This document shows, in pieces, positions 1-64,000 of a stretch of 64,000 nucleotides of DNA. How positions within the stretch are numbered: position 1 is the first letter of the stretch; each line of letters begins with the position of its first letter. The DNA is from Desulfosudis oleivorans Hxd3 (GTDB taxonomy: Bacteria; Desulfobacterota; Desulfobacteria; Desulfobacterales; Desulfosudaceae). The stretch spans positions 2,855,001 through 2,919,000 of the forward strand of contig NC_009943.1 of the NCBI RefSeq assembly GCF_000018405.1. Reading direction: 5' to 3'. The notes under the pieces were generated by a model, which was given only the letters and a program-made list of their open reading frames with translations, ran no database searches and was not told the origin of the DNA. Made by a program: the position numbers and the translations under genes.

Positions 1-119
1 CTCACGTTCAGGGTTCTTCCCATGCCCTGGGAAACCACCTTGTTTTCGTGATCGACGCAGGAGTAAGAGAGGAGCCGCAGGGAGTCGATTCTGTCGTATC
101 GGCGTTTCTGGGATGTCAT
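1..119 (-). CDS. PilZ-domain protein, N-terminal part (runs off the left edge)
   Basis: The reverse strand opens with ATG at 119 and stays open to the window edge, giving 39 codons. The product begins MTSQKRRYDRIDSLRLLSYS, which resembles the RRxxxR start and first beta strand of PilZ domains, a family that commonly binds cyclic di-GMP. Only the N-terminus is visible, so the rest of the PilZ signature (D/NxSxxG) cannot be checked. It sits 16 bases downstream of the DUF4388/cyclic-nucleotide gene on the same strand and is probably the last visible gene of that operon. The family call is inferred from a short stretch. Confidence 0.6.
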   Translation of the reverse strand, partial: MTSQKRRYDRIDSLRLLSYSCVDHENKVVSQGMGRTLNV

Positions 120-135
120 GGCAATAACCTCATTT

Positions 136-1299
136 TTATTTTTTATACAAATCATACAAAATACTGGTGGTGGCGGAAATAAACGTGGCACAATTGTCGA
201 CCATGTTCCGCAGGGTGCCGGAAAGACGGGCGTACTCCTCGGCCAGGGCTTCCGTGTTCAGCTCCTTCATCTGAAGATTGTCGGTACCGAAAACAGCGGC
301 GGACTCCGGCTCATGCCCGATATTGAGAAAGGGGACAGGCCCCACAAAATCGGATTTTTCCAGCTTGCACAGCAGCAGGTCTCCCTGTTTCATAGACTTG
401 ACAATAAACGCATTGCCCGCAGAAATTGAAAGCAACCGGGCACTGCTTCCCCCTTTGGGAATGATGGGGGCCTTTCCCGTGGGTACACCCTTGAGGGGCT
501 GAGGACTCACGCGGCCCATGGCTGCCTGACGGGTGACCTGTTTCAGTCGCCTGTCCATGCTGAGAATGAGATTACGAAAATCCGAGGTCAGCGACGCGTA
601 TTCATGGGTCAGGCGGGGCCGGTCCAGTACCCCCAGCTGCACCCGGTCCGCTGCAATGGCTGTTGCGCTGCGAACCTCGTCCTGCTGGGAAAAGGCGGCC
701 ATGCTGCCGATAAACGATCCCGGCCCTACCTTCAGTATGGGGATCTTTTCTTCCCCGGCCTCTTTGCAAATATTCACCGTGCCTTCAAGAACCACCCACA
801 TCCATGTGCCGTGCCGGCCCTGGGAAACGATGGTCTGGCCTTCAGAAAAATCCTCCTCGGCCACCACATCCATGTAATCGATCAGCGGGCCCTTGATAAC
901 GGGCAAACGTCCACCTTTGCCGTCGGCCGTGTCGGGCGACGGCTCAAACCCAACGGCTCCCTTGACCTCGATCTCCCCATCGTCGAGCAGTCGCAGACCT
1001 TCAAGGATGATCTGCATGCGGCTTTTCTTGATCGACGGTTTGACATTCAACGGCTCCTGGCTGAAGCTAAACTCCCCTTCCTTCCAGCCAAAAAAGGAGT
1101 AAAGAACCTTCAATCCACGCTCCATGCCGTTGGACGCGTCCACCGGGTTCCCCTCCTTGAAGTAGACCTCCCCCGGAGACTCCACATATTTGCTCAACAG
1201 ATGCAACACGCCTGTGCTGCCGCTGGACCCGATCAGCTGAATCAATTCGCCGAGATTGAGAAACCGAAGATCACCGGTGAGAACGACCTGGTCTTTCAT
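136..1299 (-). CDS. DUF4388 plus cyclic-nucleotide-binding-like regulatory protein
   Basis: The 387-residue soluble protein starts with a DUF4388 (PATAN-type) domain at about residues 1-100: LTGDLRFLNLGELIQLIG, then GVLHL and the GWKEGEFSF motif. A cyclic-nucleotide-binding beta roll follows at about 145-260 (EEDFSEGQTIVSQG, GSFIGSMAAFS). The last 130 residues are not recognised. Such proteins are regulators or adaptors and carry no visible catalytic motif; the ligand is unknown. The ATG at 1299 has GGAG five bases upstream. It lies 19 bases after the MglA-like GTPase gene on the same strand, so the two are probably co-transcribed and may act in one signalling module. Confidence 0.8.
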   Translation of the reverse strand: MKDQVVLTGDLRFLNLGELIQLIGSSGSTGVLHLLSKYVESPGEVYFKEGNPVDASNGMERGLKVLYSFFGWKEGEFSFSQEPLNVKPSIKKSRMQIILEGLRLLDDGEIEVKGAVGFEPSPDTADGKGGRLPVIKGPLIDYMDVVAEEDFSEGQTIVSQGRHGTWMWVVLEGTVNICKEAGEEKIPILKVGPGSFIGSMAAFSQQDEVRSATAIAADRVQLGVLDRPRLTHEYASLTSDFRNLILSMDRRLKQVTRQAAMGRVSPQPLKGVPTGKAPIIPKGGSSARLLSISAGNAFIVKSMKQGDLLLCKLEKSDFVGPVPFLNIGHEPESAAVFGTDNLQMKELNTEALAEEYARLSGTLRNMVDNCATFISATTSILYDLYKK

Positions 1300-1318
1300 A
1301 ATGCTCCATGCCCGAAAA

Positions 1319-1933
1319 TCAGCTCGCCCATTGCAGTTGTTTCTGCAGGTGTTGAAGCGTCAGCCGAAGGCAGGCCTGAAGGGTCTGGCCCACGCCCTTG
1401 CCGTTGACCGCACTGGCCTCAAAGGAAGGTACCTTCAACTGGCGGTTGAGATCCTTTTCCATCTGCTCCACGGACATCAATGGTATGCCATCGTCGGCCA
1501 GATCCCGCTTGTTGTACTGAAGTATCAGGGGAGTTTTGAAGATGCTCATGTTGTACTCCTTGAGGTTCTGCTGTAAGTCCTTTAAGGAGAGCATGTTCTT
1601 TTCCCGCCGCACCTCCATGGAATCGGCCACGAACACCACGCCGTCCACCCCTTTTAACACCAGTTTCCGCGTGGAGCTGTACTGTACCTGGCCGGGAACG
1701 GTAAAAAGCTGTACCCGGACGTCACATCCCTTGATCTTGCCCAGGTCCATGGGCAGAAAATCAAAAAACAGGGTCCGGTCCCCCTCGGTATCGATGGAGA
1801 CCATCTCGCTCTTGACCTGTTTTTTATACGCCTTGAAGACATATTCCAGATTGGTGGTCTTGCCGCCCCGGCCGGGGCCGTAGTAGACGATCTTGCACTC
1901 AATCTCGCGTTTATTGATATTAAATACAGCCAT
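1319..1933 (-). CDS. mglA: MglA-like small Ras-type GTPase
   Basis: The 204-residue protein has the MglA fold. The P-loop is YYGPGRGGKTTNLEYVF (about residues 17-33), followed by SIDTEGDRTLFFDFLPMDLG, the switch region FTVPGQVQY, and the NKRD base-recognition motif at about 141-144. MglA proteins switch between GDP and GTP states to set cell polarity, gliding or pilus position, usually with a roadblock-type MglB activator. No roadblock gene is visible here. Neighbouring genes encode a DUF4388/cNMP protein, a PilZ protein and a TPR protein on the same strand. The start has only a weak ribosome-binding site. The family is clear; its role in this organism is inferred. Confidence 0.9.
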   Translation of the reverse strand: MAVFNINKREIECKIVYYGPGRGGKTTNLEYVFKAYKKQVKSEMVSIDTEGDRTLFFDFLPMDLGKIKGCDVRVQLFTVPGQVQYSSTRKLVLKGVDGVVFVADSMEVRREKNMLSLKDLQQNLKEYNMSIFKTPLILQYNKRDLADDGIPLMSVEQMEKDLNRQLKVPSFEASAVNGKGVGQTLQACLRLTLQHLQKQLQWAS

Positions 1934-2054
1934 AGTAGGTCTTTATAACAACGATCAAGCCGTTACGGGTTCGTGAATACCCTACATACCACACTCACGC
2001 CTGGATGCAAACAGTAAAACCGTATGTTGTTGGAACTTGATGGTAATAAAGCGA

Positions 2055-2936
2055 TTACAGACTGTCAATCTTAATGTCCATGCTGTAATCGCCCTGCTTG
2101 GGACCGGAGGTGATTTTTGTCTTGGAGGTGACTTCGCCGGAGCCCCTGAAGATGGCGATGGGGGAATAGAAATGAACGTCCTCCAGCTTGGATCCTTCCT
2201 GGAGGTCCTGAATCATCTTTTCATCTTTTCGGTCAATAATCAGGCTGACCACGTTGCCGGACTGAAAGCTGACGTCCAGTTCAACCTGGTTGCCGTTGGG
2301 AAGGGTAATGGCCACAGCACTGATATCAAGGAAATCGTCTTCGTCCACGCCGCCGCCGGTGAGGGCCTCGGACCGGGCCGCCCCCTTTTCATCCCATTTT
2401 TTGTCAAGAATCTCCTCAAAAAAGCTCTTGACCTTTTCCAGCTCATCCTCGCTGAAAATGTTTTCCACCTTCCATTCGGAAAGCTGGGCATAGGCGTCAT
2501 CGGAGGACTTGTAGGTGATCAGGCACCGCAGAATGTTCTTGGCCGCCTGGACTCGCTGGGAATCCACGTCCAGCAGCCGCCGAAACTCGGCAATGGCGTC
2601 GTTGAACTGGCCGAACTTGGCCAGGGCCACGGCCCCCTCAAGAGCGGCCGCGTCTTTGTCTTCAGAGGCGGTCTGGGAAAAAAGCTTTTTAATGAGCCGG
2701 TTGACCTCGGGCGACATCTGCGGAGAGCTGGAGGCATTTTCCAGCCGCACCAGAACCCCCTGGACCTTGGCGATTTTCTTGGAAACATTGTCCAGCAGTT
2801 TGTCCCTGTTGGGCAGCTGTTTGCTTTTCTGAATGATGCGCCGGACACGCTCGTAACTTTCACGGGCCTCGTTGAACAAACCCTGGGAACGATAGAGTTC
2901 CGCCTGTTTTAACAATGATTTGATCTTCTCCCGCAT
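2055..2936 (-). CDS. TPR-containing protein with a C-terminal PilZ-like region
   Basis: The 293-residue protein has no signal peptide or membrane segment. Residues 1-170 look helical and TPR-like (for example AELYRSQGLFNEARESYERV and ALAKFGQFNDAIAEFRRLLD). After an acidic linker, residues 205-293 look beta-rich (NGNQVELDVSFQSGNVVSLII), somewhat like a PilZ-type domain. It is the first gene of the leftward MglA module, 121 bases ahead of the GTPase gene, and a plausible promoter lies at 3065-3092. It may be a scaffold or effector for the GTPase, but that rests only on position. I do not recognise a named family for the whole protein. Confidence 0.6.
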   Translation of the reverse strand: MREKIKSLLKQAELYRSQGLFNEARESYERVRRIIQKSKQLPNRDKLLDNVSKKIAKVQGVLVRLENASSSPQMSPEVNRLIKKLFSQTASEDKDAAALEGAVALAKFGQFNDAIAEFRRLLDVDSQRVQAAKNILRCLITYKSSDDAYAQLSEWKVENIFSEDELEKVKSFFEEILDKKWDEKGAARSEALTGGGVDEDDFLDISAVAITLPNGNQVELDVSFQSGNVVSLIIDRKDEKMIQDLQEGSKLEDVHFYSPIAIFRGSGEVTSKTKITSGPKQGDYSMDIKIDSL

Positions 2937-3064
2937 GGTTGAAGCAGCCTTTTATTGTCCGGGTGCCGGAAAACGGTGTTTCCTTCGCATGCGCCGTTCC
3001 GGTGAATAAAGCGTAACCGGCTGTTTTAAAAGTATTTACTTTCTACAGCACCGTAAACAGGCAA

Positions 3065-3092
3065 ATCCTATCAGATATATAATGTTTGTCAA
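3065..3092 (-). promoter_or_regulatory. Sigma-70-like promoter for the TPR/MglA operon
   Basis: Reverse-strand TTGACA (3092-3087), a 16-base spacer and TAGGAT (3070-3065). The -35 box is perfect and the -10 box matches four of six. It would give a leader of about 120 bases before the ATG at 2936. It lies 12 bases from the left end of the 275-bp repeat element. Confidence 0.45.
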
Positions 3093-3103
3093 TAGCATTT
3101 ACT

Positions 3104-3378
3104 CCCGGATATTTCATGAAATTTTTCGACATGGATTAATGTTTATAAAGATACAGTGTATTGAAATTGATTTCAGGCGTTTTTTGGAAACACAAACTGT
3201 TATGAACGGTTTGAGGTATTTTATCTCAATTTTATGCCGAAAAATTTCACCCTTCGGGCGAGTCACCTTGATCCCGCCATCGGCGGGACTGTGTTGCGGG
3301 ACATTCGCGGTAGATTGACTACAGCTTCATGTCCCGCGCCTTGCATCTGCGGCCAAATCAACTCGTGAAATATCCGGG
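3104..3378. repeat. 275-bp repeat element with terminal inverted repeats, copy 1
   Basis: This stretch fills most of the gene-free gap 2937-3495. Its ends are inverted repeats: CCCGGATATTTCATGA at 3104-3119 and TCGTGAAATATCCGGG at 3363-3378, with 15 of 16 positions matching. A second copy of exactly 275 bases lies at 41804-42078, and the right-hand 140 bases are nearly identical between the two. Inside are further inverted pairs: GAAATTTTTCGACAT (3117-3131) with ATGCCGAAAAATTTC (3235-3249); the hairpin CCCGCCATCGGCGGG near 3272; and GCGGGACAT paired with ATGTCCCGC near 3296-3340. There is no transposase. It looks like a non-autonomous mobile element or a structured repeat. The rest of the gap holds promoter sequences. 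Confidence 0.8.
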
Positions 3379-3419
3379 TTACGCCCTTTGCCGCAGGCAC
3401 ATACGGGACACGGTTTATA

Positions 3420-4431
<1,012 letters not shown>

Positions 4432-4458
4432 TTCAGGGCCGGATTTAAAACATCATCA

Positions 4459-4496
4459 AACGCGCATTCCGGTGTACCGGGGTGCGCGTTTTTTTT
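4459..4496 (+). terminator. Rho-independent terminator of mdh
   Basis: AACGCGCA (4459-4466) pairs with TGCGCGTT (4483-4490) around a 16-base loop and runs into eight Ts, 28 bases after the mdh stop. Confidence 0.85.
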
Positions 4497-4515
4497 CGCA
4501 AGCACGCTCCCGCTG

Positions 4516-4620
4516 ATCCAAATCGCTATCCAAATCGGGATCGGGATCGACCGCTTATTTACGGAGGTGTAATGGGGTTTCGATTTCGATACCGATACCG
4601 ATACCGATTTGGATTTGGAT
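4516..4620. repeat. Inverted hexanucleotide-periodic repeat (CGATNN/NNATCG)
   Basis: The left arm has ATCCAAATCG repeated and GGGATCGGGATCGA. The right arm has TTTCGATTTCGATACCGATACCGATACCGA in six-base steps and then GGATTTGGAT. The arms are largely reverse complements, so the transcript could fold into a long imperfect hairpin. Related hexamer tracts occur at 6536-6586, 6684-6729 and 18479-18513. Confidence 0.65.
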
Positions 4621-4649
4621 AAAAAGTATGTATCCCTTCACTTGGCCCC

Positions 4650-6530
4650 TCAACCCCTCGACCCCTTGAATCCTTGAGCCCTCAGGTGTTCCCTGATCTG
4701 CCCGGCCATGGACCCGGTAATTCCCGGCAGTGCGGCAAGGTCTTCCACCGATGCGGCGCGAACGCCTTCGACCGTTCCGAACCGGTCCAGCAGCATTCTT
4801 TTGCGCTGCGGCCCGATGCCGGGAATGTCGTCCAGGGCGGAGCGCAGGGAGATGCGCTTCCGCTCCTTTCGCTGGTAGTCAATGGCAAACCGGTGGGCCT
4901 CGTCCCGAATCTCTTCCAGCAGAAACAGAGCCGGGTCGGCCGGGCCAAGGTTGACCGGGTTGCGCCGTCCCGGCACATAGACCTTGTCTGCCGTCTCCTC
5001 TTTTGCCTCGTCCTTTTTTGAAATGGCGGCCACGCCCATCTTTCCGGCCAGGCCGGCCTCCTGAAGTACGGCCGCGGCAATGTTCAGCTGCCCCCTGCCC
5101 CCGTCCACCAGCAGCAGGTCCACCGGGCCGGCGTCATCGGCGCCGGCGGCAAACCGCCGCACCAGCACCTGCTTCATGGCCGCGTAGTCGTCCGCCGCCG
5201 GCACACCGGCCAGCCGGTAGCGCCGGTAGGCCGACGGATCGGGAACGCCGTCGGCAAAGACCACCACCGCGGCCACGGTGCCGGTGCCGGCAAGATGGGA
5301 GTTGTCCACGCACGCGATCCGGGCCGGCACATCGGAAAGGCCCAGCTTGCGGGCCAGCCGCTCCAGTGTCTTCTGGTGCTTCCGCGCTCCCAGGGCGGCG
5401 GCGGCCAGTTCGTTTTGCGCGTTCTCCCGGGCCATCTTTATCAGCAGAAACTTTTCCCCTCTTCGGGGAACAGCCATGTTCACCCGTTTTTCCGCCAGGT
5501 CCCGCAGATGGTCGGCGATCCACGGCCCGCCGAACGGGGTGCCATCGGTGAGAATCTCGTCCGGCACCCGGCCCGGCTCGGTGTAATACTGCACCATAAA
5601 GGTGGCCAGACTGTCAGCCACGGAGGACAGCAGCTCCTCGAAGTGAAAAAACCGGGTGCCGGAAAGCACCCCCTTTCGTACCTGGAGGAGGGCCACCACG
5701 GAGCGCCGGCCCTCCTCGGCCACGGCGATCACGTCCCGGTCCGCGAAATCAGGGGTTACCACCACCTGCTTTTCAATCACCTTTTCAATGGCAAAAAGCC
5801 GGTCCCGCAGCAGGGCCGCTTTTTCAAATTCCTGGTTCTCCGCGGCCCCCTTCATCCGAACCCGAAGATCGCTCACCAGTTCCGTGGCCCGGCCCTTGAG
5901 AAACAGGGAGACCTCCCGCACCGCCTCGGCATAATCGTTTTCCGGCACGTCGTAAAAACAGGGTCCCAGGCAGAGCCCCATCTGGAAGTTAATGCAGGGC
6001 CGCGACCTTTTTTTAAAAACTTTGCCCCGGCACTTGCGCAGCCGAAAGGTTTTATCCACCACCTTCAACGTTTCCCGCACGGCCCGGGCCGATGAAAAGG
6101 GGCCGAAGTAAACGGCCCCGTCGGGCCGGGTCTTGCGCACGATCTCCAGGGCCGGATAGGGCTGCCGGGGGTCGATGCGGAGCGACGGGTACCGCTTGTC
6201 GTCCTTTAACAGCACGTTGTACCGGGGCTTGTGACGCCGGATCAGGGATGCTTCCAGAATCAGGGCCTCGTTTTCCGTGGCCGTGACAATGGTGTCAAAA
6301 TCAACTACGCGCTCCATCAGCAGCCCGGTCTTGAGGTCGAGCCGCTCTTTTTTGACAAAATAGGAGGCCAGCCGCTTTTTCAGATTAAAGGCCTTGCCCA
6401 CGTAGATGATGGCGCCGGCCCCATCCTTCATCAGATAAACCCCGGGCCGGGCCGGTGCACCGGCCAGTTTTTCTGCCAACCGGTCTTCGGGCAGCTCGTG
6501 TTCGTTATCTGTTTTTGCCTGTGTTTTCAT
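4650..6530 (-). CDS. uvrC: UvrABC system protein C (excinuclease subunit)
   Basis: The 626-residue protein makes both incisions in nucleotide excision repair after UvrB loading. Domains in order: GIY-YIG nuclease at about 28-105 (PGVYLMKDGAGAIIYVGKAF), a cysteine cluster (CRGKVFKKRSRPCINF, then LCLGPC), the UVR motif that contacts UvrB (NQEFEKAALLRDRLFAIEKV), an RNase H-like nuclease (CVDNSHLAGTGTVAAVVVF), and tandem helix-hairpin-helix motifs at the C-terminus (DDIPGIGPQRKRMLLDRFG, LPGITGSMAGQI). The last nine residues, AQGFKGSRG, are encoded by a 23-base repeat that also occurs after ydbL, so the native C-terminus seems to have been extended by repeat sequence. It follows uvrB on the same strand after about 210 bases. 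Confidence 0.96.
   Translation of the reverse strand: MKTQAKTDNEHELPEDRLAEKLAGAPARPGVYLMKDGAGAIIYVGKAFNLKKRLASYFVKKERLDLKTGLLMERVVDFDTIVTATENEALILEASLIRRHKPRYNVLLKDDKRYPSLRIDPRQPYPALEIVRKTRPDGAVYFGPFSSARAVRETLKVVDKTFRLRKCRGKVFKKRSRPCINFQMGLCLGPCFYDVPENDYAEAVREVSLFLKGRATELVSDLRVRMKGAAENQEFEKAALLRDRLFAIEKVIEKQVVVTPDFADRDVIAVAEEGRRSVVALLQVRKGVLSGTRFFHFEELLSSVADSLATFMVQYYTEPGRVPDEILTDGTPFGGPWIADHLRDLAEKRVNMAVPRRGEKFLLIKMARENAQNELAAAALGARKHQKTLERLARKLGLSDVPARIACVDNSHLAGTGTVAAVVVFADGVPDPSAYRRYRLAGVPAADDYAAMKQVLVRRFAAGADDAGPVDLLLVDGGRGQLNIAAAVLQEAGLAGKMGVAAISKKDEAKEETADKVYVPGRRNPVNLGPADPALFLLEEIRDEAHRFAIDYQRKERKRISLRSALDDIPGIGPQRKRMLLDRFGTVEGVRAASVEDLAALPGITGSMAGQIREHLRAQGFKGSRG
4654..4676 (-). repeat. 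23-base dispersed repeat inside the uvrC 3' end
   Basis: The reverse strand reads CAAGGATTCAAGGGG followed by TCGAGGGG. The same unit, with two base changes, is at 21826-21848 directly after the ydbL stop. Here it encodes part of the UvrC C-terminus. Confidence 0.6.
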
Positions 6531-6535
6531 AAAAA

Positions 6536-6586
6536 TCTTACTCTTGCTCTTACTCTTAATCGTGCTCGTGCCCGTGCTCGTAATCG
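6536..6586. repeat. Hexanucleotide-periodic tract in the uvrC leader
   Basis: On the reverse strand, blocks ACGAGC, ACGGGC, ACGAGC, ACGATT, AAGAGT, AAGAGC, AAGAGT, AAGATT follow one another and end five bases before the uvrC ATG. The purine-rich end may double as the ribosome-binding region. Confidence 0.6.
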
Positions 6587-6683
6587 TACCACCCTACCAG
6601 CCCGAATTCCGGGTCTGGCCCGGGTTCCGGGGCAGGCCCAGAATGACGGATGTGGTGTTGCTTAGCCCGTGGCGCCCCTTGTT

Positions 6684-6729
6684 TCGATCCCGATACCGAT
6701 AGCGATAGCGATCCCGATGTCGATTTGGG
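6684..6729. repeat. Hexanucleotide-periodic tract between uvrB and uvrC
   Basis: Successive CGATNN blocks (CGATCC, CGATAC, CGATAG, CGATAG, CGATCC, CGATGT, CGATTT) lie just after the uvrB stop. They resemble the tracts at 4516-4620 and 18479-18513. Confidence 0.6.
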
Positions 6730-6742
6730 CAAAGCGGCCCCC

Positions 6743-8743
6743 CTATCCATTCCCGTCAAAAACAATCAGCTTCCTTAACGCCGCGATCCGGTCCCGGATA
6801 TCGGCGGCCTTTTCAAATTCATAATCATCGGCAGCGGCCTTCATCTCCTTTTCCAGGCGCCGGATAATCTCGTCCAGGTCGTCCGTGTCACCGTACCGGG
6901 CAAGGGTTTCGGCCACGGCTGCGGAAGGCCCTGCCCTGTCACCGCCCTGTGCCCCGAAATCCGGGGACATCTCCTTGAAAATCGTCCGGGGCGTGATGTG
7001 GTGGTCCGTGTTATAGGTGGCCTGAATCTTCCGCCGACGGTTGGTCTCATCCATGGCCCGGGCCATGGCATCGGTGATGCGGTCCGCGTAGAGAATCACC
7101 GTGCCGTTGACGTTCCGGGCGGCCCGGCCGAAAATCTGAATCAGGGATCGTTCGGACCGGAGAAACCCCTCCTTGTCGGCGTCCAGCACGGCCACCAGGG
7201 AGACCTCGGGGATATCCAGCCCCTCCCGCAACAGGTTGATGCCGATCAGCACATCCACGTCGCCCCGCCGCAGTTCGGAGATCACGGCCATGCGCTCCAG
7301 CGTCTTTACCTCGGAATGAAGGTACCGGGTCTTGACCCCCAGCTCGGCGTAGTAGTCGGTCAGGTCTTCGGCCATGCGCTTGGTCAGGGTGGTGATCAGG
7401 ACCCGCTCGTTTTTCTCCACCCGAGCCCGAATCTCGTCAAACAGGTGATCCACCTGGTTTTCCGCGCTTCGCACCTCAATCCGGGGATCCACCAGGCCGG
7501 TGGGCCGCACGATCTGCTCCGCCACGGCATCGCCCGCCTTGCGGTACTCATAGGCAGCCGGCGTGGCCGACACATAGATCACCGCGGCCCGCCCTGTCTT
7601 TTCCTCAAACTCCTCAAAGGTCAGGGGCCGGTTGTCCAAGGCCGACGGCAGCCGGAACCCGAACTCCACCAGCGTGGACTTGCGTGAGTGGTCCCCCTTA
7701 TACATGGCCCCCAGCTGGGGCACGGTGATATGGCACTCGTCCAGGAACAGCAGAAAATCGTCGGGGAAATAGTCCAGCAGGGTGGCCGGGGGCTGGCCCG
7801 GCTCCCGGCCGGTCAGGTGGCGGGAGTAGTTTTCAATGCCGTTGCAGTATCCCATCTCCAGGATCATCTCCAGGTCAAACCGGGTCCGCTCCTCGATGCG
7901 CTGGGCCTCTATCAGCTTGCCGGCAGCGCGAAAGTGATCGATCCGGACCTTGAGTTCCTCGTTTACCCGGTCCACGATGGCCTTGCGGTCCTGCTGCCGG
8001 GTTACGTAGTGGGTGGCCGGGTAGATGACGGCCCTTGGAATTTTACCCCGCACGCTGCCCTTGAGCGGGTCAATTTCAAACAGGGCCTCCACCTCGTCGC
8101 CGAAAAACTCCACCCGCAGGGCCGCCTCCTCCTCGGACGCGGGGAAAATGTCCACCCGGTCGCCCCGCACCCGGAACACGCCCCTGGAAAAATCGTAGTC
8201 GTTGCGCTCGTACTGAATCGCCACCAGGTCGGCCAGGAGCCGGTCCCGGTCCAGTTCCATGCCCGGCGCCAGTTCCACGCGCAGGCCCCGGTAGTCTTCC
8301 GGGGACCCCAGACCGAAGATGCAGGACACGCTGGCCACCACGATCACGTCAGGCCGGGAAAGCACCGACCGGGTGGCGGAGTGGCGCATCTTGTCAATGG
8401 TGTCGTTGATCGACGAATCCTTCTGAATATAGGTGTCGGTCACCGGCAGGTAGGCCTCTGGCTGATAAAAATCGTAGTAGCTGACAAAATATTCCACTGC
8501 GTTGCGCGGAAAAAGGGCATGGAATTCATTGTAGAGCTGGGCCGCCAGTGTCTTGTTGGGCGCGATGATCAGGGCCGGCCGTTTCAGCTCGGCGATCACG
8601 TGGGCCATGGTAAAGGTCTTGCCCGACCCGGTGACGCCCACGAACACGTTGTGGCGACGGCCGGAACGGATCTGGTCGCAGAGCCTGCGAATGGCCCGGG
8701 GCTGATCCCCGGCCGGGGTGAATGAAGTGGTCAGATCATACAT
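6743..8743 (-). CDS. uvrB: UvrABC system protein B (excinuclease helicase subunit)
   Basis: The 666-residue protein is the damage-verifying subunit of nucleotide excision repair. Visible are Walker [15 protein letters not shown] (about 36-49), the beta-hairpin region [20 protein letters not shown], motif II LFLDECH, motif [22 protein letters not shown], and the C-terminal UVR motif [15 protein letters not shown] that binds UvrC. Length is normal for the family. It is upstream of uvrC on the same strand, separated by about 210 bases rich in hexamer repeats. Confidence 0.97.
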
Positions 8744-8798
8744 GGAAGTAACACCGCGCTATCTTCTCCTTCAGCGGTATATGACGGCAGGGGCGGGG

Positions 8799-9923
8799 TC
8801 ACCCGCCGATATAGGTAAAGGCCTTATAGGTTTTTCGCACATGAACCCGGCCGTGGCATCGGTCAGTGAAGGCCCCGGCCGCCTCCAGCGCGGAATACAC
8901 CGCCCCGGCAATGGACTCGGGGACCACCATGCTGCACGCGTCCCGCACAGGGGGAATGCCGCCCAGAGGGGAATCGGCGGGCCGGACATACTGAACGCTG
9001 GAGATGGTGGCGCCGCCGGCGCCGGCGGCCATGGCCGCCTTCATCAGGTCCGGCCCGGTGCCGCCGTCGCAAATCAGGACCATGTCCACCAGGTTTCGAA
9101 TGTACTGTTTTTCCCGGCAGGCCCGCCGGGAGCCCAGGCTTCGCCGGCGCCGCCATTCGGTGCCGCCCTTGATGCTGTCCAGGGTGGTGACGATCTGCTC
9201 AATACTGGCGGCATGCTGCTGCTGTCCCCGCCGGACCCGGATATTGACCAGCCCTTTTTCGATGGGAAACGTGTAGATAAAACCGCTGCCGGGTCGTTCC
9301 AGTCGTCCCGCCTCAATCATCATCTCCATGATGTTGTCGGCCTCGTGAAGGGTTGTAAAGGTGTAAACAATCTCCTTTTCCCAGGGAATGGTGATCCGCA
9401 GCAGCCCCATCTTATCCCTGACCCCCATGCCGGTGCCGAAATGGATGGCCGGCACACAGGTGCCCGTGTCCAGGGGAATCCGGGCCACGGTCTCTCCCTG
9501 GCCCCGCTGCATGATACAGCAGATGCCGGTACAGGTATGAAGGTGCCCCGGCGGCGGCGGCACATAGGGGCCGGGGACCTCATTCTCCCTGCAAAGGGCG
9601 TGGCCTTCCAGCAGGTCCACGGCCTCCACCAGCACCGAGCCCCGGCCCGGGGCGTAGAGATGGCCCAACTCGGCGATCCGGTGGGCCAGCGACGGGCCGG
9701 CCTCGTGCGTGGCCAGAAAAAAAATCGTTTCCAGGGGGTCTTCGGCCAGGTCCCGTCCCGGAAGCATTGACCAAACGCCCTGCTTTTTATCGATGACAAC
9801 AGACCGGGCCGCATACATGTAAAAGTCAAGAACACCGGCATCTTTGATACCGGCGGTCACGTCTTTTGCGATGTTTTTATGGACGTGAGCGGTCACCAGG
9901 GAGACGGTCTTGCCGGTGCTCAT
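8799..9923 (-). CDS. PII-like (GlnB superfamily) multidomain protein
   Basis: The 374-residue cytoplasmic protein appears to contain several ferredoxin-like PII-type units: about 5-110 (KTVSLVTAHVHKNIAKDVTA), 175-265 (MGLLRITIPWEKEIVYTFTT) and 290-374 (DMVLICDGGTGPDLMKAAMA then GATISSVQYV). A proline-rich, cysteine-containing linker lies near 120-150 (PPPPGHLHTCTGICC). PII proteins bind nucleotides and gate membrane transporters. The gene lies 10 bases downstream of the DUF1538 membrane protein gene, which supports a transporter/PII-regulator pair. The ATG at 9923 has AAGGAG upstream. The PII assignment is by pattern and context; the ligand is unknown. Confidence 0.7.
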   Translation of the reverse strand: MSTGKTVSLVTAHVHKNIAKDVTAGIKDAGVLDFYMYAARSVVIDKKQGVWSMLPGRDLAEDPLETIFFLATHEAGPSLAHRIAELGHLYAPGRGSVLVEAVDLLEGHALCRENEVPGPYVPPPPGHLHTCTGICCIMQRGQGETVARIPLDTGTCVPAIHFGTGMGVRDKMGLLRITIPWEKEIVYTFTTLHEADNIMEMMIEAGRLERPGSGFIYTFPIEKGLVNIRVRRGQQQHAASIEQIVTTLDSIKGGTEWRRRRSLGSRRACREKQYIRNLVDMVLICDGGTGPDLMKAAMAAGAGGATISSVQYVRPADSPLGGIPPVRDACSMVVPESIAGAVYSALEAAGAFTDRCHGRVHVRKTYKAFTYIGG

Positions 9924-9933
9924 GGTTTCTCCT

Positions 9934-11874
9934 TCAGGATTTGCGGCCGTCGCCGTCGGCCGATTCAGCCAGGGCGTCCCGCTGTTTCCGGTTCACATGA
10001 AGCCCCAGCAGCAGTACCGTGAGAATGGGGCACACCGACGCGGCGGCCAGAATACCGAAGCCTTCCACCACGCCGACCTGGGAACCGATACCCAGACCGA
10101 TGGCCAGCACCAGGGGCACTGTGATGGGCCCGGTGGTCACACCGGCGCTGTCCCACCCGATATTGACAAAATCCTCAGTGGAAAGTCGGGTGACAAGGAG
10201 CAACACCAGATAGGCGGGGACCAGGATCCAGGCCAGGGAAAAAGCAAATATGACCTTCATCACCCCCAGGGCGATGCCGATCCCCACGCCCACGGCCACG
10301 GCCTGCATCAGCAGGGATTTCCGAAACGCCCCGGCGGTCACATCCTCCACGGTAACGCCCAGGGCGTTTAAGGCCGGTTCCGCCAGGGTGGCGCCGTATC
10401 CCATGATAAACGCGAACACCACCACCAGCAGAACTCCCGGGACGGTGGCGCCTTCCCCGAAAAGGGGGCCCTTGACCGGTGTGTAGTGGTACCGGCGGGC
10501 CAGCGGATCAAACTGCTCCGGTTCATAAGGGACCGACACCACACGCCGTCCCTTTTGTGTAAAAAAGAATTGATACGGCTCTCCGCTTTCCGAAACGGCT
10601 GTCTGCACAATGGCCGGATCAAAGCCATCAATGGCCCGGCCGGCCTCGGGAATGGCAATGGTTTTAAAAGCGGCGGGCAGTTTTTTGCCCACCTGGGTTC
10701 CCAGTTTGTCCAGGCCCAGTTCAATGCCGATGCTGAAAACCGCCAGGCCGGCCACGCAGAGCAAGAGACCCAGCAGGATTTCATCCGGATGGGGCAGCCG
10801 TTCCCTCACCACAAGAAAGAACACCAGAAAAATCGGAACCGTCAACAGGCCGATGGCCTTCAAGGCCGCGACACCGTTTCGCTGCAACAGCCCCCGCATG
10901 TCGATCGCTGATCCGGCGCCGGTATTTGCCGCCTCTTCCGCCGGGGTGCCCCCACTGGTGGGACCGGCCGCCAGGAGCCGGTACTGCTCGCAATCGGCCG
11001 GGGTATCAAACAGCACCTGCACGCTTGCCCTGTTGTCCGCGCTGAAAAAATCGGCCCTGCTCATGGGGGCAGGCACGGCCGTGTTGAACACAGCCCCAAG
11101 GGCCAGCACCATGACCACGGGGAGCAGGGAGGCCAGGGTGACCACGCCGAAACCGGTGGTGCCGGAATCCGCCGATCCCACCATGCGGGAAACGCCGATA
11201 CCCAGGGCCAGAACCAGGGGAACGGTGACCGGACCGGTGGTCACGGCGCCGCAGTCCCAGGCCAGACCGATAATACTGGCCAGGTTGGCATCCAGGCTGG
11301 CCCAAACCGTAGCCCCGGCCAGGGCTGTTACAAACAGGTAAATAAAGGGCTTAAGGGAAATATTATAATAAAAACGGAACATGCCCAGGGCCACGGCCAC
11401 ACCCACACCAATGCCCACGGCATAGACCAGGTAGTGGGCATACCGATTGAGCAGCAAAAACAGCAGCGGTGCGTCCCAGGGTTTTACGGACATACCCGCC
11501 ATCTGCAGCACCTGAATGGAGGGCTCTGCCAAGGTGGCCAAAAACCCCATCACCAGGGCGAACATCAGCACCACCCATATAGGCGATTTTCTGGGAAGGC
11601 CGCTGCCAATCAGGCTGCCCAGGCGCATCAGCCCGAGAAACAGCCCTTCCATGAACAGGGTCAGCCCCACCACCACCAGGCCGATACCCACGGCAATCAC
11701 GGCGGCTTCAAATATCCGGATTCTCAGGATCAGTGTCTGAAAAAAGACCAGATAAAGAATAATCAGCCACACCGACCGGATCTGGGTCAGCAGACGATCC
11801 TTTATATAAGGTGCCAGCAGGGATAAGGCCTGTCTGAAGCCGATATGAATGCGCTGCGGTTTTGAGGGGGTCAT
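9934..11874 (-). CDS. DUF1538 integral membrane protein, duplicated
   Basis: The 646-residue protein is a membrane protein with two homologous halves. Each half contains the signature GFLATLAEPSIQVL / GYGATLAEPALNAL and a VTTGPVTVPLVLALGIG / VTTGPITVPLVLAIGLG motif, typical of DUF1538. This repeated, inverted-looking layout suggests a transporter or channel, but the substrate is unknown. The start at ATG 11874 has GGGGA upstream; the frame extends to 11949 without a better site. The PII-like gene follows after 10 bases, and a good promoter is at 11932-11959. Confidence 0.8.
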   Translation of the reverse strand: MTPSKPQRIHIGFRQALSLLAPYIKDRLLTQIRSVWLIILYLVFFQTLILRIRIFEAAVIAVGIGLVVVGLTLFMEGLFLGLMRLGSLIGSGLPRKSPIWVVLMFALVMGFLATLAEPSIQVLQMAGMSVKPWDAPLLFLLLNRYAHYLVYAVGIGVGVAVALGMFRFYYNISLKPFIYLFVTALAGATVWASLDANLASIIGLAWDCGAVTTGPVTVPLVLALGIGVSRMVGSADSGTTGFGVVTLASLLPVVMVLALGAVFNTAVPAPMSRADFFSADNRASVQVLFDTPADCEQYRLLAAGPTSGGTPAEEAANTGAGSAIDMRGLLQRNGVAALKAIGLLTVPIFLVFFLVVRERLPHPDEILLGLLLCVAGLAVFSIGIELGLDKLGTQVGKKLPAAFKTIAIPEAGRAIDGFDPAIVQTAVSESGEPYQFFFTQKGRRVVSVPYEPEQFDPLARRYHYTPVKGPLFGEGATVPGVLLVVVFAFIMGYGATLAEPALNALGVTVEDVTAGAFRKSLLMQAVAVGVGIGIALGVMKVIFAFSLAWILVPAYLVLLLVTRLSTEDFVNIGWDSAGVTTGPITVPLVLAIGLGIGSQVGVVEGFGILAAASVCPILTVLLLGLHVNRKQRDALAESADGDGRKS

Positions 11875-11931
11875 GGTTTTCCCCGTATTTTCTAAAATTT
11901 TGAAACATTCATGGTACCTGCGTGTTTCTGA

Positions 11932-11959
11932 AGTATACCAGCCCGGCACCGGGTGTAAA
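11932..11959 (-). promoter_or_regulatory. Sigma-70-like promoter of the DUF1538/PII operon
   Basis: Reverse-strand TTTACA (11959-11954), a 16-base spacer and TATACT (11937-11932); each box matches the consensus at five of six. The spacer is the near-palindrome CCCGGTGCCGGG, a possible operator. Confidence 0.6.
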
Positions 11960-12072
11960 GATTTTTCACTTTATATGGCTCTGAAATAAGCGCAAAAAAA
12001 TCGCTTTTGCCAAGGCCGGTCCCGTGATAAAAATATCCGGTCACACAACAGGCGCACGGGGAAAACGCAAAA

Positions 12073-12480
12073 ATGGAGCAATGGATCTATCATCACGAGA
12101 TGCTGCTGGGGTGGCTCACCCTTGGGTCGCTTGCCGTTTTCATCGGCACCCTTGTGCTGGTGCCGTGGCTGGTGGCCCGCATTCCCGCCGACTACTTTTC
12201 CCATGGCCGGCGGCAACAAGCGCCATGGGCCGGCAATCGGCCTCTGCTCCGGCTCCTGTTGCTGATCGGGAAAAACCTGCTGGGGGCGCTGGTGGTTATC
12301 GCCGGCATGATGATGCTGGTGCTGCCCGGCCAGGGGCTGCTGACGATCTTCCTGGGAGCCCTGCTGCTGGACTTCCCCGGCAAATACCGGCTGGAACGGT
12401 GGGTTGTTTCCCGGGGGCTGGTGCTGAGGCCCGTCAACCGCCTGCGCCGCCGGGCCGGAAGAAAGCCGCTGGAGATGTGA
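12073..12480 (+). CDS. Small PGPGW-like membrane protein
   Basis: The 135-residue protein has two to three hydrophobic segments: about 13-35 (GWLTLGSLAVFIGTLVLVPW) and 58-92 (LLLIGKNLLGALVVIAGMMM). The second runs into LPGQGLLTIFLGALLLDFPG, which resembles the PGPGW transmembrane family. A basic C-terminal tail follows. Function of the family is unknown. ATG 12073 has GGGGA upstream. It is convergent with the diguanylate cyclase gene and looks monocistronic. Confidence 0.6.
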   Translation: MEQWIYHHEMLLGWLTLGSLAVFIGTLVLVPWLVARIPADYFSHGRRQQAPWAGNRPLLRLLLLIGKNLLGALVVIAGMMMLVLPGQGLLTIFLGALLLDFPGKYRLERWVVSRGLVLRPVNRLRRRAGRKPLEM

Positions 12481-12501
12481 GACAGAGGGTTCACTCCTGC
12501 T

Positions 12502-13734
12502 TTAGCACGGCAGGCCGTCCACGCATATCCGGTTTCGGCCCGCGTCCTTGGCACGGTACAGTGATTTATCGGCCTTTTCCAGCAGGTCCTCCGGCGTATC
12601 ATCACGGTCCGGCACCATGGAAGCCACCCCCATACTCACCGTCACCTCGCCGGCCACCGGTGAATATCCGTGGGGAATGGCCAGGGCCTGAAGGTGGGAC
12701 TGAATTTTTTGCGCCACGTACAGGGCCTGGTCCATGTTGGTGTTGGCCAGCAGCACCACGAACTCCTCCCCGCCGTACCGGACACAGGCGTCCCCCGGCC
12801 GATGGACGTTTTCGGTAAGGGTATCGGCAATCTGCTTGAGGCAGAGGTCGCCGGCCTGGTGTCCATGGTTGTCGTTGTACAACTTGAAGTGGTCGATATC
12901 GATAAAAATAAGGGAAATCGACAACTGTTCGCGGACCGCGCTGCGCCACTCGGCATCCAGGTGGGCGTCAAAATGGCGGCGGTTGAACAGCCCGGTCAAG
13001 GGATCGGAAACCGCCATCTCTTCCAGTTGCCGGTTGAGCCCTTCCAGTTGCCGGGCATCGATCTTCATCTTCAATGCCCGCAGGTATGCCCTGCGAAACT
13101 CCCGCTCTATCCGATAGTTTCCCAGCAGGGAGATAACCGCCACGGAAAACACGACCAGGGCCGAGTGAACAATCAGGTCCGTCGGCATTTGAAACCAGGG
13201 GAAAATCAGAAGATGAAGCAGGAACAGACCGCCACACAGGGCAACGGCATGCCAGAAGGGAATGCGGATCACAATGGCGGCAAACAGGATGACCAGGGCC
13301 ACGCCGGTGTAGGAGTGGCCCGCGTTGGGCGCGCTGCTCAGTACCGCCAGCAGCAGCAGGCTGGCCCCGCCCATGAAAAACAGCAGGGTGAGCAGGTGAA
13401 TAATATACCGGCGGAACCGCTGCCGGGAGGCCAGGGCCATGGCCGCGATCATCACCGGCGTGGCCAGGGCGAACCGGAAAAACCAGGCCACGGGATAGAT
13501 GTCCGGCGTCAGGACATAATCAGAGATGGCAAACAGGTTGAACAGAAAAACGGCAAACCAGAACAAAACGCGGTAAGTGCCGAACCGGTGCTCAATGGTA
13601 TCATGAATGTACTTTCGCTCCATAACCGGGGAAAATCGCAGGCCGCCTTGTTGAAGAAGACTCTTTTCGATTTCCGCCTCCAGGGGGTCGCGCCTGGAAG
13701 CGCCGGCAATGGCTTTATGTGATCCCTGTATCAT
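12502..13734 (-). CDS. Membrane-bound diguanylate cyclase (GGDEF)
   Basis: The 410-residue protein has about six transmembrane helices (residues 55-215), a short coiled linker, and a GGDEF domain at about 240-405. The active site reads YGGEEFVVLL, and an RPGD motif five residues before it is a classic RxxD inhibitory site. DPLTGLFNRRHFD and FIDIDHFKLYND are intact, so it should make cyclic di-GMP from two GTP with product feedback. The membrane domain resembles small-ligand or MASE-like sensors but I cannot name it. The gene seems to stand alone; the nearby PilZ fragment at the left edge is a possible receptor. Confidence 0.92.
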   Translation of the reverse strand: MIQGSHKAIAGASRRDPLEAEIEKSLLQQGGLRFSPVMERKYIHDTIEHRFGTYRVLFWFAVFLFNLFAISDYVLTPDIYPVAWFFRFALATPVMIAAMALASRQRFRRYIIHLLTLLFFMGGASLLLLAVLSSAPNAGHSYTGVALVILFAAIVIRIPFWHAVALCGGLFLLHLLIFPWFQMPTDLIVHSALVVFSVAVISLLGNYRIEREFRRAYLRALKMKIDARQLEGLNRQLEEMAVSDPLTGLFNRRHFDAHLDAEWRSAVREQLSISLIFIDIDHFKLYNDNHGHQAGDLCLKQIADTLTENVHRPGDACVRYGGEEFVVLLANTNMDQALYVAQKIQSHLQALAIPHGYSPVAGEVTVSMGVASMVPDRDDTPEDLLEKADKSLYRAKDAGRNRICVDGLPC

Positions 13735-13795
13735 GAATAATCACCGATAAAACCCGCACCGCATGAATAAAGCAGCCACCGGCGGCAGCCGGTTA

Positions 13796-15727
13796 TCATG
13801 GAGTGGGCGGGCCTTCCTGAAAAATGACGCCGGGTATGACGCCGGGCCCTTCCGGGGCCGATGCCTGGGGCCGGGTGATGGCGCAGGTGTTGGAAAAGGT
13901 GGCCGCTATGTTGGAAGAGTACACCACAATCTGCTTCAGCATATCCATCAGCTCCATGTGAATCTCATGGGTCACCTGGGAGGCCTGCTGCTGGCAATGC
14001 ACCCGTTCCAGGTGCCGCAGCCGGAACTGGGACTCAAGATCAAGATAGGTCCGCTCCTGGGACATGATCTGGCAGGCCTTGTCCCGGTTGGTTTCAACGA
14101 AAGCCTCCTTGAGCAGCCGAATATGGGTGCACACCTTATTGTGATAGATCATCAGCTCTTCCTTTCCCTCATCGGAAAAGTCGGCGTGCAGGGCCTTTTT
14201 CTTGACGATCAGGGGCACCATGTTCCGGTGGATAAGATCCCCGATGCTCTCCATGTCCTTGGCAATGGACATCATGCCGAACACCTCGCTCACGCTCTCT
14301 TTTGAAACCCCCTCCCGCAGCACCCGGTTAAGGAAGTCACCGATCTTCTCCTCCAGAAAATCGATCTTGGCTTCCCGCATGTCGATCCCCTCCATCAGGG
14401 TCAGTTCAGGAAAGATGGCGTCCCGCTTGGGAATCTCCCGCCGCAGCAGTTCGATCTCTTCCCGCTCTTTAACCCCTTTTGCCACATGCTGTTCATCAGA
14501 GATAAAAGGAATAATAATGGCCCGAAGCATACGCTCCAGCAGCTTGGCCATGCGGGAGAGTTCGGTGCGGGCCAGGCTGATGGCGATTTCCGGGGTTTTG
14601 ATGCTGCTGTCATCCAGGTACCAGGTGGTCAGTTCCCGGGTGATCTGCTCTTTTTTCCTGTCCGGGAATACCTTCTGAATCAGCCGGGCGAATACCGTGG
14701 TGAATGGAAGAAACACAAGTCCGACACTGACATTGAACAGGGTGTGTGCGTTGGCGATCTGCCGGGCCATACCGCCGCCGAAATGGGTGGTCAGGTCCCG
14801 AACCATGGCCGCAAACTCTGGAATCCAGAAAACAAACAACATAACGCCGGCCACCTTGAACAGCACATGGCCCATGGCCACCCGCTTGGCCTCCCGGGTC
14901 ATACCAATACTGGCCAGAATCGCCGTAACACAGGTACCGACGTTCGCCCCCAGCACCATGGGGATGCCGGCCTCCAGGGTGATCAGGTTTTCCTGGGCCA
15001 GGATGATCAGAATACCGGTAAACGCGCCGCTGCTCTGGATCAGGGCGGTAAAGGCCCCGCCGGCCAGAATGCCCAGCAGGGGGTTTTCCAGTCCCTGCAA
15101 CAGGGTTATAAATTCCGGCCAGGTACGCAGGGGCGCCATGGCGTCGCTCATCAGTTTCATGCCGTAAAACAGAATGCCGAACCCCAGCAGGATTTCCCCC
15201 ATGGCCATAACGATCCGGCGCCTGGAAAACATTCTGGCGCCGACCCCCGCGGCCACCATGATCAGGGCGTAGTCGGTGAGTTTGAAGGCAATAAGCTGGG
15301 CCGTTACCGTGGATCCCACGTCCGCGCCCAGAATCACGCCCAGGGACTGAACAAAGGTCATCAGTCCGGCCTGGACAAAACTGACCAGCATCACAGTGGT
15401 GGCGCTGCTGGACTGGATCACCATGGTGACAAAGCCCCCCACCAGAAAGCCGATCATCCGGTTGCGGGTCAGGGCGCCAAGAATCCGGCGCATCTGGGAG
15501 CCTGTCGAGTCCTTCAGGCCCTTGCTCATCTTTTCAAGGCCGTAGAGAAACAGGGCAAGACCGCCCATCAGGCCGATGATAATAAACGACCATGAAATGG
15601 GGCTGTGTGGCTCAGGCGACGGGGAGGCGAAACCGGTCGCGGGGATCAAAAGACACGCAAAAACAGCGGCCGCAAGCCCTGCCAGGACAGGCCTGCACAA
15701 AAAGTTTTTGCCGATCCGCTGTTTCAT
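13796..15727 (-). CDS. Na/Pi cotransporter family protein with PhoU-like C-terminus
   Basis: The 643-residue protein starts with a signal-like hydrophobic stretch (about 10-34) and then two Na/Pi-symporter repeats with the QSSSATT signature (MVIQSSSATTVMLVSFVQAG) and its partner ALIQSSGAFTGILIILAQ. Residues 400-600 form helical PhoU-like bundles. It probably imports phosphate or a similar anion with sodium at the inner membrane. I place the start at ATG 15727: the alternative at 15793 would overlap the upstream gene by 47 bases and put 22 polar residues before the signal-like helix. It is the last gene of a DUF3015-DUF4105-symporter operon. Confidence 0.88.
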   Translation of the reverse strand: MKQRIGKNFLCRPVLAGLAAAVFACLLIPATGFASPSPEPHSPISWSFIIIGLMGGLALFLYGLEKMSKGLKDSTGSQMRRILGALTRNRMIGFLVGGFVTMVIQSSSATTVMLVSFVQAGLMTFVQSLGVILGADVGSTVTAQLIAFKLTDYALIMVAAGVGARMFSRRRIVMAMGEILLGFGILFYGMKLMSDAMAPLRTWPEFITLLQGLENPLLGILAGGAFTALIQSSGAFTGILIILAQENLITLEAGIPMVLGANVGTCVTAILASIGMTREAKRVAMGHVLFKVAGVMLFVFWIPEFAAMVRDLTTHFGGGMARQIANAHTLFNVSVGLVFLPFTTVFARLIQKVFPDRKKEQITRELTTWYLDDSSIKTPEIAISLARTELSRMAKLLERMLRAIIIPFISDEQHVAKGVKEREEIELLRREIPKRDAIFPELTLMEGIDMREAKIDFLEEKIGDFLNRVLREGVSKESVSEVFGMMSIAKDMESIGDLIHRNMVPLIVKKKALHADFSDEGKEELMIYHNKVCTHIRLLKEAFVETNRDKACQIMSQERTYLDLESQFRLRHLERVHCQQQASQVTHEIHMELMDMLKQIVVYSSNIAATFSNTCAITRPQASAPEGPGVIPGVIFQEGPPTP

Positions 15728-15746
15728 CTTTACCCTGCCGCCCCGG

Positions 15747-17675
15747 TTAAAAGAAAATATGCCAGGCCCCGGAAACCTCCGTGTCCGATTCATGCCGCAC
15801 CCGTTCCCAATTGACCGTCACCGAGACCTGATGGTTTTTTGACAGCTTGAAATTGTTGGCAACCCCCACCCCACGTTCCGTGTGGTCGTCGCCGGCCACG
15901 AACCATTTCACCCCGCCGTACAGGTGACTCTTCCAGAAAGGGGCCACGGTCCTGACCATGCCCAAAGCCAGGCCCGGGCCCAGGGCATAACTCTCATCCA
16001 GGGCGCCGGACAGGTCCACTTCGCCGTCCACCATGGCGTAGGTCAGCCCGGCAAGGGGAAGGTCAAACGCCAGGCCGGTACCGGTGTTAAGACGGTAATA
16101 GAGCGACTGCTTGCCGTTTTTCATGCGTTTCCGGTGAAACCCGGTATCCACCTTCCAGGAGAGGGGTTTAAAAAAGGCGTCCCTGCCCGATATGGAGATA
16201 ATATCGATGATGTCGAGCTGTTGCAACCGGAATGCGTGATCGGAGAGCGAATAGCGGACCCGGGCGTCCCCGAACTCGATCTGGGCGCCCTGGTGATGGA
16301 TATAGTCCATGTCCAGAAGGTCGGTGAAGGCCGGCCGGAAACGGATTTCCATAAACCCTTCGCTGTCGCGCTGTCCCGCGGAGAGGCTGAGCCGGTTGGC
16401 GGCATGGCCGGTTTCCGGCCGGGGCGGTACCGGAATCCCGCCATCTTCTTTTGAATCCATCACCCCCAGCCGGCTACGGGCGCTCAGGGTTCCCAGAAAC
16501 CGCTTTTGGTAAGTGGGTTTGTCGATCTCCCGTTTCACATGCAGATACTGCAGCTGCTCGGCGGACAGGTCAAGAATCGACGCCTGCCGGGCCGGATCAT
16601 CGGGAAATGCGTCGGCGATACCGGCCGGGGCAGCCCGGCCGTAAATAATGTCCAGGGCCGCGTCAACGGCCGGGGGAGGAAGCGCATCCATGGCGTGCTT
16701 GATGCGCGTGGCCTTGGACGGCCGGAAGTCCGGCGGGCCCACCAGCCCTTCTTCATCCATGGCCCGAATGGTCTCCAGCGGCAGCACCGCCGGGCCTGAA
16801 AACCGGGACACCAAGTCCACCGACGGCCGGGCCGCTTCCATAAGATAAAGAAGATTGAAGGAACAGTTCTCGTCAAAGAAAAAATAGTCGGTGTAAACGC
16901 CCCTGTCGAACTCCTTCACATGACGGATCAGACGGCGCAGTTCTTCGGGTGTCAGGTTAAGGGGATACTCCCAGATATCTCGCTGGTGCATATCACCGTA
17001 CTCCTGAATTTTCTTGTAATAAGGCTCTACCGAATAGTAGCCTTTGTACAGCCCGAAGATGCCGGAAACGGCAAAAGAGAGGCCGTTTACATTGTCGGCC
17101 CTGGCCGCGTAGTTGACCGCGTAGGCCAGCCGCTTGTTTTCGTAGTCGGTCTGGACCGCCAGCAGGGTGTGGCCGAACATGGAGGCCGGGTTGTTCATGT
17201 AATAGGTGGGAAACACCAGGGTGGCGGACACCGGGACGATGCGCTCGATATCCTCGCACACCCGGTGCGCATACGACTCAGGATCAACTTCCAGGACCTC
17301 CTGAAGCCACATGAACCGGGCGTAGAACCGGCACACATAGGGCCGGGCCGCTTCGTCATCCGCCTGGAACAGGGCCGCGATGGTGGCCTCCAGCTCGGCC
17401 GCGGGATCGGTCTTGCCGTCCGGCGACAGAAAAAACCGGGGGTCATCCACCTGGCTTTCGAATCCGAAAAGGGTCTTTCCGTAGTGCATCAGAATGTGCC
17501 AGTAGCGATCCCGGGAAAGATTCTTCTCCCGGGAGATGGCAATCAATTCATCCACGGCCGGAGGCGCGGCGTAGGCGGGGACAATAAACGCCGGTCCGGC
17601 AGCCAGCACAAAGAAAAGGGATACATGGCAAAGAAAAACCATGTACCCCTTTTTTGCTTTTTTAAAATCGTCCAT
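15747..17675 (-). CDS. DUF4105 (Lnb-like) exported protein
   Basis: The 642-residue protein begins with a signal peptide (about 1-36, ending PAYAAPP). Residues 110-330 carry the DUF4105/Lnb N-terminal signature: HTLLAVQTDYENKRLAYAVN and TDYFFFDENCSFNLLYLMEA, which include conserved H, N and C residues. The C-terminal 250 residues have alternating patterns typical of outer-membrane beta strands and end in aromatic FF, so the protein may be anchored in the outer membrane. Function is unknown. It follows the DUF3015 gene after 27 bases and precedes the symporter by 19. Confidence 0.8.
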   Translation of the reverse strand: MDDFKKAKKGYMVFLCHVSLFFVLAAGPAFIVPAYAAPPAVDELIAISREKNLSRDRYWHILMHYGKTLFGFESQVDDPRFFLSPDGKTDPAAELEATIAALFQADDEAARPYVCRFYARFMWLQEVLEVDPESYAHRVCEDIERIVPVSATLVFPTYYMNNPASMFGHTLLAVQTDYENKRLAYAVNYAARADNVNGLSFAVSGIFGLYKGYYSVEPYYKKIQEYGDMHQRDIWEYPLNLTPEELRRLIRHVKEFDRGVYTDYFFFDENCSFNLLYLMEAARPSVDLVSRFSGPAVLPLETIRAMDEEGLVGPPDFRPSKATRIKHAMDALPPPAVDAALDIIYGRAAPAGIADAFPDDPARQASILDLSAEQLQYLHVKREIDKPTYQKRFLGTLSARSRLGVMDSKEDGGIPVPPRPETGHAANRLSLSAGQRDSEGFMEIRFRPAFTDLLDMDYIHHQGAQIEFGDARVRYSLSDHAFRLQQLDIIDIISISGRDAFFKPLSWKVDTGFHRKRMKNGKQSLYYRLNTGTGLAFDLPLAGLTYAMVDGEVDLSGALDESYALGPGLALGMVRTVAPFWKSHLYGGVKWFVAGDDHTERGVGVANNFKLSKNHQVSVTVNWERVRHESDTEVSGAWHIFF

Positions 17676-17687
17676 TAACAGGATTCG

Positions 17688-17702
17688 CCCGGATATTCCA
17701 TG
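17688..17702. repeat. Possible solo end of the 275-bp element
   Basis: CCCGGATATTCCATG matches the left terminal repeat of the 275-bp element at 14 of 15 positions. It lies in the 27-base gap between the DUF3015 and DUF4105 genes. It could be chance. Confidence 0.3.
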
Positions 17703-18176
17703 CTAGATGGTCTGCATAACCTGGGCAATCCCGTTCACCACATCCTTGGAGGTTACTTCAGCGGTGGGATAGATTGAGTCGAAGTTGCTCTGCAGGGCCG
17801 CAAACAGGGACGGTCTGTCAGAAGCTGAAACTTCGGCGATCTCAGCCAGAGCGTCCAGGGACTCGCCCTGACCCTGGGCGATGTCGATGGCCAGCACATC
17901 CATATTGTCGGCCACAAAGACGTTCATCTTGTCATACCTGGCCGTTAGCGGATCCTGTCCGCAATCCAGGGTGCCGCTGGACATGGCAAAGGTCTGGTTG
18001 CCGCAGATGCCGTTGAGAAAGGTGCCTACCAGCTTCCACACAATGCCTTCCTTTTCGCCGATGGCCATGCCGCCCAGACCGCAGCCGCAGTCTTCACGAA
18101 CGGTGTTGGCGGTTGCCACGCCCATCATGCTGACCATAATAATACACGCCAGAACTGCAATGCTCCATCTTTTCAT
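17703..18176 (-). CDS. DUF3015 exported protein
   Basis: The 157-residue protein has a clean signal peptide (MKRWSIAVLACIIMVSMMGVATA) and the DUF3015 pattern CGCGLGGMAIGEKEG, then GTFLNGICGNQTFAMSSGTLDC. Four cysteines sit in the mature part. The family is periplasmic and uncharacterised. ATG 18176 has AGGAGGAG nine bases upstream, a strong site. It is the first gene of an operon with the DUF4105 protein and the symporter. Confidence 0.85.
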   Translation of the reverse strand: MKRWSIAVLACIIMVSMMGVATANTVREDCGCGLGGMAIGEKEGIVWKLVGTFLNGICGNQTFAMSSGTLDCGQDPLTARYDKMNVFVADNMDVLAIDIAQGQGESLDALAEIAEVSASDRPSLFAALQSNFDSIYPTAEVTSKDVVNGIAQVMQTI

Positions 18177-18580
18177 CTGTGTGCTCCTCCTCTGTTACGG
18201 GTTTGGGTTAATCATAAACACCCACGTGTATGTCGCATGGAGTGTTATGACGGAAAATCATCGACCGGTGCGTCGTGTGACAAGGTTGAATTTTATCTGT
18301 CTGCATCCCGGTTGTCAATATGGAATCCTTTTCCCTGTTTGACAATCAATACCCATCTGAATATGGTACACTCATTATTCCAGTCAATCCTCTTTATTAA
18401 TGACTGACAACTCCGTACTGGTCGAGGTGCATCATATAAATCCGATTCAAGATGGCGAAAGGGAGCGGCAAAAACTTTTTCGATCCCGATTTCGATAGCG
18501 ATTTCGACCTTGATGATCAGGAATAACCAGCCTTCTTCGATTATATTGACCTGGCTGTTTTGTGTATGAACAGGCCTATC
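18177..18580. other. Gene-free divergent region with a hexamer repeat
   Basis: This 400-base gap separates the leftward DUF3015 gene from rightward ydbH. It holds the DUF3015 ribosome-binding site at its left end and a CGATNN hexamer tract at 18479-18513 (CGATCC, CGATTT, CGATAG, CGATTT, CGACCT). I see no convincing gene or terminator in it. Confidence 0.5.
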
Positions 18581-21187
18581 ATGTCCAGACACATTTTCAA
18601 AACAACTGTTGTTGCCGGTGCCATAGTCAGCATTATCTGGCTCTGTTGGCAGGTAGCGGTCAATGTACTGCTGGCCGGCTGGCTGGAGACCACGGTGATT
18701 CCGCGCGCCGCAAGGCAGGCCGGTCTTGAGCAGGCCAGCGTGTCCGTCTCCCGGCTGGGCTTGTTTGAAACGGAGATCGGCCCTGTGGTGCTGGGAGACC
18801 CGGACCGGCCGTTTCTTGAGGTTGCCGCGATAAAGGCGCGGTACACCCCCTGGGGCCTTGCGCGCGGACATGTTAATACCGTGACGGTCCACGGCGTCTC
18901 GGTGAACACACAATACACGGACGGCGCCATTACTTTTCCCGGTTTTGCGCCGGTCGCGCCTGAAAAAACACCCCCGGCCGAAGGGGCTTCCCTGCCGGTT
19001 TCCATGGATGCCGTTAAAATCTCCGGCGTCATGGTAAACCTGTTGACAGAAAATCAGCGGTTCCAGGTTCCCTGCGATCTGGAGTTGACCTCAAGCGACG
19101 GCACAATGGAGGCCATCGACGCCGTCCTTGACCTGTACCCCTGCGGCCAGCAAATAACAGTCACGGCCCGGGCCATGCTGAACCAGGAAGAGCTGTTTGC
19201 AACCCTCAACGCCCCTGCCCTGGTCCTGGAACGGTTCGCCGGCTGGAGTTCCCTGGTGCCCGGCCTTCATCTTGCCGGCAACGCGTCGGTGGCGGGCCGT
19301 GCTCACATTCGCCTGAACCCGGCCGCCCTTGCTTCCGGATCGGTCCGCTTTGAGATGACAAAAGGCGAGGCCGGATATCAGAACGGGGTCTTGGGTCCGG
19401 CAGGTTCCGACGCGCCCCTTGCCGTCACCGTTGCCGGCAGCCAGACATCCGGATGGCAACTGACCGGCGCCAACATCAAGTTTGTCTCACCGGTTTCCCT
19501 GACCCTTGAAAAAATCACAGGCACCTTGCAGGCAGAACCGGAAGCAGATGAAAAGCAGGGAAGCTTTTTTATCGCGGCAGCCCCATCAGCGCCGGACCCG
19601 CAGGCCCCCTTTCTGCTGGACGCCCCATTAACCCTGGCCGGGATTTTTTCAGGCCGTGCGGACAAAAACGGCTGGCAATTTGACCTGACCGCTGGCAAGG
19701 AAGGGACCGGCGGCAAACAGGGCTGCCGCATCAGGATGGGGGACGCCCTTGTTGCGCTGCCGGTACCCGACATTCAGGTTTCAGGCAACGGCACCGCCGA
19801 CAGGGGGTGGGCAGAATGTGTACTGACAGCCTCCGGCGCTGCCATCACTCTGAATGAAGAAACCATCACTGTTGCTGACGCAAAAATCAGCGGCACCGCT
19901 GATTTTTCAACAGCAGCCGGCCAGGAGATGAGCGCAAAGGGAGACCTGGGCCTGGCCCTGGGCCGGATACGCGTGGACCGGCACCAGGTACGAGTTGAAA
20001 AAACAGAGGTTCACCTTCCCTGGCAGTGGCCTGAAGGCACTGCCCCGCGGGGCAGTCTGGCCGTTGGCCCGGTGAAATGGAAGAACCTGAACATGGGAGA
20101 GCTGTCCGGCGCCCTTCAGCAGAAGGGGCAGGGCCTGGTGCTGAACACCCGTTACGGTAAAGGGTCGCTCTCCGGCCTGTCCGGCACCCTGACGGCTTCC
20201 GCGTCCGCTGAGGGTTCCGGCGGGCCGGCCATGGACATGAAGCTTTCTCTGGTCCACCGAAACACGGCCCCGGACATCGATCCAGGGCTTTTTGCCCCGG
20301 AGGCCGCCGGCTCCCTGGTCAACGGCAACCTGGATCTGACAGCAAATTTCTCTCTCCATGACAAAGAGACCACCGGCCTCCTTCACTGCCGGCTTGACGC
20401 GGGCAGTTTTCGAATGCCTGAGAAAAAGGCTGCCATTACCGGCATTGATGGTAACCTGACATTTCCCGACCTGCCGAGGTTCAAGAGTAGCCCCGACCAG
20501 AAGGTCGTTTTCAGGGAGGCCGTGTTTGGCGACATTCACATGGCCGACGGCAAAATCGACCTTCAACTGGAATCAGGGCCGACCCTGTTTATTGAAAAAA
20601 GCAGTTTTAACTGGTGCCGGGGAACGGTTTACACCGAAGGCCTGCGGATCGCGCCGGGGCAGACAAGCTATGACCTGACGCTTTACGCCGACCGGCTCAA
20701 CCTGGCCGATGTGCTGGGCCAGATGGGCGCGGTGGCCGCCGAAGGCGAAGGCACGGTGAGCGGCCGTATTCCCATTCTTTACACCGGCGGCGACATTACC
20801 ATTGACAACGGGTTTCTCTTTTCCGCGCCGGGCGAAGGCGGCATTATTCATTTAAGCAGGGCCGACATGCTGACGGCCGGCCTGCCCGAAGCATCGGCCC
20901 AGTATCGGCAGATCGACCTGGCCCGGGAGGCCCTGAAAAATTACCAGTATGACTGGGCCAAGGTTCTGCTCAACTCCGAAGGCGAAAATCTTTCCGTCAA
21001 GCTCCAGTTCGACGGTAAACCCACCCGGTCCCTGCCCTTTGTGTACGACAAGAACACAGGCGGGTTTGTCCGGGTGACCGACCAGCGAAAATATTCGGAA
21101 TTCAAGGGGTTGAGCCTGGACGTCAATTTCCGGATTCCCATCAACCAGCTGATCGGGTATAAGGATATATGGAACCTCAACCCATAA
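18581..21187 (+). CDS. ydbH: YdbH-like AsmA-family intermembrane lipid transport protein
   Basis: The 868-residue protein has one N-terminal membrane helix (about 6-30) followed by a long beta-rich periplasmic body, ending with the YdbH-type motif around KNYQYDWAKVLLNSEGENLSVKLQFDGKP. In Enterobacteria YdbH spans the periplasm and moves phospholipid to the outer membrane, redundantly with TamB and YhdP. The next two genes are ynbE-like and ydbL-like, the same order as in Escherichia coli, which strongly supports the name. Start choice is uncertain: ATG 18581 has AGG seven bases upstream, while ATG 18566 is also in frame. Confidence 0.85.
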   Translation: MSRHIFKTTVVAGAIVSIIWLCWQVAVNVLLAGWLETTVIPRAARQAGLEQASVSVSRLGLFETEIGPVVLGDPDRPFLEVAAIKARYTPWGLARGHVNTVTVHGVSVNTQYTDGAITFPGFAPVAPEKTPPAEGASLPVSMDAVKISGVMVNLLTENQRFQVPCDLELTSSDGTMEAIDAVLDLYPCGQQITVTARAMLNQEELFATLNAPALVLERFAGWSSLVPGLHLAGNASVAGRAHIRLNPAALASGSVRFEMTKGEAGYQNGVLGPAGSDAPLAVTVAGSQTSGWQLTGANIKFVSPVSLTLEKITGTLQAEPEADEKQGSFFIAAAPSAPDPQAPFLLDAPLTLAGIFSGRADKNGWQFDLTAGKEGTGGKQGCRIRMGDALVALPVPDIQVSGNGTADRGWAECVLTASGAAITLNEETITVADAKISGTADFSTAAGQEMSAKGDLGLALGRIRVDRHQVRVEKTEVHLPWQWPEGTAPRGSLAVGPVKWKNLNMGELSGALQQKGQGLVLNTRYGKGSLSGLSGTLTASASAEGSGGPAMDMKLSLVHRNTAPDIDPGLFAPEAAGSLVNGNLDLTANFSLHDKETTGLLHCRLDAGSFRMPEKKAAITGIDGNLTFPDLPRFKSSPDQKVVFREAVFGDIHMADGKIDLQLESGPTLFIEKSSFNWCRGTVYTEGLRIAPGQTSYDLTLYADRLNLADVLGQMGAVAAEGEGTVSGRIPILYTGGDITIDNGFLFSAPGEGGIIHLSRADMLTAGLPEASAQYRQIDLAREALKNYQYDWAKVLLNSEGENLSVKLQFDGKPTRSLPFVYDKNTGGFVRVTDQRKYSEFKGLSLDVNFRIPINQLIGYKDIWNLNP

Positions 21188-21201
21188 CACAGGAGCAGGG
21201 C

Positions 21202-21402
21202 ATGAGAAAAAAACAGATCATCTACCTGTGGGCAGCCGCGTTCTTGTTTACCGCGGCCTGCACTCACAAGGTCCAGGTGGAGCCCATTCACATCACCGTG
21301 GATATCAACATCAGGGTGGACAAGGCACTGGACGACTTTTTCAGCGACCTTGACGCCACCGAACCCGCGGCCGAACCCCTGACCGCGCCGAAAAAAAGAT
21401 AG
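21202..21402 (+). CDS. ynbE: YnbE-like lipoprotein
   Basis: The 66-residue protein has a lipoprotein signal (MRKKQIIYLWAAAFLFTAAC) with C20 as the lipidated residue, then VEPIHITVDINIRVDKALDDFF, the YnbE core. YnbE is an outer-membrane lipoprotein that pairs its beta strand with the C-terminus of YdbH to complete the bridge. ATG 21202 is preferred because GGAG lies upstream and the signal peptide starts there. It begins 14 bases after ydbH. Confidence 0.85.
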   Translation: MRKKQIIYLWAAAFLFTAACTHKVQVEPIHITVDINIRVDKALDDFFSDLDATEPAAEPLTAPKKR

Positions 21403-21440
21403 CGCTTCCACCGAATCCTCGATTCTGAAAGGAGAACACC

Positions 21441-21818
21441 ATGAAAAACAGAACCTTCGTTTTTTGCATACTGGCAGCCAGCATGGTCCTGCTGGCCGCA
21501 TCCTTTGCCCTGGCCGGTGAGGCGGATGACATAAAGGCCCGCATGAAAGAGCGTTTGGGAACCATTGACAGCCTCAAGGCCCAGGGCCTGATCGGTGAAA
21601 ACAACCAGGGCCTGCTGGAACTTCGAGAAGCCGTCGGCAAAGGCGCCGACATCGTGGCCGAAGAGAACAGGGATCGCATGGTGGTCTACCAGGCAATTGC
21701 CAGGCAAACCGGGGCCACCGTTGAAAAAGTGGGGGCCCGCCGGGCCCTTCAAATTCGGGAGACCGCCGTACCCGGCACATGGATTCAGACCGGGGACGGC
21801 ACATGGCAAAAAAAATAG
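21441..21818 (+). CDS. ydbL: YdbL-like periplasmic protein (DUF1318)
   Basis: The 125-residue protein has a signal peptide (about 1-25, ending SFALA) and the DUF1318 pattern: DSLKAQGLIGENNQGLLELR, then VVYQAIARQTGATVEKVGAR and a tail PGTWIQTGDGTWQKK. In E. coli YdbL modulates assembly of YnbE with YdbH. AAAGGAG precedes the ATG. It is the third gene of the ydbH-ynbE-ydbL operon. Confidence 0.88.
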   Translation: MKNRTFVFCILAASMVLLAASFALAGEADDIKARMKERLGTIDSLKAQGLIGENNQGLLELREAVGKGADIVAEENRDRMVVYQAIARQTGATVEKVGARRALQIRETAVPGTWIQTGDGTWQKK

Positions 21819-21825
21819 TAGGGGG

Positions 21826-21848
21826 CAAGGATTCGAGGGGTCAAGGGG
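21826..21848 (+). repeat. 23-base dispersed repeat after ydbL
   Basis: CAAGGATTCGAGGGG followed by TCAAGGGG, seven bases after the ydbL stop. It matches the uvrC-terminal repeat (4654-4676, reverse strand) at all but two positions. The remaining gap to 21991 shows nothing recognisable. Confidence 0.6.
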
Positions 21849-21991
21849 CCGGGTGTATATTCCAAGGCAACCAGACCCCCCTGATCTGACACCGTTTTAT
21901 GTGTACGTTTTCGACTGATGATAATTTTCCTCGACGTTCCGGCTCACTCCTTCCCTTCCCTTTGAGAGATATCCCCTGATCCGAAAGCCGA

Positions 21992-23380
21992 TCATTCAGA
22001 AGGCGCGGCCTGCCTTCCCTCCTGTTTTGCGCTCCAGGCCGCCAGCCCCATCAGGGTCAGGGTGACGGCCAGGGGGACAAGGGTGAGCAGCCCGGCCCAG
22101 AACGTAACCGTTACCGGCCCGGTCCCCGAATAGTTGATGTTGAACCGCGCCAGCAGGTTGATCAGTGCATAATCGGGGATCAATAACGCTCCGGCAAGCA
22201 TCGCCCACAGGGCTGTCTGCAACAGTGGATATCCCCGGCGTTTCAAATTGTTCAGAACTAAGGCAAAGGGCAACAGCAACAATACCAGGTAGTGAATCCA
22301 GGCGATCGGCCCCACGACAGCGCTCAAACAGAAAAGCACGGCCCATGAAACGTTGCGGTCCTTTGACTTTGCCGCCATCAGCAGTCCAGCTCCCAGCGCA
22401 AGCACCAGCAGCAGCGCGGAAACATACAGGGCCGCCCCGGGCTTCTGAAACAGCGGCAAAATGACCGTGCTCTTTTCAAACGGCCCCCCCACACCGCTAA
22501 ACAGCCGCCATCCCACGGTCCAGGGGGAAAAATTCCATTCAACCAGCCGGTAGGTATAAGCCATGCTGCCGGCAACAGACCGATAGTAATGCGCGATGGG
22601 GCCGATACCCATCGCCAGGGCCGCCGCGACATGGGTGACGATAAAAACGCCAAAAGCCACGCCGGCGGCGTACCACTGTTTTCGAATCAGAAAAAAAAGC
22701 CAGATGGGCGCGCCCATCAGTTTCAAGGAAAGCGATGCGCCCAGAAAACATCCGGCCCAAATCTGGCGCTGCGACCGCCATGCGCAGAGGAGGAGGAGCA
22801 GCAGCAGGGAGGAGAGCTGGCCATAGAGCAGTCCTTCCCAGAATGGGGCAGCGGCCAGTACCAGAAGAGTGGTAAAGGCGACGCGGACCAGGGAAGGCCG
22901 TCCGCCTCGCCACCAGTGCAGTACGATATAGACAGACGCGCCGATACAGGCCAGTTCACAGAGAAACCAGGCCAATGCCGCTTGGGGATAGTTTATCAGG
23001 CCGAAAGGCAGGGCCAGCAGCACCGCCGGCGGCGGGTGCGGGGAAGGCAGGCCCAGGCCGATGATGCACGGCGCCGGAGAAAAAAATATTTCAGCCAGCC
23101 GGGCCAGCGGCAGGTAGGGGTTGACCCCTTCCATAACGGCCCTGGCCATGAGCCACTCCTGTATGAAATCCTTTAAAAAAACACGAGGAGGGAAAGCATA
23201 GAGCATCATCAGGCGCAGCGGTTCAAGAAACAAGGCAGCCCACACAACCGCCAGCAGCAAAAAACACCCCCGCCTGAACCATCTTGATTGCCGGCAACAT
23301 ATAGCAGGGGCGGTGTTTCCAGTTTGATCCGAAACCGGTTGCCGCATACGCAGGCGGTAAAACAATCGGCATTTAATCAT
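21992..23380 (-). CDS. GT87-like polytopic glycosyltransferase (DUF2029), copy 2
   Basis: The 462-residue membrane protein has about ten hydrophobic helices. It resembles the GT87/DUF2029 family of polyprenyl-phosphate-mannose-dependent mannosyltransferases: EWLMARAVMEGVNPYLPLARL, LPSPHPPPAVLLALPFGLI, WRLFSGVGGPFEKS and GPIAWIHYLVLLLLPFALV. It is a close paralogue of the gene just upstream. The start ATG 23380 overlaps the upstream stop (ATGATTAA), which suggests translational coupling, and is chosen over the longer frame to 23461. Confidence 0.8.
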   Translation of the reverse strand: MIKCRLFYRLRMRQPVSDQTGNTAPAICCRQSRWFRRGCFLLLAVVWAALFLEPLRLMMLYAFPPRVFLKDFIQEWLMARAVMEGVNPYLPLARLAEIFFSPAPCIIGLGLPSPHPPPAVLLALPFGLINYPQAALAWFLCELACIGASVYIVLHWWRGGRPSLVRVAFTTLLVLAAAPFWEGLLYGQLSSLLLLLLLCAWRSQRQIWAGCFLGASLSLKLMGAPIWLFFLIRKQWYAAGVAFGVFIVTHVAAALAMGIGPIAHYYRSVAGSMAYTYRLVEWNFSPWTVGWRLFSGVGGPFEKSTVILPLFQKPGAALYVSALLLVLALGAGLLMAAKSKDRNVSWAVLFCLSAVVGPIAWIHYLVLLLLPFALVLNNLKRRGYPLLQTALWAMLAGALLIPDYALINLLARFNINYSGTGPVTVTFWAGLLTLVPLAVTLTLMGLAAWSAKQEGRQAAPSE

Positions 23381-24782
23381 AATACCGTGCCCCTTTACCT
23401 TCCCGTGGCATTCCGGGGGAGCAGAAACCTGGAGGCATCGTTTTCCCCGTCTGATAGACAAACGCCATCATTCCCAGGGTAACAGCCAGTGGTATCAGGG
23501 TTAACAGACCGGCCCAGAAAGAAACCGTCACCGGGCCGAAACCGGAGGGTTGTAAATCAAAAAAAGCGGCAAGCCCGTTCAACATTGAATCTGGAACAAG
23601 CAGCAACAGTATCAGCAAAAACCATATGGCCGTCTGCCCCAGGGGGAACCCGAGCCGCATGATGCGCTTGAGTATCACAGCCGCAGGTGGAAGCAGCAAA
23701 ACCAGATAGTGTATCCAGGAGATAGGGCCGGTGACGGCACTCAGACAAAACAACAGCGCCCAGGCGACATCAGAGTCCCGTCTTTTCAGGGCAAGAAGCA
23801 TCCCCCCCGCCACAAAGACAACTGTTAGAAAAAAGGAAACGGGCATGGCCATTGGGGCGTTTGCAAAAAGAGGTAAAATGTTGATGCTCTGTTTAAAGGG
23901 GCCGCTGATCCCCACGAACATACGCCAGCCCAGAGACCAGACGGAAAAATTACCATCGGCGAACCGATAAATCGCGTCCACGCTGCCGATGACCTTGCTG
24001 TAGTAAAGCCGGACCGAATCTGCCTCCATCACCAGAACAGCGGCCATGTGTCCCGCAATCAACACCGCAAAGGCGGTGCCGACGACCCGCCATTTTTTGC
24101 GCAGCAGACAGAACAGCAGGATGGGCCAGCCCATAAATTTTATTGCCAATGAACACCCGATAAAAACACCACATAACCATTGTCTTTCTGTTTGCCAGGC
24201 ACATATCAACAACAACAGCACCAGTGTGTTGCTCTGCCCAAACAGCAGCCCTTCTCCAAAAGGGGCCCATGCGATCAGCAATATGGTCAGGCCCGTGGCC
24301 CATCCAAGTGAAGCCCCCCCCCACCATTTAAGTACCAGGTAAACGGAAACACCAATACACATCAACTCGAAACCCAGCCAGACAAACGCCGCCTCCCGGC
24401 AGGACAGCAGTCCCAGAGGGAGGGCAGCAATAGCGGCAATGGGGGGGTGGGGCGATGGATGACGAAGGATAACAAATTCCGACCAGGGGCCCAGGAAACG
24501 GGCCGCCAGCACCGGTAACGGGTCATAGGGAGAAATGCCGGCCAGCAGAGCTTTGGCCAGCAACCAATCCTGAACCATGTCCTTCATAAAAATGTAGGGT
24601 GGCAGAAACGAAAGCCATAGGGCTTTAACCCCATTAATAAAAAAGAAAAGAACAGCCGGGCCAGACAGAAGGCAGAGCACCCGGAAAAACCGACTGTTCA
24701 GCCTCCGATTTGGAAAATCTCCGGTCACTGGCAATTGATCACCACAGGTTTCGAATTGGGCAAACAAACGCAATGACAACAT
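23373..24782 (-). CDS. GT87-like polytopic glycosyltransferase (DUF2029), copy 1
   Basis: The 469-residue membrane protein parallels the next gene motif by motif: DWLLAKALLAGISPYDPLPV, HPSPHPPIAAIAALPLGLLS, WRMFVGISGPFKQS and GPISWIHYLVLLLPPAAVI. The aspartate in the first loop (VQDWLLAKAL) fits the catalytic position of GT-C enzymes. The pair probably arose by tandem duplication. The start is uncertain: ATG 24782 lies directly after AAGGGGAGG, and TTG codons just downstream (24779, 24773) have better spacing. Confidence 0.78.
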   Translation of the reverse strand: MLSLRLFAQFETCGDQLPVTGDFPNRRLNSRFFRVLCLLSGPAVLFFFINGVKALWLSFLPPYIFMKDMVQDWLLAKALLAGISPYDPLPVLAARFLGPWSEFVILRHPSPHPPIAAIAALPLGLLSCREAAFVWLGFELMCIGVSVYLVLKWWGGASLGWATGLTILLIAWAPFGEGLLFGQSNTLVLLLLICAWQTERQWLCGVFIGCSLAIKFMGWPILLFCLLRKKWRVVGTAFAVLIAGHMAAVLVMEADSVRLYYSKVIGSVDAIYRFADGNFSVWSLGWRMFVGISGPFKQSINILPLFANAPMAMPVSFFLTVVFVAGGMLLALKRRDSDVAWALLFCLSAVTGPISWIHYLVLLLPPAAVILKRIMRLGFPLGQTAIWFLLILLLLVPDSMLNGLAAFFDLQPSGFGPVTVSFWAGLLTLIPLAVTLGMMAFVYQTGKTMPPGFCSPGMPREGKGARYYD

Positions 24783-25112
24783 CCTCCCCTTACAATGGAT
24801 CGGCGCAGGCCTCCGCTGTGCCGATCCGCTGCTGCCATTCAAGCAAGCTTATTCTGGGCATTTCTATAATGGAATCATCCAGTAAAAATTTGATGTTATT
24901 ACATCATATTTGACGGCAGCTGAAAATGATGGATCGCCATATACATATAGTAGATTAATGCACCGGTTGTCCCACGTTTTATCGTTTTTTGCAACCGCCA
25001 CGGGCCTGCCGGGCCAAACCGGCCGTTGACTTATGCGGTACAAGGTGCCATAACACTAAAAGCTTATTCGAACTTAACTATTAATTCAGTAACATCCTTT
25101 TTCAGGTTCGCC
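24783..25112. other. Gene-free divergent region
   Basis: The gap between the leftward GT87 genes and the rightward methyltransferase is AT-rich in its middle. It contains the promoter at 25026-25054 and a GC-rich imperfect inverted repeat near 25000-25023. I see no gene. Confidence 0.45.
25026..25054 (+). promoter_or_regulatory. Sigma-70-like promoter of the methyltransferase operon
   Basis: TTGACT (25026-25031), a 17-base spacer and CATAAC (25049-25054) lie about 60 bases before the ATG at 25113. Confidence 0.5.
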
Positions 25113-25775
25113 ATGCCCCTTTCCACATCCAAAAGCGAGAAGGCAAAATCCTTTGACCTGGCCTACCAGTCATCCGGCATGTATTACGGATGGGTGGTCC
25201 GGCCGGAATTCGAACGATTTTTCAACAATATAGACCTGACCGGCAAAACCGCCCTTGACCTGGGGGCCGGCGAAGGCCGCTATTCCATTCACCTGGCCCG
25301 GCGGGGCTGCGCGGTCACGGCCGTGGACTTTTCCGCATCCGGGCTCAACAAGCTTCAGGGTATTGCCGAACAGGAACGGCTTCCGGTGACCACGGTTCTG
25401 TGCGACCTCGAAACTTACGCGTTTCCGGAAAATACCTTTGACGTGGTGGTGGCGGCCACCATTCTGGACCATCTGGAAACCGGCGCAAGGCACCGGGCCA
25501 TGGCCGGCATGGCCGCAGCCCTGAAACCCGGAGGGCTTCTCTATGTAAACGTGTTTACCACCGAAGACCCCGGATATGCCGCCGCCGGTGCGGTGGACGC
25601 CGAAGGGGTCAGCGACACCTCCTTTGGCATGGCCCACTATTTTGCGCCCGGTGAGTTGAAGTCCTGTTTTACCGGGCTGGCCCTCCTTGATTATTACGAA
25701 GGGGTTGAAGAAGACACATCCCACGGCAAGCCTCACCACCATGGCTGGGCCAGCCTGATCGCCAAAAAGGAGTAA
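25113..25775 (+). CDS. Class I SAM-dependent methyltransferase (TehB-like)
   Basis: The 220-residue cytoplasmic protein has motif I ALDLGAGEGRYSIHLARRG (about 46-64), the motif II acid in VTAVDFSASGL, and the post-motif FDVVVAATILDHLE. These define a Rossmann-fold AdoMet methyltransferase; the closest pattern is the TehB/tellurite-type group. The substrate is unknown. ATG 25113 gives a normal N-terminus; in-frame extension to 25026 would run through the promoter. The next gene starts three bases after its stop. Confidence 0.85.
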   Translation: MPLSTSKSEKAKSFDLAYQSSGMYYGWVVRPEFERFFNNIDLTGKTALDLGAGEGRYSIHLARRGCAVTAVDFSASGLNKLQGIAEQERLPVTTVLCDLETYAFPENTFDVVVAATILDHLETGARHRAMAGMAAALKPGGLLYVNVFTTEDPGYAAAGAVDAEGVSDTSFGMAHYFAPGELKSCFTGLALLDYYEGVEEDTSHGKPHHHGWASLIAKKE

Positions 25776-25778
25776 GCC

Positions 25779-25961
25779 ATGGCCGCCATGCCCAAACCCG
25801 ATGATACAGCCCCTGCCTTTACCTTGAACAGGGAATACATGGGCGTAGCGCGCACCACCTTTCTGATCGGCCCCAACGGAAAAATCGCGCACGTATGGGA
25901 AAAGGTCCGGGTCAAAGACCATGCCGAATCGGTATTCCAGGCCTGCTGCGATCTTTCATGA
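25779..25961 (+). pseudogene. Internally deleted Bcp-type peroxiredoxin remnant
   Basis: The 60-residue frame joins a Bcp N-terminus (PKPDDTAPAFTLN, about residues 5-17) directly to a Bcp C-terminus (REYMGVARTTFLIGPNGKIA then HVWEKVRVKDHAE). A normal Bcp is about 155 residues, so roughly 95-100 central residues are missing, among them the TxxC peroxidatic cysteine segment. The deletion is in frame. AAGGAG still precedes the ATG and the stop overlaps the next start (ATGA), so the fragment is probably still translated. It cannot be a peroxidase; it may be a leader for the kinase gene or a relic. Confidence 0.8.
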
Positions 25962-26923
25962 TTTCCATTAAAACAGCGCAAGCCGCGGCCCGGCACTGGG
26001 AACTTGATTTTAAAACCCTTCGGCCGGACCTGCGCCTTCAGGGAAGTCCGGAGCGATGTCTGTGCCGCACGGCCTTTGAGGACAAGGCTGGCCAGGTGTT
26101 TGTTTTAGAAAAGATCAGCCCGGCCCAACTGGGAACAAAACAATTGATCTGCCGGGTCCTGGACCATCTTTGCGCCCATGGCCTGAATCAGGTCGTACCT
26201 TATCTGAAATCAACGGAGGGCGCCTGTCCGTCTTTCTGTGAAGACGGCTGGTGGCTGGCCTCGCCCTTTATTGCCGGCACTTCCCTTGATCGGCCGGCCT
26301 ATATTCAGGATGCCCCAAAAGGCGAGGCCCTGGCCCGTTTTTTATGCGGCCTCACCATGCATGCCGAAACGATTCTCCATGACCCGGCCCTGCCCTGTTT
26401 TTCCCTGAAACAGTACATTCTTGGAATGGAACGACAGATGGAACAACACGATCCGGACACGGGCCACCGGGTTTCGCCTGTTCTTGGTTTTCTGAAAAAA
26501 TCCTTCATGGACCGTCACGACACCCTGGCCACGGCCTTCTGCCACGGCGACTATCATCCCTTAAATGTCATCTGGCAGGACGACGCCGTTTCGGCGGTGA
26601 TCGACTGGGAGTTCTGCGGCATCAAACCCGACATCTACGACGCCGCCAACCTGGTGGGATGCATCGGCATGGAGCACCCGTCCGGGCTGACCGGCGGCCT
26701 TGTTCTCTCCTTTCTTGACGCCATGCGACGGAACGCCCCTGTCAGCACGCAAAGCTGGAAAGTGTTTGCCGGGTTTGTGCTGGCCCTTCGCTTTGCATGG
26801 CTGGCCGAATGGCTGCGCAAAAAAGACCACGAAATGATCGAACTGGAAATCGTCTACATGCACCTGCTGATGGACAACATGGAGGCGCTGAAACAGGCCT
26901 GGGGTCTGTCACCGGCCGGCTGA
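25958..26923 (+). CDS. Aminoglycoside-phosphotransferase-like small-molecule kinase
   Basis: The 321-residue protein has the APH/choline-kinase C-lobe: FCHGDYHPLNVIWQDD (about 190-205, catalytic D and N) and VIDWEFCGIKPDIYDAANLV (metal-binding D). The N-lobe is diverged but keeps VFVLEKIS as the likely lysine strand. The substrate is unknown; family members phosphorylate sugars, amino alcohols or antibiotics. The start ATG 25958 overlaps the stop of the Bcp remnant (ATGA), implying coupling in the methyltransferase operon. Confidence 0.85.
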   Translation: MISIKTAQAAARHWELDFKTLRPDLRLQGSPERCLCRTAFEDKAGQVFVLEKISPAQLGTKQLICRVLDHLCAHGLNQVVPYLKSTEGACPSFCEDGWWLASPFIAGTSLDRPAYIQDAPKGEALARFLCGLTMHAETILHDPALPCFSLKQYILGMERQMEQHDPDTGHRVSPVLGFLKKSFMDRHDTLATAFCHGDYHPLNVIWQDDAVSAVIDWEFCGIKPDIYDAANLVGCIGMEHPSGLTGGLVLSFLDAMRRNAPVSTQSWKVFAGFVLALRFAWLAEWLRKKDHEMIELEIVYMHLLMDNMEALKQAWGLSPAG

Positions 26924-27030
26924 ATGCCTGCTCTTGCTTCGTGGTCTTCGTGTACTTCGTGTTAAAAGCGGCCAGCCAACTGCATCGTCAGGGTGTCTGG
27001 ACAAGAAAATCACGAAGAATATCAATCCCG

Positions 27031-28539
27031 CTATTTTGACATGATCTCTGACGGCGATTCGGTGGTGGGGAGCGACACCGTAAATGTGGTGCCCTGGCCA
27101 GGACTGCTGGTGAGGTGGATATAGCCGCCCAGTTTCTTGATAATGCCCCGGGAAACGGACAGGCCCAGGCCGGTGCCCTTTCCCTGGCCCTTGGTGGTGA
27201 AAAAAGGCTCAAAAATGCGGCCCTGAATATGCTCGGGAATGCCCGGCCCGTTGTCGCTGACCGTCACCAGCACATAACCGGGCATCTTGTCTTTCCCCAC
27301 CTTGACGTGAATCTGCCCGCCCGGAGGCAGCACATCCACGGCATTGAGAATCAGGTTGACAAAAACCTGTTTGAGTTTCTGTTCATCCCCGTGAATCCGG
27401 GGCAGGTTGGGCTCGCAGGAGACCGTCAGCTCCACCTTGGCGAACCTGACCTGGTTGGCCACCAGCCGGGCTGAATCCTCCACGATCTTGTCCATCTCCA
27501 GGGGGGCCAGCTGTGTCTCCCCTTCCCTGGCAAAGTCCAAAAGGTTTTTCACCACCCGCCGTGCCCGTTCGGTTTCGCTGATCACATCGTTGACCATGTC
27601 GAGTTTTTCCTGGTCGGAGAGGGTGGCAAAATCCTCGGTCAGCATGGACGCGGTCAGCAGGGTGTTGTTGAGGGGGTTGTTGAGTTCATGGGCCACGCCC
27701 GCCACAAGCGTGCCGATGGCCCGGAGTTTGTGGGACTCCAGCAGCACCTTGTGTTTGTGGTCCAACTCCTTGATCATGTGGTTGAAAGCCTCGGCCAGCT
27801 TGGTAAACTCATCCTTGTATTTGCGGGCCGGCAGAATGGGAGAAAAGTCACCCTCCCCGATCCGCCGGGTATACTCCATGAAACGGTTCAGGGTCAACAC
27901 CAACTGCCGGGTCAGGAAAACCGTCACAAACACCATCAACACAAACACAACGGACATGAAGTAAAGGGGCACGCGCTTGGCCAGAAGGAACATGCGGCGG
28001 ACCGATTTCTGCTCTTTTTCCACGAAATCTTCGGCAAAGGCCACCATCTGGCCCCCGAACTCGCGCAGGTCCGGAACGATTCGCTCCTGTGCGGTCTCAT
28101 TCCCGGCCCGGCCCAGCAGCACCAGCTGCTCGTGGTATGCCGCCACCAGGGTGGACATGGTGCGGTAGTGCTCCCGGCCCAGGATCTTTTCAATTGTCGC
28201 GGTGTTGTTTGTCAGGATGGCGTCCGCCACCTCCAGGTGTTCATGGGCCTCCTGCAGGCCGGTGCCGTAGAGCAGGTAGTTTTTTTCAAACCGCCGGGCC
28301 TGTTGAATCTCCACCAGGTAGCTGTCCGCCACCTCCAGAAAGTTTATCTTGTGCTCAAGTTTTGTAAGAATCCAGTAGGACCAGCCGGTCACGGTCAGGG
28401 AGAGAATAAAAAAGAGAAAAAACGAAACCGCCACCTTCAGCCGAATGCTGATCGACGGACGCCGGTGCAGGGGTATGTTTTCCGGCTCGCTGCTGTAGTC
28501 GTTTGACCAGGAACTGAGCATCTCTCTATAGCGTCTCAT
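27031..28539 (-). CDS. HAMP-containing sensor histidine kinase
   Basis: The 502-residue protein has two membrane helices (about 35-58 and 190-215) enclosing a helical four-helix-bundle-like sensor. A HAMP segment follows (YTRRIGEGDFSPILPARKYK), then the H-box VAGVAHELNNPLNN, N-box NLILNAVDVLPPGG, G1 VSDNGPGIP, F-box FEPFFTTKGQG and G2 GTGLGLSVSRG. It is a complete NtrB/ZraS-like kinase. It is the last gene of the ten-gene leftward block and the only kinase there, so it may phosphorylate the receiver-only proteins or the NtrC-type regulator. ATG 28539 is used; a TTG at 28578 is an alternative. Confidence 0.92.
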   Translation of the reverse strand: MRRYREMLSSWSNDYSSEPENIPLHRRPSISIRLKVAVSFFLFFILSLTVTGWSYWILTKLEHKINFLEVADSYLVEIQQARRFEKNYLLYGTGLQEAHEHLEVADAILTNNTATIEKILGREHYRTMSTLVAAYHEQLVLLGRAGNETAQERIVPDLREFGGQMVAFAEDFVEKEQKSVRRMFLLAKRVPLYFMSVVFVLMVFVTVFLTRQLVLTLNRFMEYTRRIGEGDFSPILPARKYKDEFTKLAEAFNHMIKELDHKHKVLLESHKLRAIGTLVAGVAHELNNPLNNTLLTASMLTEDFATLSDQEKLDMVNDVISETERARRVVKNLLDFAREGETQLAPLEMDKIVEDSARLVANQVRFAKVELTVSCEPNLPRIHGDEQKLKQVFVNLILNAVDVLPPGGQIHVKVGKDKMPGYVLVTVSDNGPGIPEHIQGRIFEPFFTTKGQGKGTGLGLSVSRGIIKKLGGYIHLTSSPGQGTTFTVSLPTTESPSEIMSK

Positions 28540-28669
28540 TCGATCAAAGCCCCCTCTCCAGGACAAGGCCGTGTTCAAGTCGGTCCCGGCGGCACGTGGA
28601 CCGTATTTTATTCTACACCCGAACCGGTGCGGCGTCCCGCTTTTTTTCCGCTACGCAGCTGGCCGGGCG

Positions 28670-31129
28670 TCAACCGAACATGCCGAACTGCTCGTCAAGA
28701 AAATAGGCGACGTACCGTTTGACGGCATCATCGGTCTGAAGCACGGCGTCCAGCTGCCGGGCGCACACGATCAGGCGGCCCAGGCACTCCAACGCCTTTT
28801 CCGAATCCGCCCGCGGATAGCGCCTCAGCCAGGCGGTCACCAGGTCCCCGCTGCGGTCCACGCCAAAACCGGATTCGCGCAACACCCGCTCCAGGAAACG
28901 GGCCCGCCGCTGTCGATTCTCTTCCCTGCCGCCACCGCCGCGAAAACGAAAATGCACGTGGTTATGGTCCGCCCCCGGCCCCACCATGGCGTCGATCATG
29001 GCGTAGTGATAGGCAAACCGGGCGTTGAGATTCATGTAGTCCCCTGCCACAATGGCGTAGTTCTTGTCTGAAGGGCGCCGGGGCCCCTTGTTGCCGCCCA
29101 GCACCGCTTCCTTGAAATCAGAGGGCATGCCCTGCATGGCCCTTCCCCACCGTTCCGCCCAGACCAGCCGGGAATCTGAAACCCCCCGCCACAGAGCCTG
29201 GAATGGCACACTGGCCACAGTATTCGCCGTGACCCGCCGAAGCTCCGGGGGAATGGACCGGTCCAGGTCGATCAACTGGAACTTCACCGGCAGGTCGGTG
29301 TCCAGCTTCCTGCTTGTCCGGTGCAGGCCCCGTTTCTGACGGTCCCCGAATCCAAACATGGCCCGCACCGACATCTCATGCATAAATCGCAGCGTGTCAT
29401 GAACCGATCGGCATGACTTGGCCTTGAAAGAGGATGCGTCCGGGTCCAGCAGGTTCAGGCCCAGCACCAGGTCGTACAGGGGGCCGGCCTTTGGGGGACG
29501 GCGGTTACCAGCGCCGATACGGGCCATCACCCGCTCCCGGATGCCGGGCCAGCGGCTGCCGTCATACACACGCCGCCGGGTGGCGTTAACGCTGACCACG
29601 TTCCGGGCGGACAGGGCTGACGCATGCCGTCCCACCCTGAAAAGGCAGGGAACGCCAAACTCACGGACCAGGGTCGCCAGGTGGCCCACCGGGTTGCCTT
29701 CCATGACCAGAAGCGCGGCCACTTTCGGCAGGATGGAGGCCAGTTCGGGCCGGGGCTGTTCCACCAGCACTACGGCGCCTTCCGGCACGTCGGAAAGCGG
29801 GGTGTCGGCATTCAGCACGGTCACCGGTCCCTCGGCCCTTCCCGGAAAGATGGTGATGCCGCCCTCCAGCAGGGGCGATTCATTCTTATGCGCCGGCGCC
29901 TTTGCCGGGGTCTGGTCCGGCCCGGCAACCGAAAGCCGGCGGGCCTGCAGGAACCACACAGCGCCGTTTTTGTCCACGGCCCACTCCATGTCCAGGGCAT
30001 GACCGAACTTTTCCGCGGCCCGGCAGGCACGGTCGGTGATTTCCAGCACCCTGGATTCGTCCAGGTATCCCGTGTCGCCCTTTTCCCCGGCCGCCAGCAC
30101 CATTTCAACGATCCTGCGCGGTGAGCCCCGGGAAACACGGAACGTGTCCGCCGGGACCTCGCCCCTGACCATTCGGTCGGCCAGACCGGAGACCGCGCTG
30201 AGGGTCAGGGTGTTGGACGCGGCATTTCCGGCATCCTCGGTATAAATCACGCCGGCGGCCGCCGGTTCGATCATGGGCATGAAAAGCACCGCCATGGGCG
30301 TGGCCACTTCGCGAATGTTGTGATGTATGCGGTACCTTACCGCACGGTCTGAAAAACGGCCGGCCAGTACATGGCGATATGCGGTGATCAGGTCCCGGCT
30401 GTTGACCTGAAGTTCGCTGTCGAACTGCCCGGCAAACGACAGGGGGCCGTCCTCGCTGACCGCCGATGACCGGACGGCCCACAACAGGTCCGGACCGATT
30501 TCTTCCGCCTGCGCCCGAATCATTTTTCCGATCTCCTCGTTGACCGCCGCCTCCCGCACCATCTGCCGGATAGTCCTTGTTCTGGACTGAAACCGGTCGC
30601 CATCTTCGGTGACATCCAGGTCGGCCAGCAGCAGGCGAATACGATCGTCCAGATGGTTCTCCTCGATCAGCCGATCATAAGCGGCGGTGGTGACCACGAA
30701 TCCCGCAGGCACCTGCTCCGGAAAATAACGGGCCAATTGGGCCAGGCCGGCGGCCTTCCCGCCGACCAGCGCCGAATCGGCGGCCGCGGGGTCGGCCAAG
30801 CCGACCACCAGGGACCGGTCACCGGCGGGCCGGCTTTCCGCCAATACCCGGTCCGTGTCACCGCGCAGCCGAAAAAGAACATCGTAAAGCTCCGTGTGGC
30901 GGTCGTCGGTCATCAGGTTTAATTCCTGGGCCATGAGCAGCGACTCGGTAATCAGCCGCCCGATGGGACGCCGAATGCGCTTGTCATAGTGGTGCATGTG
31001 ATTCAGGTCCGCTTCCAGGTCGCTGAGGATCTGAAGCGCGCCGCCGTTTTTGTTCAGCAGCGAGCGAAGGGTTTCATAGCGAAACCGGAACCGGTGGTTG
31101 TCCGGCTTTGTGTTCAGCTGGTGCGTCAT
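28670..31129 (-). CDS. PEP-synthase-like dikinase with unfamiliar C-terminal domain
   Basis: The 819-residue protein has a helical N-terminus (1-100), then the ATP-grasp domain of pyruvate phosphate/water dikinases at about 115-400: ALVGGKAAGLAQLARYFPEQ, DLLWAVRSSAVSEDGPLSFA, and DMEWAVDKNGAVWFLQARRL. A swivelling phosphohistidine domain at about 430-525 keeps the histidine in NPVGHLATLVREFGVPCL. The PEP-binding TIM barrel of true PEP synthases is absent. Instead residues 545-819 form a domain I do not recognise, with HNHVHFRFRGGGG near 735. It should move a phosphate from ATP through histidine to an unknown acceptor, as in rifampin-type phosphotransferases. It lies 35 bases after a receiver-only regulator. 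Confidence 0.8.
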   Translation of the reverse strand: MTHQLNTKPDNHRFRFRYETLRSLLNKNGGALQILSDLEADLNHMHHYDKRIRRPIGRLITESLLMAQELNLMTDDRHTELYDVLFRLRGDTDRVLAESRPAGDRSLVVGLADPAAADSALVGGKAAGLAQLARYFPEQVPAGFVVTTAAYDRLIEENHLDDRIRLLLADLDVTEDGDRFQSRTRTIRQMVREAAVNEEIGKMIRAQAEEIGPDLLWAVRSSAVSEDGPLSFAGQFDSELQVNSRDLITAYRHVLAGRFSDRAVRYRIHHNIREVATPMAVLFMPMIEPAAAGVIYTEDAGNAASNTLTLSAVSGLADRMVRGEVPADTFRVSRGSPRRIVEMVLAAGEKGDTGYLDESRVLEITDRACRAAEKFGHALDMEWAVDKNGAVWFLQARRLSVAGPDQTPAKAPAHKNESPLLEGGITIFPGRAEGPVTVLNADTPLSDVPEGAVVLVEQPRPELASILPKVAALLVMEGNPVGHLATLVREFGVPCLFRVGRHASALSARNVVSVNATRRRVYDGSRWPGIRERVMARIGAGNRRPPKAGPLYDLVLGLNLLDPDASSFKAKSCRSVHDTLRFMHEMSVRAMFGFGDRQKRGLHRTSRKLDTDLPVKFQLIDLDRSIPPELRRVTANTVASVPFQALWRGVSDSRLVWAERWGRAMQGMPSDFKEAVLGGNKGPRRPSDKNYAIVAGDYMNLNARFAYHYAMIDAMVGPGADHNHVHFRFRGGGGREENRQRRARFLERVLRESGFGVDRSGDLVTAWLRRYPRADSEKALECLGRLIVCARQLDAVLQTDDAVKRYVAYFLDEQFGMFG

Positions 31130-31164
31130 ATCGGTCCTCCTTCACTTCAGGGGGCAGCCACCCG

Positions 31165-31545
31165 TCATGGTCTCAGCTCTCTGGACGCCCGTTCGATAAT
31201 GGCGCGCAGGTCCGCCGGTTTGAAGGGTTTGGCGATGAAGTCAAAGGCCCCTTTTGATAAGGCCTCCCGGGCGATCTCGACCGTGGCATATCCGGTAATC
31301 AGTATCACCTTGGTCTGCCGGGACATGGCCAGGATCTGTTCCAGGATCTCAAGCCCGTCGATTTTCTCCATACGAATATCGGTGACAACGATATCAAACG
31401 GCTGTTTTTCAAACCGGGCCAGGGCGGTCTCGCCGTCCTCAAAGGTCTCCACCACGTCCCCTGTTTTCTCCAGGGCCGGCTTGAGGCGTTTGCCCACGAT
31501 GTTTTCATCATCAATGACCATAATTCTCAGCGGCTGTTGCGACAT
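31165..31545 (-). CDS. Receiver-only response regulator
   Basis: The 126-residue protein is a single REC domain: acidic pair in IMVIDDE (residues 9-15), phospho-acceptor D in DIVVTDIRMEKIDG, T in VILITGYA and K in FIAKPFKP. There is no output domain, so it probably acts by protein contact or phosphotransfer. It is a clear paralogue of the regulator at 32597-33016 (both share KRLKPAL or RRLKPAL and FDFIAKPF). It sits between an unknown gene and the dikinase gene with gaps near 30 bases. Confidence 0.9.
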   Translation of the reverse strand: MSQQPLRIMVIDDENIVGKRLKPALEKTGDVVETFEDGETALARFEKQPFDIVVTDIRMEKIDGLEILEQILAMSRQTKVILITGYATVEIAREALSKGAFDFIAKPFKPADLRAIIERASRELRP

Positions 31546-31576
31546 GGCTCCTCTCCTTTTTTACAAAAACAGTTAA

Positions 31577-32548
31577 TCATTCCCCGGCCCAGAGCCCTTC
31601 GTCAAAAAGTCCCCGGCCCATGGCCGCCAGGCTCTTTTCGATGGCGCTTGCCGACATATCGAGGCTCCACGCTATCCGGGCCTGTGCGGCGGCCTCCACG
31701 TGAAGACCCCGGGGGAGAAGTGTTTCCAGCAGGCCGGGCCGGTCGGTATAGACAAAAATAAAATCCGACGGCTCGTATCCGCTGGCCAGCGCCTCCAACC
31801 GAAAGCACGGGCCCGGCCCCAGCCGGTTAAGGCTCAGGTGGTACTCATCCACCGCCGCCACCCATGCCGCCTTGCCCGGCGCGGCACCGCCGGTATCCGC
31901 TGCCTTATCCCGGTGCACATCCATGAGCAGGTGCCGAAGGGGAATACTGTTGAAACCGGCCACGGACCGTTTCTGGACCGGCAGCGACAGGGGGTCTCTC
32001 CACAGATCGACCAGGTAGATATCCATGTCCGCGGCCCGGAGATTGCCGCTGTCAAACAGCGACGTCCTTTTTACGGCACCGGCACCAAGGCGACCCTGCA
32101 TCACGTCAAGAAAAGCCTTTTTCATAAGGGCCATCACCGTTTTCTCCGGCACCGCAGGGTCGTCAAACCATTGCAACGCATCGGCCAGAAGCTTATACTC
32201 CGGATCTTCGGCGTCGCCGACGCTTTCCACCGGCCCCGTGATAAGGTGTCGGGCCGCCTGCTTCAGCCGGTCATGGGCGGCATACAGCGACGCACCTTTT
32301 TCCGGAACCAGCACGCCGGCGTCATACACCATCATGCCCAGCCGGTCCACCACGCTGTCGATAAGGGAAACCACATAATGGCGGTCAAAAATATACTCCC
32401 CGGCCACTTTTTCCCGCCCGTCAGCAGCAAGCTCCAGAAGGGCCCGCGCGTTTTCAAGAAACTTCTTGAACCGAAGGGTCTGAACAGAAAAATCCCGAAC
32501 CCCTGTCTCCCCGTGGCCCAGTTTTTTAAGTTTTCCCAGTATTCCCAT
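31577..32548 (-). CDS. Conserved-looking protein of unknown function
   Basis: The 323-residue soluble protein is not recognised. It begins MGILGKLKKLGHGETGVRDF and continues as a helical segment (about 20-150), then a mixed region with RHLLMDVHRDKAAD and PSDFIFVYTDRPGLLETLLP. No signal peptide, membrane helix or nucleotide-binding motif is visible. AAGGAGG precedes the ATG, a strong translation signal. It lies between the two paralogous receiver-only regulators, so it may be their partner. Confidence 0.75.
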   Translation of the reverse strand: MGILGKLKKLGHGETGVRDFSVQTLRFKKFLENARALLELAADGREKVAGEYIFDRHYVVSLIDSVVDRLGMMVYDAGVLVPEKGASLYAAHDRLKQAARHLITGPVESVGDAEDPEYKLLADALQWFDDPAVPEKTVMALMKKAFLDVMQGRLGAGAVKRTSLFDSGNLRAADMDIYLVDLWRDPLSLPVQKRSVAGFNSIPLRHLLMDVHRDKAADTGGAAPGKAAWVAAVDEYHLSLNRLGPGPCFRLEALASGYEPSDFIFVYTDRPGLLETLLPRGLHVEAAAQARIAWSLDMSASAIEKSLAAMGRGLFDEGLWAGE

Positions 32549-32596
32549 GTGCCCACCTCCTTGCGTAAACCGGCACCGGCCAGCGCCGGCGGGGAT

Positions 32597-33016
32597 CTAT
32601 TGGTCCGCCGGCGTGTCCCCGTCCGGCGCGGTATCAAGAAAAATCCCCATGTCCTCGGCGGCGCGGAGAATGATCCGCCGAAGGTCGTCCGGCCGAAAGG
32701 GCTTGGCGATAAAGTCAAACACGCCCTTGCCCATGGCCTCCCGGGCCAGGTCCATCTTTGCGTACCCGGTGATCAGGATCACCCTGGTGCCGGGCCACCG
32801 CCGCTGCACATGTTCCAGTACCTGAATACCGTCCATGCCTTCCATGCGAATGTCGGTCACCACCACATCAAACTGCTTCTCATCGATCCGGGCCACCGCG
32901 GCCATGGGGTCCTCAAACCCCTCCACGTTGCACCCGATCTTGTCCAGCGCCGGTTTCAGGCGCCGGCCAACGATGGGCTCATCATCCAGCAGCAGCACTT
33001 CCAGTGTTCTGGCCAT
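32597..33016 (-). CDS. Receiver-only response regulator
   Basis: The 139-residue protein is one REC domain: LLLDDEPIVGRRLKPALDK, phospho-acceptor D in DVVVTDIRMEGMDG, T in VILITGYA and K in FIAKPFRP, with a short acidic tail. No output domain follows. The start ATG 33016 is chosen because AAGGAG lies six bases upstream; the longer frame from 33052 has no such site. It is a duplicate of the regulator at 31165-31545. Confidence 0.9.
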   Translation of the reverse strand: MARTLEVLLLDDEPIVGRRLKPALDKIGCNVEGFEDPMAAVARIDEKQFDVVVTDIRMEGMDGIQVLEHVQRRWPGTRVILITGYAKMDLAREAMGKGVFDFIAKPFRPDDLRRIILRAAEDMGIFLDTAPDGDTPADQ

Positions 33017-33108
33017 ATCCATCTCCTTGTCTGCGGATTGGCGGCGACGCAAACGCCCGCCTGTCCGCGCAGCGTTGCGAACGGCTATGAGCTGCCGGTC
33101 GCAAAGGC

Positions 33109-33921
33109 CTACCCCGCTTTCCCGAAAATATTATTCCGCACATGCACCTCCACGTAACCGACGCCCGGAATCTGACCGGCCAGCTGCTTGATGGTCTCGA
33201 CCTTCTCCCTTTTCCGCCGGTTCAACGCACGGGTGGTCACCACCACCGAACCGTCCCTGGCCTGGACCTGCATGTCGCTCATGGATTTCAAAAGCGCGGC
33301 CCGTACCTGAGCCGCCAGGGCCAGGTCGGTAAGGCATTTGGTGGAATAGGTCATGCTCTGAAACTTCCGGTACGCCGAGGCCCCCACGATGGTGCGGACC
33401 GCCTCCACCGGGTCGATCTGGTCCAGACTGACCACCAGATCATAGCCGGCCGGATCGGCCTCGTCCTTCTGGTAAGCGGCCATGGACCATGCCGTGCGAC
33501 GCCGGTTTATGCGAGACCTCTGTTTTTCCACCTTCTCCAGGCTACCGCCTTCCCGCTCAGCAGCTTCCCGGCATGCCTGTTTTCCCGTCAGAACACGAAT
33601 TTTCATGGCATGAGAAACGCCGTTGACGTAAAGATGCGCACCCACGTCCCGGCAGACGATGTTGTCGGCCAGCAGGCGGTCCAGCACCTCGGCTTCGATA
33701 CAGGCAAGGCAATAACGCCACTGGCGGGGCGGTAACCGCCGCAGCAGGGAAGGCCGGTTATCCAGTGCGTCGTTGAGCCGTTCCGGTTTCACGCCATACC
33801 GGTTCGCCGCGTCATGGAGAACCCGCCGGTCCAGCAGGGCGTAGCCTTTTTCTTCGGCAACCTTTTCCGCGATCATTGCCTCCGTTTCGGCAACATCCGA
33901 AGAAATTATGATAATAGACAT
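33109..33921 (-). CDS. Degenerate cytidylate-kinase-like protein with BON-like tail
   Basis: The 270-residue protein aligns with the cytidylate-kinase-like protein encoded just upstream, but its N-terminus reads SIIIISSDVAETEAMIAEKV, with no glycine-rich P-loop. The lid region (KQRSRINRRRTAWSMAAYQK) and YDLVVSLDQIDPVEAV remain. Residues 200-265 look like a BON domain (LALAAQVRAALLKSMSDMQV, ending IPGVGYVEVHVRN). It is probably a non-catalytic sensor or partner of the intact paralogue. The gene lies 34 bases after it. Confidence 0.75.
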   Translation of the reverse strand: MSIIIISSDVAETEAMIAEKVAEEKGYALLDRRVLHDAANRYGVKPERLNDALDNRPSLLRRLPPRQWRYCLACIEAEVLDRLLADNIVCRDVGAHLYVNGVSHAMKIRVLTGKQACREAAEREGGSLEKVEKQRSRINRRRTAWSMAAYQKDEADPAGYDLVVSLDQIDPVEAVRTIVGASAYRKFQSMTYSTKCLTDLALAAQVRAALLKSMSDMQVQARDGSVVVTTRALNRRKREKVETIKQLAGQIPGVGYVEVHVRNNIFGKAG

Positions 33922-33955
33922 GACCCTCTCCTTATAATTTCCGCGCTATTTTCCG

Positions 33956-34771
33956 TCAGACGGCCTCCGCAGGCACCACCACTCCCGAATGAATCTCAAT
34001 ATGAAAAATGCCTTCCACCGTTTCTCGAACACGATCGATCTTTTTGGCAAGCTTCCCGCTGCCGTGATCCGACCCGGTCCCGGTGTACACCAGCACGTTC
34101 CCGTATTCACAGGTCACACCCACATGGGGAAACTCATCCACCAGGGCCGCCTTGACCCGGCAGGCCACGGCCATGTCCGATACCTGCCGGCGGTTTTTCT
34201 CCGTTGCCTGAAACCCATCGGTGCCGGCGGCCTGGCAGATAAAATCCACGGCATTGTCCACGGAAAGCGTGTCAATGCAGATGGTCAGGTCATAGAGGGA
34301 GGCGTCCCAGGGATCCTGACCGTACAGGGCCTGAGTCCATTTCCGGCGCTGCCGGTCGTCTTCCTGAATGCGGTTTCGCGCCTCATCCGCTGGAATCCGA
34401 TCCCGCTTCATGACCACGGCGACGCGCTTTTCCATGTCCGCGTTGATCCGTACCTTGAGCACCTGGGAAAGCCCCTTGAGCAGCAGGTGGCCGGCCAGGC
34501 CGTGGTAGACCACGTTGTCCGCCACCACCTGTTCCACCAGGGCCGAACGGATATAGGCCACGTAGGACTGGCTGCTGTGACGGTAGCGATCCAGAATGCC
34601 CGGCGCGTCGTGAATGGCCTTTTCCAGCTTGATCTCAGGCACGTTGAACCGGCTGCTGGCGTCCAGCAGTACCTCCCGGCTGATCAGCCGATAGCCCAGC
34701 CGCCGGGCCACCTGTTCGGCCACGGCCTTTCCCATGGAGGAGGACCCCCGTGAAATCGTTATAATTGCCAT
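33956..34771 (-). CDS. Cytidylate-kinase-like family protein with BON-like tail
   Basis: The 271-residue protein begins MAIITISRGSSSMGKAVAEQ, the P-loop form of the cytidylate-kinase-like family (SRGSxSxGK). It has the RLISREVLLDAS segment, a lid region (DRQRRKWTQALYGQDPWDAS), and YDLTICIDTLSVDNAVDF. Residues 200-265 again look BON-like. Many members of this family are not metabolic CMP kinases and sit in signalling clusters. AAGGAG precedes the ATG. It follows the SLC13 transporter gene by 27 bases. Confidence 0.8.
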   Translation of the reverse strand: MAIITISRGSSSMGKAVAEQVARRLGYRLISREVLLDASSRFNVPEIKLEKAIHDAPGILDRYRHSSQSYVAYIRSALVEQVVADNVVYHGLAGHLLLKGLSQVLKVRINADMEKRVAVVMKRDRIPADEARNRIQEDDRQRRKWTQALYGQDPWDASLYDLTICIDTLSVDNAVDFICQAAGTDGFQATEKNRRQVSDMAVACRVKAALVDEFPHVGVTCEYGNVLVYTGTGSDHGSGKLAKKIDRVRETVEGIFHIEIHSGVVVPAEAV

Positions 34772-34798
34772 ATTCAGACTCCTTGATGTGAAACGTGC

Positions 34799-36625
34799 TC
34801 ATATTCCGTAAATCAGGCTGATGGCCGCAATCATCACCACCAGGAAAACCACGCTGACCAGGGACCCGGCCTTGATGAAATCCACCGTGCGATAGTGGCC
34901 CGGCCCCATGTAAAGGGCGTTGACCTGGTGGGTGGGCAGCACGAACGAATTGCTGGTAGCCAGCCCCACCACCAGGGCCGCCATGCGGGGGTCCGTGTGG
35001 GCCGCGATGGCCATGTTCACCACAAGGGGCACCAGCAGCACCGTGGCCCCCACATTGGAGATCACCAGGGTGAACAGGGTGGAAAGAATACCGATCACCG
35101 ACAGCAGCACAATGGGGGACACATCACCGATAATGCCGAGGAGGGTGTGGGCGATCCAGGCGGCGGTGCCGGTTTTTTCCGTGGCAATGCCCAGGGGAAT
35201 CAGGCCGGCCAGCAGGAAGATGGTGCGCCAGTCCACCGACTGGTAAGCCTCGTCGATGCTCAGGACCTGGGTCAGCACCATTCCCAGGGCGCCGGTCATC
35301 AGGGCCACTGACAGCTGAACCTTGAACCCCATGATCATGGTCAGGGCCACCACCAGCCACAGCCCGGCCCACACGGCCTTTTCCGGCCGCAGGTCCTCCA
35401 TGTCCGACGGCAGGGAAAAGAGCAGCCCGCCCTCCTTCTGCAGGGTCTTCAGCCGTTTCCATGTGCCGTAAAGGGCCACCACGTCGCCCACCTGCAAAAC
35501 GATATCGTCCAGCCGGGCCCGGTAGGTCTCCTCCTGCCGGTACACACTCAACGGTGTGACATGAAACCGGTCCTGGAAGTTGATGTCCTGCAGGGCCTTT
35601 CCGGCATAGGAAGACCGGGGGGCCACCACCACCTCCACCGTTCCGGCGGTTTCAACCGCCAGCCGGTCCCGGTAGGTTTCAAGGGCCGCCTTGAGCCGCA
35701 TGCCTTCGGCGGACGCCATCCGTTCGGCATCCGCTTTTCGGCCGCAGACCACCAGATCAATGCCCGCCCGCACCTCGGCGTCCGGCGCGGGGGAAAGCAC
35801 CTTGTAGTCGGGCGGTTCGGTCAGGGCCACCACGTTGAGCAGGTATCGCCGCCGAATGTCCTCCACAAAAAGCGGATCCCGGTAATCGGTAAAATCATCC
35901 GGGGTCCGCAGTTCATAAAATTCGGTCCCATCCGGATCCGGACCGCCGGGCAAAGAAGGGACACCGGTTTCCGAGGCGTCCGGGTCTGGAGCATTCACGG
36001 CCGCCCCCTGGGGCAGAATGAACCGGCCCAGCAACACAAAACAGGCAATGCCGCCGGCCACCAGGGCCAGGCCGATGGGCGTGACGTCGAACAGGCCGAA
36101 GGGCTCCAGGTTGAAAGGCACCAGCAGGTCATTTAGAAGGATCAGCGGGCTGGAACCCACCAGGGTGACGGTACCGCCCAGAATGGCGGAAAACCCGATG
36201 GGCATGAGCAACCGGCCCAGGGGGATGTTCTGCATCTTGCTGATGCGCTGAATGGCGGGCAGAAAAAGCGCGGCGGCCCCGATGTTCTGCATGAAACTGG
36301 AGATAATCGCCACGGTAACGGAAATGGCGACAATGATCCGGGAAGTGCTGTTACCGGCAATACGCAGCACCGGGGTCACCAGTTTATTGATCATGCCGGT
36401 GCGGTCCAGGCCCGCGCCGATGATGATCACCGCGATGATGGAGATAACGGCGTTGCTGCTGAACCCCACAAAGGCCTCCTTGGGCGTCACCAGGCCCAGC
36501 AGGGGCAGGGCCACGGTCATCAGAATCGCCACCACGTCCACTCTCACCCACTCCACGATAAACAGAAAAACCGCCAGGCCGATCATGGCCATCACCAGGA
36601 TCATGTCAAGGGTCAATGCGTCCAT
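34799..36625 (-). CDS. SLC13-family anion transporter with TrkA-C domains
   Basis: The 608-residue inner-membrane protein has two blocks of five to six helices around a soluble middle (about 205-415). The membrane part carries SLC13/DASS-type motifs (FVGFSSNAVISIIAVIIIGA, FMQNIGAAALFLPAIQRI, VISNVGATVLLVPLVVNMAI). The middle has two RCK_C/TrkA-C domains (YLLNVVALTEPPDY; RSSYAGKALQDINFQDRF) that may sense a nucleotide or ion. The likely substrates are sulfate or dicarboxylates, not determined here. ATG 36625 has GGAG six bases upstream; a GTG at 36631 is the alternative. Confidence 0.88.
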   Translation of the reverse strand: MDALTLDMILVMAMIGLAVFLFIVEWVRVDVVAILMTVALPLLGLVTPKEAFVGFSSNAVISIIAVIIIGAGLDRTGMINKLVTPVLRIAGNSTSRIIVAISVTVAIISSFMQNIGAAALFLPAIQRISKMQNIPLGRLLMPIGFSAILGGTVTLVGSSPLILLNDLLVPFNLEPFGLFDVTPIGLALVAGGIACFVLLGRFILPQGAAVNAPDPDASETGVPSLPGGPDPDGTEFYELRTPDDFTDYRDPLFVEDIRRRYLLNVVALTEPPDYKVLSPAPDAEVRAGIDLVVCGRKADAERMASAEGMRLKAALETYRDRLAVETAGTVEVVVAPRSSYAGKALQDINFQDRFHVTPLSVYRQEETYRARLDDIVLQVGDVVALYGTWKRLKTLQKEGGLLFSLPSDMEDLRPEKAVWAGLWLVVALTMIMGFKVQLSVALMTGALGMVLTQVLSIDEAYQSVDWRTIFLLAGLIPLGIATEKTGTAAWIAHTLLGIIGDVSPIVLLSVIGILSTLFTLVISNVGATVLLVPLVVNMAIAAHTDPRMAALVVGLATSNSFVLPTHQVNALYMGPGHYRTVDFIKAGSLVSVVFLVVMIAAISLIYGI

Positions 36626-36653
36626 AGTCACTCCGTCTCCGGTTGGTCTTTCC

Positions 36654-36670
36654 CGGGCGACTGTCGCCCG
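36654..36670. other. Intercistronic hairpin
   Basis: CGGGCGA and TCGCCCG form a perfect seven-base-pair stem with a three-base loop between the stress-protein stop and the SLC13 start. On the operon strand no T-tract follows, so it is more likely an RNA-processing or stability element than a terminator. Confidence 0.4.
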
Positions 36671-36687
36671 TTCTTTTCATTTGTATG

Positions 36688-37134
36688 TCAACTCCGGTCA
36701 TCCCGCTTGCTGACGGTCAGAAGCGGGCACTCCAGGCTGCCCGCAATCTTTGAAAGCCAGTGGCGCTGGCCGGTGCGGGCCCTGTCCGGCAGATCTTTTC
36801 CGCTGCCCCATACAATGGCCTGAAACGGGGGCCGGTTGGCCAGAAACTTCACCATCTCCTGGGCCGGATCGCCGAGCTTCAAGGCCGAGTTCACTTCGAT
36901 GCCTGCCTGAATAAAAGACTGAAGGCAGTCAGACAGAACCCTGCCCGCCCGAATTTCAATATTTTTGACGACACTGCGCCGGGGGCCGATGGACGTGCGC
37001 ATGTCAAAAGACATGGGCACGATCATCAGCAGCGTAAGCCGGGCGTCAATGCGCAGGGCAAACTCCCGCGCATACATCAATGCCTCGGGCACAACCGCTT
37101 CATTTTCGAACACCAGAAGAATGTGACGCGACAT
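36688..37134 (-). CDS. Universal stress protein (UspA family)
   Basis: The 148-residue cytoplasmic protein has the Usp alpha/beta fold: SRHILLVFENEAVVPEALMY, then RLTLLMIVPMSFDMR, QAIVWGSGKDL and the tail LSKIAGSLECPLLTVSKRD. The nucleotide-binding GxxGx9GS pattern is only partly kept (WGSGK and IAGS). ATG 37134 has CAGGAG seven bases upstream and replaces a longer frame that would run into the sigma-54 promoter at 37159-37173. It is the first gene of the sigma-54-linked block and is followed by the SLC13 transporter. Confidence 0.85.
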   Translation of the reverse strand: MSRHILLVFENEAVVPEALMYAREFALRIDARLTLLMIVPMSFDMRTSIGPRRSVVKNIEIRAGRVLSDCLQSFIQAGIEVNSALKLGDPAQEMVKFLANRPPFQAIVWGSGKDLPDRARTGQRHWLSKIAGSLECPLLTVSKRDDRS

Positions 37135-37158
37135 TTTTATCTCCTGGCCGACTGCAAC

Positions 37159-37173
37159 GCAAAAAGCCTGCCA
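37159..37173 (-). promoter_or_regulatory. Sigma-54 (-24/-12) promoter
   Basis: The reverse strand reads TGGCAGGCTTTTTGC (37173-37159). The GG and GC dinucleotides are separated by exactly ten bases, as sigma-54 requires, and the match to TGGCACG-N4-TTGC fails at one base. Transcription would begin near 37147, some 13 bases before the stress-protein ATG. The adjacent gene encodes a sigma-54 activator. Confidence 0.75.
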
Positions 37174-37247
37174 AAAGATAAAAAACCATAACAATTTGAA
37201 TTTAAGTTATATTTGAATTGCGCCGCTGAAGGCCGATGGCACGGAGG

Positions 37248-37262
37248 GTTGCAGATTGCAAC
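37248..37262. promoter_or_regulatory. Enhancer-like palindrome for an NtrC-type activator
   Basis: GTTGCAGATTGCAAC has arms GTTGCA and TGCAAC around three bases. It lies 75 bases upstream of the -24 box of the sigma-54 promoter, a usual distance for activator sites. Two further GTTGCA half-sites at 37317 and 37338 are 21 bases apart, two helical turns. Confidence 0.6.
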
Positions 37263-37348
37263 ATGCCTGCGGCAAAACAGAAGGAATCGGTAACAAAAAG
37301 GGAAAGGGACCGGTTTGTTGCAAAAACGAACGCGGGTGTTGCAAAAAT

Positions 37349-38698
37349 CTACTCAAGGTCGTATTTTTTCATCTTCCTCCACAGCGACGCCCGGTCAATA
37401 CCCAGAATTTCCGCGGTACGGGACCGTGCTCCGCCGGTGATCTTCAACAGGTGGGCCATATAGTCCCGCTCCAGTTCGGCCAGGGTCATGAAGGTTTCGT
37501 CCGGCGGTCTGTAAGCCTGAAGTTCCAGGGCCACCAGGTCCGGGGGCAGATCGCACTCGCGGATTATCTCCCCCTGGCAGATCGCCACGGCCCGCTCCAG
37601 AATATTTTCCAGCTCCCGCACGTTTCCGGGAAAGGCGTAGCCGGACAGCAGGGCCATGGCTTTTTCGGATATGGCCTGAATGTTTTTCCCGCCCTGCCGG
37701 TTAAGGCGGCTGAGAATGTGGTAAGCCAGCAGGGGAATGTCCTCCCTGCGCTCGGCCAGGCCGGGCAGCTTGATGTTGACCACGTTGATCCGGAAATAGA
37801 GATCCTTGCGAAAGATGCCTTCACCCACCGCGGCCTTGATGTCCGCGGCCGTGGCGGACACGATACGCACGTCCACGGGAACGGGCCGGCTGCCGCCCAC
37901 CCGCATCAGCTCTCCTTCCTGAAGCACCCGCAGCAGCTTCACCTGCATGGCGGTGGGCATCTCCCCGATCTCGTCAAGGAAAAGGGTGCCGCCGGAGGCC
38001 GCCTCCACCAGGCCGATGCCCCTGCTCTCCGCGCCGGTAAAGGCCCCCTTCTCGTGGCCGAACAGCTCGTTGTCGATGAGGGTTTCACTCAAGGCGCCGC
38101 AGTTAAAGGCCAGAAAAGGTCCGGCAGACCGGCGGCTGGCCGCGTGAATGGCCCGGGCCACCAGCTCCTTGCCGCTGCCCGAGTCGCCGGTGATGAGCAC
38201 ATTGCATTCGGTGGGCCCGATCTGGCCGATGATGGAAACCACCTCCCGAATCCGGGCCCCCTGGCCGATAATAACGGGGCCGGCGTCGTTCCGGTCCTCC
38301 CCCTGGGCCCCTGGCCGGGCGGACCGGCGGGCGGAAAGCAGGTGCAGGGCCTGGCCCACCCGCTCCCTTACCCGGTCCGGGGTAAAGGGCTTTTCCAGGT
38401 AATGAAACGCCCCCTCCCGAACCGCCTCCACGGCGCCGTCCAGGGAGGCGTACCCGGTGATCAGGATCACCTCGATATCCGGGAACCGGGCCTTGACCCG
38501 GGTCATCAGCTCCATACCGTCCATGGCGGGCATGCGTACGTCGCTGATCAGCACATCGCAGGAATTGCTCTCGATATGATCCAGTGCCCGACGGGGATTG
38601 GAAAAGGCCGACACCCGGTGGCCCTCTTTTTCAAGAATCCGCCGCAACTGCTTGAGCGTGATGGGTTCGTCGTCAACAACGACAATGTGCGATATCAT
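37349..38698 (-). CDS. Sigma-54-dependent NtrC-family response regulator
   Basis: The 449-residue protein has a receiver domain ([10 protein letters not shown], phospho-acceptor D in [21 protein letters not shown] in YLEKPFTP), and a sigma-54 AAA+ domain at about 140-370 with Walker [15 protein letters not shown], the GAFTGA loop that contacts sigma-54, and Walker [15 protein letters not shown] Fis-type helix-turn-helix ends the protein ([20 protein letters not shown]). It should activate the adjacent sigma-54 promoter when phosphorylated, possibly by the kinase at 27031-28539. It lies upstream of and in line with the other nine genes of the block. Confidence 0.95.
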
Positions 38699-38721
38699 CA
38701 GGATCTCTCTGTTTGCGTCGC

Positions 38722-38762
38722 CAAGGGGGAGAGGGGCGGCAAGCCTCCTGCTCGCCCCCTTG
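38722..38762. other. GC-rich hairpin in the leader of the NtrC-type gene
   Basis: CAAGGGGG (38722-38729) and CCCCCTTG (38755-38762) can pair around a 25-base loop between the GntR/FCD stop and the NtrC-type start. No T-tract is present, so its role is uncertain. Confidence 0.3.
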
Positions 38763-38792
38763 CATGTTCGGCCCTTTGCTGAAAACCGGACA

Positions 38793-39470
38793 CTAACCGA
38801 TGTATCCGGCCAGGGGAGAGTTCTTCAGGGCCGCGATGGCAAAGGACTGTTCAGCTTCGATATACGCTTCAATGGCCGCCACCCCTTTTTCAGGGTCCCG
38901 GGTTTCCAGGGCATCGATAATGATCTTGAAATAACGGGTGCTCTCTTCCAGGGCGTCGGCCTTCAGGGCAATGGCCACATACTGCAGGCGCCGCAGGTTG
39001 GGCATGATGCCGTCGATCAGTTGCAGAAGAACGGGATTTTTCGTAGCGGCAATGCCCGACGCGGCAAAGTCCAGAATGGCCTGGTAAAACCCCCGGCCGT
39101 CATTGACCCTGGCCGACTGGACCATTTGATCGTAGGCGGTAATCAGTTCCATGCGATGAGCCTCATCGCAGTTTTCAATTCAGCGCCGCACCACATGGCC
39201 GAAGAGCAGGGCGAACACGTCGCAGAACCCCCGAATGCTCTCCTCCGTAACCTTTCGCACCCGTGCGCCGCAACGGGGAATGATCTCCACCAGGCCGGTT
39301 TTTTCTAAAATCCGCATGGCCTCGCGCACCGGGGACCGGCTCACCCCCAGCTCCTCGGCGATCTTCTGCTCCAGGATGCGCTGGCCCGGTTCGATCTCCA
39401 GATGAATGATCTTTTCAATAATGTGGTTTGCTATCTGGTCTGAAAGTGTGCCTGCCAGAGAAAGATTCAT
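38793..39470 (-). pseudogene. GntR-family (FCD) regulator interrupted by in-frame TGA
   Basis: One frame encodes a 225-residue FadR/FCD-type regulator. Codons 1-96 give the winged helix (GQRILEQKIAEELGVSRSPV, then REAMRILEKTGLVEIIP) and the first FCD helix. TGA at 39182-39180 interrupts it, and the same frame continues as IENCDEAHR then MELITAYDQMVQSARVND to the stop at 38793. The two open pieces are 39180-39470 and 38793-39152. Either a nonsense mutation has split the gene, or TGA is read as selenocysteine: a perfect hairpin follows at once (39152-39170). The divergent GMC oxidoreductase is the likely target. Confidence 0.75.
39152..39182 (-). other. In-frame TGA with adjacent perfect hairpin (SECIS-like)
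   Basis: On the reverse strand TGA is followed by nine bases, then TGCGATGA, loop GGC, TCATCGCA: an eight-base-pair perfect stem whose loop begins with G 18 bases after TGA. That geometry fits the general bacterial SECIS layout, but the sequence alone does not prove recoding. Confidence 0.45.
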
Positions 39471-39552
39471 TTCTTTTTTCGCCGCCTCCCTTTTGCGCCT
39501 TCAATATATTCCGGTCAAATAACAGAAAAAGAGATTTTTCACAATTTTCCTG

Positions 39553-39589
39553 TTGACAAAAAAACTCAATCAGATATTGTCGACAATAT
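39553..39589 (+). promoter_or_regulatory. Promoter and 16-bp palindromic operator of the GMC oxidoreductase gene
   Basis: TTGACA (39553-39558), a 16-base spacer and TATTGT (39575-39580) form a promoter. The perfect palindrome ATATTGTCGACAATAT (39574-39589) covers the -10 box. GntR/FCD regulators commonly bind TTGT-N-ACAA-like palindromes, so this is the probable operator for the divergent regulator. Confidence 0.6.
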
Positions 39590-39698
39590 ACAAAATGCTT
39601 AAGGAGCTGTCAACTCAAACCCTATTATCGCCTCCGGCAGGGATAGGCGGCCAAAAAAAGCAACCAGCGCCGGAGCGGTCATCAAAAAGGAGCCAGCC

Positions 39699-41000
39699 AT
39701 GAACACCACCCAGCATTACGACGCCATTATCGTCGGGTCAGGCCCCGGCGGGGCAACCGTGGCCAGGGAACTGACAAAGCAGGGCAAAAAGGTCCTGATT
39801 CTGGAATGGGGCAGCAACGCGCCGATAAAGGGGTCCATGTTCCAGATGGCCCTGAATGCCGGCATGCCCGGCAAAAGCGTGCTGTTTACCAACAAAAAGA
39901 TGCTGGCCATGGTGAGAGGGATCTGCACCGGCGGCAGTTCTGTTTTTTACTGCGGTACCGCCTTTGATCCGCCGTATGAAATGATGCGGTCCCACGGCAT
40001 TGAACTTGAAGAGGAAACGGCGGCGTTAAAAAAGGAGCTGCCTATTGCCCCGGCCGGTGACGCCATTTTCGGCCCGGGCGCCCGCCGCATGATGGAAAGC
40101 GCCCAGGAAATGGGCTATGACTGGAAGCCACTCAACAAGTTCATCTACCAGGACAAGTGCAAGCCCGACTGCTGGAAGTGCAGTTACGGATGCCCGGAAG
40201 GTGCCAAGTGGAGCGCCCGCATGTTCGTGGAAGAGGCCGTCACCGATGGCGCTGAACTGATCAACGGCGCAAAGGTGACCCGGGTGCTGTTTGACGGCAA
40301 CACCGCCACCGGCGTGGAATACAAAAAGAACCTGGGCACCCACAAGGTCACCGCCGACCGGGTCGTCATCTCCGCCGGCGGGGTGGGGTCTCCCACCATT
40401 CTCCGGGCCAGCGGCATTTCCCGGGCCGGCTACGACTTTTTCTTTGACCCCCTGATCATGGTATTCGGCACGGTAAAAAACCTCAAGGGCAAAGGCGAAA
40501 TCCAGATGGCGGCCGGTGCCCACATGGCCGACGAGGGGTACCTGATGGTGGACCTGGATTTTCCCTGGCCCATGTACATGGTGCAGAGCGCGCCCAAGCT
40601 GCGGCTGCACAAACTTCTCTCCAGGCGCGATACCCTGATGCTGATGATCAAGATCAAGGATGACCTGGGGGGCCGCATCACCGACGGCGGTGGGGTCCGC
40701 AAGGACATCACGAAAAACGACAAGGCCAAACTGCAAAAAGGATATGAACGGGCAAAAGGCATTCTGCAGAACGCCGGAGCTAAAGGGGTGTTTTCCGGCT
40801 GGACCGTGGCGGCCCACCCCGGCGGCACGGTCAAGATCGGTGACGTGGTGGATTCGAACCTGAAAACCGAAAAGGAGAATCTCTACGTGTGCGACTGTTC
40901 GGTGATGCCGGATGCCTGGGGCATTCCCCCCACCCTCACCCTGCTGGCCCTGGGTAAGCGGCTGGCAAAGCATTTGGGAGAGGAAATGGACGCAAAATAA
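39699..41000 (+). CDS. GMC-family FAD-dependent oxidoreductase
   Basis: The 433-residue protein has the FAD-binding motif AIIVGSGPGGATVARELTKQ (about 9-28), the GMC motif RGICTGGSSVFYCGTAFDPP, and the C-terminal segment HPGGTVKIGDVVDSN then LYVCDCSVMPDAWGIPPTLT. It is shorter than classical GMC enzymes (about 550). A cysteine cluster CKPDCWKCSYGC near 150 is unusual and may bind a metal or form disulfides. It probably oxidises an alcohol or sterol-like substrate; which is unknown. AAGGAG precedes ATG 39699. It ends at a strong terminator. Confidence 0.85.
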   Translation: MNTTQHYDAIIVGSGPGGATVARELTKQGKKVLILEWGSNAPIKGSMFQMALNAGMPGKSVLFTNKKMLAMVRGICTGGSSVFYCGTAFDPPYEMMRSHGIELEEETAALKKELPIAPAGDAIFGPGARRMMESAQEMGYDWKPLNKFIYQDKCKPDCWKCSYGCPEGAKWSARMFVEEAVTDGAELINGAKVTRVLFDGNTATGVEYKKNLGTHKVTADRVVISAGGVGSPTILRASGISRAGYDFFFDPLIMVFGTVKNLKGKGEIQMAAGAHMADEGYLMVDLDFPWPMYMVQSAPKLRLHKLLSRRDTLMLMIKIKDDLGGRITDGGGVRKDITKNDKAKLQKGYERAKGILQNAGAKGVFSGWTVAAHPGGTVKIGDVVDSNLKTEKENLYVCDCSVMPDAWGIPPTLTLLALGKRLAKHLGEEMDAK

Positions 41001-41019
41001 ATTACGCTTCTGACCTTGA

Positions 41020-41058
41020 AAAAATAAGGGCGCCGCATACTGCCGCGCCCTTATTTTT
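41020..41058. terminator. Bidirectional terminator between GMC and GT2 genes
   Basis: AATAAGGGCGC (41023-41033) pairs with GCGCCCTTATT (41045-41055) around an 11-base loop, with A-rich and T-rich flanks on either side. It serves the GMC gene rightward and the convergent GT2 gene leftward, whose stop codon lies in its right arm. Confidence 0.85.
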
Positions 41059-41797
41059 TGGGTTTTGCCTCGTCCGGTGGCACCGGCCGCCACCGGACCC
41101 TGAGGGCCAGCCCCACGTAACGGAGGTTCTTGAAAAACGAGTTACGGCTCACCCCTTCGGTGCGGCCGGTCCAGAAGGTGGGCACCTGGCAAACCGAATA
41201 CCCGTACCGGATCGGCTTGACCGTGGTTTCGATAAAAATTTCGTGAAGCGTGGCCTTCCAGCAAATGCGGTCAACCACGATTTTTTCCAAAACCTTGAGG
41301 CCGTAGGTCAGATCCCCCACATCCGTAGCGTAGACCCTGCGGAACACCTGCTGAAAAAGCCAGTTGGCCATCAGCTTGACCGGATTGTACCGGGCAAACC
41401 CACCGCCGGGCAGCCACCGGTTGGCAACCACCACGTCACATCCGCTCTCCTGGATTTTCCTGACCATACGATCCACGGCTTCCGGCTCGGTTTCAAGATC
41501 GGCCGACAGCACAGCCACGTGGGTGCCGGTGGCCGCGGCCATTCCCTGGCGCAGGGCAAGGCCCACGCCGGGATTCTTTTGTTGAACCAGAATCGTCACC
41601 AGGGTGTGTGTTTCGGCCAGCTGCCGACACACCGCCATGCAGGCGTCAGAGGAAAACGGGGAAACCACCAGAAGAATTTCGTGAATATAATCCCGGTCCT
41701 GTTTCAAGAGCCGCTCCACCGTCTGGACCAGGGCGCCGGTCTCAGAGTAGACGGTGATGATGATGGAAAGTCTTATGTATGAGGACGCGTCGGTCAT
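41051..41797 (-). CDS. GT2-family glycosyltransferase
   Basis: The 248-residue soluble protein has the GT-A start SIIITVYSETGALVQTVERL, then QQKNPGVGLALRQGMAAATG and the DxD-type AVLSADLETEP. The C-terminal segment RWLPGGGFARYNPVKLMANW then TDVGDLTYGLKV resembles dolichyl- or undecaprenyl-phosphate sugar synthases, but there is no C-terminal membrane anchor. It may supply a lipid-linked sugar to the GT-C enzymes of the island. ATG 41797 begins seven bases inside the right edge of repeat copy 2. Confidence 0.85.
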   Translation of the reverse strand: MTDASSYIRLSIIITVYSETGALVQTVERLLKQDRDYIHEILLVVSPFSSDACMAVCRQLAETHTLVTILVQQKNPGVGLALRQGMAAATGTHVAVLSADLETEPEAVDRMVRKIQESGCDVVVANRWLPGGGFARYNPVKLMANWLFQQVFRRVYATDVGDLTYGLKVLEKIVVDRICWKATLHEIFIETTVKPIRYGYSVCQVPTFWTGRTEGVSRNSFFKNLRYVGLALRVRWRPVPPDEAKPKK

Positions 41798-41803
41798 CCT
41801 TAA

Positions 41804-42078
41804 CCCGAATATTTCATGAAATTTTTCGACATTGGTAAGTTTTTTATAATATACAGAATGTTGTAATAGATCTCAGGCTTTTTTTGAAAATACAAGCTAT
41901 CATGAACAACTTGTGGCATTTTATGCCAATTTTATGTCGAAAAAATTCACCCTTCGGGCGAGTCACCTTGGTCCCGCCATCGGCGGGACTGTGTTGCGGA
42001 GCATTCGCGGTAGATTGACTACAGCTTCATGTCCCGCGCCTTGCATCTGCGGCCAAATCAACTCGTGAAATATCCGAG
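41804..42078. repeat. 275-bp repeat element with terminal inverted repeats, copy 2
   Basis: This is the partner of 3104-3378, with identical length. Ends are CCCGAATATTTCATGA and TCGTGAAATATCCGAG. The right half (from about 41940) is almost unchanged between copies while the left half differs more. The internal pair GAAATTTTTCGACAT with ATGTCGAAAAAATTC is kept, with a compensating change against copy 1. It occupies most of the gap 41798-42207; the rest holds a promoter. Confidence 0.8.
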
Positions 42079-42116
42079 TCAATTCCGATCGGTTTGCGTA
42101 TGTACGGCGTATCTGC

Positions 42117-42145
42117 TTGATCGCATTTGTGAACTGGTATATATA
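42117..42145 (+). promoter_or_regulatory. Sigma-70-like promoter for the RGP-like gene
   Basis: TTGATC (42117-42122), a 17-base spacer and TATATA (42140-42145) lie about 60 bases before the GTG start at 42208. Confidence 0.4.
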
Positions 42146-42207
42146 CGGTCTGCGGCCAAAAGACAACCACCCAAATAGATCCAACCCTCAAAATACGGGC
42201 AGCAAGC

Positions 42208-43344
42208 GTGCGCAAACCGTTTCACATCGTGTTGACCACCATCGATACCCCCCGGGTGCTCTACGATTACCTGGAGAACATCAACCGGTCCGGCTACACA
42301 GGCCAGGTGAAGATATGGATCATCGGCGACACGAAGACCCCTGCGGCGGCCGGTACCATTGCCGAAGACCTCACCGGCAGGGGACTGGAAACCGAATATA
42401 TGGACATGGCCGCCCAGGAGTCCTGGGGGAAAGGCTGCATCGATTTTTACCGCCGCCTGCCGGTCAACAATGAAACCCGGCGCAACATCGGTTTTTTAAA
42501 GGCCCTTGAAGCGGGATGCGAGATACTGATTTCCATTGATGATGACAACTATCCGCCGGAGGAGAGTTTCATCGACGGTCATGCCGATACAGGAAAACCG
42601 TGGAGAGGCCCCATGATCGAAACCGGTTCCGGATTTCACAACACCTGCCGTTACCTGGAGCTGAGCCCCAAGCGAACGGTCTTTCCCCGGGGATTCCCGT
42701 TCCGGCTTCGAGACGCGGACGACCCTTCAGACATGGCACTGGCTGAAGCCGATGCCCGCATCGGGGTCAAGGCCGGGCTGTGGACCGGCGCGCCGGACCT
42801 GGACGCCGTCACCTGGCTCAACGGCCCGGTGGAAAGCCTCTCCTATGTGGGAAAACCCGCCCACGTACTTTCCCAGAACACATGGATTCCCCTGAGTACC
42901 CAGAACCTGAGCGTGTGCCGGAACCTGATTCCGGCCTGCCTGTGCGTTCCCATGGGACACGACATGCCCGGGGGCCGGCTGGAACGGTACGGCGACGTGT
43001 GGGGAGGCTATTTTTTACAGGCCCTTATTCGGGGGACCTGTTACCACGCGGCCTTTGGCCACCCCGTCACCCTGCATTCGCGCAACCCCCATGACGCGCT
43101 GGCCGACCTGCGCCGGGAATACTGGGGCATGCTGCTCACCGACTGGCTGGCAGACCTGCTCCGGCACCGGTTTGCCCCTTCCGCGCCGGCCATGACGGAC
43201 CGGACCAGGGAGCTGGGTGACTTCCTGCGCGATGAGGCCACGGCCCTTGTGCCGGACTGGTGCCCGCCCGAGGTGGGGGTGTTCATGGCCATCACAGGAG
43301 AAAACCTGCGGTTGTGGGCCGACGCCTGCGCCCTTTTCCTGTAA
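42208..43344 (+). CDS. RGP/GT75-like glycosyltransferase or mutase-like protein
   Basis: The 378-residue soluble protein resembles reversibly glycosylated polypeptides (GT75). It has an acidic metal-site-like motif ILISIDDDNYPPEESF (about 108-123) and GVKAGLWTGAPDLDAVTWLN, close to the RGP pattern GLWLNIPDYDAP. In plants such proteins are UDP-arabinopyranose mutases or self-glycosylating enzymes. A bacterial role in surface glycan synthesis is inferred from the neighbouring transferases. The GTG start lacks a strong ribosome-binding site, but no better start is in frame. Confidence 0.7.
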   Translation: MRKPFHIVLTTIDTPRVLYDYLENINRSGYTGQVKIWIIGDTKTPAAAGTIAEDLTGRGLETEYMDMAAQESWGKGCIDFYRRLPVNNETRRNIGFLKALEAGCEILISIDDDNYPPEESFIDGHADTGKPWRGPMIETGSGFHNTCRYLELSPKRTVFPRGFPFRLRDADDPSDMALAEADARIGVKAGLWTGAPDLDAVTWLNGPVESLSYVGKPAHVLSQNTWIPLSTQNLSVCRNLIPACLCVPMGHDMPGGRLERYGDVWGGYFLQALIRGTCYHAAFGHPVTLHSRNPHDALADLRREYWGMLLTDWLADLLRHRFAPSAPAMTDRTRELGDFLRDEATALVPDWCPPEVGVFMAITGENLRLWADACALFL

Positions 43345-43357
43345 GGCCGCCCCCGCT

Positions 43358-44773
43358 TTAATGTAATCCCTTGGAAGCCCGCCTCAAAAAAACCGGCAGG
43401 TAAAAAGGCAGCAGGTGGGGCTGGGGAAAATCCCTGACGATCCGCATCATGCGCAGGGGGTTTAAAAAGAAGGTCCGGTTGGCCTTGCGCTGGTAGGTAT
43501 AGAGGGTGTCATCCGACACAGCCGACAGGTTGATAGAAATTCCGGAATATTCCATGTCAGCGTAATCAATGGCCGCAACCTTCTCCGGGCATTGGCGACG
43601 GGCCATTTCGTAAAGTTCCGTGTTGGGAAACGGCGTGACCGTAAAAAACGAGATGGTGTGAAGGCGGGAGCCGCAGGCCACGTCAATGGTCATTTGCATC
43701 TCCGCTTCGGTTTCCGTGGGAAATCCCATCATGGCAAATCCGTTGGCATAGACCCCGCACCGGACCGCGATCTCCACATTTTTTAAAAACTTGCCGATAT
43801 TCAGGTTTTTTCTGACCAGGCCCTGAATTCGGGGCGAGCCGGTCTCCAGGGCAAAACTGGCAAAATACATGCCCGCGTCGGCAAGGGCTTCGATCTCTTC
43901 TGCCGTAAAAATATCGGTGCGCACCCCGTTGGGAAAGACCAGCCGGGTCTTGAGATTGCGGCTGTGAATCAGATCACAGAAGGTCATCAGCCGTTTTCTG
44001 TCCAGGTTGAAGATATCGTCCAGAAACTCAAAATCTGAAATGCCGTACGTTTTCGAAAGAAACGCGATTTCATCCACGATCCGGTCCGCCGAGTGGCCCC
44101 GGAAGGTGTCACCGAAAATGCGGTGGCAGTAGGCGCATTTGTAGGGGCATCCCCGGCTGGAAAAAAGAGAGGCATACCGGCGTCGGGGAATGGGCGGCAT
44201 GGACTGGCGCTTCCAGTAGGCCGGCAGGTCGATCAGGTCATAGGCCGGGGGCGGCAGGCTGTCCACATCCTGAATGAACGGCATGCGCCCTGGATTGATA
44301 ACGATGGTGCCGTCCTTGTCCCGCCAGAAAATTCCCGGTACATCGGCCAGACCATCGCCTTCAAACCAGTGGCGCAGAATCACCTCAAAAACCAGCTCCC
44401 CTTCACCGGGCACAGCGGCATGGGCCGCGTTACCTTCCAGGGATTTTTCCTCAAAGGCCGATACATGGGGGCCGCCCAGCAGGAGCAACGCCTCGGGCAA
44501 CAGGGCCCGAAGCTTTTTCGTAATATAGGGGATCTTGTGCGATGCCGATGTCAGGGCGCCCAGCCCCACCACATCGGCCTTGAAATCCACGGCCATCTTC
44601 ACCAGGGCGTCATTGGACAGGTTGTGCAGCTTCTGGTTGACCAGGCAGAATTCGGCGGAAAACTTGGACCGTATATAAGCGGCAAGGGACATGATACCCA
44701 GCGGCGGCGTCACCAGTTGAAACACCCGGGGCCGGTCACCCACATTTACCAGAAACACGCGGATCTTTTTCAC
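43358..44773 (-). CDS. B12-binding-domain radical SAM protein
   Basis: The 471-residue protein has an N-terminal cobalamin-binding-like domain (about 1-150, PPLGIMSLAAYI, ADVVGLGALTSASH, LLLLGGPHVSAFEEK) and a radical SAM core whose cluster motif is SSRGCPYKCAYCHRIFG (about 210-226). It belongs to the BchE-like group that does methylations or ring rearrangements; the substrate is unknown. A GTG at 44773 is the apparent start. It is convergent with the RGP-like gene, with 13 bases between, and lies inside the glycan island. Confidence 0.88.
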   Translation of the reverse strand: MKKIRVFLVNVGDRPRVFQLVTPPLGIMSLAAYIRSKFSAEFCLVNQKLHNLSNDALVKMAVDFKADVVGLGALTSASHKIPYITKKLRALLPEALLLLGGPHVSAFEEKSLEGNAAHAAVPGEGELVFEVILRHWFEGDGLADVPGIFWRDKDGTIVINPGRMPFIQDVDSLPPPAYDLIDLPAYWKRQSMPPIPRRRYASLFSSRGCPYKCAYCHRIFGDTFRGHSADRIVDEIAFLSKTYGISDFEFLDDIFNLDRKRLMTFCDLIHSRNLKTRLVFPNGVRTDIFTAEEIEALADAGMYFASFALETGSPRIQGLVRKNLNIGKFLKNVEIAVRCGVYANGFAMMGFPTETEAEMQMTIDVACGSRLHTISFFTVTPFPNTELYEMARRQCPEKVAAIDYADMEYSGISINLSAVSDDTLYTYQRKANRTFFLNPLRMMRIVRDFPQPHLLPFYLPVFLRRASKGLH

Positions 44774-44887
44774 TGCAATCGGTGCCTTTCACATATCGCG
44801 CCCGGATTTTATTCAACAGGCCGCGTCTTGCGCCACAGTCGCGCCTGTGGCCGTTTCGGACTCAAGGAGGACGCATGACCATCCGCG

Positions 44888-46468
44888 CTATGTATAGCGC
44901 TTTCTTTTGGTGCGGATCAAATAAAAAGTGAGGAGCCCCGTCACCAGGGCCAGGGCCATGGCACAGAGTGCCAGCAGTTCCCACTGCCCCAGGGGGACGG
45001 ACTGCAAGAGAAACGGCCCCCGTCTGCCATCAAACAGGCCCACCAGGGGAGAGGCGCTCCACTGAAAATATATCTGGTTGTTAGCGATGATGGAGATTCC
45101 CTGCTGGAGATTGACCATCCTGAGCATGTAGTAAAAGGATATGGGTTCACCGAGACAGAAATAGAGCTGCTGCACCGTACAGGCAAACAGGAACGCCCCG
45201 GCGGCAACCGGTCGCCAAAAACCGGGCGGACGGTCCCCGGCGAAAAAATCGGCCAGCCGGCACCCGATGGGTATCAGCAGGAACGGCAGCACCATGAGAA
45301 AATATCGGGGCCCCAGGCAGAAACCGCCGTGCCAGTCGCTGCGGCACGCAATGAAAAGCAGGCGAAACAGGACCATGGCGATGATAACAAAAGAGAGATA
45401 CCGGTAGCGTTTATGCAGGTACGGCCACCAGAAAACAGCGGCGATCAGAATGGGACAGAACCAGAAAACCCCCTTGCCCGGACTGGCAAGAAGACCGGCC
45501 AGCCCTTCCCATGGAGTGGTAAAGACTCCGTAAGCCACCCCCTCAGCGGTCTGACGTCCCAGTTCAAAAGGATTGCCGAACCGCATGTAATTATAGATGC
45601 CGTAGAGCAGGGCCATAATACCTGTTCCGGCAGTAAAGCCTGCCGCGACCCGCGCACAGATCCACCGGTTTTCCCAAAAGCCGGTTTTCGACCGTGCCCA
45701 CGGAGAAATGGCAATCACCAGAAAAAAGGGTGTCATCAAAATCGCCGTGATATGGGTGGTAAAGGCAAGCCCCAACAGCAGGCCGCTGCCCAAAAAACGG
45801 ACGGCTTTACCTGAAACGGGGAAAGTATTGAGATCTTTTCGCGGAGAAATCAGGTAAAAAGACAACAGGACAAAAACCATGGCCAGGGGCTCTGCAAACA
45901 TCGTTCCTGAATAGTGCCACAGGGGCGTGGCCAGGCCCAGCAGCAGGGCTGTGATAAAGGCCGCAAGCGGGCTGCCGGTCAGCCGGCGAATGATCAGAAA
46001 CTGTAACACCACCACGAGGCTTGAAACCAGGGGGGTAAAAAAGGACACCAGGAACCGCAGGGCATGGGGCGCCATGTCCGATGGTCGCTGTTTGAGAATG
46101 TAGGACCGGAAAGAGAATCCATCCGCGGCAAAGCTGATGGGAATGCGCCGGTATTCATACCATCGGGTCTGGTTAAGGCATGAGGCCACCCGAATAAACG
46201 GGGCCAGAAGGACAGACTGCGCGGGAGCGAACCCCGAATATCGCCTGTTGTCACACCCTCTGGGCAGGCCAAAATCCGGCCATGCCTCCAGGTCCTTTTC
46301 AACAGCAAAAGTGCCGTTCATTGCAAGGGATTCTCCCACACGGAAAACCACCTCGCCGTCCGGCGTTCGAACGCCGCCGTAGACCATCAGGGAAAACAGA
46401 AGAAGAGAGACCAGCCACGGCACCAGAACAGGCCCCGGCACACGAATCTTTCGGGCGGGAATTATCAT
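44888..46468 (-). CDS. GT-C (GT39-like) membrane glycosyltransferase-like protein
   Basis: The 526-residue membrane protein has about eleven hydrophobic helices. The first outer loop contains GESLAMNGTFAVEKDLEAWP and RRYSGFAPAQSVLLAPFI, a layout common in polyprenol-sugar-using GT-C enzymes. A sugar donor cannot be named. ATG 46468 begins eight bases after the FKBP stop, suggesting co-transcription; the longer frame runs back through the FKBP gene. Confidence 0.7.
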   Translation of the reverse strand: MIIPARKIRVPGPVLVPWLVSLLLFSLMVYGGVRTPDGEVVFRVGESLAMNGTFAVEKDLEAWPDFGLPRGCDNRRYSGFAPAQSVLLAPFIRVASCLNQTRWYEYRRIPISFAADGFSFRSYILKQRPSDMAPHALRFLVSFFTPLVSSLVVVLQFLIIRRLTGSPLAAFITALLLGLATPLWHYSGTMFAEPLAMVFVLLSFYLISPRKDLNTFPVSGKAVRFLGSGLLLGLAFTTHITAILMTPFFLVIAISPWARSKTGFWENRWICARVAAGFTAGTGIMALLYGIYNYMRFGNPFELGRQTAEGVAYGVFTTPWEGLAGLLASPGKGVFWFCPILIAAVFWWPYLHKRYRYLSFVIIAMVLFRLLFIACRSDWHGGFCLGPRYFLMVLPFLLIPIGCRLADFFAGDRPPGFWRPVAAGAFLFACTVQQLYFCLGEPISFYYMLRMVNLQQGISIIANNQIYFQWSASPLVGLFDGRRGPFLLQSVPLGQWELLALCAMALALVTGLLTFYLIRTKRKRYT

Positions 46469-46476
46469 AAGAAAAA

Positions 46477-47205
46477 TCAGTCGGACTTCTCTTGAATGGC
46501 AAGCAACTCCAGATCGACGATGAGCATGGCGTTGGGACCGATCACGCCACCTTCGAGAAAATTGCCTTCTTTGCCGTGGGCCAGTTCCGACGGGATGAAA
46601 AAGCGGTATTTGCTGCCGACGTTCATCATCGTCAGCGCCTCTTCCCAAGCGGGGATGACACCGGCCACCTTGACCCAGACCGGCGTGCCCCTTTGATAGG
46701 TGGACTCAAACACCGTGCCGTCCAGAAGCTTCCCTACCATGTGGATCTGGACATTATCGACAGCCTCGGGCCGGGGGCCGTCCCCTTTTCTCAACACCGT
46801 GTACTGTAAACCGCTTGCGGTAACGACAACCCCCTCTTTGTCTCTATTATCCGCAAGAAAGGCTTTCTGCTCATTTAAATTTTTTTCCGCGGCAGCGGCA
46901 ATTCGTTTGTTGTGAAATTCGCGCTCCTGCTGAGAAACCAGGGCCTTTACCCCAGTCATCTGATCCGGAGAAAGCATGGGTGTGTTGCCTGCCAGACCGT
47001 CCTCAATGCCCTGAAGAAACGCTTCCCGGTCAATAGTGACCGTCTTCAGTTCCTCAAGCGTGTAAATCATCTCCAGCCCTACAATATAACTGAACTGTTT
47101 TGATATGTTATCAATTTTTGCCGCCTGCTCTTTTCCGCCATCTGAACAGGCCGTCATGCACAACATACCAAAAGCCATTACTGCAGATGGCAAGCGCTTT
47201 TTCAT
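46477..47205 (-). CDS. FKBP-type peptidyl-prolyl isomerase lipoprotein
   Basis: The 242-residue protein has a lipoprotein signal peptide (MLCMTAC, cysteine at about residue 20), an FkpA/Mip-like helical domain (about 28-120, KQFSYIVGLEMIYTLEELKT), and an FKBP domain (about 135-240: GDGPRPEAVDNVQIHMVGKL, FESTYQRGTPVWVKV, GVIPAWEEALTMMNVGSKYR). It catalyses proline isomerisation in secreted proteins at the envelope. AAGGAA precedes ATG 47205. It is divergent from the first TMTC-like gene. Confidence 0.92.
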   Translation of the reverse strand: MKKRLPSAVMAFGMLCMTACSDGGKEQAAKIDNISKQFSYIVGLEMIYTLEELKTVTIDREAFLQGIEDGLAGNTPMLSPDQMTGVKALVSQQEREFHNKRIAAAAEKNLNEQKAFLADNRDKEGVVVTASGLQYTVLRKGDGPRPEAVDNVQIHMVGKLLDGTVFESTYQRGTPVWVKVAGVIPAWEEALTMMNVGSKYRFFIPSELAHGKEGNFLEGGVIGPNAMLIVDLELLAIQEKSD

Positions 47206-47273
47206 GTTGATTCCTTCCGCAGGGTGCTGTAGTTTACCCAAAAAGGGTTGTTTGCTTTGAAATTCTTAATGTT

Positions 47274-47300
47274 ATTATCCGGTTATCCAAACCTTGTCAA
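47274..47300 (-). promoter_or_regulatory. Sigma-70-like promoter of the FKBP gene
   Basis: Reverse-strand TTGACA (47300-47295), a 15-base spacer and GATAAT (47279-47274) lie about 70 bases before the ATG. The spacing is short, so confidence is moderate. Confidence 0.45.
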
Positions 47301-47319
47301 GCCAAAACAACGGGACGCA

Positions 47320-49266
47320 ATGATCAGGCGGTTCATCTTATCCAGGTGGATACAGGCGGGAATACTGGCGGGAATGGTGTTGGTGGCCTATCTTCCATCC
47401 ACCGACCACTCCTTTATCTGGGACGACGACTATTATATCACTCACAACATGACCCTTGCGGGCTTTTCCGGGTTGAAACGCATATGGCTTGAGCCCGGCG
47501 CCACGCCGCAATACTATCCTCTGGTCTTTACCAGTTTCTGGCTCGAGTATCATCTGTTCGGTCTTAACCCGGCAGTGTTTCATTTCACCAACATCCTTCT
47601 GCACGCCGCAAACGCCGTGCTGGTATGGCTGATCCTGGCCCGACTGCGCCTGCCCTGGGCATGGCCGGCCGCTGCCCTGTTTGCGCTTCACCCGGTCAAC
47701 GTGGAGTCCGTGGCATGGATCAGCGAACGCAAGAATGTACTTTCCGGAATGTTTGTTCTGCTCTCCCTGCTGTTTTTAATCCGCGCATCTCTTTCCGGAA
47801 CCGGCGGGAACCAGTACCCCGAAACGGCTTCAACAAACAGGCGGCTCTCCTACATGACCTCCTTTTTGTTTTTTATACCGGCCCTGTTAAGCAAAACCGT
47901 CACCTGCATGATGCCGGCAGCGTTCCTGATGCTGGTATGGTGGAAAAACCCTCAGGGGGGGGGCAGAAAAGCAGTGGCAACGCTTCCCTTTTTCCTTGTC
48001 GGGGCCGCGGCCGCGCTGCACACCGTCATCATGGAAAAAAGCCACGTAGGGGCCTACGGGATGGAATGGGCTTTCAGCACAATCGACCGTGTGCTGATCG
48101 CCGGGCGGGCCCTCTGGTTTTACGCATACAAACTGGTCTGGCCGGCAAACCTGGTGTTCATCTATCCCCGGTGGGACATCAACGCCACTGTATGGTGGCA
48201 GTATCTGTTTCCCGTCGGCGCGCTTGGGGCCTTTATTCTACTCTGGGTGACAAGAGGCCGGCTGGGCAGGGGGGCTTTGACCGGTGTGGCGATTTTTGCG
48301 ACAGCGCTTTTTCCCGCCCTGGGATTTATCAATTACTATCCCATGCGATATTCCTTTGTGGCGGACCATTTTCAGTACATGGCCGGCATCGCCCTGATCG
48401 CCCTGATAACGGCTGCGGCCCATCGCCTGTTTCATGGCATCCATCGATTTCCCGCTAAAACAGCCTGCATTCTGTTTTCCGTCCTGTTGTTGCTGCTTGG
48501 CACGCGTACCTTGCAGGAACAGAATAAATATGAGAACCTCCATACTCTGTGGCGGGATACGCTGCGAAAGGACCCCTTGTGCTGGATGGCCCACAACAAC
48601 GTCGGGGCACTGCTGTCTAAAATCGGCAATTATGAAAAGGCGATTGCCCACTTCAACAAATCGCTCAGCATTTATCCGACAAACGTAATGGCCCATTTAA
48701 ACATCAAGGGTGTGTCTAAAAAACTGACCGGTCAAACAACAGGGCCGCTGCTTTACGCTGGCGAACCCGGACGGCCCCGACTGATGGCATGGGATAACCG
48801 GCTGGCGACTGTCATGACACGATTGGGATGGGATAAAGCGGCGAACCATTATTATCAAAAAGTCATGGCCGTGGATCCCCGGAATGCCGAGGCCCACTAC
48901 GGAACAGGCCAACTGCTGGAGCGACAGGGAAAAATCGACGCTGCGATTACCGCCTATGAAACAACGCTGGATATCGACCCCCTGTACACGGACGTTTACC
49001 AAAGACTGGGAAAAATCCATCTGACGCGCAACGAATACGAGAAAGCGATAGACCGGTTTTTCATGCTGTTAAAAATCGATCCGTTCCGGGCAGAGGCATT
49101 TGAGCAACTGGGGCTCTCCTATTATCACACAGGCGACTTAGAAAACGCAATCAGAGCCTACCGACTGGCCCTCAATATTCAACCCCATAACCGGGCTCTC
49201 CAAATGACGCTTTCGCGAATACTGACACAGCCTGAACCGGTGGAGTCCCTGCCACCACGGCCATGA
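47320..49266 (+). CDS. TMTC-like GT-C membrane protein with TPRs
   Basis: The 648-residue protein has about ten membrane helices (10-400) with the acid pair FIWDDDYYITHN in the first loop and the family motif FALHPVNVESVAWISERKNV. A C-terminal TPR domain follows at about 410-640 (GNYEKAIAHFNKSLSIYPTN, GKIDAAITAYETTLDIDPLY, NEYEKAIDRFFMLLKIDPFR). It resembles eukaryotic TMTC O-mannosyltransferases and their bacterial counterparts. ATG 47320 is used; in-frame ATG 47269 and TTG 47248 are alternatives. Its stop overlaps the next start (ATGA). Confidence 0.85.
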   Translation: MIRRFILSRWIQAGILAGMVLVAYLPSTDHSFIWDDDYYITHNMTLAGFSGLKRIWLEPGATPQYYPLVFTSFWLEYHLFGLNPAVFHFTNILLHAANAVLVWLILARLRLPWAWPAAALFALHPVNVESVAWISERKNVLSGMFVLLSLLFLIRASLSGTGGNQYPETASTNRRLSYMTSFLFFIPALLSKTVTCMMPAAFLMLVWWKNPQGGGRKAVATLPFFLVGAAAALHTVIMEKSHVGAYGMEWAFSTIDRVLIAGRALWFYAYKLVWPANLVFIYPRWDINATVWWQYLFPVGALGAFILLWVTRGRLGRGALTGVAIFATALFPALGFINYYPMRYSFVADHFQYMAGIALIALITAAAHRLFHGIHRFPAKTACILFSVLLLLLGTRTLQEQNKYENLHTLWRDTLRKDPLCWMAHNNVGALLSKIGNYEKAIAHFNKSLSIYPTNVMAHLNIKGVSKKLTGQTTGPLLYAGEPGRPRLMAWDNRLATVMTRLGWDKAANHYYQKVMAVDPRNAEAHYGTGQLLERQGKIDAAITAYETTLDIDPLYTDVYQRLGKIHLTRNEYEKAIDRFFMLLKIDPFRAEAFEQLGLSYYHTGDLENAIRAYRLALNIQPHNRALQMTLSRILTQPEPVESLPPRP

Positions 49267-50792
49267 CACGAACGCACTACCTACAAGCATACAGCCCCCC
49301 GGTAATGACCGTTGTCGTTCTGTTGCTCTGCGCGGGCGCCGGCCTTCGCATCGCCGCCGCCAGCGACTGTTTGTGGTTTGATGAGATATGGTCATATATG
49401 CTGAGTCGGCATATGACTCAACCATGGCAGGCGCTGACGGTCGTCAATGTAGTGGACAACAACCATCCTTTGAACACCTTCTTTATGTACATGATGGGTG
49501 ATCCTTATGACTGGAGATGGTTCCGCGTACCGTCCCTCATCACCGGCACGCTCCTGTTGATTCTCATATGGCGGGCGGCAGACCGGTTCAGTCCATCCGC
49601 GGGAATGCCGGCGCTTTTCATGGCGACGGTTTCCCACCCTTTTATTCTCTATTCTTCAGAGGCGCGGGGATACGCGCCGGCCCTGTTTTTTTTGGTATCC
49701 GCGTTTTTCTTTATTCAGCAGTACTGGCAGGAGCGCGGCATACGACCGCTTGTGTTGTTTTGGTTCACCATCACGATGGGTCTGTTGGCCAACCTTACCG
49801 TGGCGTTCATCTGGCTGGCCATCTTCCTGTGGTCGGTTATGCACGAACTGCGCGCGTCCTCGTCCTTCCGAACCTTCATGGCCCACATCCTGAAATGCCA
49901 TCTGGTGCCGCTGCTGCCGATGGCTTACCTGTCGCATGCCTACCTTGTCAGAAATATGGCGGTCGGCAACATCGGCAGTCGATCGACTGAATTTATCACG
50001 GATTTTCTGGCTACCGTGGTGGCAGCCCTCATGGGCACCCCGTCCACAGGGGGATGGTTTGTTGCCGGCCTCTTTCTTTTTATTTGTGTTTTTCTCTACG
50101 GATGGTGTTCTTTATACAGAACAAACGCGGCGGTTGCGATTTTCTTGCTGCTGGCCGTCTGCCTGCCCCCTCTTTTGGGAAACCTCGGCCGGCAACTGAT
50201 GTATTTCCGTTTTTCCCTGGTCGCGTTTCCGTTCACTTATATCGTCCTGGCCATCGGAATCGCCGCCTGTTATAAGGGGAATCGCTTGGCCAAAACACTC
50301 TGCCTGCTTTTTGTACTTTTCTTTTCTTACGGCAATATCACCCGCACCCACGCCTTGATCACCATTGGGAGAGGGGATTACCTGGGTGCCATGTTCTATA
50401 TGGCGGCGCAACCCCACACAGGCCCGAGAGCGACTGCCCCACGCGATGACGACCGAACTATTCTTGTCGGCAGCGATAATGATTTTCGCAACCTGCCGAT
50501 CTTATACTTCTATGCCAGATACCTTCCTCAAAACACCAAAATGATCTATATCGGAGAAGGACAATGGCCCACCGAAGGTACGGACTGGCTGATCCGTCAT
50601 TCCCAGCAGCTGAACCGGGAAATAGCCGCACTGTACCGGCCCAATGACAGGCACGTCTACCGGCTGGAAAAAATATTCCCTTATGCCGGCGTTTCGGGCT
50701 GGAACTGGTACCTGTACAAAAGGGTGCCGCCGGACACGACATCCGCGGACCGGCGAAAAAATGTCACAGGGAGTGAAACATCCCCGCCATGA
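49263..50792 (+). CDS. GT39/PMT-like membrane glycosyltransferase
   Basis: The 509-residue protein has about ten membrane helices. The first loop carries CLWFDEIWSYMLSRHM, with the D-E pair typical of protein mannosyltransferase and ArnT-like enzymes, and SSEARGYAPALFFL follows. The C-terminal 90 residues are soluble and outward-facing. It overlaps the TMTC-like gene before it and the GT2 gene after it by four bases each (ATGA), so the three are one translationally coupled set. Confidence 0.82.
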   Translation: MTRTHYLQAYSPPVMTVVVLLLCAGAGLRIAAASDCLWFDEIWSYMLSRHMTQPWQALTVVNVVDNNHPLNTFFMYMMGDPYDWRWFRVPSLITGTLLLILIWRAADRFSPSAGMPALFMATVSHPFILYSSEARGYAPALFFLVSAFFFIQQYWQERGIRPLVLFWFTITMGLLANLTVAFIWLAIFLWSVMHELRASSSFRTFMAHILKCHLVPLLPMAYLSHAYLVRNMAVGNIGSRSTEFITDFLATVVAALMGTPSTGGWFVAGLFLFICVFLYGWCSLYRTNAAVAIFLLLAVCLPPLLGNLGRQLMYFRFSLVAFPFTYIVLAIGIAACYKGNRLAKTLCLLFVLFFSYGNITRTHALITIGRGDYLGAMFYMAAQPHTGPRATAPRDDDRTILVGSDNDFRNLPILYFYARYLPQNTKMIYIGEGQWPTEGTDWLIRHSQQLNREIAALYRPNDRHVYRLEKIFPYAGVSGWNWYLYKRVPPDTTSADRRKNVTGSETSPP

Positions 50793-51478
50793 AAAGACTG
50801 GTCATCATTCCTTGTTACAATGAAGAAAAAACCGTTGGCGCTATTGCCGAGGCGGCCAGGCCCCACGCCGACCTGTGCTTTGTTAATGACGCCAGCACGG
50901 ACCAGACCGGCGACCGTCTGCATGCCATTTCCGGCATTCACATCATCACCCACGCCAGGCGCACCCACATTCCCGGCGCCATTCTCGACGGCATGCGGTT
51001 TGCCGCGGACAACGGCTACGACGTTGCCGTGACCATGGACGCGGGGCTCTCCCACGACCCGAAGGACCTGCCCCGGTTTTTTGAGCATGACGGGTACGAC
51101 CTTGTCATCGGGGCAAGACGGAAAACCATTGGAACTCCGGCCCACCGGAAACTGATTTCCCAATGCGCGGCCCGCATCGTCAACTACGGTCTTTCAGATA
51201 CCTGGCATGATCTGAAAGGACCGGCCTTTTCAGACTGCACGTCCGGGTTCAGAATGTATTCAAAAAAAGCGCTGCAAACGGTTCTGAATGCTTCCCTTGC
51301 ATCAAGATCCTTCGGATTCCACATGGAGACCCTTGCTGTAATATACACCCACGGACTTTCTATTCAGGAAATCCCCGTCACCTACACGTTTACCAACAGC
51401 TCCTTCAATTCGGCGGCTGTGGGGGACGGCCTGCGTGTGGGAATCGGTCTTATCCGAAAAAAAATCGACAACGGATAG
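50789..51478 (+). CDS. GT2-family glycosyltransferase (DPM1-like)
   Basis: The 229-residue soluble protein begins KRLVIIPCYNEEKTVGAIAE and has CFVNDASTDQTGDRL and VAVTMDAGLSHDPKDLPRFF, the donor and DxD-type motifs of polyprenyl-phosphate-sugar synthases. The acceptor-side segment reads FSDCTSGFRMYSKKAL. It probably makes a lipid-linked sugar used by the membrane GT-C enzyme in the same operon; that link is inference. It lacks a membrane anchor. Confidence 0.88.
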   Translation: MKRLVIIPCYNEEKTVGAIAEAARPHADLCFVNDASTDQTGDRLHAISGIHIITHARRTHIPGAILDGMRFAADNGYDVAVTMDAGLSHDPKDLPRFFEHDGYDLVIGARRKTIGTPAHRKLISQCAARIVNYGLSDTWHDLKGPAFSDCTSGFRMYSKKALQTVLNASLASRSFGFHMETLAVIYTHGLSIQEIPVTYTFTNSSFNSAAVGDGLRVGIGLIRKKIDNG

Positions 51479-51499
51479 CAGCGCCGGTTCGCCCCTGCC

Positions 51500-51557
51500 T
51501 GTTCATTTTCCGCGCCTTGCGTCCTTTGCCCGACTCACCGCGTAAAATATTCAGGTT
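51500..51557. repeat. Degenerate right end of the 275-bp element
   Basis: The segment keeps TTCATT, CCGCGCCTTGC, GACTCA and AAATATTCAGGTTA in the same order and spacing as the right end of the 275-bp element. It fills the gap between the GT2 and TMTC-like genes and contributes the last bases of the TMTC-like gene. It looks like an old, truncated copy. Confidence 0.45.
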
Positions 51558-53307
51558 ATTCGCCGGACGATTCCATGACACGAAGCCGTGCCAGGTTTTT
51601 TCTGGCGGTCTGATATTCCGGGTCGATGGCAAGCGCTTTTTCCAGGTGCTGAATGGCTTCCGGTATCCGCCCGCTTTGCGCCAGGGTCGTGGCTAAATTA
51701 TTATAAAATTCCGGTTGCCCGGGGTCTGCCGCCAGGGCCGCCCTGTAGTGATCAATGGCCTCGTCGATTTGTCCCGTATCGGCCAGCAGATTGGCCAGGT
51801 TGTTATGGGCCAGGGCAAAATCCGGATTCAGGGCCAGTGCCCGGTGATAGGCGGCCAGCGCGGCCGACACGGCCCCTTTTCGCGCATGGGCAAGACCCAG
51901 GCAATGGTAAAGGCGGGGGTCCGCCGGTGAATGCGCAAGGGCCTTTTGATAATAAACAATCGCCTGGTCCGTCGCTCCCCTTCCCAGCATAATGTTCCCC
52001 AGGTCGGTATAAACATCTTCCGCCGGGCGGTGGCCGCTTTTGAGAAGACTTTCATAAAGGGTGGCGGTGTTTTTCCAGATTGCGGTCTGCCGCCATGAAA
52101 GTGTCATAGACCCCAGAACAAGAACGAGTAAAGTCGCCACAAAAAAAGATAAAAGGTGTCGGTTATGTTTAAAGATGTCATGCCCGCCCCACACCAGAAT
52201 GACAAGTATGCCGATTCCCGGTAGATAGGTATATCGGTGGATCAGCGAATGCCGAAACAGGCCGCTCAGAACGACCGGCAGCGCCATGGTAAGAAGAAAC
52301 CAGAGCAAGCCGATAATCATGTAAGGCCGCCTGCGGCCGGTATAGAATACCAAGCCCGTTATCAGAAAAAATAAAACCGCTGCGCCCGCGATTTCCCATG
52401 CCCCCGGTGGCACATAGTCAAGCCCGCTGAAAACAGACAGATTAAAAGGAAAAAGAATCTTCAACAAATAAACGAGATAAGATAACGGAACGCCGGCCAA
52501 GACATCCGTGAAAAGAGGAAGAATCGAGTCTTTTGGAATCATACCGCGGACAGGTGTTTTGATGTACAGATACGTCGCCAGGCCAGCTCCCGCCAGTGCG
52601 ACAAGAAACAGAGGCGTTTTTTCCTTCAGCAAAGCGGTAACAGACAGGCCCGCATGCTCTGGAAGAGCACACGGATTATATGCAGGGGCTGTCCCGCGCC
52701 ACCGGCCAAGCGGCCAGTAGTCCATCAGCAGTAGAACAAAAGGCAGATAAATGACTTCGGGTTTTGCCAAGAGACCGGCCACATAAAACAGGAGAACCAG
52801 GGCATACCCGGCCTTCGTCGGCCTTTTCGCATACCGGAAATAACACAAAAGGGTCAGGATAAAAAAGAAGCCGCTCAAAAGGGTGACACGGCAGGGCAGC
52901 CATACCACCGGTTCCACGTTCAGGGGATGAACGGCGAAAAGCGCCGCCAGGCCGGCGCTTTTCCATGTATCGCCGGTGGCGAACCGAAACGCGTAAAAAA
53001 GAAACAACGTATTGATGATGTGGATAAAAACGTTGACCATGTGGTGCAGGCCAAAGGCTTGGCCGAAAAGCACAAGGTCCAGCATGTGAGACAACATGAC
53101 CAGCGGCACCCGGTACGGGAAACAGGAAGGCCCGCCCGTGAACGCGGCCGAGATATCAAACCCATGGGCCGTATGGACGTCCGCGTAAGACATGACCGTG
53201 TAGTCGTCATCCCTTACAAGCTCGAAGTTTCGGACCTGTGCGTATACAACAAGCACGGCCATCGCCAGCAGCAGGCTGATAAAAATTTCCCTACCATGCT
53301 TCTTCAT
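51556..53307 (-). CDS. TMTC-like GT-C membrane protein with TPRs
   Basis: The 583-residue protein has the first-loop acids ELVRDDDYTVMSYADVH, the motif FAVHPLNVEPVVWLPCRVTL, about ten membrane helices, and TPRs at about 420-580 (GATDQAIVYYQKALAHSPAD, GAVSAALAAYHRALALNPDF, GQIDEAIDHYRAALAADPGQ). It is the last of three leftward TMTC-like genes. ATG 53307 is used; TTG 53337 with GGAGGAG upstream and a TTGA overlap with the previous stop is a credible alternative. Confidence 0.85.
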   Translation of the reverse strand: MKKHGREIFISLLLAMAVLVVYAQVRNFELVRDDDYTVMSYADVHTAHGFDISAAFTGGPSCFPYRVPLVMLSHMLDLVLFGQAFGLHHMVNVFIHIINTLFLFYAFRFATGDTWKSAGLAALFAVHPLNVEPVVWLPCRVTLLSGFFFILTLLCYFRYAKRPTKAGYALVLLFYVAGLLAKPEVIYLPFVLLLMDYWPLGRWRGTAPAYNPCALPEHAGLSVTALLKEKTPLFLVALAGAGLATYLYIKTPVRGMIPKDSILPLFTDVLAGVPLSYLVYLLKILFPFNLSVFSGLDYVPPGAWEIAGAAVLFFLITGLVFYTGRRRPYMIIGLLWFLLTMALPVVLSGLFRHSLIHRYTYLPGIGILVILVWGGHDIFKHNRHLLSFFVATLLVLVLGSMTLSWRQTAIWKNTATLYESLLKSGHRPAEDVYTDLGNIMLGRGATDQAIVYYQKALAHSPADPRLYHCLGLAHARKGAVSAALAAYHRALALNPDFALAHNNLANLLADTGQIDEAIDHYRAALAADPGQPEFYNNLATTLAQSGRIPEAIQHLEKALAIDPEYQTARKNLARLRVMESSGE

Positions 53308-53333
53308 GACCACGTCCGTCCGGCTGGGTTTCG

Positions 53334-55103
53334 TCAACGATCGCCATCTCCTCCGATAGCTGCGGCGCCCTGCTGCTGCATCATCAGAAGTCTGACGAGG
53401 TTTTCTCTTGCGGTGGCATAGTCCGGTTGAATGGCCAGGGCCTGACGCAGGTGAAACACCGCTTTGTCAAACTCTCCTTTGCGCGCAAAAGCCGTGGCGA
53501 TGTTATTGTGCGCTTTGTACAAAAAGGGGTTGTCCGGGGTCAGTGTCTTTTCAAAACAGGCAATGGCCTCGTCTGTTCGTCCCATTTCAACCAGCAGGTT
53601 GCCCAGGTTGTTACCGGCCATCGGGTGGCCGGGATCATATTTCAGGGCCTGCCGGAAACCGGCGGCGGCCCGCTGGCGGTCCCCCGCTTTCAAAAACGCC
53701 GCGCCGAGATTGTTGTGGACCAGCGCGTTTTCGGGATCCATGGAAAGCGCCTGCCGGTAAAAGGCGATGGCTTCATCAATACGGCCTTTTTCCAGAAGCG
53801 TGTCGGCAAGGTTGGTGACAGCCTGAATGTTGCCGGGGTGCAGGGCCGCCGCGTGTCGATAAAGAGTCTCACTGTCCCGGAAATGCCGTACATGGGCGTG
53901 GGAGACAAGTGCCAGAGCGATAATGGCGGGGGCAGTCACGCAAAGAACCGCGGGACGAAACCGCCGGAACCGTTGCGCCAGGTCGGCGACGATCCAGCCG
54001 GCCATGATAAAAAGCCCGATGGCGGGCAGATAGGTATGCCGGTCCGCCAGCACACGGCCCGACCCGGCCATCATGACCGCAACCGGCGCAAGGCAAAAAA
54101 CAAACCAGAACCACCCCGTCAGCAGATAGGGCCGGGACCGGCGGGCCCGAATCACGACCACCGTGACGACTGCCAGGATGATGACTCCGGCGACCGCGGG
54201 CCACAACGATTCTGATCCCGGAGGCGCCGGCCGAATAAGGGTCAGGTCAACAGGCCAGAAGAGCCTTCCAATGGCGGTCAGATAAGACGAGGCCGTCTTC
54301 AGGAACCATTCACCGGGCCCGGGAAGAGGCGGGCGGGATCCGGCTTCGGCACCCAGAAGCCGGCCTGTCAGCAAGGCACAGCCCACCGTTGCCAGAAAGG
54401 GAATTTTCTCCAGCACCAGGCGCCGCGCCGGCACGCCACCGGTGCCGGCGCGGCCCAGGGGCCAGAAGTCGAGCAGGCAGAACACCGCGATCAGCGGTGC
54501 TATCTCGGATTTTGACGCCAGGGCCAGGACAAACATCAGCAATACTGTCGCATACCGTCGCCAGGAAGGGCCATGGGCGTAATACAGGTAGGCGGCCACG
54601 GCCAGCAGGCCGAAAAAAACAGCCAGAACGCTGTTCCGGGTCGCCAGCCATGCCACGGGCTCCACGTTCAGCGGGTGAATGGAAAACAGCATCGCCGCGA
54701 TACCGGCCGGAAACGACCGGCCGGTGGTCAGGGACAGAGCAAGAAACAGCGTGATGCCGCTGAGAACATGAAACAGCAGGCTGGTCAGGTGGTGGTGCCC
54801 GAAGTTGTCCCCGAAAAGTTGAAAGTCCGCCATGTGGGAAAGGATCACCACAGGCACCCAGTAAGGCATATTGTCCGGAACGTCCGTGAACGCCCAGACA
54901 ATGGAGGAAAAAGAGAGTCCCTGCTGAATATGCCTGTTTTCGGTGACAATCGGATCATCGTAAGATACGGCGTCATGATGCCGTATCTGCAGAAATACAG
55001 CCAGGGAAAGCGCCGCCAGCAGCAGACAGACGCCCGCGTGAGTACCCAGGGACCGCGTTCTCTTGACCGGTTTGTTCGGCAATACAGCCTCTCTGGTTTC
55101 CAT
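53334..55103 (-). CDS. TMTC-like GT-C membrane protein with TPRs
   Basis: The 589-residue protein has a basic N-terminus, first-loop motif HDAVSYDDPIVTENRHIQQG, FSIHPLNVEPVAWLATRNSV, about ten membrane helices, and TPRs from about 425 on (GRIDEAIAFYRQALSMDPEN, GDRQRAAAGFRQALKYDPGH, GRTDEAIACFEKTLTPDNPF, GEFDKAVFHLRQALAIQPDY). The neighbouring leftward genes are homologous but diverged, unlike the near-identical rightward trio. It starts 129 bases after the preceding TMTC-like stop. Confidence 0.86.
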   Translation of the reverse strand: METREAVLPNKPVKRTRSLGTHAGVCLLLAALSLAVFLQIRHHDAVSYDDPIVTENRHIQQGLSFSSIVWAFTDVPDNMPYWVPVVILSHMADFQLFGDNFGHHHLTSLLFHVLSGITLFLALSLTTGRSFPAGIAAMLFSIHPLNVEPVAWLATRNSVLAVFFGLLAVAAYLYYAHGPSWRRYATVLLMFVLALASKSEIAPLIAVFCLLDFWPLGRAGTGGVPARRLVLEKIPFLATVGCALLTGRLLGAEAGSRPPLPGPGEWFLKTASSYLTAIGRLFWPVDLTLIRPAPPGSESLWPAVAGVIILAVVTVVVIRARRSRPYLLTGWFWFVFCLAPVAVMMAGSGRVLADRHTYLPAIGLFIMAGWIVADLAQRFRRFRPAVLCVTAPAIIALALVSHAHVRHFRDSETLYRHAAALHPGNIQAVTNLADTLLEKGRIDEAIAFYRQALSMDPENALVHNNLGAAFLKAGDRQRAAAGFRQALKYDPGHPMAGNNLGNLLVEMGRTDEAIACFEKTLTPDNPFLYKAHNNIATAFARKGEFDKAVFHLRQALAIQPDYATARENLVRLLMMQQQGAAAIGGDGDR

Positions 55104-55232
55104 CCATAAACGGCTTTTTTCTCATTTTACGGATTGGAAACGTTTTTCGTGCCCGCATAAAAGCATGGATGAACACCCATTAAAAAATGCCGCAAAAAAA
55201 ATCCGTCGCCGGGCACGCCGCGGTTGCCGGCC

Positions 55233-57287
55233 TTAACGGTCGCCACGGCCCGCCATGAGATTCTTATAATATTCAGTGTCCCGGATGTTCTCAAGGTCGA
55301 CATCCCGTTCCAGCAGGGGCCACAGGTCAAACCCGCTGCTGAGGGCCCTCTCCAGCCACATTATCGCCGCCGTCCTGTCGTTCTGAACGGCATAAAGGCA
55401 GGCGATGTTGTACGCGATGCTGGCCGCGCTGTCCGGCCGCTCGGCCAGCAGCCGTTCCAAAAGGCCGGCAGCTTCGGCATACTTTTCCTGTGTCCGGTAC
55501 AACGCCACAAGGTTGTTGGCCGCGTCCAGGAACCCGGGGGTCAGTGCCATGGCGCTGCGAAAATGATCCTCGGCCCTGCCGGTCTCCCCCCGGGAAGAGA
55601 GCAGCAGGCCCAGGTTGTTGTGAGCCGCTGCCAGGCCGGGATTCAGGGACAGGGCCTCCAGGAAATGGCTTTCAGCCACGTCTATTTTCTTGCGGTGGGC
55701 ATAGATGACCCCCATGTCGTTATGGGTGTCGGCCAGCAGCCCGGCCGGCGCGGTTTCCCGGTCCTTCAAAATACGGATATAATGGTTCAGCGCGTTTTCA
55801 AAATCATTCTTATTAAAAAAAACATTGGCCAGGGCATATCGCGCGTCAAAAAAATCGGGTTTCACCTCCAGTGCCCGGGAAAAATAAGGCACCGCCCGGT
55901 CCGTATCTCCCCCCTTGATCAGCAGCAGGCCCATGTTGTAGTTGGCCTGGGGAAGATAGGGATTGATACGCAAGGCCTCGGTGATCTGCTCATGGGCGCA
56001 GGCATAGTTTTTCCTTTCAAAACAGACTTTTCCCAGGTTGTTGTGAATCAGGTCGTTATTTTCGGTCACGGCAAGGGTATGCTCAAAAAGCGTGGTACTG
56101 TTTTTCCAGTGCCCGGTTTGCCGGAACGACATTACACCCAAAACCGCCACGGCGGACGCTGCCAGGCCCCACACCACAAATCGCCGGCCTGGCCGGGCCG
56201 CCGCATAACCGGCCAGGTGCCAGGCAATGGCCACAAACAGGCCGATTAAGGGAATGTAGGCATAACGGTCGGCCATGGCGTGCTGGCCCACCTTTACCAG
56301 GCCGATGACCGGCACCAGGGTCACAAGGTACCAGACCCAGCCCACAATCAGATGGGGCGCCCTGGTCCGTGCCCGCCAGGAGACGGTCGTGATCAGAACC
56401 AGAAGGGTGGCTGATCCGGCCCACTGCCACAGGGGGATTGCCTTGGGAAAGGGGTAAAACACGGCCAGGGAAACCGGCCAGAGCATCTTTCCGATATACA
56501 GCACGTAAGAGACCAGCGCGTTTTGAATCCGCAGAAAAACCGGCAGTTCCGCCAGGGAGGTTATGGCGCCGGTCTGCTGCTGGACGGAAACCGTGATCCC
56601 CAGAAACACCAGGCTGATGGCCAGCAGCGGCATCTTTTCTTTAACAAGGTCCCAGACCCGCCCCTTTGACAACCGGCCCAGGGGCCAGAAATCCAGCAGC
56701 AGCAGAATAACCGGCAGGGAGATTAGCATGGGCTTGGCCATCATGCCCAGAACCAGCAGGACCGTCACCACCAGGTATCGTCCCACAGACGGTGATCGGG
56801 CATATTGTGTATAGGCGCCCATGGCCAGTATCCAGAAAAGCGTGGACAGCAAACCCTTGCGGCATGCAATATAGGAAACCGTTTCTGTGTTCAGGGGATG
56901 AACGGCAAACAGGGCTGCCACCGCCAGGGCCGATCCCAGGGAACCGGTCATGCGCCACAGAACGAGAAACAGCAGGAGTGTGTTGACCAGATGTAAAAAC
57001 AGGTTGGTATAATGGTGGCCGGCCGGATCGTTGCCGTAAAAATGAACATCCGCCATGTGAGAAATCCAGGTGAGCGGGAACCACATGCCCTCCCGGGTGG
57101 TAAAGGACTGTTTCAGGCCATCCAGTGTCAGGCCATTCTGAACATGGGGGGCCTCCACAAAAAAACTGTCGTCAAATTCTATAAACGCGTGACTGCCGAT
57201 GTCATGGTAAACCCCCAGGGTCAGGGCGGCAAGCACTGCCATGGCAAGCGCCGCGGGCCACAACCGTTTTTGGTGGATGGTCTTCAT
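55233..57287 (-). CDS. TMTC-like GT-C membrane protein with TPRs
   Basis: The 684-residue protein has the first-loop motif HAFIEFDDSFFVEAPHVQNG, FAVHPLNTETVSYIACRKGL, about ten membrane helices, and many TPRs from about 400 (GRAEDHFRSAMALTPGFLDA among them). Its end, YNIACLYAVQNDRTAA then DLENIRDTEYYKNL, matches the tail of the rightward tandem copies, so the tail module is shared across the family. ATG 57287 begins 10 bases after the radical SAM stop and is preferred to TTG 57293. Confidence 0.87.
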   Translation of the reverse strand: MKTIHQKRLWPAALAMAVLAALTLGVYHDIGSHAFIEFDDSFFVEAPHVQNGLTLDGLKQSFTTREGMWFPLTWISHMADVHFYGNDPAGHHYTNLFLHLVNTLLLFLVLWRMTGSLGSALAVAALFAVHPLNTETVSYIACRKGLLSTLFWILAMGAYTQYARSPSVGRYLVVTVLLVLGMMAKPMLISLPVILLLLDFWPLGRLSKGRVWDLVKEKMPLLAISLVFLGITVSVQQQTGAITSLAELPVFLRIQNALVSYVLYIGKMLWPVSLAVFYPFPKAIPLWQWAGSATLLVLITTVSWRARTRAPHLIVGWVWYLVTLVPVIGLVKVGQHAMADRYAYIPLIGLFVAIAWHLAGYAAARPGRRFVVWGLAASAVAVLGVMSFRQTGHWKNSTTLFEHTLAVTENNDLIHNNLGKVCFERKNYACAHEQITEALRINPYLPQANYNMGLLLIKGGDTDRAVPYFSRALEVKPDFFDARYALANVFFNKNDFENALNHYIRILKDRETAPAGLLADTHNDMGVIYAHRKKIDVAESHFLEALSLNPGLAAAHNNLGLLLSSRGETGRAEDHFRSAMALTPGFLDAANNLVALYRTQEKYAEAAGLLERLLAERPDSAASIAYNIACLYAVQNDRTAAIMWLERALSSGFDLWPLLERDVDLENIRDTEYYKNLMAGRGDR

Positions 57288-57297
57288 CGCCAAACGC

Positions 57298-58707
57298 TTA
57301 TACCCTTCTCAGTTTGATCAGCAGTTTGCGCAGCCAGGCCCCGCCTACAACGGAACGGATGGTGGTGGCCAGCCGGGACGGATGCAAATAAAAATAGGCA
57401 TTGGCCGCCTTTTTGTACACAAAAAGGCGGGCGTTGCTGATCTGGTCGTCGCTCATCCGGGGCCGCCGGACCTGGTAGTAATTGTACAGCCGGAATCGGG
57501 ACGGCAGGCGCCATCCCTGTTTTATCACGTGATCATGAAGGGCCGATCCCGGAAACGGGGTGGTCACGGAAAGCACCATCTCGTCCAGGCTGGAGGTGGC
57601 GGCAAACCGAATGGTATCCCAGACCTCGGCGGCGGTTTCGGTGGGCGCGCCCACCATGATAAACCCGGTGACCTGAATTCCCAGCTTTTCGGCGGCGGCA
57701 AGGGTGTCAGTTATCTGCAGGCGGGTGATCTGTTTATTATAAAGGCCGTTGCGAATGCGGTCCGTGATCGACTCGATGCCCACCTTGAGCTTGACCAGGC
57801 CGGCCCGCTTCATTCGGGCCATCATGTCGGCATCAATGGTGTCAACCCGCGTGTTGCACCCCCAGGGCAGGTCAAGTCTCCGGCTCTCCAGCAGGGCGCA
57901 GAACTCCCGAATCCAGTCCGGCAATACCGTAAGAAGATCGTCGGACAGATAAAAACATTCGATGCGATAGGCGCCTTTCAGGTATGCAAGATCCGCCACA
58001 ACGGATTGCGGGGAACGGATTCGTACTTTTCTGCCCAGTGTCCTGTGAACCGTCGGCTGGCAGAATGTGCAGTTGAAGGGGCACCCCCGCGAAACGGTCA
58101 GCGAGACCCCGCGCAGGGCCGGGTCATGGGAATCCATCTGAATGAAGATACGAATGTAGCGCTCCATGTCAAACAGGTCAAAGGCGGGCCGGGGAAGGGC
58201 GTCAATCTCCTCAATAAAGCCCCGTTCCGGGGTTTTATAAAGCGTGCCGTCCGCCTGCCTGAACCAAAGCCCCTTGACCGCCGCAAAATTCCGGTTTCCG
58301 TAAAACGCTTCGATATACTCCCGGAAGGTCTCTTCCCCTTCGCCGACGCACACCGCGTCAAACACGGCTTCCTTCAGAACGGCCTCCGGCGCCATGGTGG
58401 CGTGGGGCCCGCCGGCAATCACGGCAGCCCCGTGTTTTTTGGCGATGGCAGCGACTTTTGCCGCGTCTTCAGCCATCAGCACATCCACAAAAACGCCCAC
58501 GATATCAGGCCGATGCTTTTGAAGATATCGTTCCACAAAGGCAAAGGACGGGGAAAAGGTGGTATCCAGGATCGAAACAGACATATCCGGCACCCGTTCC
58601 CGGATATAGGCCGCCAGCGTAGCCAGGCCAATGGGAATATCCCCTGACTTGTAACGGAACCTGGGAAACACAAGCACAACGTGTCGGGAGTGGCGATGAA
58701 TGCTCAT
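57298..58707 (-). CDS. B12-binding-domain radical SAM protein
   Basis: The 469-residue protein has a cobalamin-binding-like N-terminal domain (PIGLATLAAYIRERV, PDIVGVFVDVLMAEDAAKVA, AAVIAGGPHATMAPE) and the radical SAM cluster motif TVSRGCPFNCTFCQPTVHR. It resembles the protein at 43358-44773 but is not a close copy. It leads the leftward operon of three TMTC-like genes, so it may modify their lipid or sugar substrate; that is inference. ATG 58707 is used; GTG 58737 is an alternative. Confidence 0.88.
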   Translation of the reverse strand: MSIHRHSRHVVLVFPRFRYKSGDIPIGLATLAAYIRERVPDMSVSILDTTFSPSFAFVERYLQKHRPDIVGVFVDVLMAEDAAKVAAIAKKHGAAVIAGGPHATMAPEAVLKEAVFDAVCVGEGEETFREYIEAFYGNRNFAAVKGLWFRQADGTLYKTPERGFIEEIDALPRPAFDLFDMERYIRIFIQMDSHDPALRGVSLTVSRGCPFNCTFCQPTVHRTLGRKVRIRSPQSVVADLAYLKGAYRIECFYLSDDLLTVLPDWIREFCALLESRRLDLPWGCNTRVDTIDADMMARMKRAGLVKLKVGIESITDRIRNGLYNKQITRLQITDTLAAAEKLGIQVTGFIMVGAPTETAAEVWDTIRFAATSSLDEMVLSVTTPFPGSALHDHVIKQGWRLPSRFRLYNYYQVRRPRMSDDQISNARLFVYKKAANAYFYLHPSRLATTIRSVVGGAWLRKLLIKLRRV

Positions 58708-58739
58708 TTGCCTGCCTGGTCTGAATTTGATGGACACTC

Positions 58740-58769
58740 ACTATACCAGAAGGGCCGGGCAAACTTCAA
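58740..58769 (-). promoter_or_regulatory. Promoter of the leftward radical SAM/TMTC operon
   Basis: Reverse-strand TTGAAG (58769-58764), an 18-base spacer and TATAGT (58745-58740); the -10 box matches five of six. The start would be about 25 bases before the ATG at 58707. Confidence 0.55.
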
Positions 58770-58802
58770 ACTTATTCCGGCAGGACAAAAGCCGTTTGCC
58801 GG

Positions 58803-58831
58803 TTGTCAAAAAAAATGGAATCTGATATAGC
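58803..58831 (+). promoter_or_regulatory. Promoter of the rightward tandem TMTC array
   Basis: TTGTCA (58803-58808), a 17-base spacer and TATAGC (58826-58831) lie about 55 bases before the ATG at 58887. It is back to back with the leftward promoter 34 bases away. Confidence 0.55.
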
Positions 58832-58886
58832 CCTTTGGAACATGATTACAGCAGGTTCTACTCACACCACATCCGGAGTAAAGCCC

Positions 58887-61175
58887 ATGACCGATACCCA
58901 TCCCTCCCTGCCGCCGAGGCCCTGGTGGCCATTACTCCTTCTTGTCATCATCGCGGCTGCCGCCATTCTGACCTATGCCAACTCTCTGACCGCGCCTTTC
59001 GTGTTTGATGATGCCCATAACATCGTTGAGAATCCTCATGTTCGCATGGCCGAGCTTTCCCTCGACGGCATCATCGACGCGGTCACTGTCGGAACCCGGC
59101 GGCCGGTGGCCAGCCTCACCTTTGCACTCAACTACTACTTTCACGGTTATGACATAACCGGCTACCATCTGGTCAACATCGCCATCCACATTCTGACAGG
59201 CTTTCTGATGTTCCTGGTGGTCCGCCACACACTGGGCCTGATGAACCTTGAAAGACGGGACATGGTTGCCGGGCTTGCAGCCCTTGTGTGGACCGTCCAC
59301 CCGCTTCATACCCAGTCGGTGACCTATGTCGTCCAGCGCATGGCCGCCCTGGCCACCCTCTTTTTTCTTTTCGCCCTCTACCTTTATATAAGGGGCCGGC
59401 TCCGGCAAAGGGAAGGCCGCCCCCTTGGCTCCCTGTTCTTTGTTCTCTGTGGCCTGTCCGGCATTCTGGCCGTGCTCTCCAAGCAGATCGCCGCCACCCT
59501 GCCCTTTTTTATCCTGGTCTACGAATGGTATTTTTTCCAAGACCTGGACAGGGCGTGGATTAAAAAACAGGCAAAATGGATCGGCAGCGCAGTGGTTGTC
59601 ATTGGCGCGCTTGCGGCAATATACCTGGGCGCCTCCCCGATAGAAAAAATCATGGCCATGTATAAAACCCAGGACTTTACCCTGGGCCAACGGCTTTTAA
59701 CCGAGCCCCGGGTGATTTTTCTTTATCTTTCCCTGATTCTTTTCCCCTATCCCGGGCGGCTCAACCTGGATTATGACTTTCCCGTGTCTGTCTCGCTGAT
59801 CGATCCGGTTACCACCCTGGTCTCCATACTGGGTTTGATCGGCCTGGTCGCGGCCGCTGTTGTCACGGCAAAAAGATACCGGCTGGTCTCCTTTGCCGTT
59901 GTCTGGTTTCTGGGTAACCTGGCCATTGAGTCCTCCTTTTTAGGCCTTGCCCTGGTGTTTGAACACCGCACCTACCTGCCCTCTGTCCTTGTAATCGCGG
60001 CCCTGGCCTGGGCCGCCATTACATATATTCGGCCCCGGCCCCTGGCCATTGGTTTTCTCTGCGCCGTAACCCTCCTCTGGGGATTCTGGACATACCAGCG
60101 TAACGCCATCTGGGCCGACGAAGTAGCCCTGTGGCGGGATGTGACAGAAAAATCCCCCACCCTGGCCCGGCCCTGGAGCAACCTGGGAATGGCCCTGCAG
60201 ATAGCGGGAAACAGCGAGGCGGCGCTTCAGGCCTTTCAAAAGGCTATTGCCCTTGATCCGAATCACATGGAGGCCCACAACAACAGCGGTTTTATATTAA
60301 GGGAGCTGGGCCGTCCCAAAGAGGCCATAAAGTTCTTCCGCAGGGCACTGGAGATCAACCCGGCCTATGCCGACGCCCACTACAATCTCGGCCTGGCCTT
60401 TTTTGACTTAAAAGACATGGCCCAGGCCCGCACGGCTTTTGAGCAGACCCTTCGGGTCAATCCGCTCTACAGCAAGGCCCACAACAACCTGGGGGTCATC
60501 CTGATGCAGGAAGGTGATCACGAGGCTGCTGTCGCCGCCTATCAGCGGGCACTTAAAACCGACCCCCGTTTTGCCCAGGCCTACAACAACCTGGGCATTA
60601 TCGCCTATCAGCAGGGCAACCCGGATCAGGCGGCCTCGTTCTTTAAAAAAGCCCTGACCGCGGATCCGGCCTATGCCGGCGCGGCCAACAACCTGGCCCG
60701 GGTGCGGCAAACCATTGAAAAACACGGCCCCGCCATCACGGAGCTTAAACAGATGTTGCACAAGACCCCCAACGACGTGGATCTCTCCTGTCGCCTGGCC
60801 CAGGTTTACCAGGCTGCCGGCATGCGGTACGGAGCCATCTCACAATACCAAAAGGCCCTGGCTCTGCAACCCGGCCATGGACCAAGTCTCAACGCCCTTG
60901 GCGTCCTGTACGCCGCCATGGGCCAGCCGGCAAAGGCTGTTGAGTGTTTTCGAAAGCTGTCGGCCCTGATGCCGGGCAATGCCACGATCTATTACAACCT
61001 GGCCTGCCTGTACGCCCGGCAGAACCAGGTGGAACCGGCTGTTGAAAACCTGAAAAAAGCCCTTGACGCCGGGTATGACAACCGGGAACAGATCCGCGCC
61101 GACAAGGACCTTGCGCCCATTCGCGACACCGAATTTTACAAAACCCGTATCGATTCACAGGAGCCGGGCAAATGA
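58887..61175 (+). CDS. TMTC-like GT-C/TPR protein, tandem copy 1
   Basis: The 762-residue protein has the first-loop motif LTAPFVFDDAHNIVENPHVR, then TRRPVASLTFALNYYFHGYD and VWTVHPLHTQSVTYVVQRMA, about ten membrane helices to residue 425, and roughly eight TPRs (for example GRPKEAIKFFRRALEINPAY, GDHEAAVAAYQRALKTDPRF). The end is YNLACLYARQNQVEPAVENL then LAPIRDTEFYKTRI. GGAG lies nine bases before ATG 58887; the longer frame from TTG 58803 would overlap the promoter. Its stop overlaps the next start (ATGA). Confidence 0.88.
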   Translation: MTDTHPSLPPRPWWPLLLLVIIAAAAILTYANSLTAPFVFDDAHNIVENPHVRMAELSLDGIIDAVTVGTRRPVASLTFALNYYFHGYDITGYHLVNIAIHILTGFLMFLVVRHTLGLMNLERRDMVAGLAALVWTVHPLHTQSVTYVVQRMAALATLFFLFALYLYIRGRLRQREGRPLGSLFFVLCGLSGILAVLSKQIAATLPFFILVYEWYFFQDLDRAWIKKQAKWIGSAVVVIGALAAIYLGASPIEKIMAMYKTQDFTLGQRLLTEPRVIFLYLSLILFPYPGRLNLDYDFPVSVSLIDPVTTLVSILGLIGLVAAAVVTAKRYRLVSFAVVWFLGNLAIESSFLGLALVFEHRTYLPSVLVIAALAWAAITYIRPRPLAIGFLCAVTLLWGFWTYQRNAIWADEVALWRDVTEKSPTLARPWSNLGMALQIAGNSEAALQAFQKAIALDPNHMEAHNNSGFILRELGRPKEAIKFFRRALEINPAYADAHYNLGLAFFDLKDMAQARTAFEQTLRVNPLYSKAHNNLGVILMQEGDHEAAVAAYQRALKTDPRFAQAYNNLGIIAYQQGNPDQAASFFKKALTADPAYAGAANNLARVRQTIEKHGPAITELKQMLHKTPNDVDLSCRLAQVYQAAGMRYGAISQYQKALALQPGHGPSLNALGVLYAAMGQPAKAVECFRKLSALMPGNATIYYNLACLYARQNQVEPAVENLKKALDAGYDNREQIRADKDLAPIRDTEFYKTRIDSQEPGK

Positions 61176-63655
61176 ACCTGTCTTTTCTTCGTCACCGCTG
61201 GCAGGCCGGCGCCGTGCTGATTCTATTGGCCGCAACAGCCGTTCTGATCTATTCCAACACACTGACCGCGCCGTTCACCTTTGACGACGGCCACAACATT
61301 CTGGATAACCTGAATATCCGCATGACCGGGCTTTCCATCGACAGCCTTATCGACGCGGCCACCGTCCAGACCCGGCGGCCTGTTGCCAGCCTCACCTTTG
61401 CGCTCAACTACTATTTTCACGGTTATGACGTGACCGGGTATCACGTGGTCAACATCGCCATCCACATTCTTGCCGGCTTTCTGATGTTCCTGGTGGTCCG
61501 CCACACACTGGGCCTTACGGGCAATGAAAAAAAAGAGCTGATCGCTGCCCTGGCAGCCCTGGTCTGGCTCGTCAACCCGGTCCATACCCAGTCAGTGACG
61601 TATATCGTCCAGCGCATGACCGCCCTGGCCACCCTCTTTTTTCTTTTCGCCCTCTACCTTTATATAAAGGGCCGGCTCCGGCAGCGGACCGGCCGCCCCC
61701 TTGGCATTCTCTTTTTTGCCCTCTGCGGCCTGTCCGGCATCCTGGCTGTGCTTTCCAAGCAGATCGCCGCCACCCTGCCCTTTTTTGTTCTGGTCTATGA
61801 GTGGTATTTTTTCCAGGACCTGGATCGGGCATGGATTAAACAACAGGCAAAGTGGATCGGTGGAGCCGTGTTTATCATTGGCGCGCTTGCGGCAATATAC
61901 CTGGGCGCCTCCCCGATAGAAAAAATCATGGCCATGTACGACTCCCAGGACTTTACCATGGGCCAGCGGCTTTTAACCGAGCCCAGAGTAATATTTTTAT
62001 ACCTTTCGCTGCTCTTTTTTCCGTACCCGGCCCGGCTCAATCTGGACTATGACTTTCCCGTGTCTGTCTCCCTGATCGACCCGTTCACCACCCTGGTCTC
62101 CATCCTCGGCCTGATCGCACTGCTGGGGGCCGCTGTTGTCACGGCAAAAAGACAGCGGCTGGTCTCCTTTGCCATTGTCTGGTTTTGCGGCAATCTGGTA
62201 ATCGAGTCCTCTTTTATCGGTCTGGCCCTGGTGTTCGAGCACCGCACCTACCTGCCCTCTGTGTTTGTAGTCGCGGCCCTGGTCTGGGCCGCCATTACAT
62301 ATATTCGGCACAGGCCCCTGGTCATTGGGTTTCTCTGCGCCGTCACAATGATCTTCGGCTGCTGGACATTTCAGAGAAACACCATCTGGGCCGATGATAC
62401 GGCCCTGTGGCGGGACGTGACAGAAAAATCCCCCAACCTGGCCCGGCCCTGGAACAACCTGGGCCTGGCCCTGAAAAACCAGGGTCAGACGGACCAGGCC
62501 ATGGCCATGTACAACAGAGCAATCGAAATCGATCCCGGCTACATCCACCCTTACAACAACCTGGGTGCCCTGTTTCTGGAAACCGGCCAACCGGAAAAGG
62601 CCAGGCCCCTTCTTGAAAAGGCCATTGAGACAGACCCCCTCTTTATGATGGCATACAGCAACCTGGCCATTGCCTGCCACCGGCTCGGCGACAGTGAAGC
62701 AGCCATGGCATGGTGTGAGAAGGGATTACAAATAAGCCCGAATGACCTGGAAATACAAAACACGCTGGGCGTTATTCTGCTGGCCCAAAGACGGGAGCAG
62801 GAGGCCGCCGTCCTGTTTGAAGCAGTGCTGCAGAAAGACCCGGGCCACACCGAGGCGCTGATGAACCTGGCCCTGATTGCCGACAAACAGGGAGACCGGG
62901 AAAAAACCGCCGCCCTTCTTGAAAAAGCGATCCGCCTGGACCCGGCGTCGGCCGAAGCCCGGTATCATCTGGGCGAACTGCTGGCCCGCACCGGCAATCC
63001 CGACAACGCCATGGCCCAGCTTGAGCAGGCCCTGCACCTGAAACCGGACCATGCCCTGGCCCATAACGCCATGGGAAATTTATGGCTTCAGGCCGGAAAA
63101 ACAGACAGGGCCATCGACCACTACCAAAAGGCCATCGCCATTGACCCCGGATTTGCCGCGGCCCACACCAACCTGGCCGATGCCCTGGTTCGAACCGGAA
63201 AGATCGACAGCGCCCTGCATTACCTTGAAACCGTGGCCGCCTCCCGTCCGGACGATGCCGGCCTGCTGCTTAAAACCGGCATCCTGCACCAGCAGAACGG
63301 AAACCTCCCGGCTGCCGAGAACCTTTACCAAAAAGCCCTGAGCATAGACCCCGGCTGCACCGCCTGCCTGAACCGGCTGGGCATGATTCACGCCCAAGCC
63401 GGACGGCTCGATAAGGCTGCCGGCTGTTTTGAAGAACTGGCCCTGCTGGTGCCGGACAATCCCGTGATCCATTACAACCTGGCCTGCCTCTACGCCCGGC
63501 AGAACGAGGTGGAGCCAGCCCTGACAAATCTAAAAAAAGCCCTGGATACCGGGTATGACAACCTGGAACAAATCCGCACCGACAGAGATCTGGACAATAT
63601 CCGCGACACCGGCTTTTACAAAGACCTGGTGCGAGTGAAGGAGCAGGGGCAATGA
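61172..63655 (+). CDS. TMTC-like GT-C/TPR protein, tandem copy 2
   Basis: The 827-residue protein is a close paralogue of copy 1. The membrane half is nearly residue-for-residue alike (LTAPFTFDDGHNILDNLNIR, TRRPVASLTFALNYYFHGYD, VYEWYFFQDLDRAWIKQQAK). The TPR half is longer by about 65 residues and differs in sequence (GQTDQAMAMYNRAIEIDPGY, GDREKTAALLEKAIRLDPAS), while the last 55 residues are alike again (YNLACLYARQNEVEPALTNL, LDNIRDTGFYKDL). It begins and ends with ATGA overlaps. Confidence 0.88.
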   Translation: MNLSFLRHRWQAGAVLILLAATAVLIYSNTLTAPFTFDDGHNILDNLNIRMTGLSIDSLIDAATVQTRRPVASLTFALNYYFHGYDVTGYHVVNIAIHILAGFLMFLVVRHTLGLTGNEKKELIAALAALVWLVNPVHTQSVTYIVQRMTALATLFFLFALYLYIKGRLRQRTGRPLGILFFALCGLSGILAVLSKQIAATLPFFVLVYEWYFFQDLDRAWIKQQAKWIGGAVFIIGALAAIYLGASPIEKIMAMYDSQDFTMGQRLLTEPRVIFLYLSLLFFPYPARLNLDYDFPVSVSLIDPFTTLVSILGLIALLGAAVVTAKRQRLVSFAIVWFCGNLVIESSFIGLALVFEHRTYLPSVFVVAALVWAAITYIRHRPLVIGFLCAVTMIFGCWTFQRNTIWADDTALWRDVTEKSPNLARPWNNLGLALKNQGQTDQAMAMYNRAIEIDPGYIHPYNNLGALFLETGQPEKARPLLEKAIETDPLFMMAYSNLAIACHRLGDSEAAMAWCEKGLQISPNDLEIQNTLGVILLAQRREQEAAVLFEAVLQKDPGHTEALMNLALIADKQGDREKTAALLEKAIRLDPASAEARYHLGELLARTGNPDNAMAQLEQALHLKPDHALAHNAMGNLWLQAGKTDRAIDHYQKAIAIDPGFAAAHTNLADALVRTGKIDSALHYLETVAASRPDDAGLLLKTGILHQQNGNLPAAENLYQKALSIDPGCTACLNRLGMIHAQAGRLDKAAGCFEELALLVPDNPVIHYNLACLYARQNEVEPALTNLKKALDTGYDNLEQIRTDRDLDNIRDTGFYKDLVRVKEQGQ

Positions 63656-64000
63656 GATCCCCGGCCACATCCGCCGGCTTCTGGCAGGCCGGGGCCACGC
63701 TGCTCCTTCTTGCCGCAGCAGGCGTAGTCCTTTACTCAAACTCCCTGACGGCCCCGTTTGTATTTGACGATCTTCCCAACATTTTTGAAAACCCCCACAT
63801 CCGTATAACCCGTCTGTCCTTCCCCGATCTTGCCGACGCGGCCACCGTCGGAACCCGGCGGCCGGTGGCCAGCCTCACCTTTGCGCTGAACTATTATGTT
63901 CACGGCTATAACGTGGCCGGATACCACGTGGTCAACATCGCCATTCACATTCTGACAGGTTTTCTGATGTTTCTGGTGGTGCGTCAGACACTGGGCCTTA
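63652..64000 (+). CDS. TMTC-like GT-C/TPR protein, tandem copy 3 (runs off the right edge)
   Basis: The frame opens with ATG 63652 in an ATGA overlap with copy 2 and stays open to the edge (116 codons). It contains LTAPFVFDDLPNIFENPHIR, TRRPVASLTFALNYYVHGYN, VAGYHVVNIAIHILTGFLMF and VVRQTLGL. DNA identity to copies 1 and 2 over this stretch is very high. The array therefore continues beyond the window. Confidence 0.9.
   Translation, partial: MRSPATSAGFWQAGATLLLLAAAGVVLYSNSLTAPFVFDDLPNIFENPHIRITRLSFPDLADAATVGTRRPVASLTFALNYYVHGYNVAGYHVVNIAIHILTGFLMFLVVRQTLGL

Follow-up and report, generated by a model that had tools for sequence, protein, structure and literature searches.

The question raised by this locus is what seven genes that each join a membrane domain to TPRs might do, and why they stand together within 18 kb. 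In the window, the whole stretch of 64,000 nucleotides from Desulfosudis oleivorans Hxd3 that was analyzed, an earlier note had described these genes (T1 to T7, Table 1) as encoding TMTC-like GT-C/TPR proteins and suggested a dedicated envelope glycosylation system. All seven ORFs were found; T1 to T6 lie whole inside the window, and T7, which is truncated by its end, runs on into the adjoining genome to a full length of 792 aa (L001:8652-11030). The C-terminal TPRs were borne out as well, by Pfam matches far above the cut-offs in the six complete genes and, in T7, by inspection of the sequence beyond the window end, where its repeats are encoded. The concentration is real, since the genome (3.94 Mb) has at least 15 genes of this type and 7 of them are in this one array, and the GT2, GT39-like and B12-radical SAM partners reported between them are confirmed by their Pfam matches. 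Our preferred reading, to which we give a little under an even chance, is that these proteins are lipid-phosphate-sugar transferases that face the periplasm and whose targets are exported proteins of the fibre type, the TPRs choosing the acceptor or a partner.

Table 1. Genes of the array, with positions counted from the first nucleotide of the window
Feature	Coordinates	Strand	Basis and remarks
T1, subfamily A GT-C/TPR protein	47248..49266	+	672-aa ORF from TTG; in-frame ATG at 47320
PMT_2-type GT-C enzyme, no TPR	49263..50792	+	PF13231, 27.1 bits (cut-off 26.1); 4-bp overlap with T1
GT2, polyprenyl-phosphate-sugar-synthase-like	50789..51478	+	PF00535, 64.1 bits; 4-bp overlap with PMT_2 gene
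T2, subfamily C GT-C/TPR protein	51556..53337	-	ORF, TPR matches, subfamily comparison, motif rows
T3, subfamily C GT-C/TPR protein	53334..55103	-	ORF, TPR, motif rows; 4-bp overlap with T2
T4, subfamily C GT-C/TPR protein	55233..57293	-	ORF, TPR, motif rows
B12-binding radical SAM protein	57298..58737	-	PF04055, 77.8 bits; PF02310, 61.6 bits; 4 bp upstream of T4, same strand
T5, subfamily B GT-C/TPR protein	58803..61175	+	ORF, TPR; in-frame ATG at 58887
T6, subfamily B GT-C/TPR protein	61172..63655	+	Full-length and 1-420 structure models, GT-C fold matches
T7, subfamily B GT-C/TPR protein	63652..64000	+	Cut by window end; continues to L001:11030

Strand and spacing split the seven genes into at least three groups, and their sequences fall into three subfamilies (A, B and C) that are mutually about 20% identical and over which the 15 or more genes of the genome are also spread. 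In addition, 2 of 96 sampled genomes of the order, the own one included, contain a relative of the PMT_2 partner (49263) at E<=1e-10, and the subfamily A model is matched at E<=1e-40 in 12 of the 96, some of these being cross-matches to C genes. Thus, these findings do not support the view that the array is one dedicated, conserved system. A conserved T1/PMT_2/GT2 operon was likewise considered and rejected, because of the rarity of the PMT_2 relative. The best NCBIfam match of the GT2 (50789), PpgS, scores 57.2 bits against a cut-off of 370 and denotes family resemblance only; this protein reached no NCBIfam equivalog cut-off, and the radical SAM protein (57298) matched no NCBIfam model at its cut-off. 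The best 11 own-genome matches to the latter, counting the protein itself, are often close to a GT-C/TPR gene: 4 are no more than 2 kb away (binomial P 3e-5) and 5 no more than 5 kb (P 8e-6). This is a lead only, since the test was picked after the layout had been seen and the genes cluster.

The three subfamilies are nevertheless homologous by profile comparison (99.9% for C against B). The subfamily B model was matched in 75 and a subfamily C protein in 71 of the 96 genomes, cross-matches between subfamilies counted, and the number of copies differs widely among genomes. The Pfam PMT models PF02366 and PF13231 found no match in the seven window membrane domains at E<=10; PMT_2 was matched in 2 of 74 subfamily B members and, among 15 subfamily C members, PMT_2 in 4 and PMT in 1. 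Other Pfam matches in the 74 subfamily B domains were DUF6684 (in 8) and DUF6056 (in 6). No solved structure was matched by sequence with the subfamily B or C membrane-domain profiles, even at E<=10, and a plasmid search with the T6 membrane domain gave no match. TMTC membership, to which the first description pointed, was not borne out: the TMTC domain DUF1736 (PF08409) gave no match at E<=10 to the membrane domains of the seven array genes, nor at E<=1 among the families listed for the 74 B (25 of 28 families) and 15 C members. A DUF1736 search of the whole genome was also negative, but 14 control genomes were equally silent, and this search adds nothing.

An AlphaFold model of T6 residues 1-420 reached a pLDDT of 95.1 and a pTM of 0.93, and in the full-length model (pLDDT 94.1) the TPR part forms a superhelix. 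A fold search with full-length T6 was filled by TPR proteins (OGT and SPINDLY, with PilF and PilW also among the matches) and was uninformative on the membrane half; it was rerun with that half alone, whereupon 55 of 1000 aligned chains scored Z>=8, with none between Z 5 and 8. By title, all 50 listed entries were GT-C enzymes or GT-C-containing complexes, led by OST (20.9), Pmt4 (19.4), ArnT (18.6) and PglB (17.7). The membrane half of T6 is predicted from this model to take the GT-C fold, to which subfamilies A and C are tied through profile homology only. The earlier note had counted ten helices; the predicted GT-C character stands, but the model is better read as 11 helices in the 1-6-4 order of PMC6801728, plus flat periplasmic helices.

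The loss of the catalytic acids, named beforehand as evidence that would count against the proposed glycosylation system, was not seen. The acid pair noted in the first loop is present as DD in all seven array genes and in 14 of 15 own-genome genes, the 15th (1730k) having EEEE; the EL3 lysine is kept in 7/7 and 13/15, respectively (missing in 1730k and 2995k), and the EL5 tyrosine in all seven. In T1 the acids lie in FIWDDDYY and the lysine in LLSKTVT, and in subfamily B, D38, D39, R148, K196, H357, R358 and Y360 are invariant in 74 of 74 aligned sequences. In T6, with the loops assigned by hand, those predicted to be cytoplasmic have 10 lysines and arginines among 47 residues and those predicted to be periplasmic 12 among 157. 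PIG-U, which is not known to be catalytic in the GPI transamidase, is also among the fold matches (Z 13.8), and this tells against the transferase reading. The proteins might then be non-catalytic scaffolds whose TPRs organize an export machine, in line with the role of TPR proteins such as PilF and PilW in pilus assembly; however, the first-loop acids and lysine are invariant or nearly so in the aligned sequences, and we regard this explanation as very unlikely.

If these are transferases, the genes beside them offer candidate acceptors. Two settings recur for GT-C/TPR homologues, one next to genes for exported 'VTGQxG' proteins and a C39-peptidase/barrel cassette, the other downstream of a pilin gene. 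T5 to T7 adjoin such a C39-peptidase/beta-barrel cassette with VTGQxG proteins, and the own-genome gene at 1677k has a pilin gene directly upstream. In Desulfatibacillum alkenivorans DSM 16219, two subfamily B genes likewise stand next to VTGQ genes (locus L082). Among C39 loci with enough flank, 5 of 11 are within 10 kb of a GT-C/TPR gene, or 4 of 10 when the own genome is left out. In other genomes, 6 of 31 VTGQ loci have such a gene within 5 kb versus 0.35 expected; this comparison leans towards association, because some of the seeds of the VTGQ profile came from the surroundings of GT-C genes and the expected number is approximate. Against the preferred reading, most loci have neither neighbour: among 80 subfamily B loci, many on short contigs, 5 have a VTGQ gene and 5 a pilin gene directly upstream, and no GT-C/TPR gene is near the other 6 of the 11 C39 loci.

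The same neighbours bear on a second alternative, that the enzymes act on lipid or polysaccharide, as ArnT does on lipid A, and that the TPRs only dock them to an envelope complex. ArnT is indeed among the fold matches, and in G070, a family-level relative from a related genus, the array is interleaved with a GT2 and with genes that, read from their sequences by eye, are epimerase-, aminotransferase-, acyltransferase- and flippase-like. However, what recurs directly beside these genes is genes for exported proteins, namely pilins and VTGQ proteins, and the protein-modifying PMT and OST score about equal to or above ArnT; we consider action on lipid or polysaccharide rather improbable.

A further line of evidence comes from the two halves of the tandem genes. 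Pairs among T5 to T7 share 79-86% in the membrane domain versus 37-45% in the TPR part, with dS of 0.37-0.48 versus 1.10-1.41. In G070, the pair g08/g09, as assembled on contig 13, has membrane domains identical over 810 bp and TPR parts only 31% alike (dS 0.11 versus saturated), whereas three control duplicate pairs are without such a contrast (0.20-0.25 versus 0.19-0.21). That one membrane domain is carried on divergent TPRs agrees with the several acceptor specificities suggested at the outset; the divergence is nevertheless not focused on the concave face, the changes being spread over the repeats (Fisher P 0.28-0.85), and this speaks against the preferred reading. It would suit the view that the array arose incidentally through gene duplication, in which membrane domains convert one another, TPRs drift under weak constraint and the copies are largely redundant, as would the very variable copy number and the residues lost in 1730k and 2995k. 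On the other hand, the acids, lysine and tyrosine are retained throughout the array, and in segmental duplicates of G070 the TPR and membrane domain have equal dS and dN is well below dS; the TPRs are therefore under constraint. A largely redundant array appears unlikely to us.

Returning to transferases of exported proteins, our data suggest a model in which the product of each gene is a GT-C glycosyltransferase of the inner membrane, with the first-loop acids and the C-terminal TPR superhelix predicted to face the periplasm. A GT2 would load sugar onto polyprenyl phosphate, the GT-C domain would transfer this sugar to a protein that is exported, and the TPRs would serve to choose or retain the acceptor, or else a partner in its export. 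The acceptors would probably be pilins where a GT-C/TPR gene follows a pilin gene, and VTGQxG proteins at the C39/beta-barrel cassettes, including that of T5 to T7. Gene conversion may keep the catalytic half common among tandem copies while the TPR parts diverge or are exchanged. We speculate, as an unlikely but more specific possibility, that this amounts to combinatorial protein glycosylation, in which recombination at the membrane/TPR junction fits exchangeable TPR cassettes to a homogenized GT-C half, each steering it to a different exported fibre subunit; such subunits would bear a Sec signal, followed by a double-glycine-like leader that the C39 peptidase would cut in the periplasm. Three GT-C/TPR units precede the cassette in this genome, and G070 has eleven.

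Bacterial TMTC-like proteins are already known. Among the literature matches listed (titles and abstract starts, subscription journals mostly outside), there were no TPR-tailed bacterial GT-C arrays and no link of these to pilins or C39 cassettes; both the mosaic and the linkages to pilins and C39/VTGQ cassettes appear to be new. Membrane/TPR proteins of this type are found widely across the order, and most of the members scanned have a membrane half without a match to any Pfam glycosyltransferase model; the predicted fold and the retained acids make them testable enzymes, and the recurrent neighbours are concrete acceptor candidates. The mosaic is a natural experiment on swapping what may be the acceptor-choosing domain of a glycosyltransferase, and it bears on the role of the TPRs in TMTC enzymes.

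Among known systems, ArnT and PglB, whose fold the T6 model matches, are bacterial periplasm-facing GT-C enzymes with polyprenyl-linked donors; they are without TPRs, and their acceptors are lipid A and an asparagine sequon, respectively. The eukaryotic TMTC1-4 (GT105) are protein O-mannosyltransferases with TPRs, and the array proteins resemble them in the predicted GT-C N-terminus, the TPR C-terminus and the first-loop DD. Essentially full-length prokaryotic TMTC homologues, one named from a deltaproteobacterium, are described in PMC7801869, and subfamily B shows a partial likeness to the motifs M2, M4, M5 and M7 published there, with RP where M2 would fall, SKE(Q)IAAT resembling M4 KE(T/Q)xxT and EHRxYLP resembling M7 ERxxY; the membrane domain also fits the 11-helix layout of PMC6801728. 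However, the M3 aspartate is missing, and subfamilies A and C stray further at M2, M4 and M5. PMT/POMT (GT39) likewise share the fold (Z up to 19.4) and the first-loop acids, but carry a MIR domain (PMC7759382) where the array proteins have TPRs. The neighbouring cassette, for its part, is reminiscent of the Fap system for functional amyloid export in combining a C39 peptidase (62.9 bits), a putative outer-membrane barrel and exported subunits. It differs in that the barrel, just under the Phenol_MetA_deg cut-off (21.7 versus 22 bits), bears SH3 and SPOR domains and in that FadL-like and WD40-like genes are added. According to PMC6173800, FapD is a C39 homologue, FapF forms a trimeric barrel that resembles channels of COG4313, and fapD/fapF pairs occur in five further phyla.

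The stretch from position 47248 to the window end holds seven genes, T1 to T7, whose products each combine a membrane half, roughly 420 residues long, with a TPR half (see table). The strand layout therefore defines at least three groups: T1 with a PMT_2-type (PF13231) and a GT2 gene on the plus strand, overlapping in series by 4 bp; a B12-radical SAM gene, 4 bp ahead of T4, with T4, T3 and T2 on the minus strand, the T2/T3 pair again overlapping by 4 bp; and T5, T6 and T7 on the plus strand, a further series of 4-bp overlaps. Just upstream of T1 lie another PMT-type protein, without TPRs (44888-46648; PF02366, 24.9 bits), and an isomerase-like gene (46477-47241; FKBP as read by eye), which overlap in the ORF list. 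Four more matches to the radical SAM gene at 57298, three of them consecutive and on one strand, occur about 12 to 24 kb past T7 (L002, C1:2932674-2945051).

GT-C/TPR genes of the cluster and the adjoining cassette (window positions unless marked L001, the own DNA adjoining the window end)
Feature	Position	Strand	Description
T1	47248-49266	+	GT-C/TPR ORF
T2	51556-53337	-	GT-C/TPR ORF
T3	53334-55103	-	GT-C/TPR ORF
T4	55233-57293	-	GT-C/TPR ORF
T5	58803-61175	+	GT-C/TPR ORF
T6	61172-63655	+	GT-C/TPR ORF
T7	63652 onward, beyond window end; L001:8652-11030	+	792 aa
VTGQxG/C39/barrel/FadL/WD40 cassette	L001:11534-19698, just downstream of window		own genome

The earlier note had described seven GT-C-like/TPR genes with first-loop acids, and this description held. 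The membrane halves of T1-T7 matched no Pfam GT model. The model predicted for T6 residues 1-420 (pLDDT 95.1, pTM 0.93) aligned in VIA-align with 55 of 1000 chains at Z ≥8 and with none between 5 and 8; the 50 entries listed are all, by title, GT-C enzymes or GT-C-holding complexes, led by OST 7oci_F (Z 20.9, rmsd 4.2, 307 aligned), and Z was 19.4 for Pmt4, 19.2 for Pmt1-Pmt2, 18.6 for ArnT and 17.7 for PglB. Foldseek gave a best E-value of just 4.3e-3, its rows 1-19 being all GT-C chains. GT-C membership is well supported by this predicted fold. Residues D38, D39, R148, K196, E345, H357, R358, Y360 and P362 are invariant across 74 subfamily B sequences, and in the own-genome set (n = 15) 14 genes retain the DD pair and 13 the conserved lysine of the third extracytoplasmic loop, the exceptions being 1730k (EEEE, with histidine for the lysine) and 2995k (valine for the lysine). 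The copy at L127:8103-9860 carries EEEE and this histidine, and its function is possibly altered.

Searches of the own genome, a single contig of 3,944,167 bases in which the window is C1:2855001-2919000, found eight GT-C/TPR genes outside the cluster, named by approximate kb position, which brings the total to at least 15. Grouped by their membrane halves, the genes fall into subfamily A (T1, 1523k, 1525k, 1836k), subfamily B (T5-T7, 1677k) and subfamily C (T2-T4 and 3168k, with 2993k, 2995k and 1730k assigned by best match). Despite the low identity between subfamilies (18 to 25% over the membrane half, 12 genes compared), profile comparison (B to C 99.9%, A to C 100%) indicates that they are clearly homologous. 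The earlier note's suggestion of a dedicated system is not supported in that form: the cluster brings three subfamilies together locally, and only its B genes adjoin a recurrent acceptor candidate.

This candidate is an exported protein (N-terminus MKK...DADLDGISGQAGV) that begins about 500 bp past T7 on the same strand, followed by a relative, a C39 peptidase, an SH3/SPOR/barrel protein, a FadL-type protein and a WD40-like protein. Among 96 Desulfobacterales genomes, the C39 search identified 15 loci with strong matches (E ≤3e-60), spread over 13 genomes, each of which also has the barrel and FadL relatives alongside (the own genome by construction). Four loci lie on contigs <8 kb, leaving 11 informative: five have a GT-C/TPR gene ≤10 kb away (G000, which is this strain, G070, G017 C79, G082 C136, G067) and six have none within that distance (G009, G013, G017 C75, G020, G039, G082 C122; in G009 and G039 a contig end lies 5 to 7 kb away on one side). 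The exported N-terminus profile (A3) matched in 17 of the 96 genomes; every one of the 13 bearing a strong C39 locus is among them, G013 with a weak match. Outside G000, 6 of 31 VTGQ loci lie ≤5 kb from a GT-C/TPR gene versus an approximate expectation of 0.35, for a profile partly seeded from GT-C-adjacent loci. At a second own-genome site, two VTGQ-type exported proteins (L125:6194-7324, 7269-8642) precede 2993k and 2995k, 2993k starting 15 bp past the preceding stop; on G070 contig 10, two such proteins precede a subfamily C gene. Among 80 loci of subfamily B in named genomes, five have a VTGQ protein (L042, L046, L072, L074 and L082, the last being the same locus as G067 C44).

After the signal, the exported proteins carry LxDxxLxxVTGQxG, which we take to resemble the double-glycine leader LSxxELxxIxGG, and a true GG occurs in a few of them or more. 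Canonical C39 peptidases cleave at a GG motif (PMC6173800), and we infer that the C39 enzyme may trim VTGQ proteins in the periplasm. In gene content the cassette resembles Fap export, for which the same paper gives the FapD substrate as yet to be determined (PMC6173800).

Pilin genes, recognized by motif, lie directly upstream at another 5/80 subfamily B loci (L028, L036, L047, L061, L094), and 1677k is preceded by secretin, T2SSE ATPase, T2SSF and pilin genes. The B-domain tree places pilin-linked and VTGQ-linked genes at several unconnected points and unites T5-T7 in a single clade (support 1.00), within a larger clade with ten G070 contig-13 genes (0.99), several deeper nodes being weak and gene conversion being able to exaggerate such clades. 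A prolipoprotein diacylglyceryl transferase-like gene (PF01790; L017:12001-12828) overlaps the end of one pilin-linked GT-C/TPR gene, and a further subfamily B gene is directly preceded by one for an exported protein (L020:2064-3152) in which CxxCH-type haem motifs were recognized by eye.

The T5-T7 genes are mosaic, with 79-86% identity in the membrane half versus 37-45% in the TPR part, and synonymous divergence of 0.37-0.48 versus 1.10-1.41, the latter inflated by uncertain alignment of the repeat register; the final ~60 residues are closer again (dS 0.71-0.78). G070, of the same family and a different genus, has an array of eleven subfamily B genes, split into sets of six, four and one (L108-L109, contig 13; L126, contig 10) separated by sugar-nucleotide-type genes, three being near-copied on the second contig. 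Its g08 and g09 share 100% of DNA over codons 36-305 and 90-98% up to codon 365; DNA identity then drops to 70% from codon 366 and to 56% from codon 396, and the TPR parts are 31% identical as protein. In this draft genome, misassembly may account for the pair. Three control pairs, products of a segmental duplication linking contigs 13 and 10 of this genome, had a dS of 0.20-0.25 (membrane half) and 0.19-0.21 (TPR part), which means that such a contrast does not characterize the family as a whole. Either gene conversion acting on the membrane half or exchange of the TPR part close to the junction would explain the mosaic. At the positions assigned to the concave TPR face, changes were not concentrated (T5/T7, 13/32 identical against 34/106 at other surface positions, P 0.40; T5/T6, 15/41 against 38/111, P 0.85; T6/T7, 12/33 against 28/106, P 0.28); the mosaic therefore shows differing TPRs, not the binding of different acceptors.

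Envelope glycosylation, as proposed earlier, is the most likely role of the GT-C/TPR proteins, with the VTGQ proteins by T5-T7 as candidate acceptors. The TMTC marker DUF1736 (PF08409) was searched for in these proteins and not found, and TMTC family membership is unsupported; they are best called TMTC-like. Essentially full-length prokaryotic TMTC homologues have already been noted, and the helix preceding the TMTC DW motif is described as lying flat (PMC7801869). In T6, K+R make up 10/47 predicted cytoplasmic and 12/157 periplasmic residues of hand-assigned loops, in agreement with TPRs predicted to be periplasmic. The same placement follows from the comparison with TMTC and POMT, whose layout is given as 1-6-4 with 11 helices (PMC6801728) and which the T6 helices fit, provided that helix 263-282 is taken to lie flat within loop 4.
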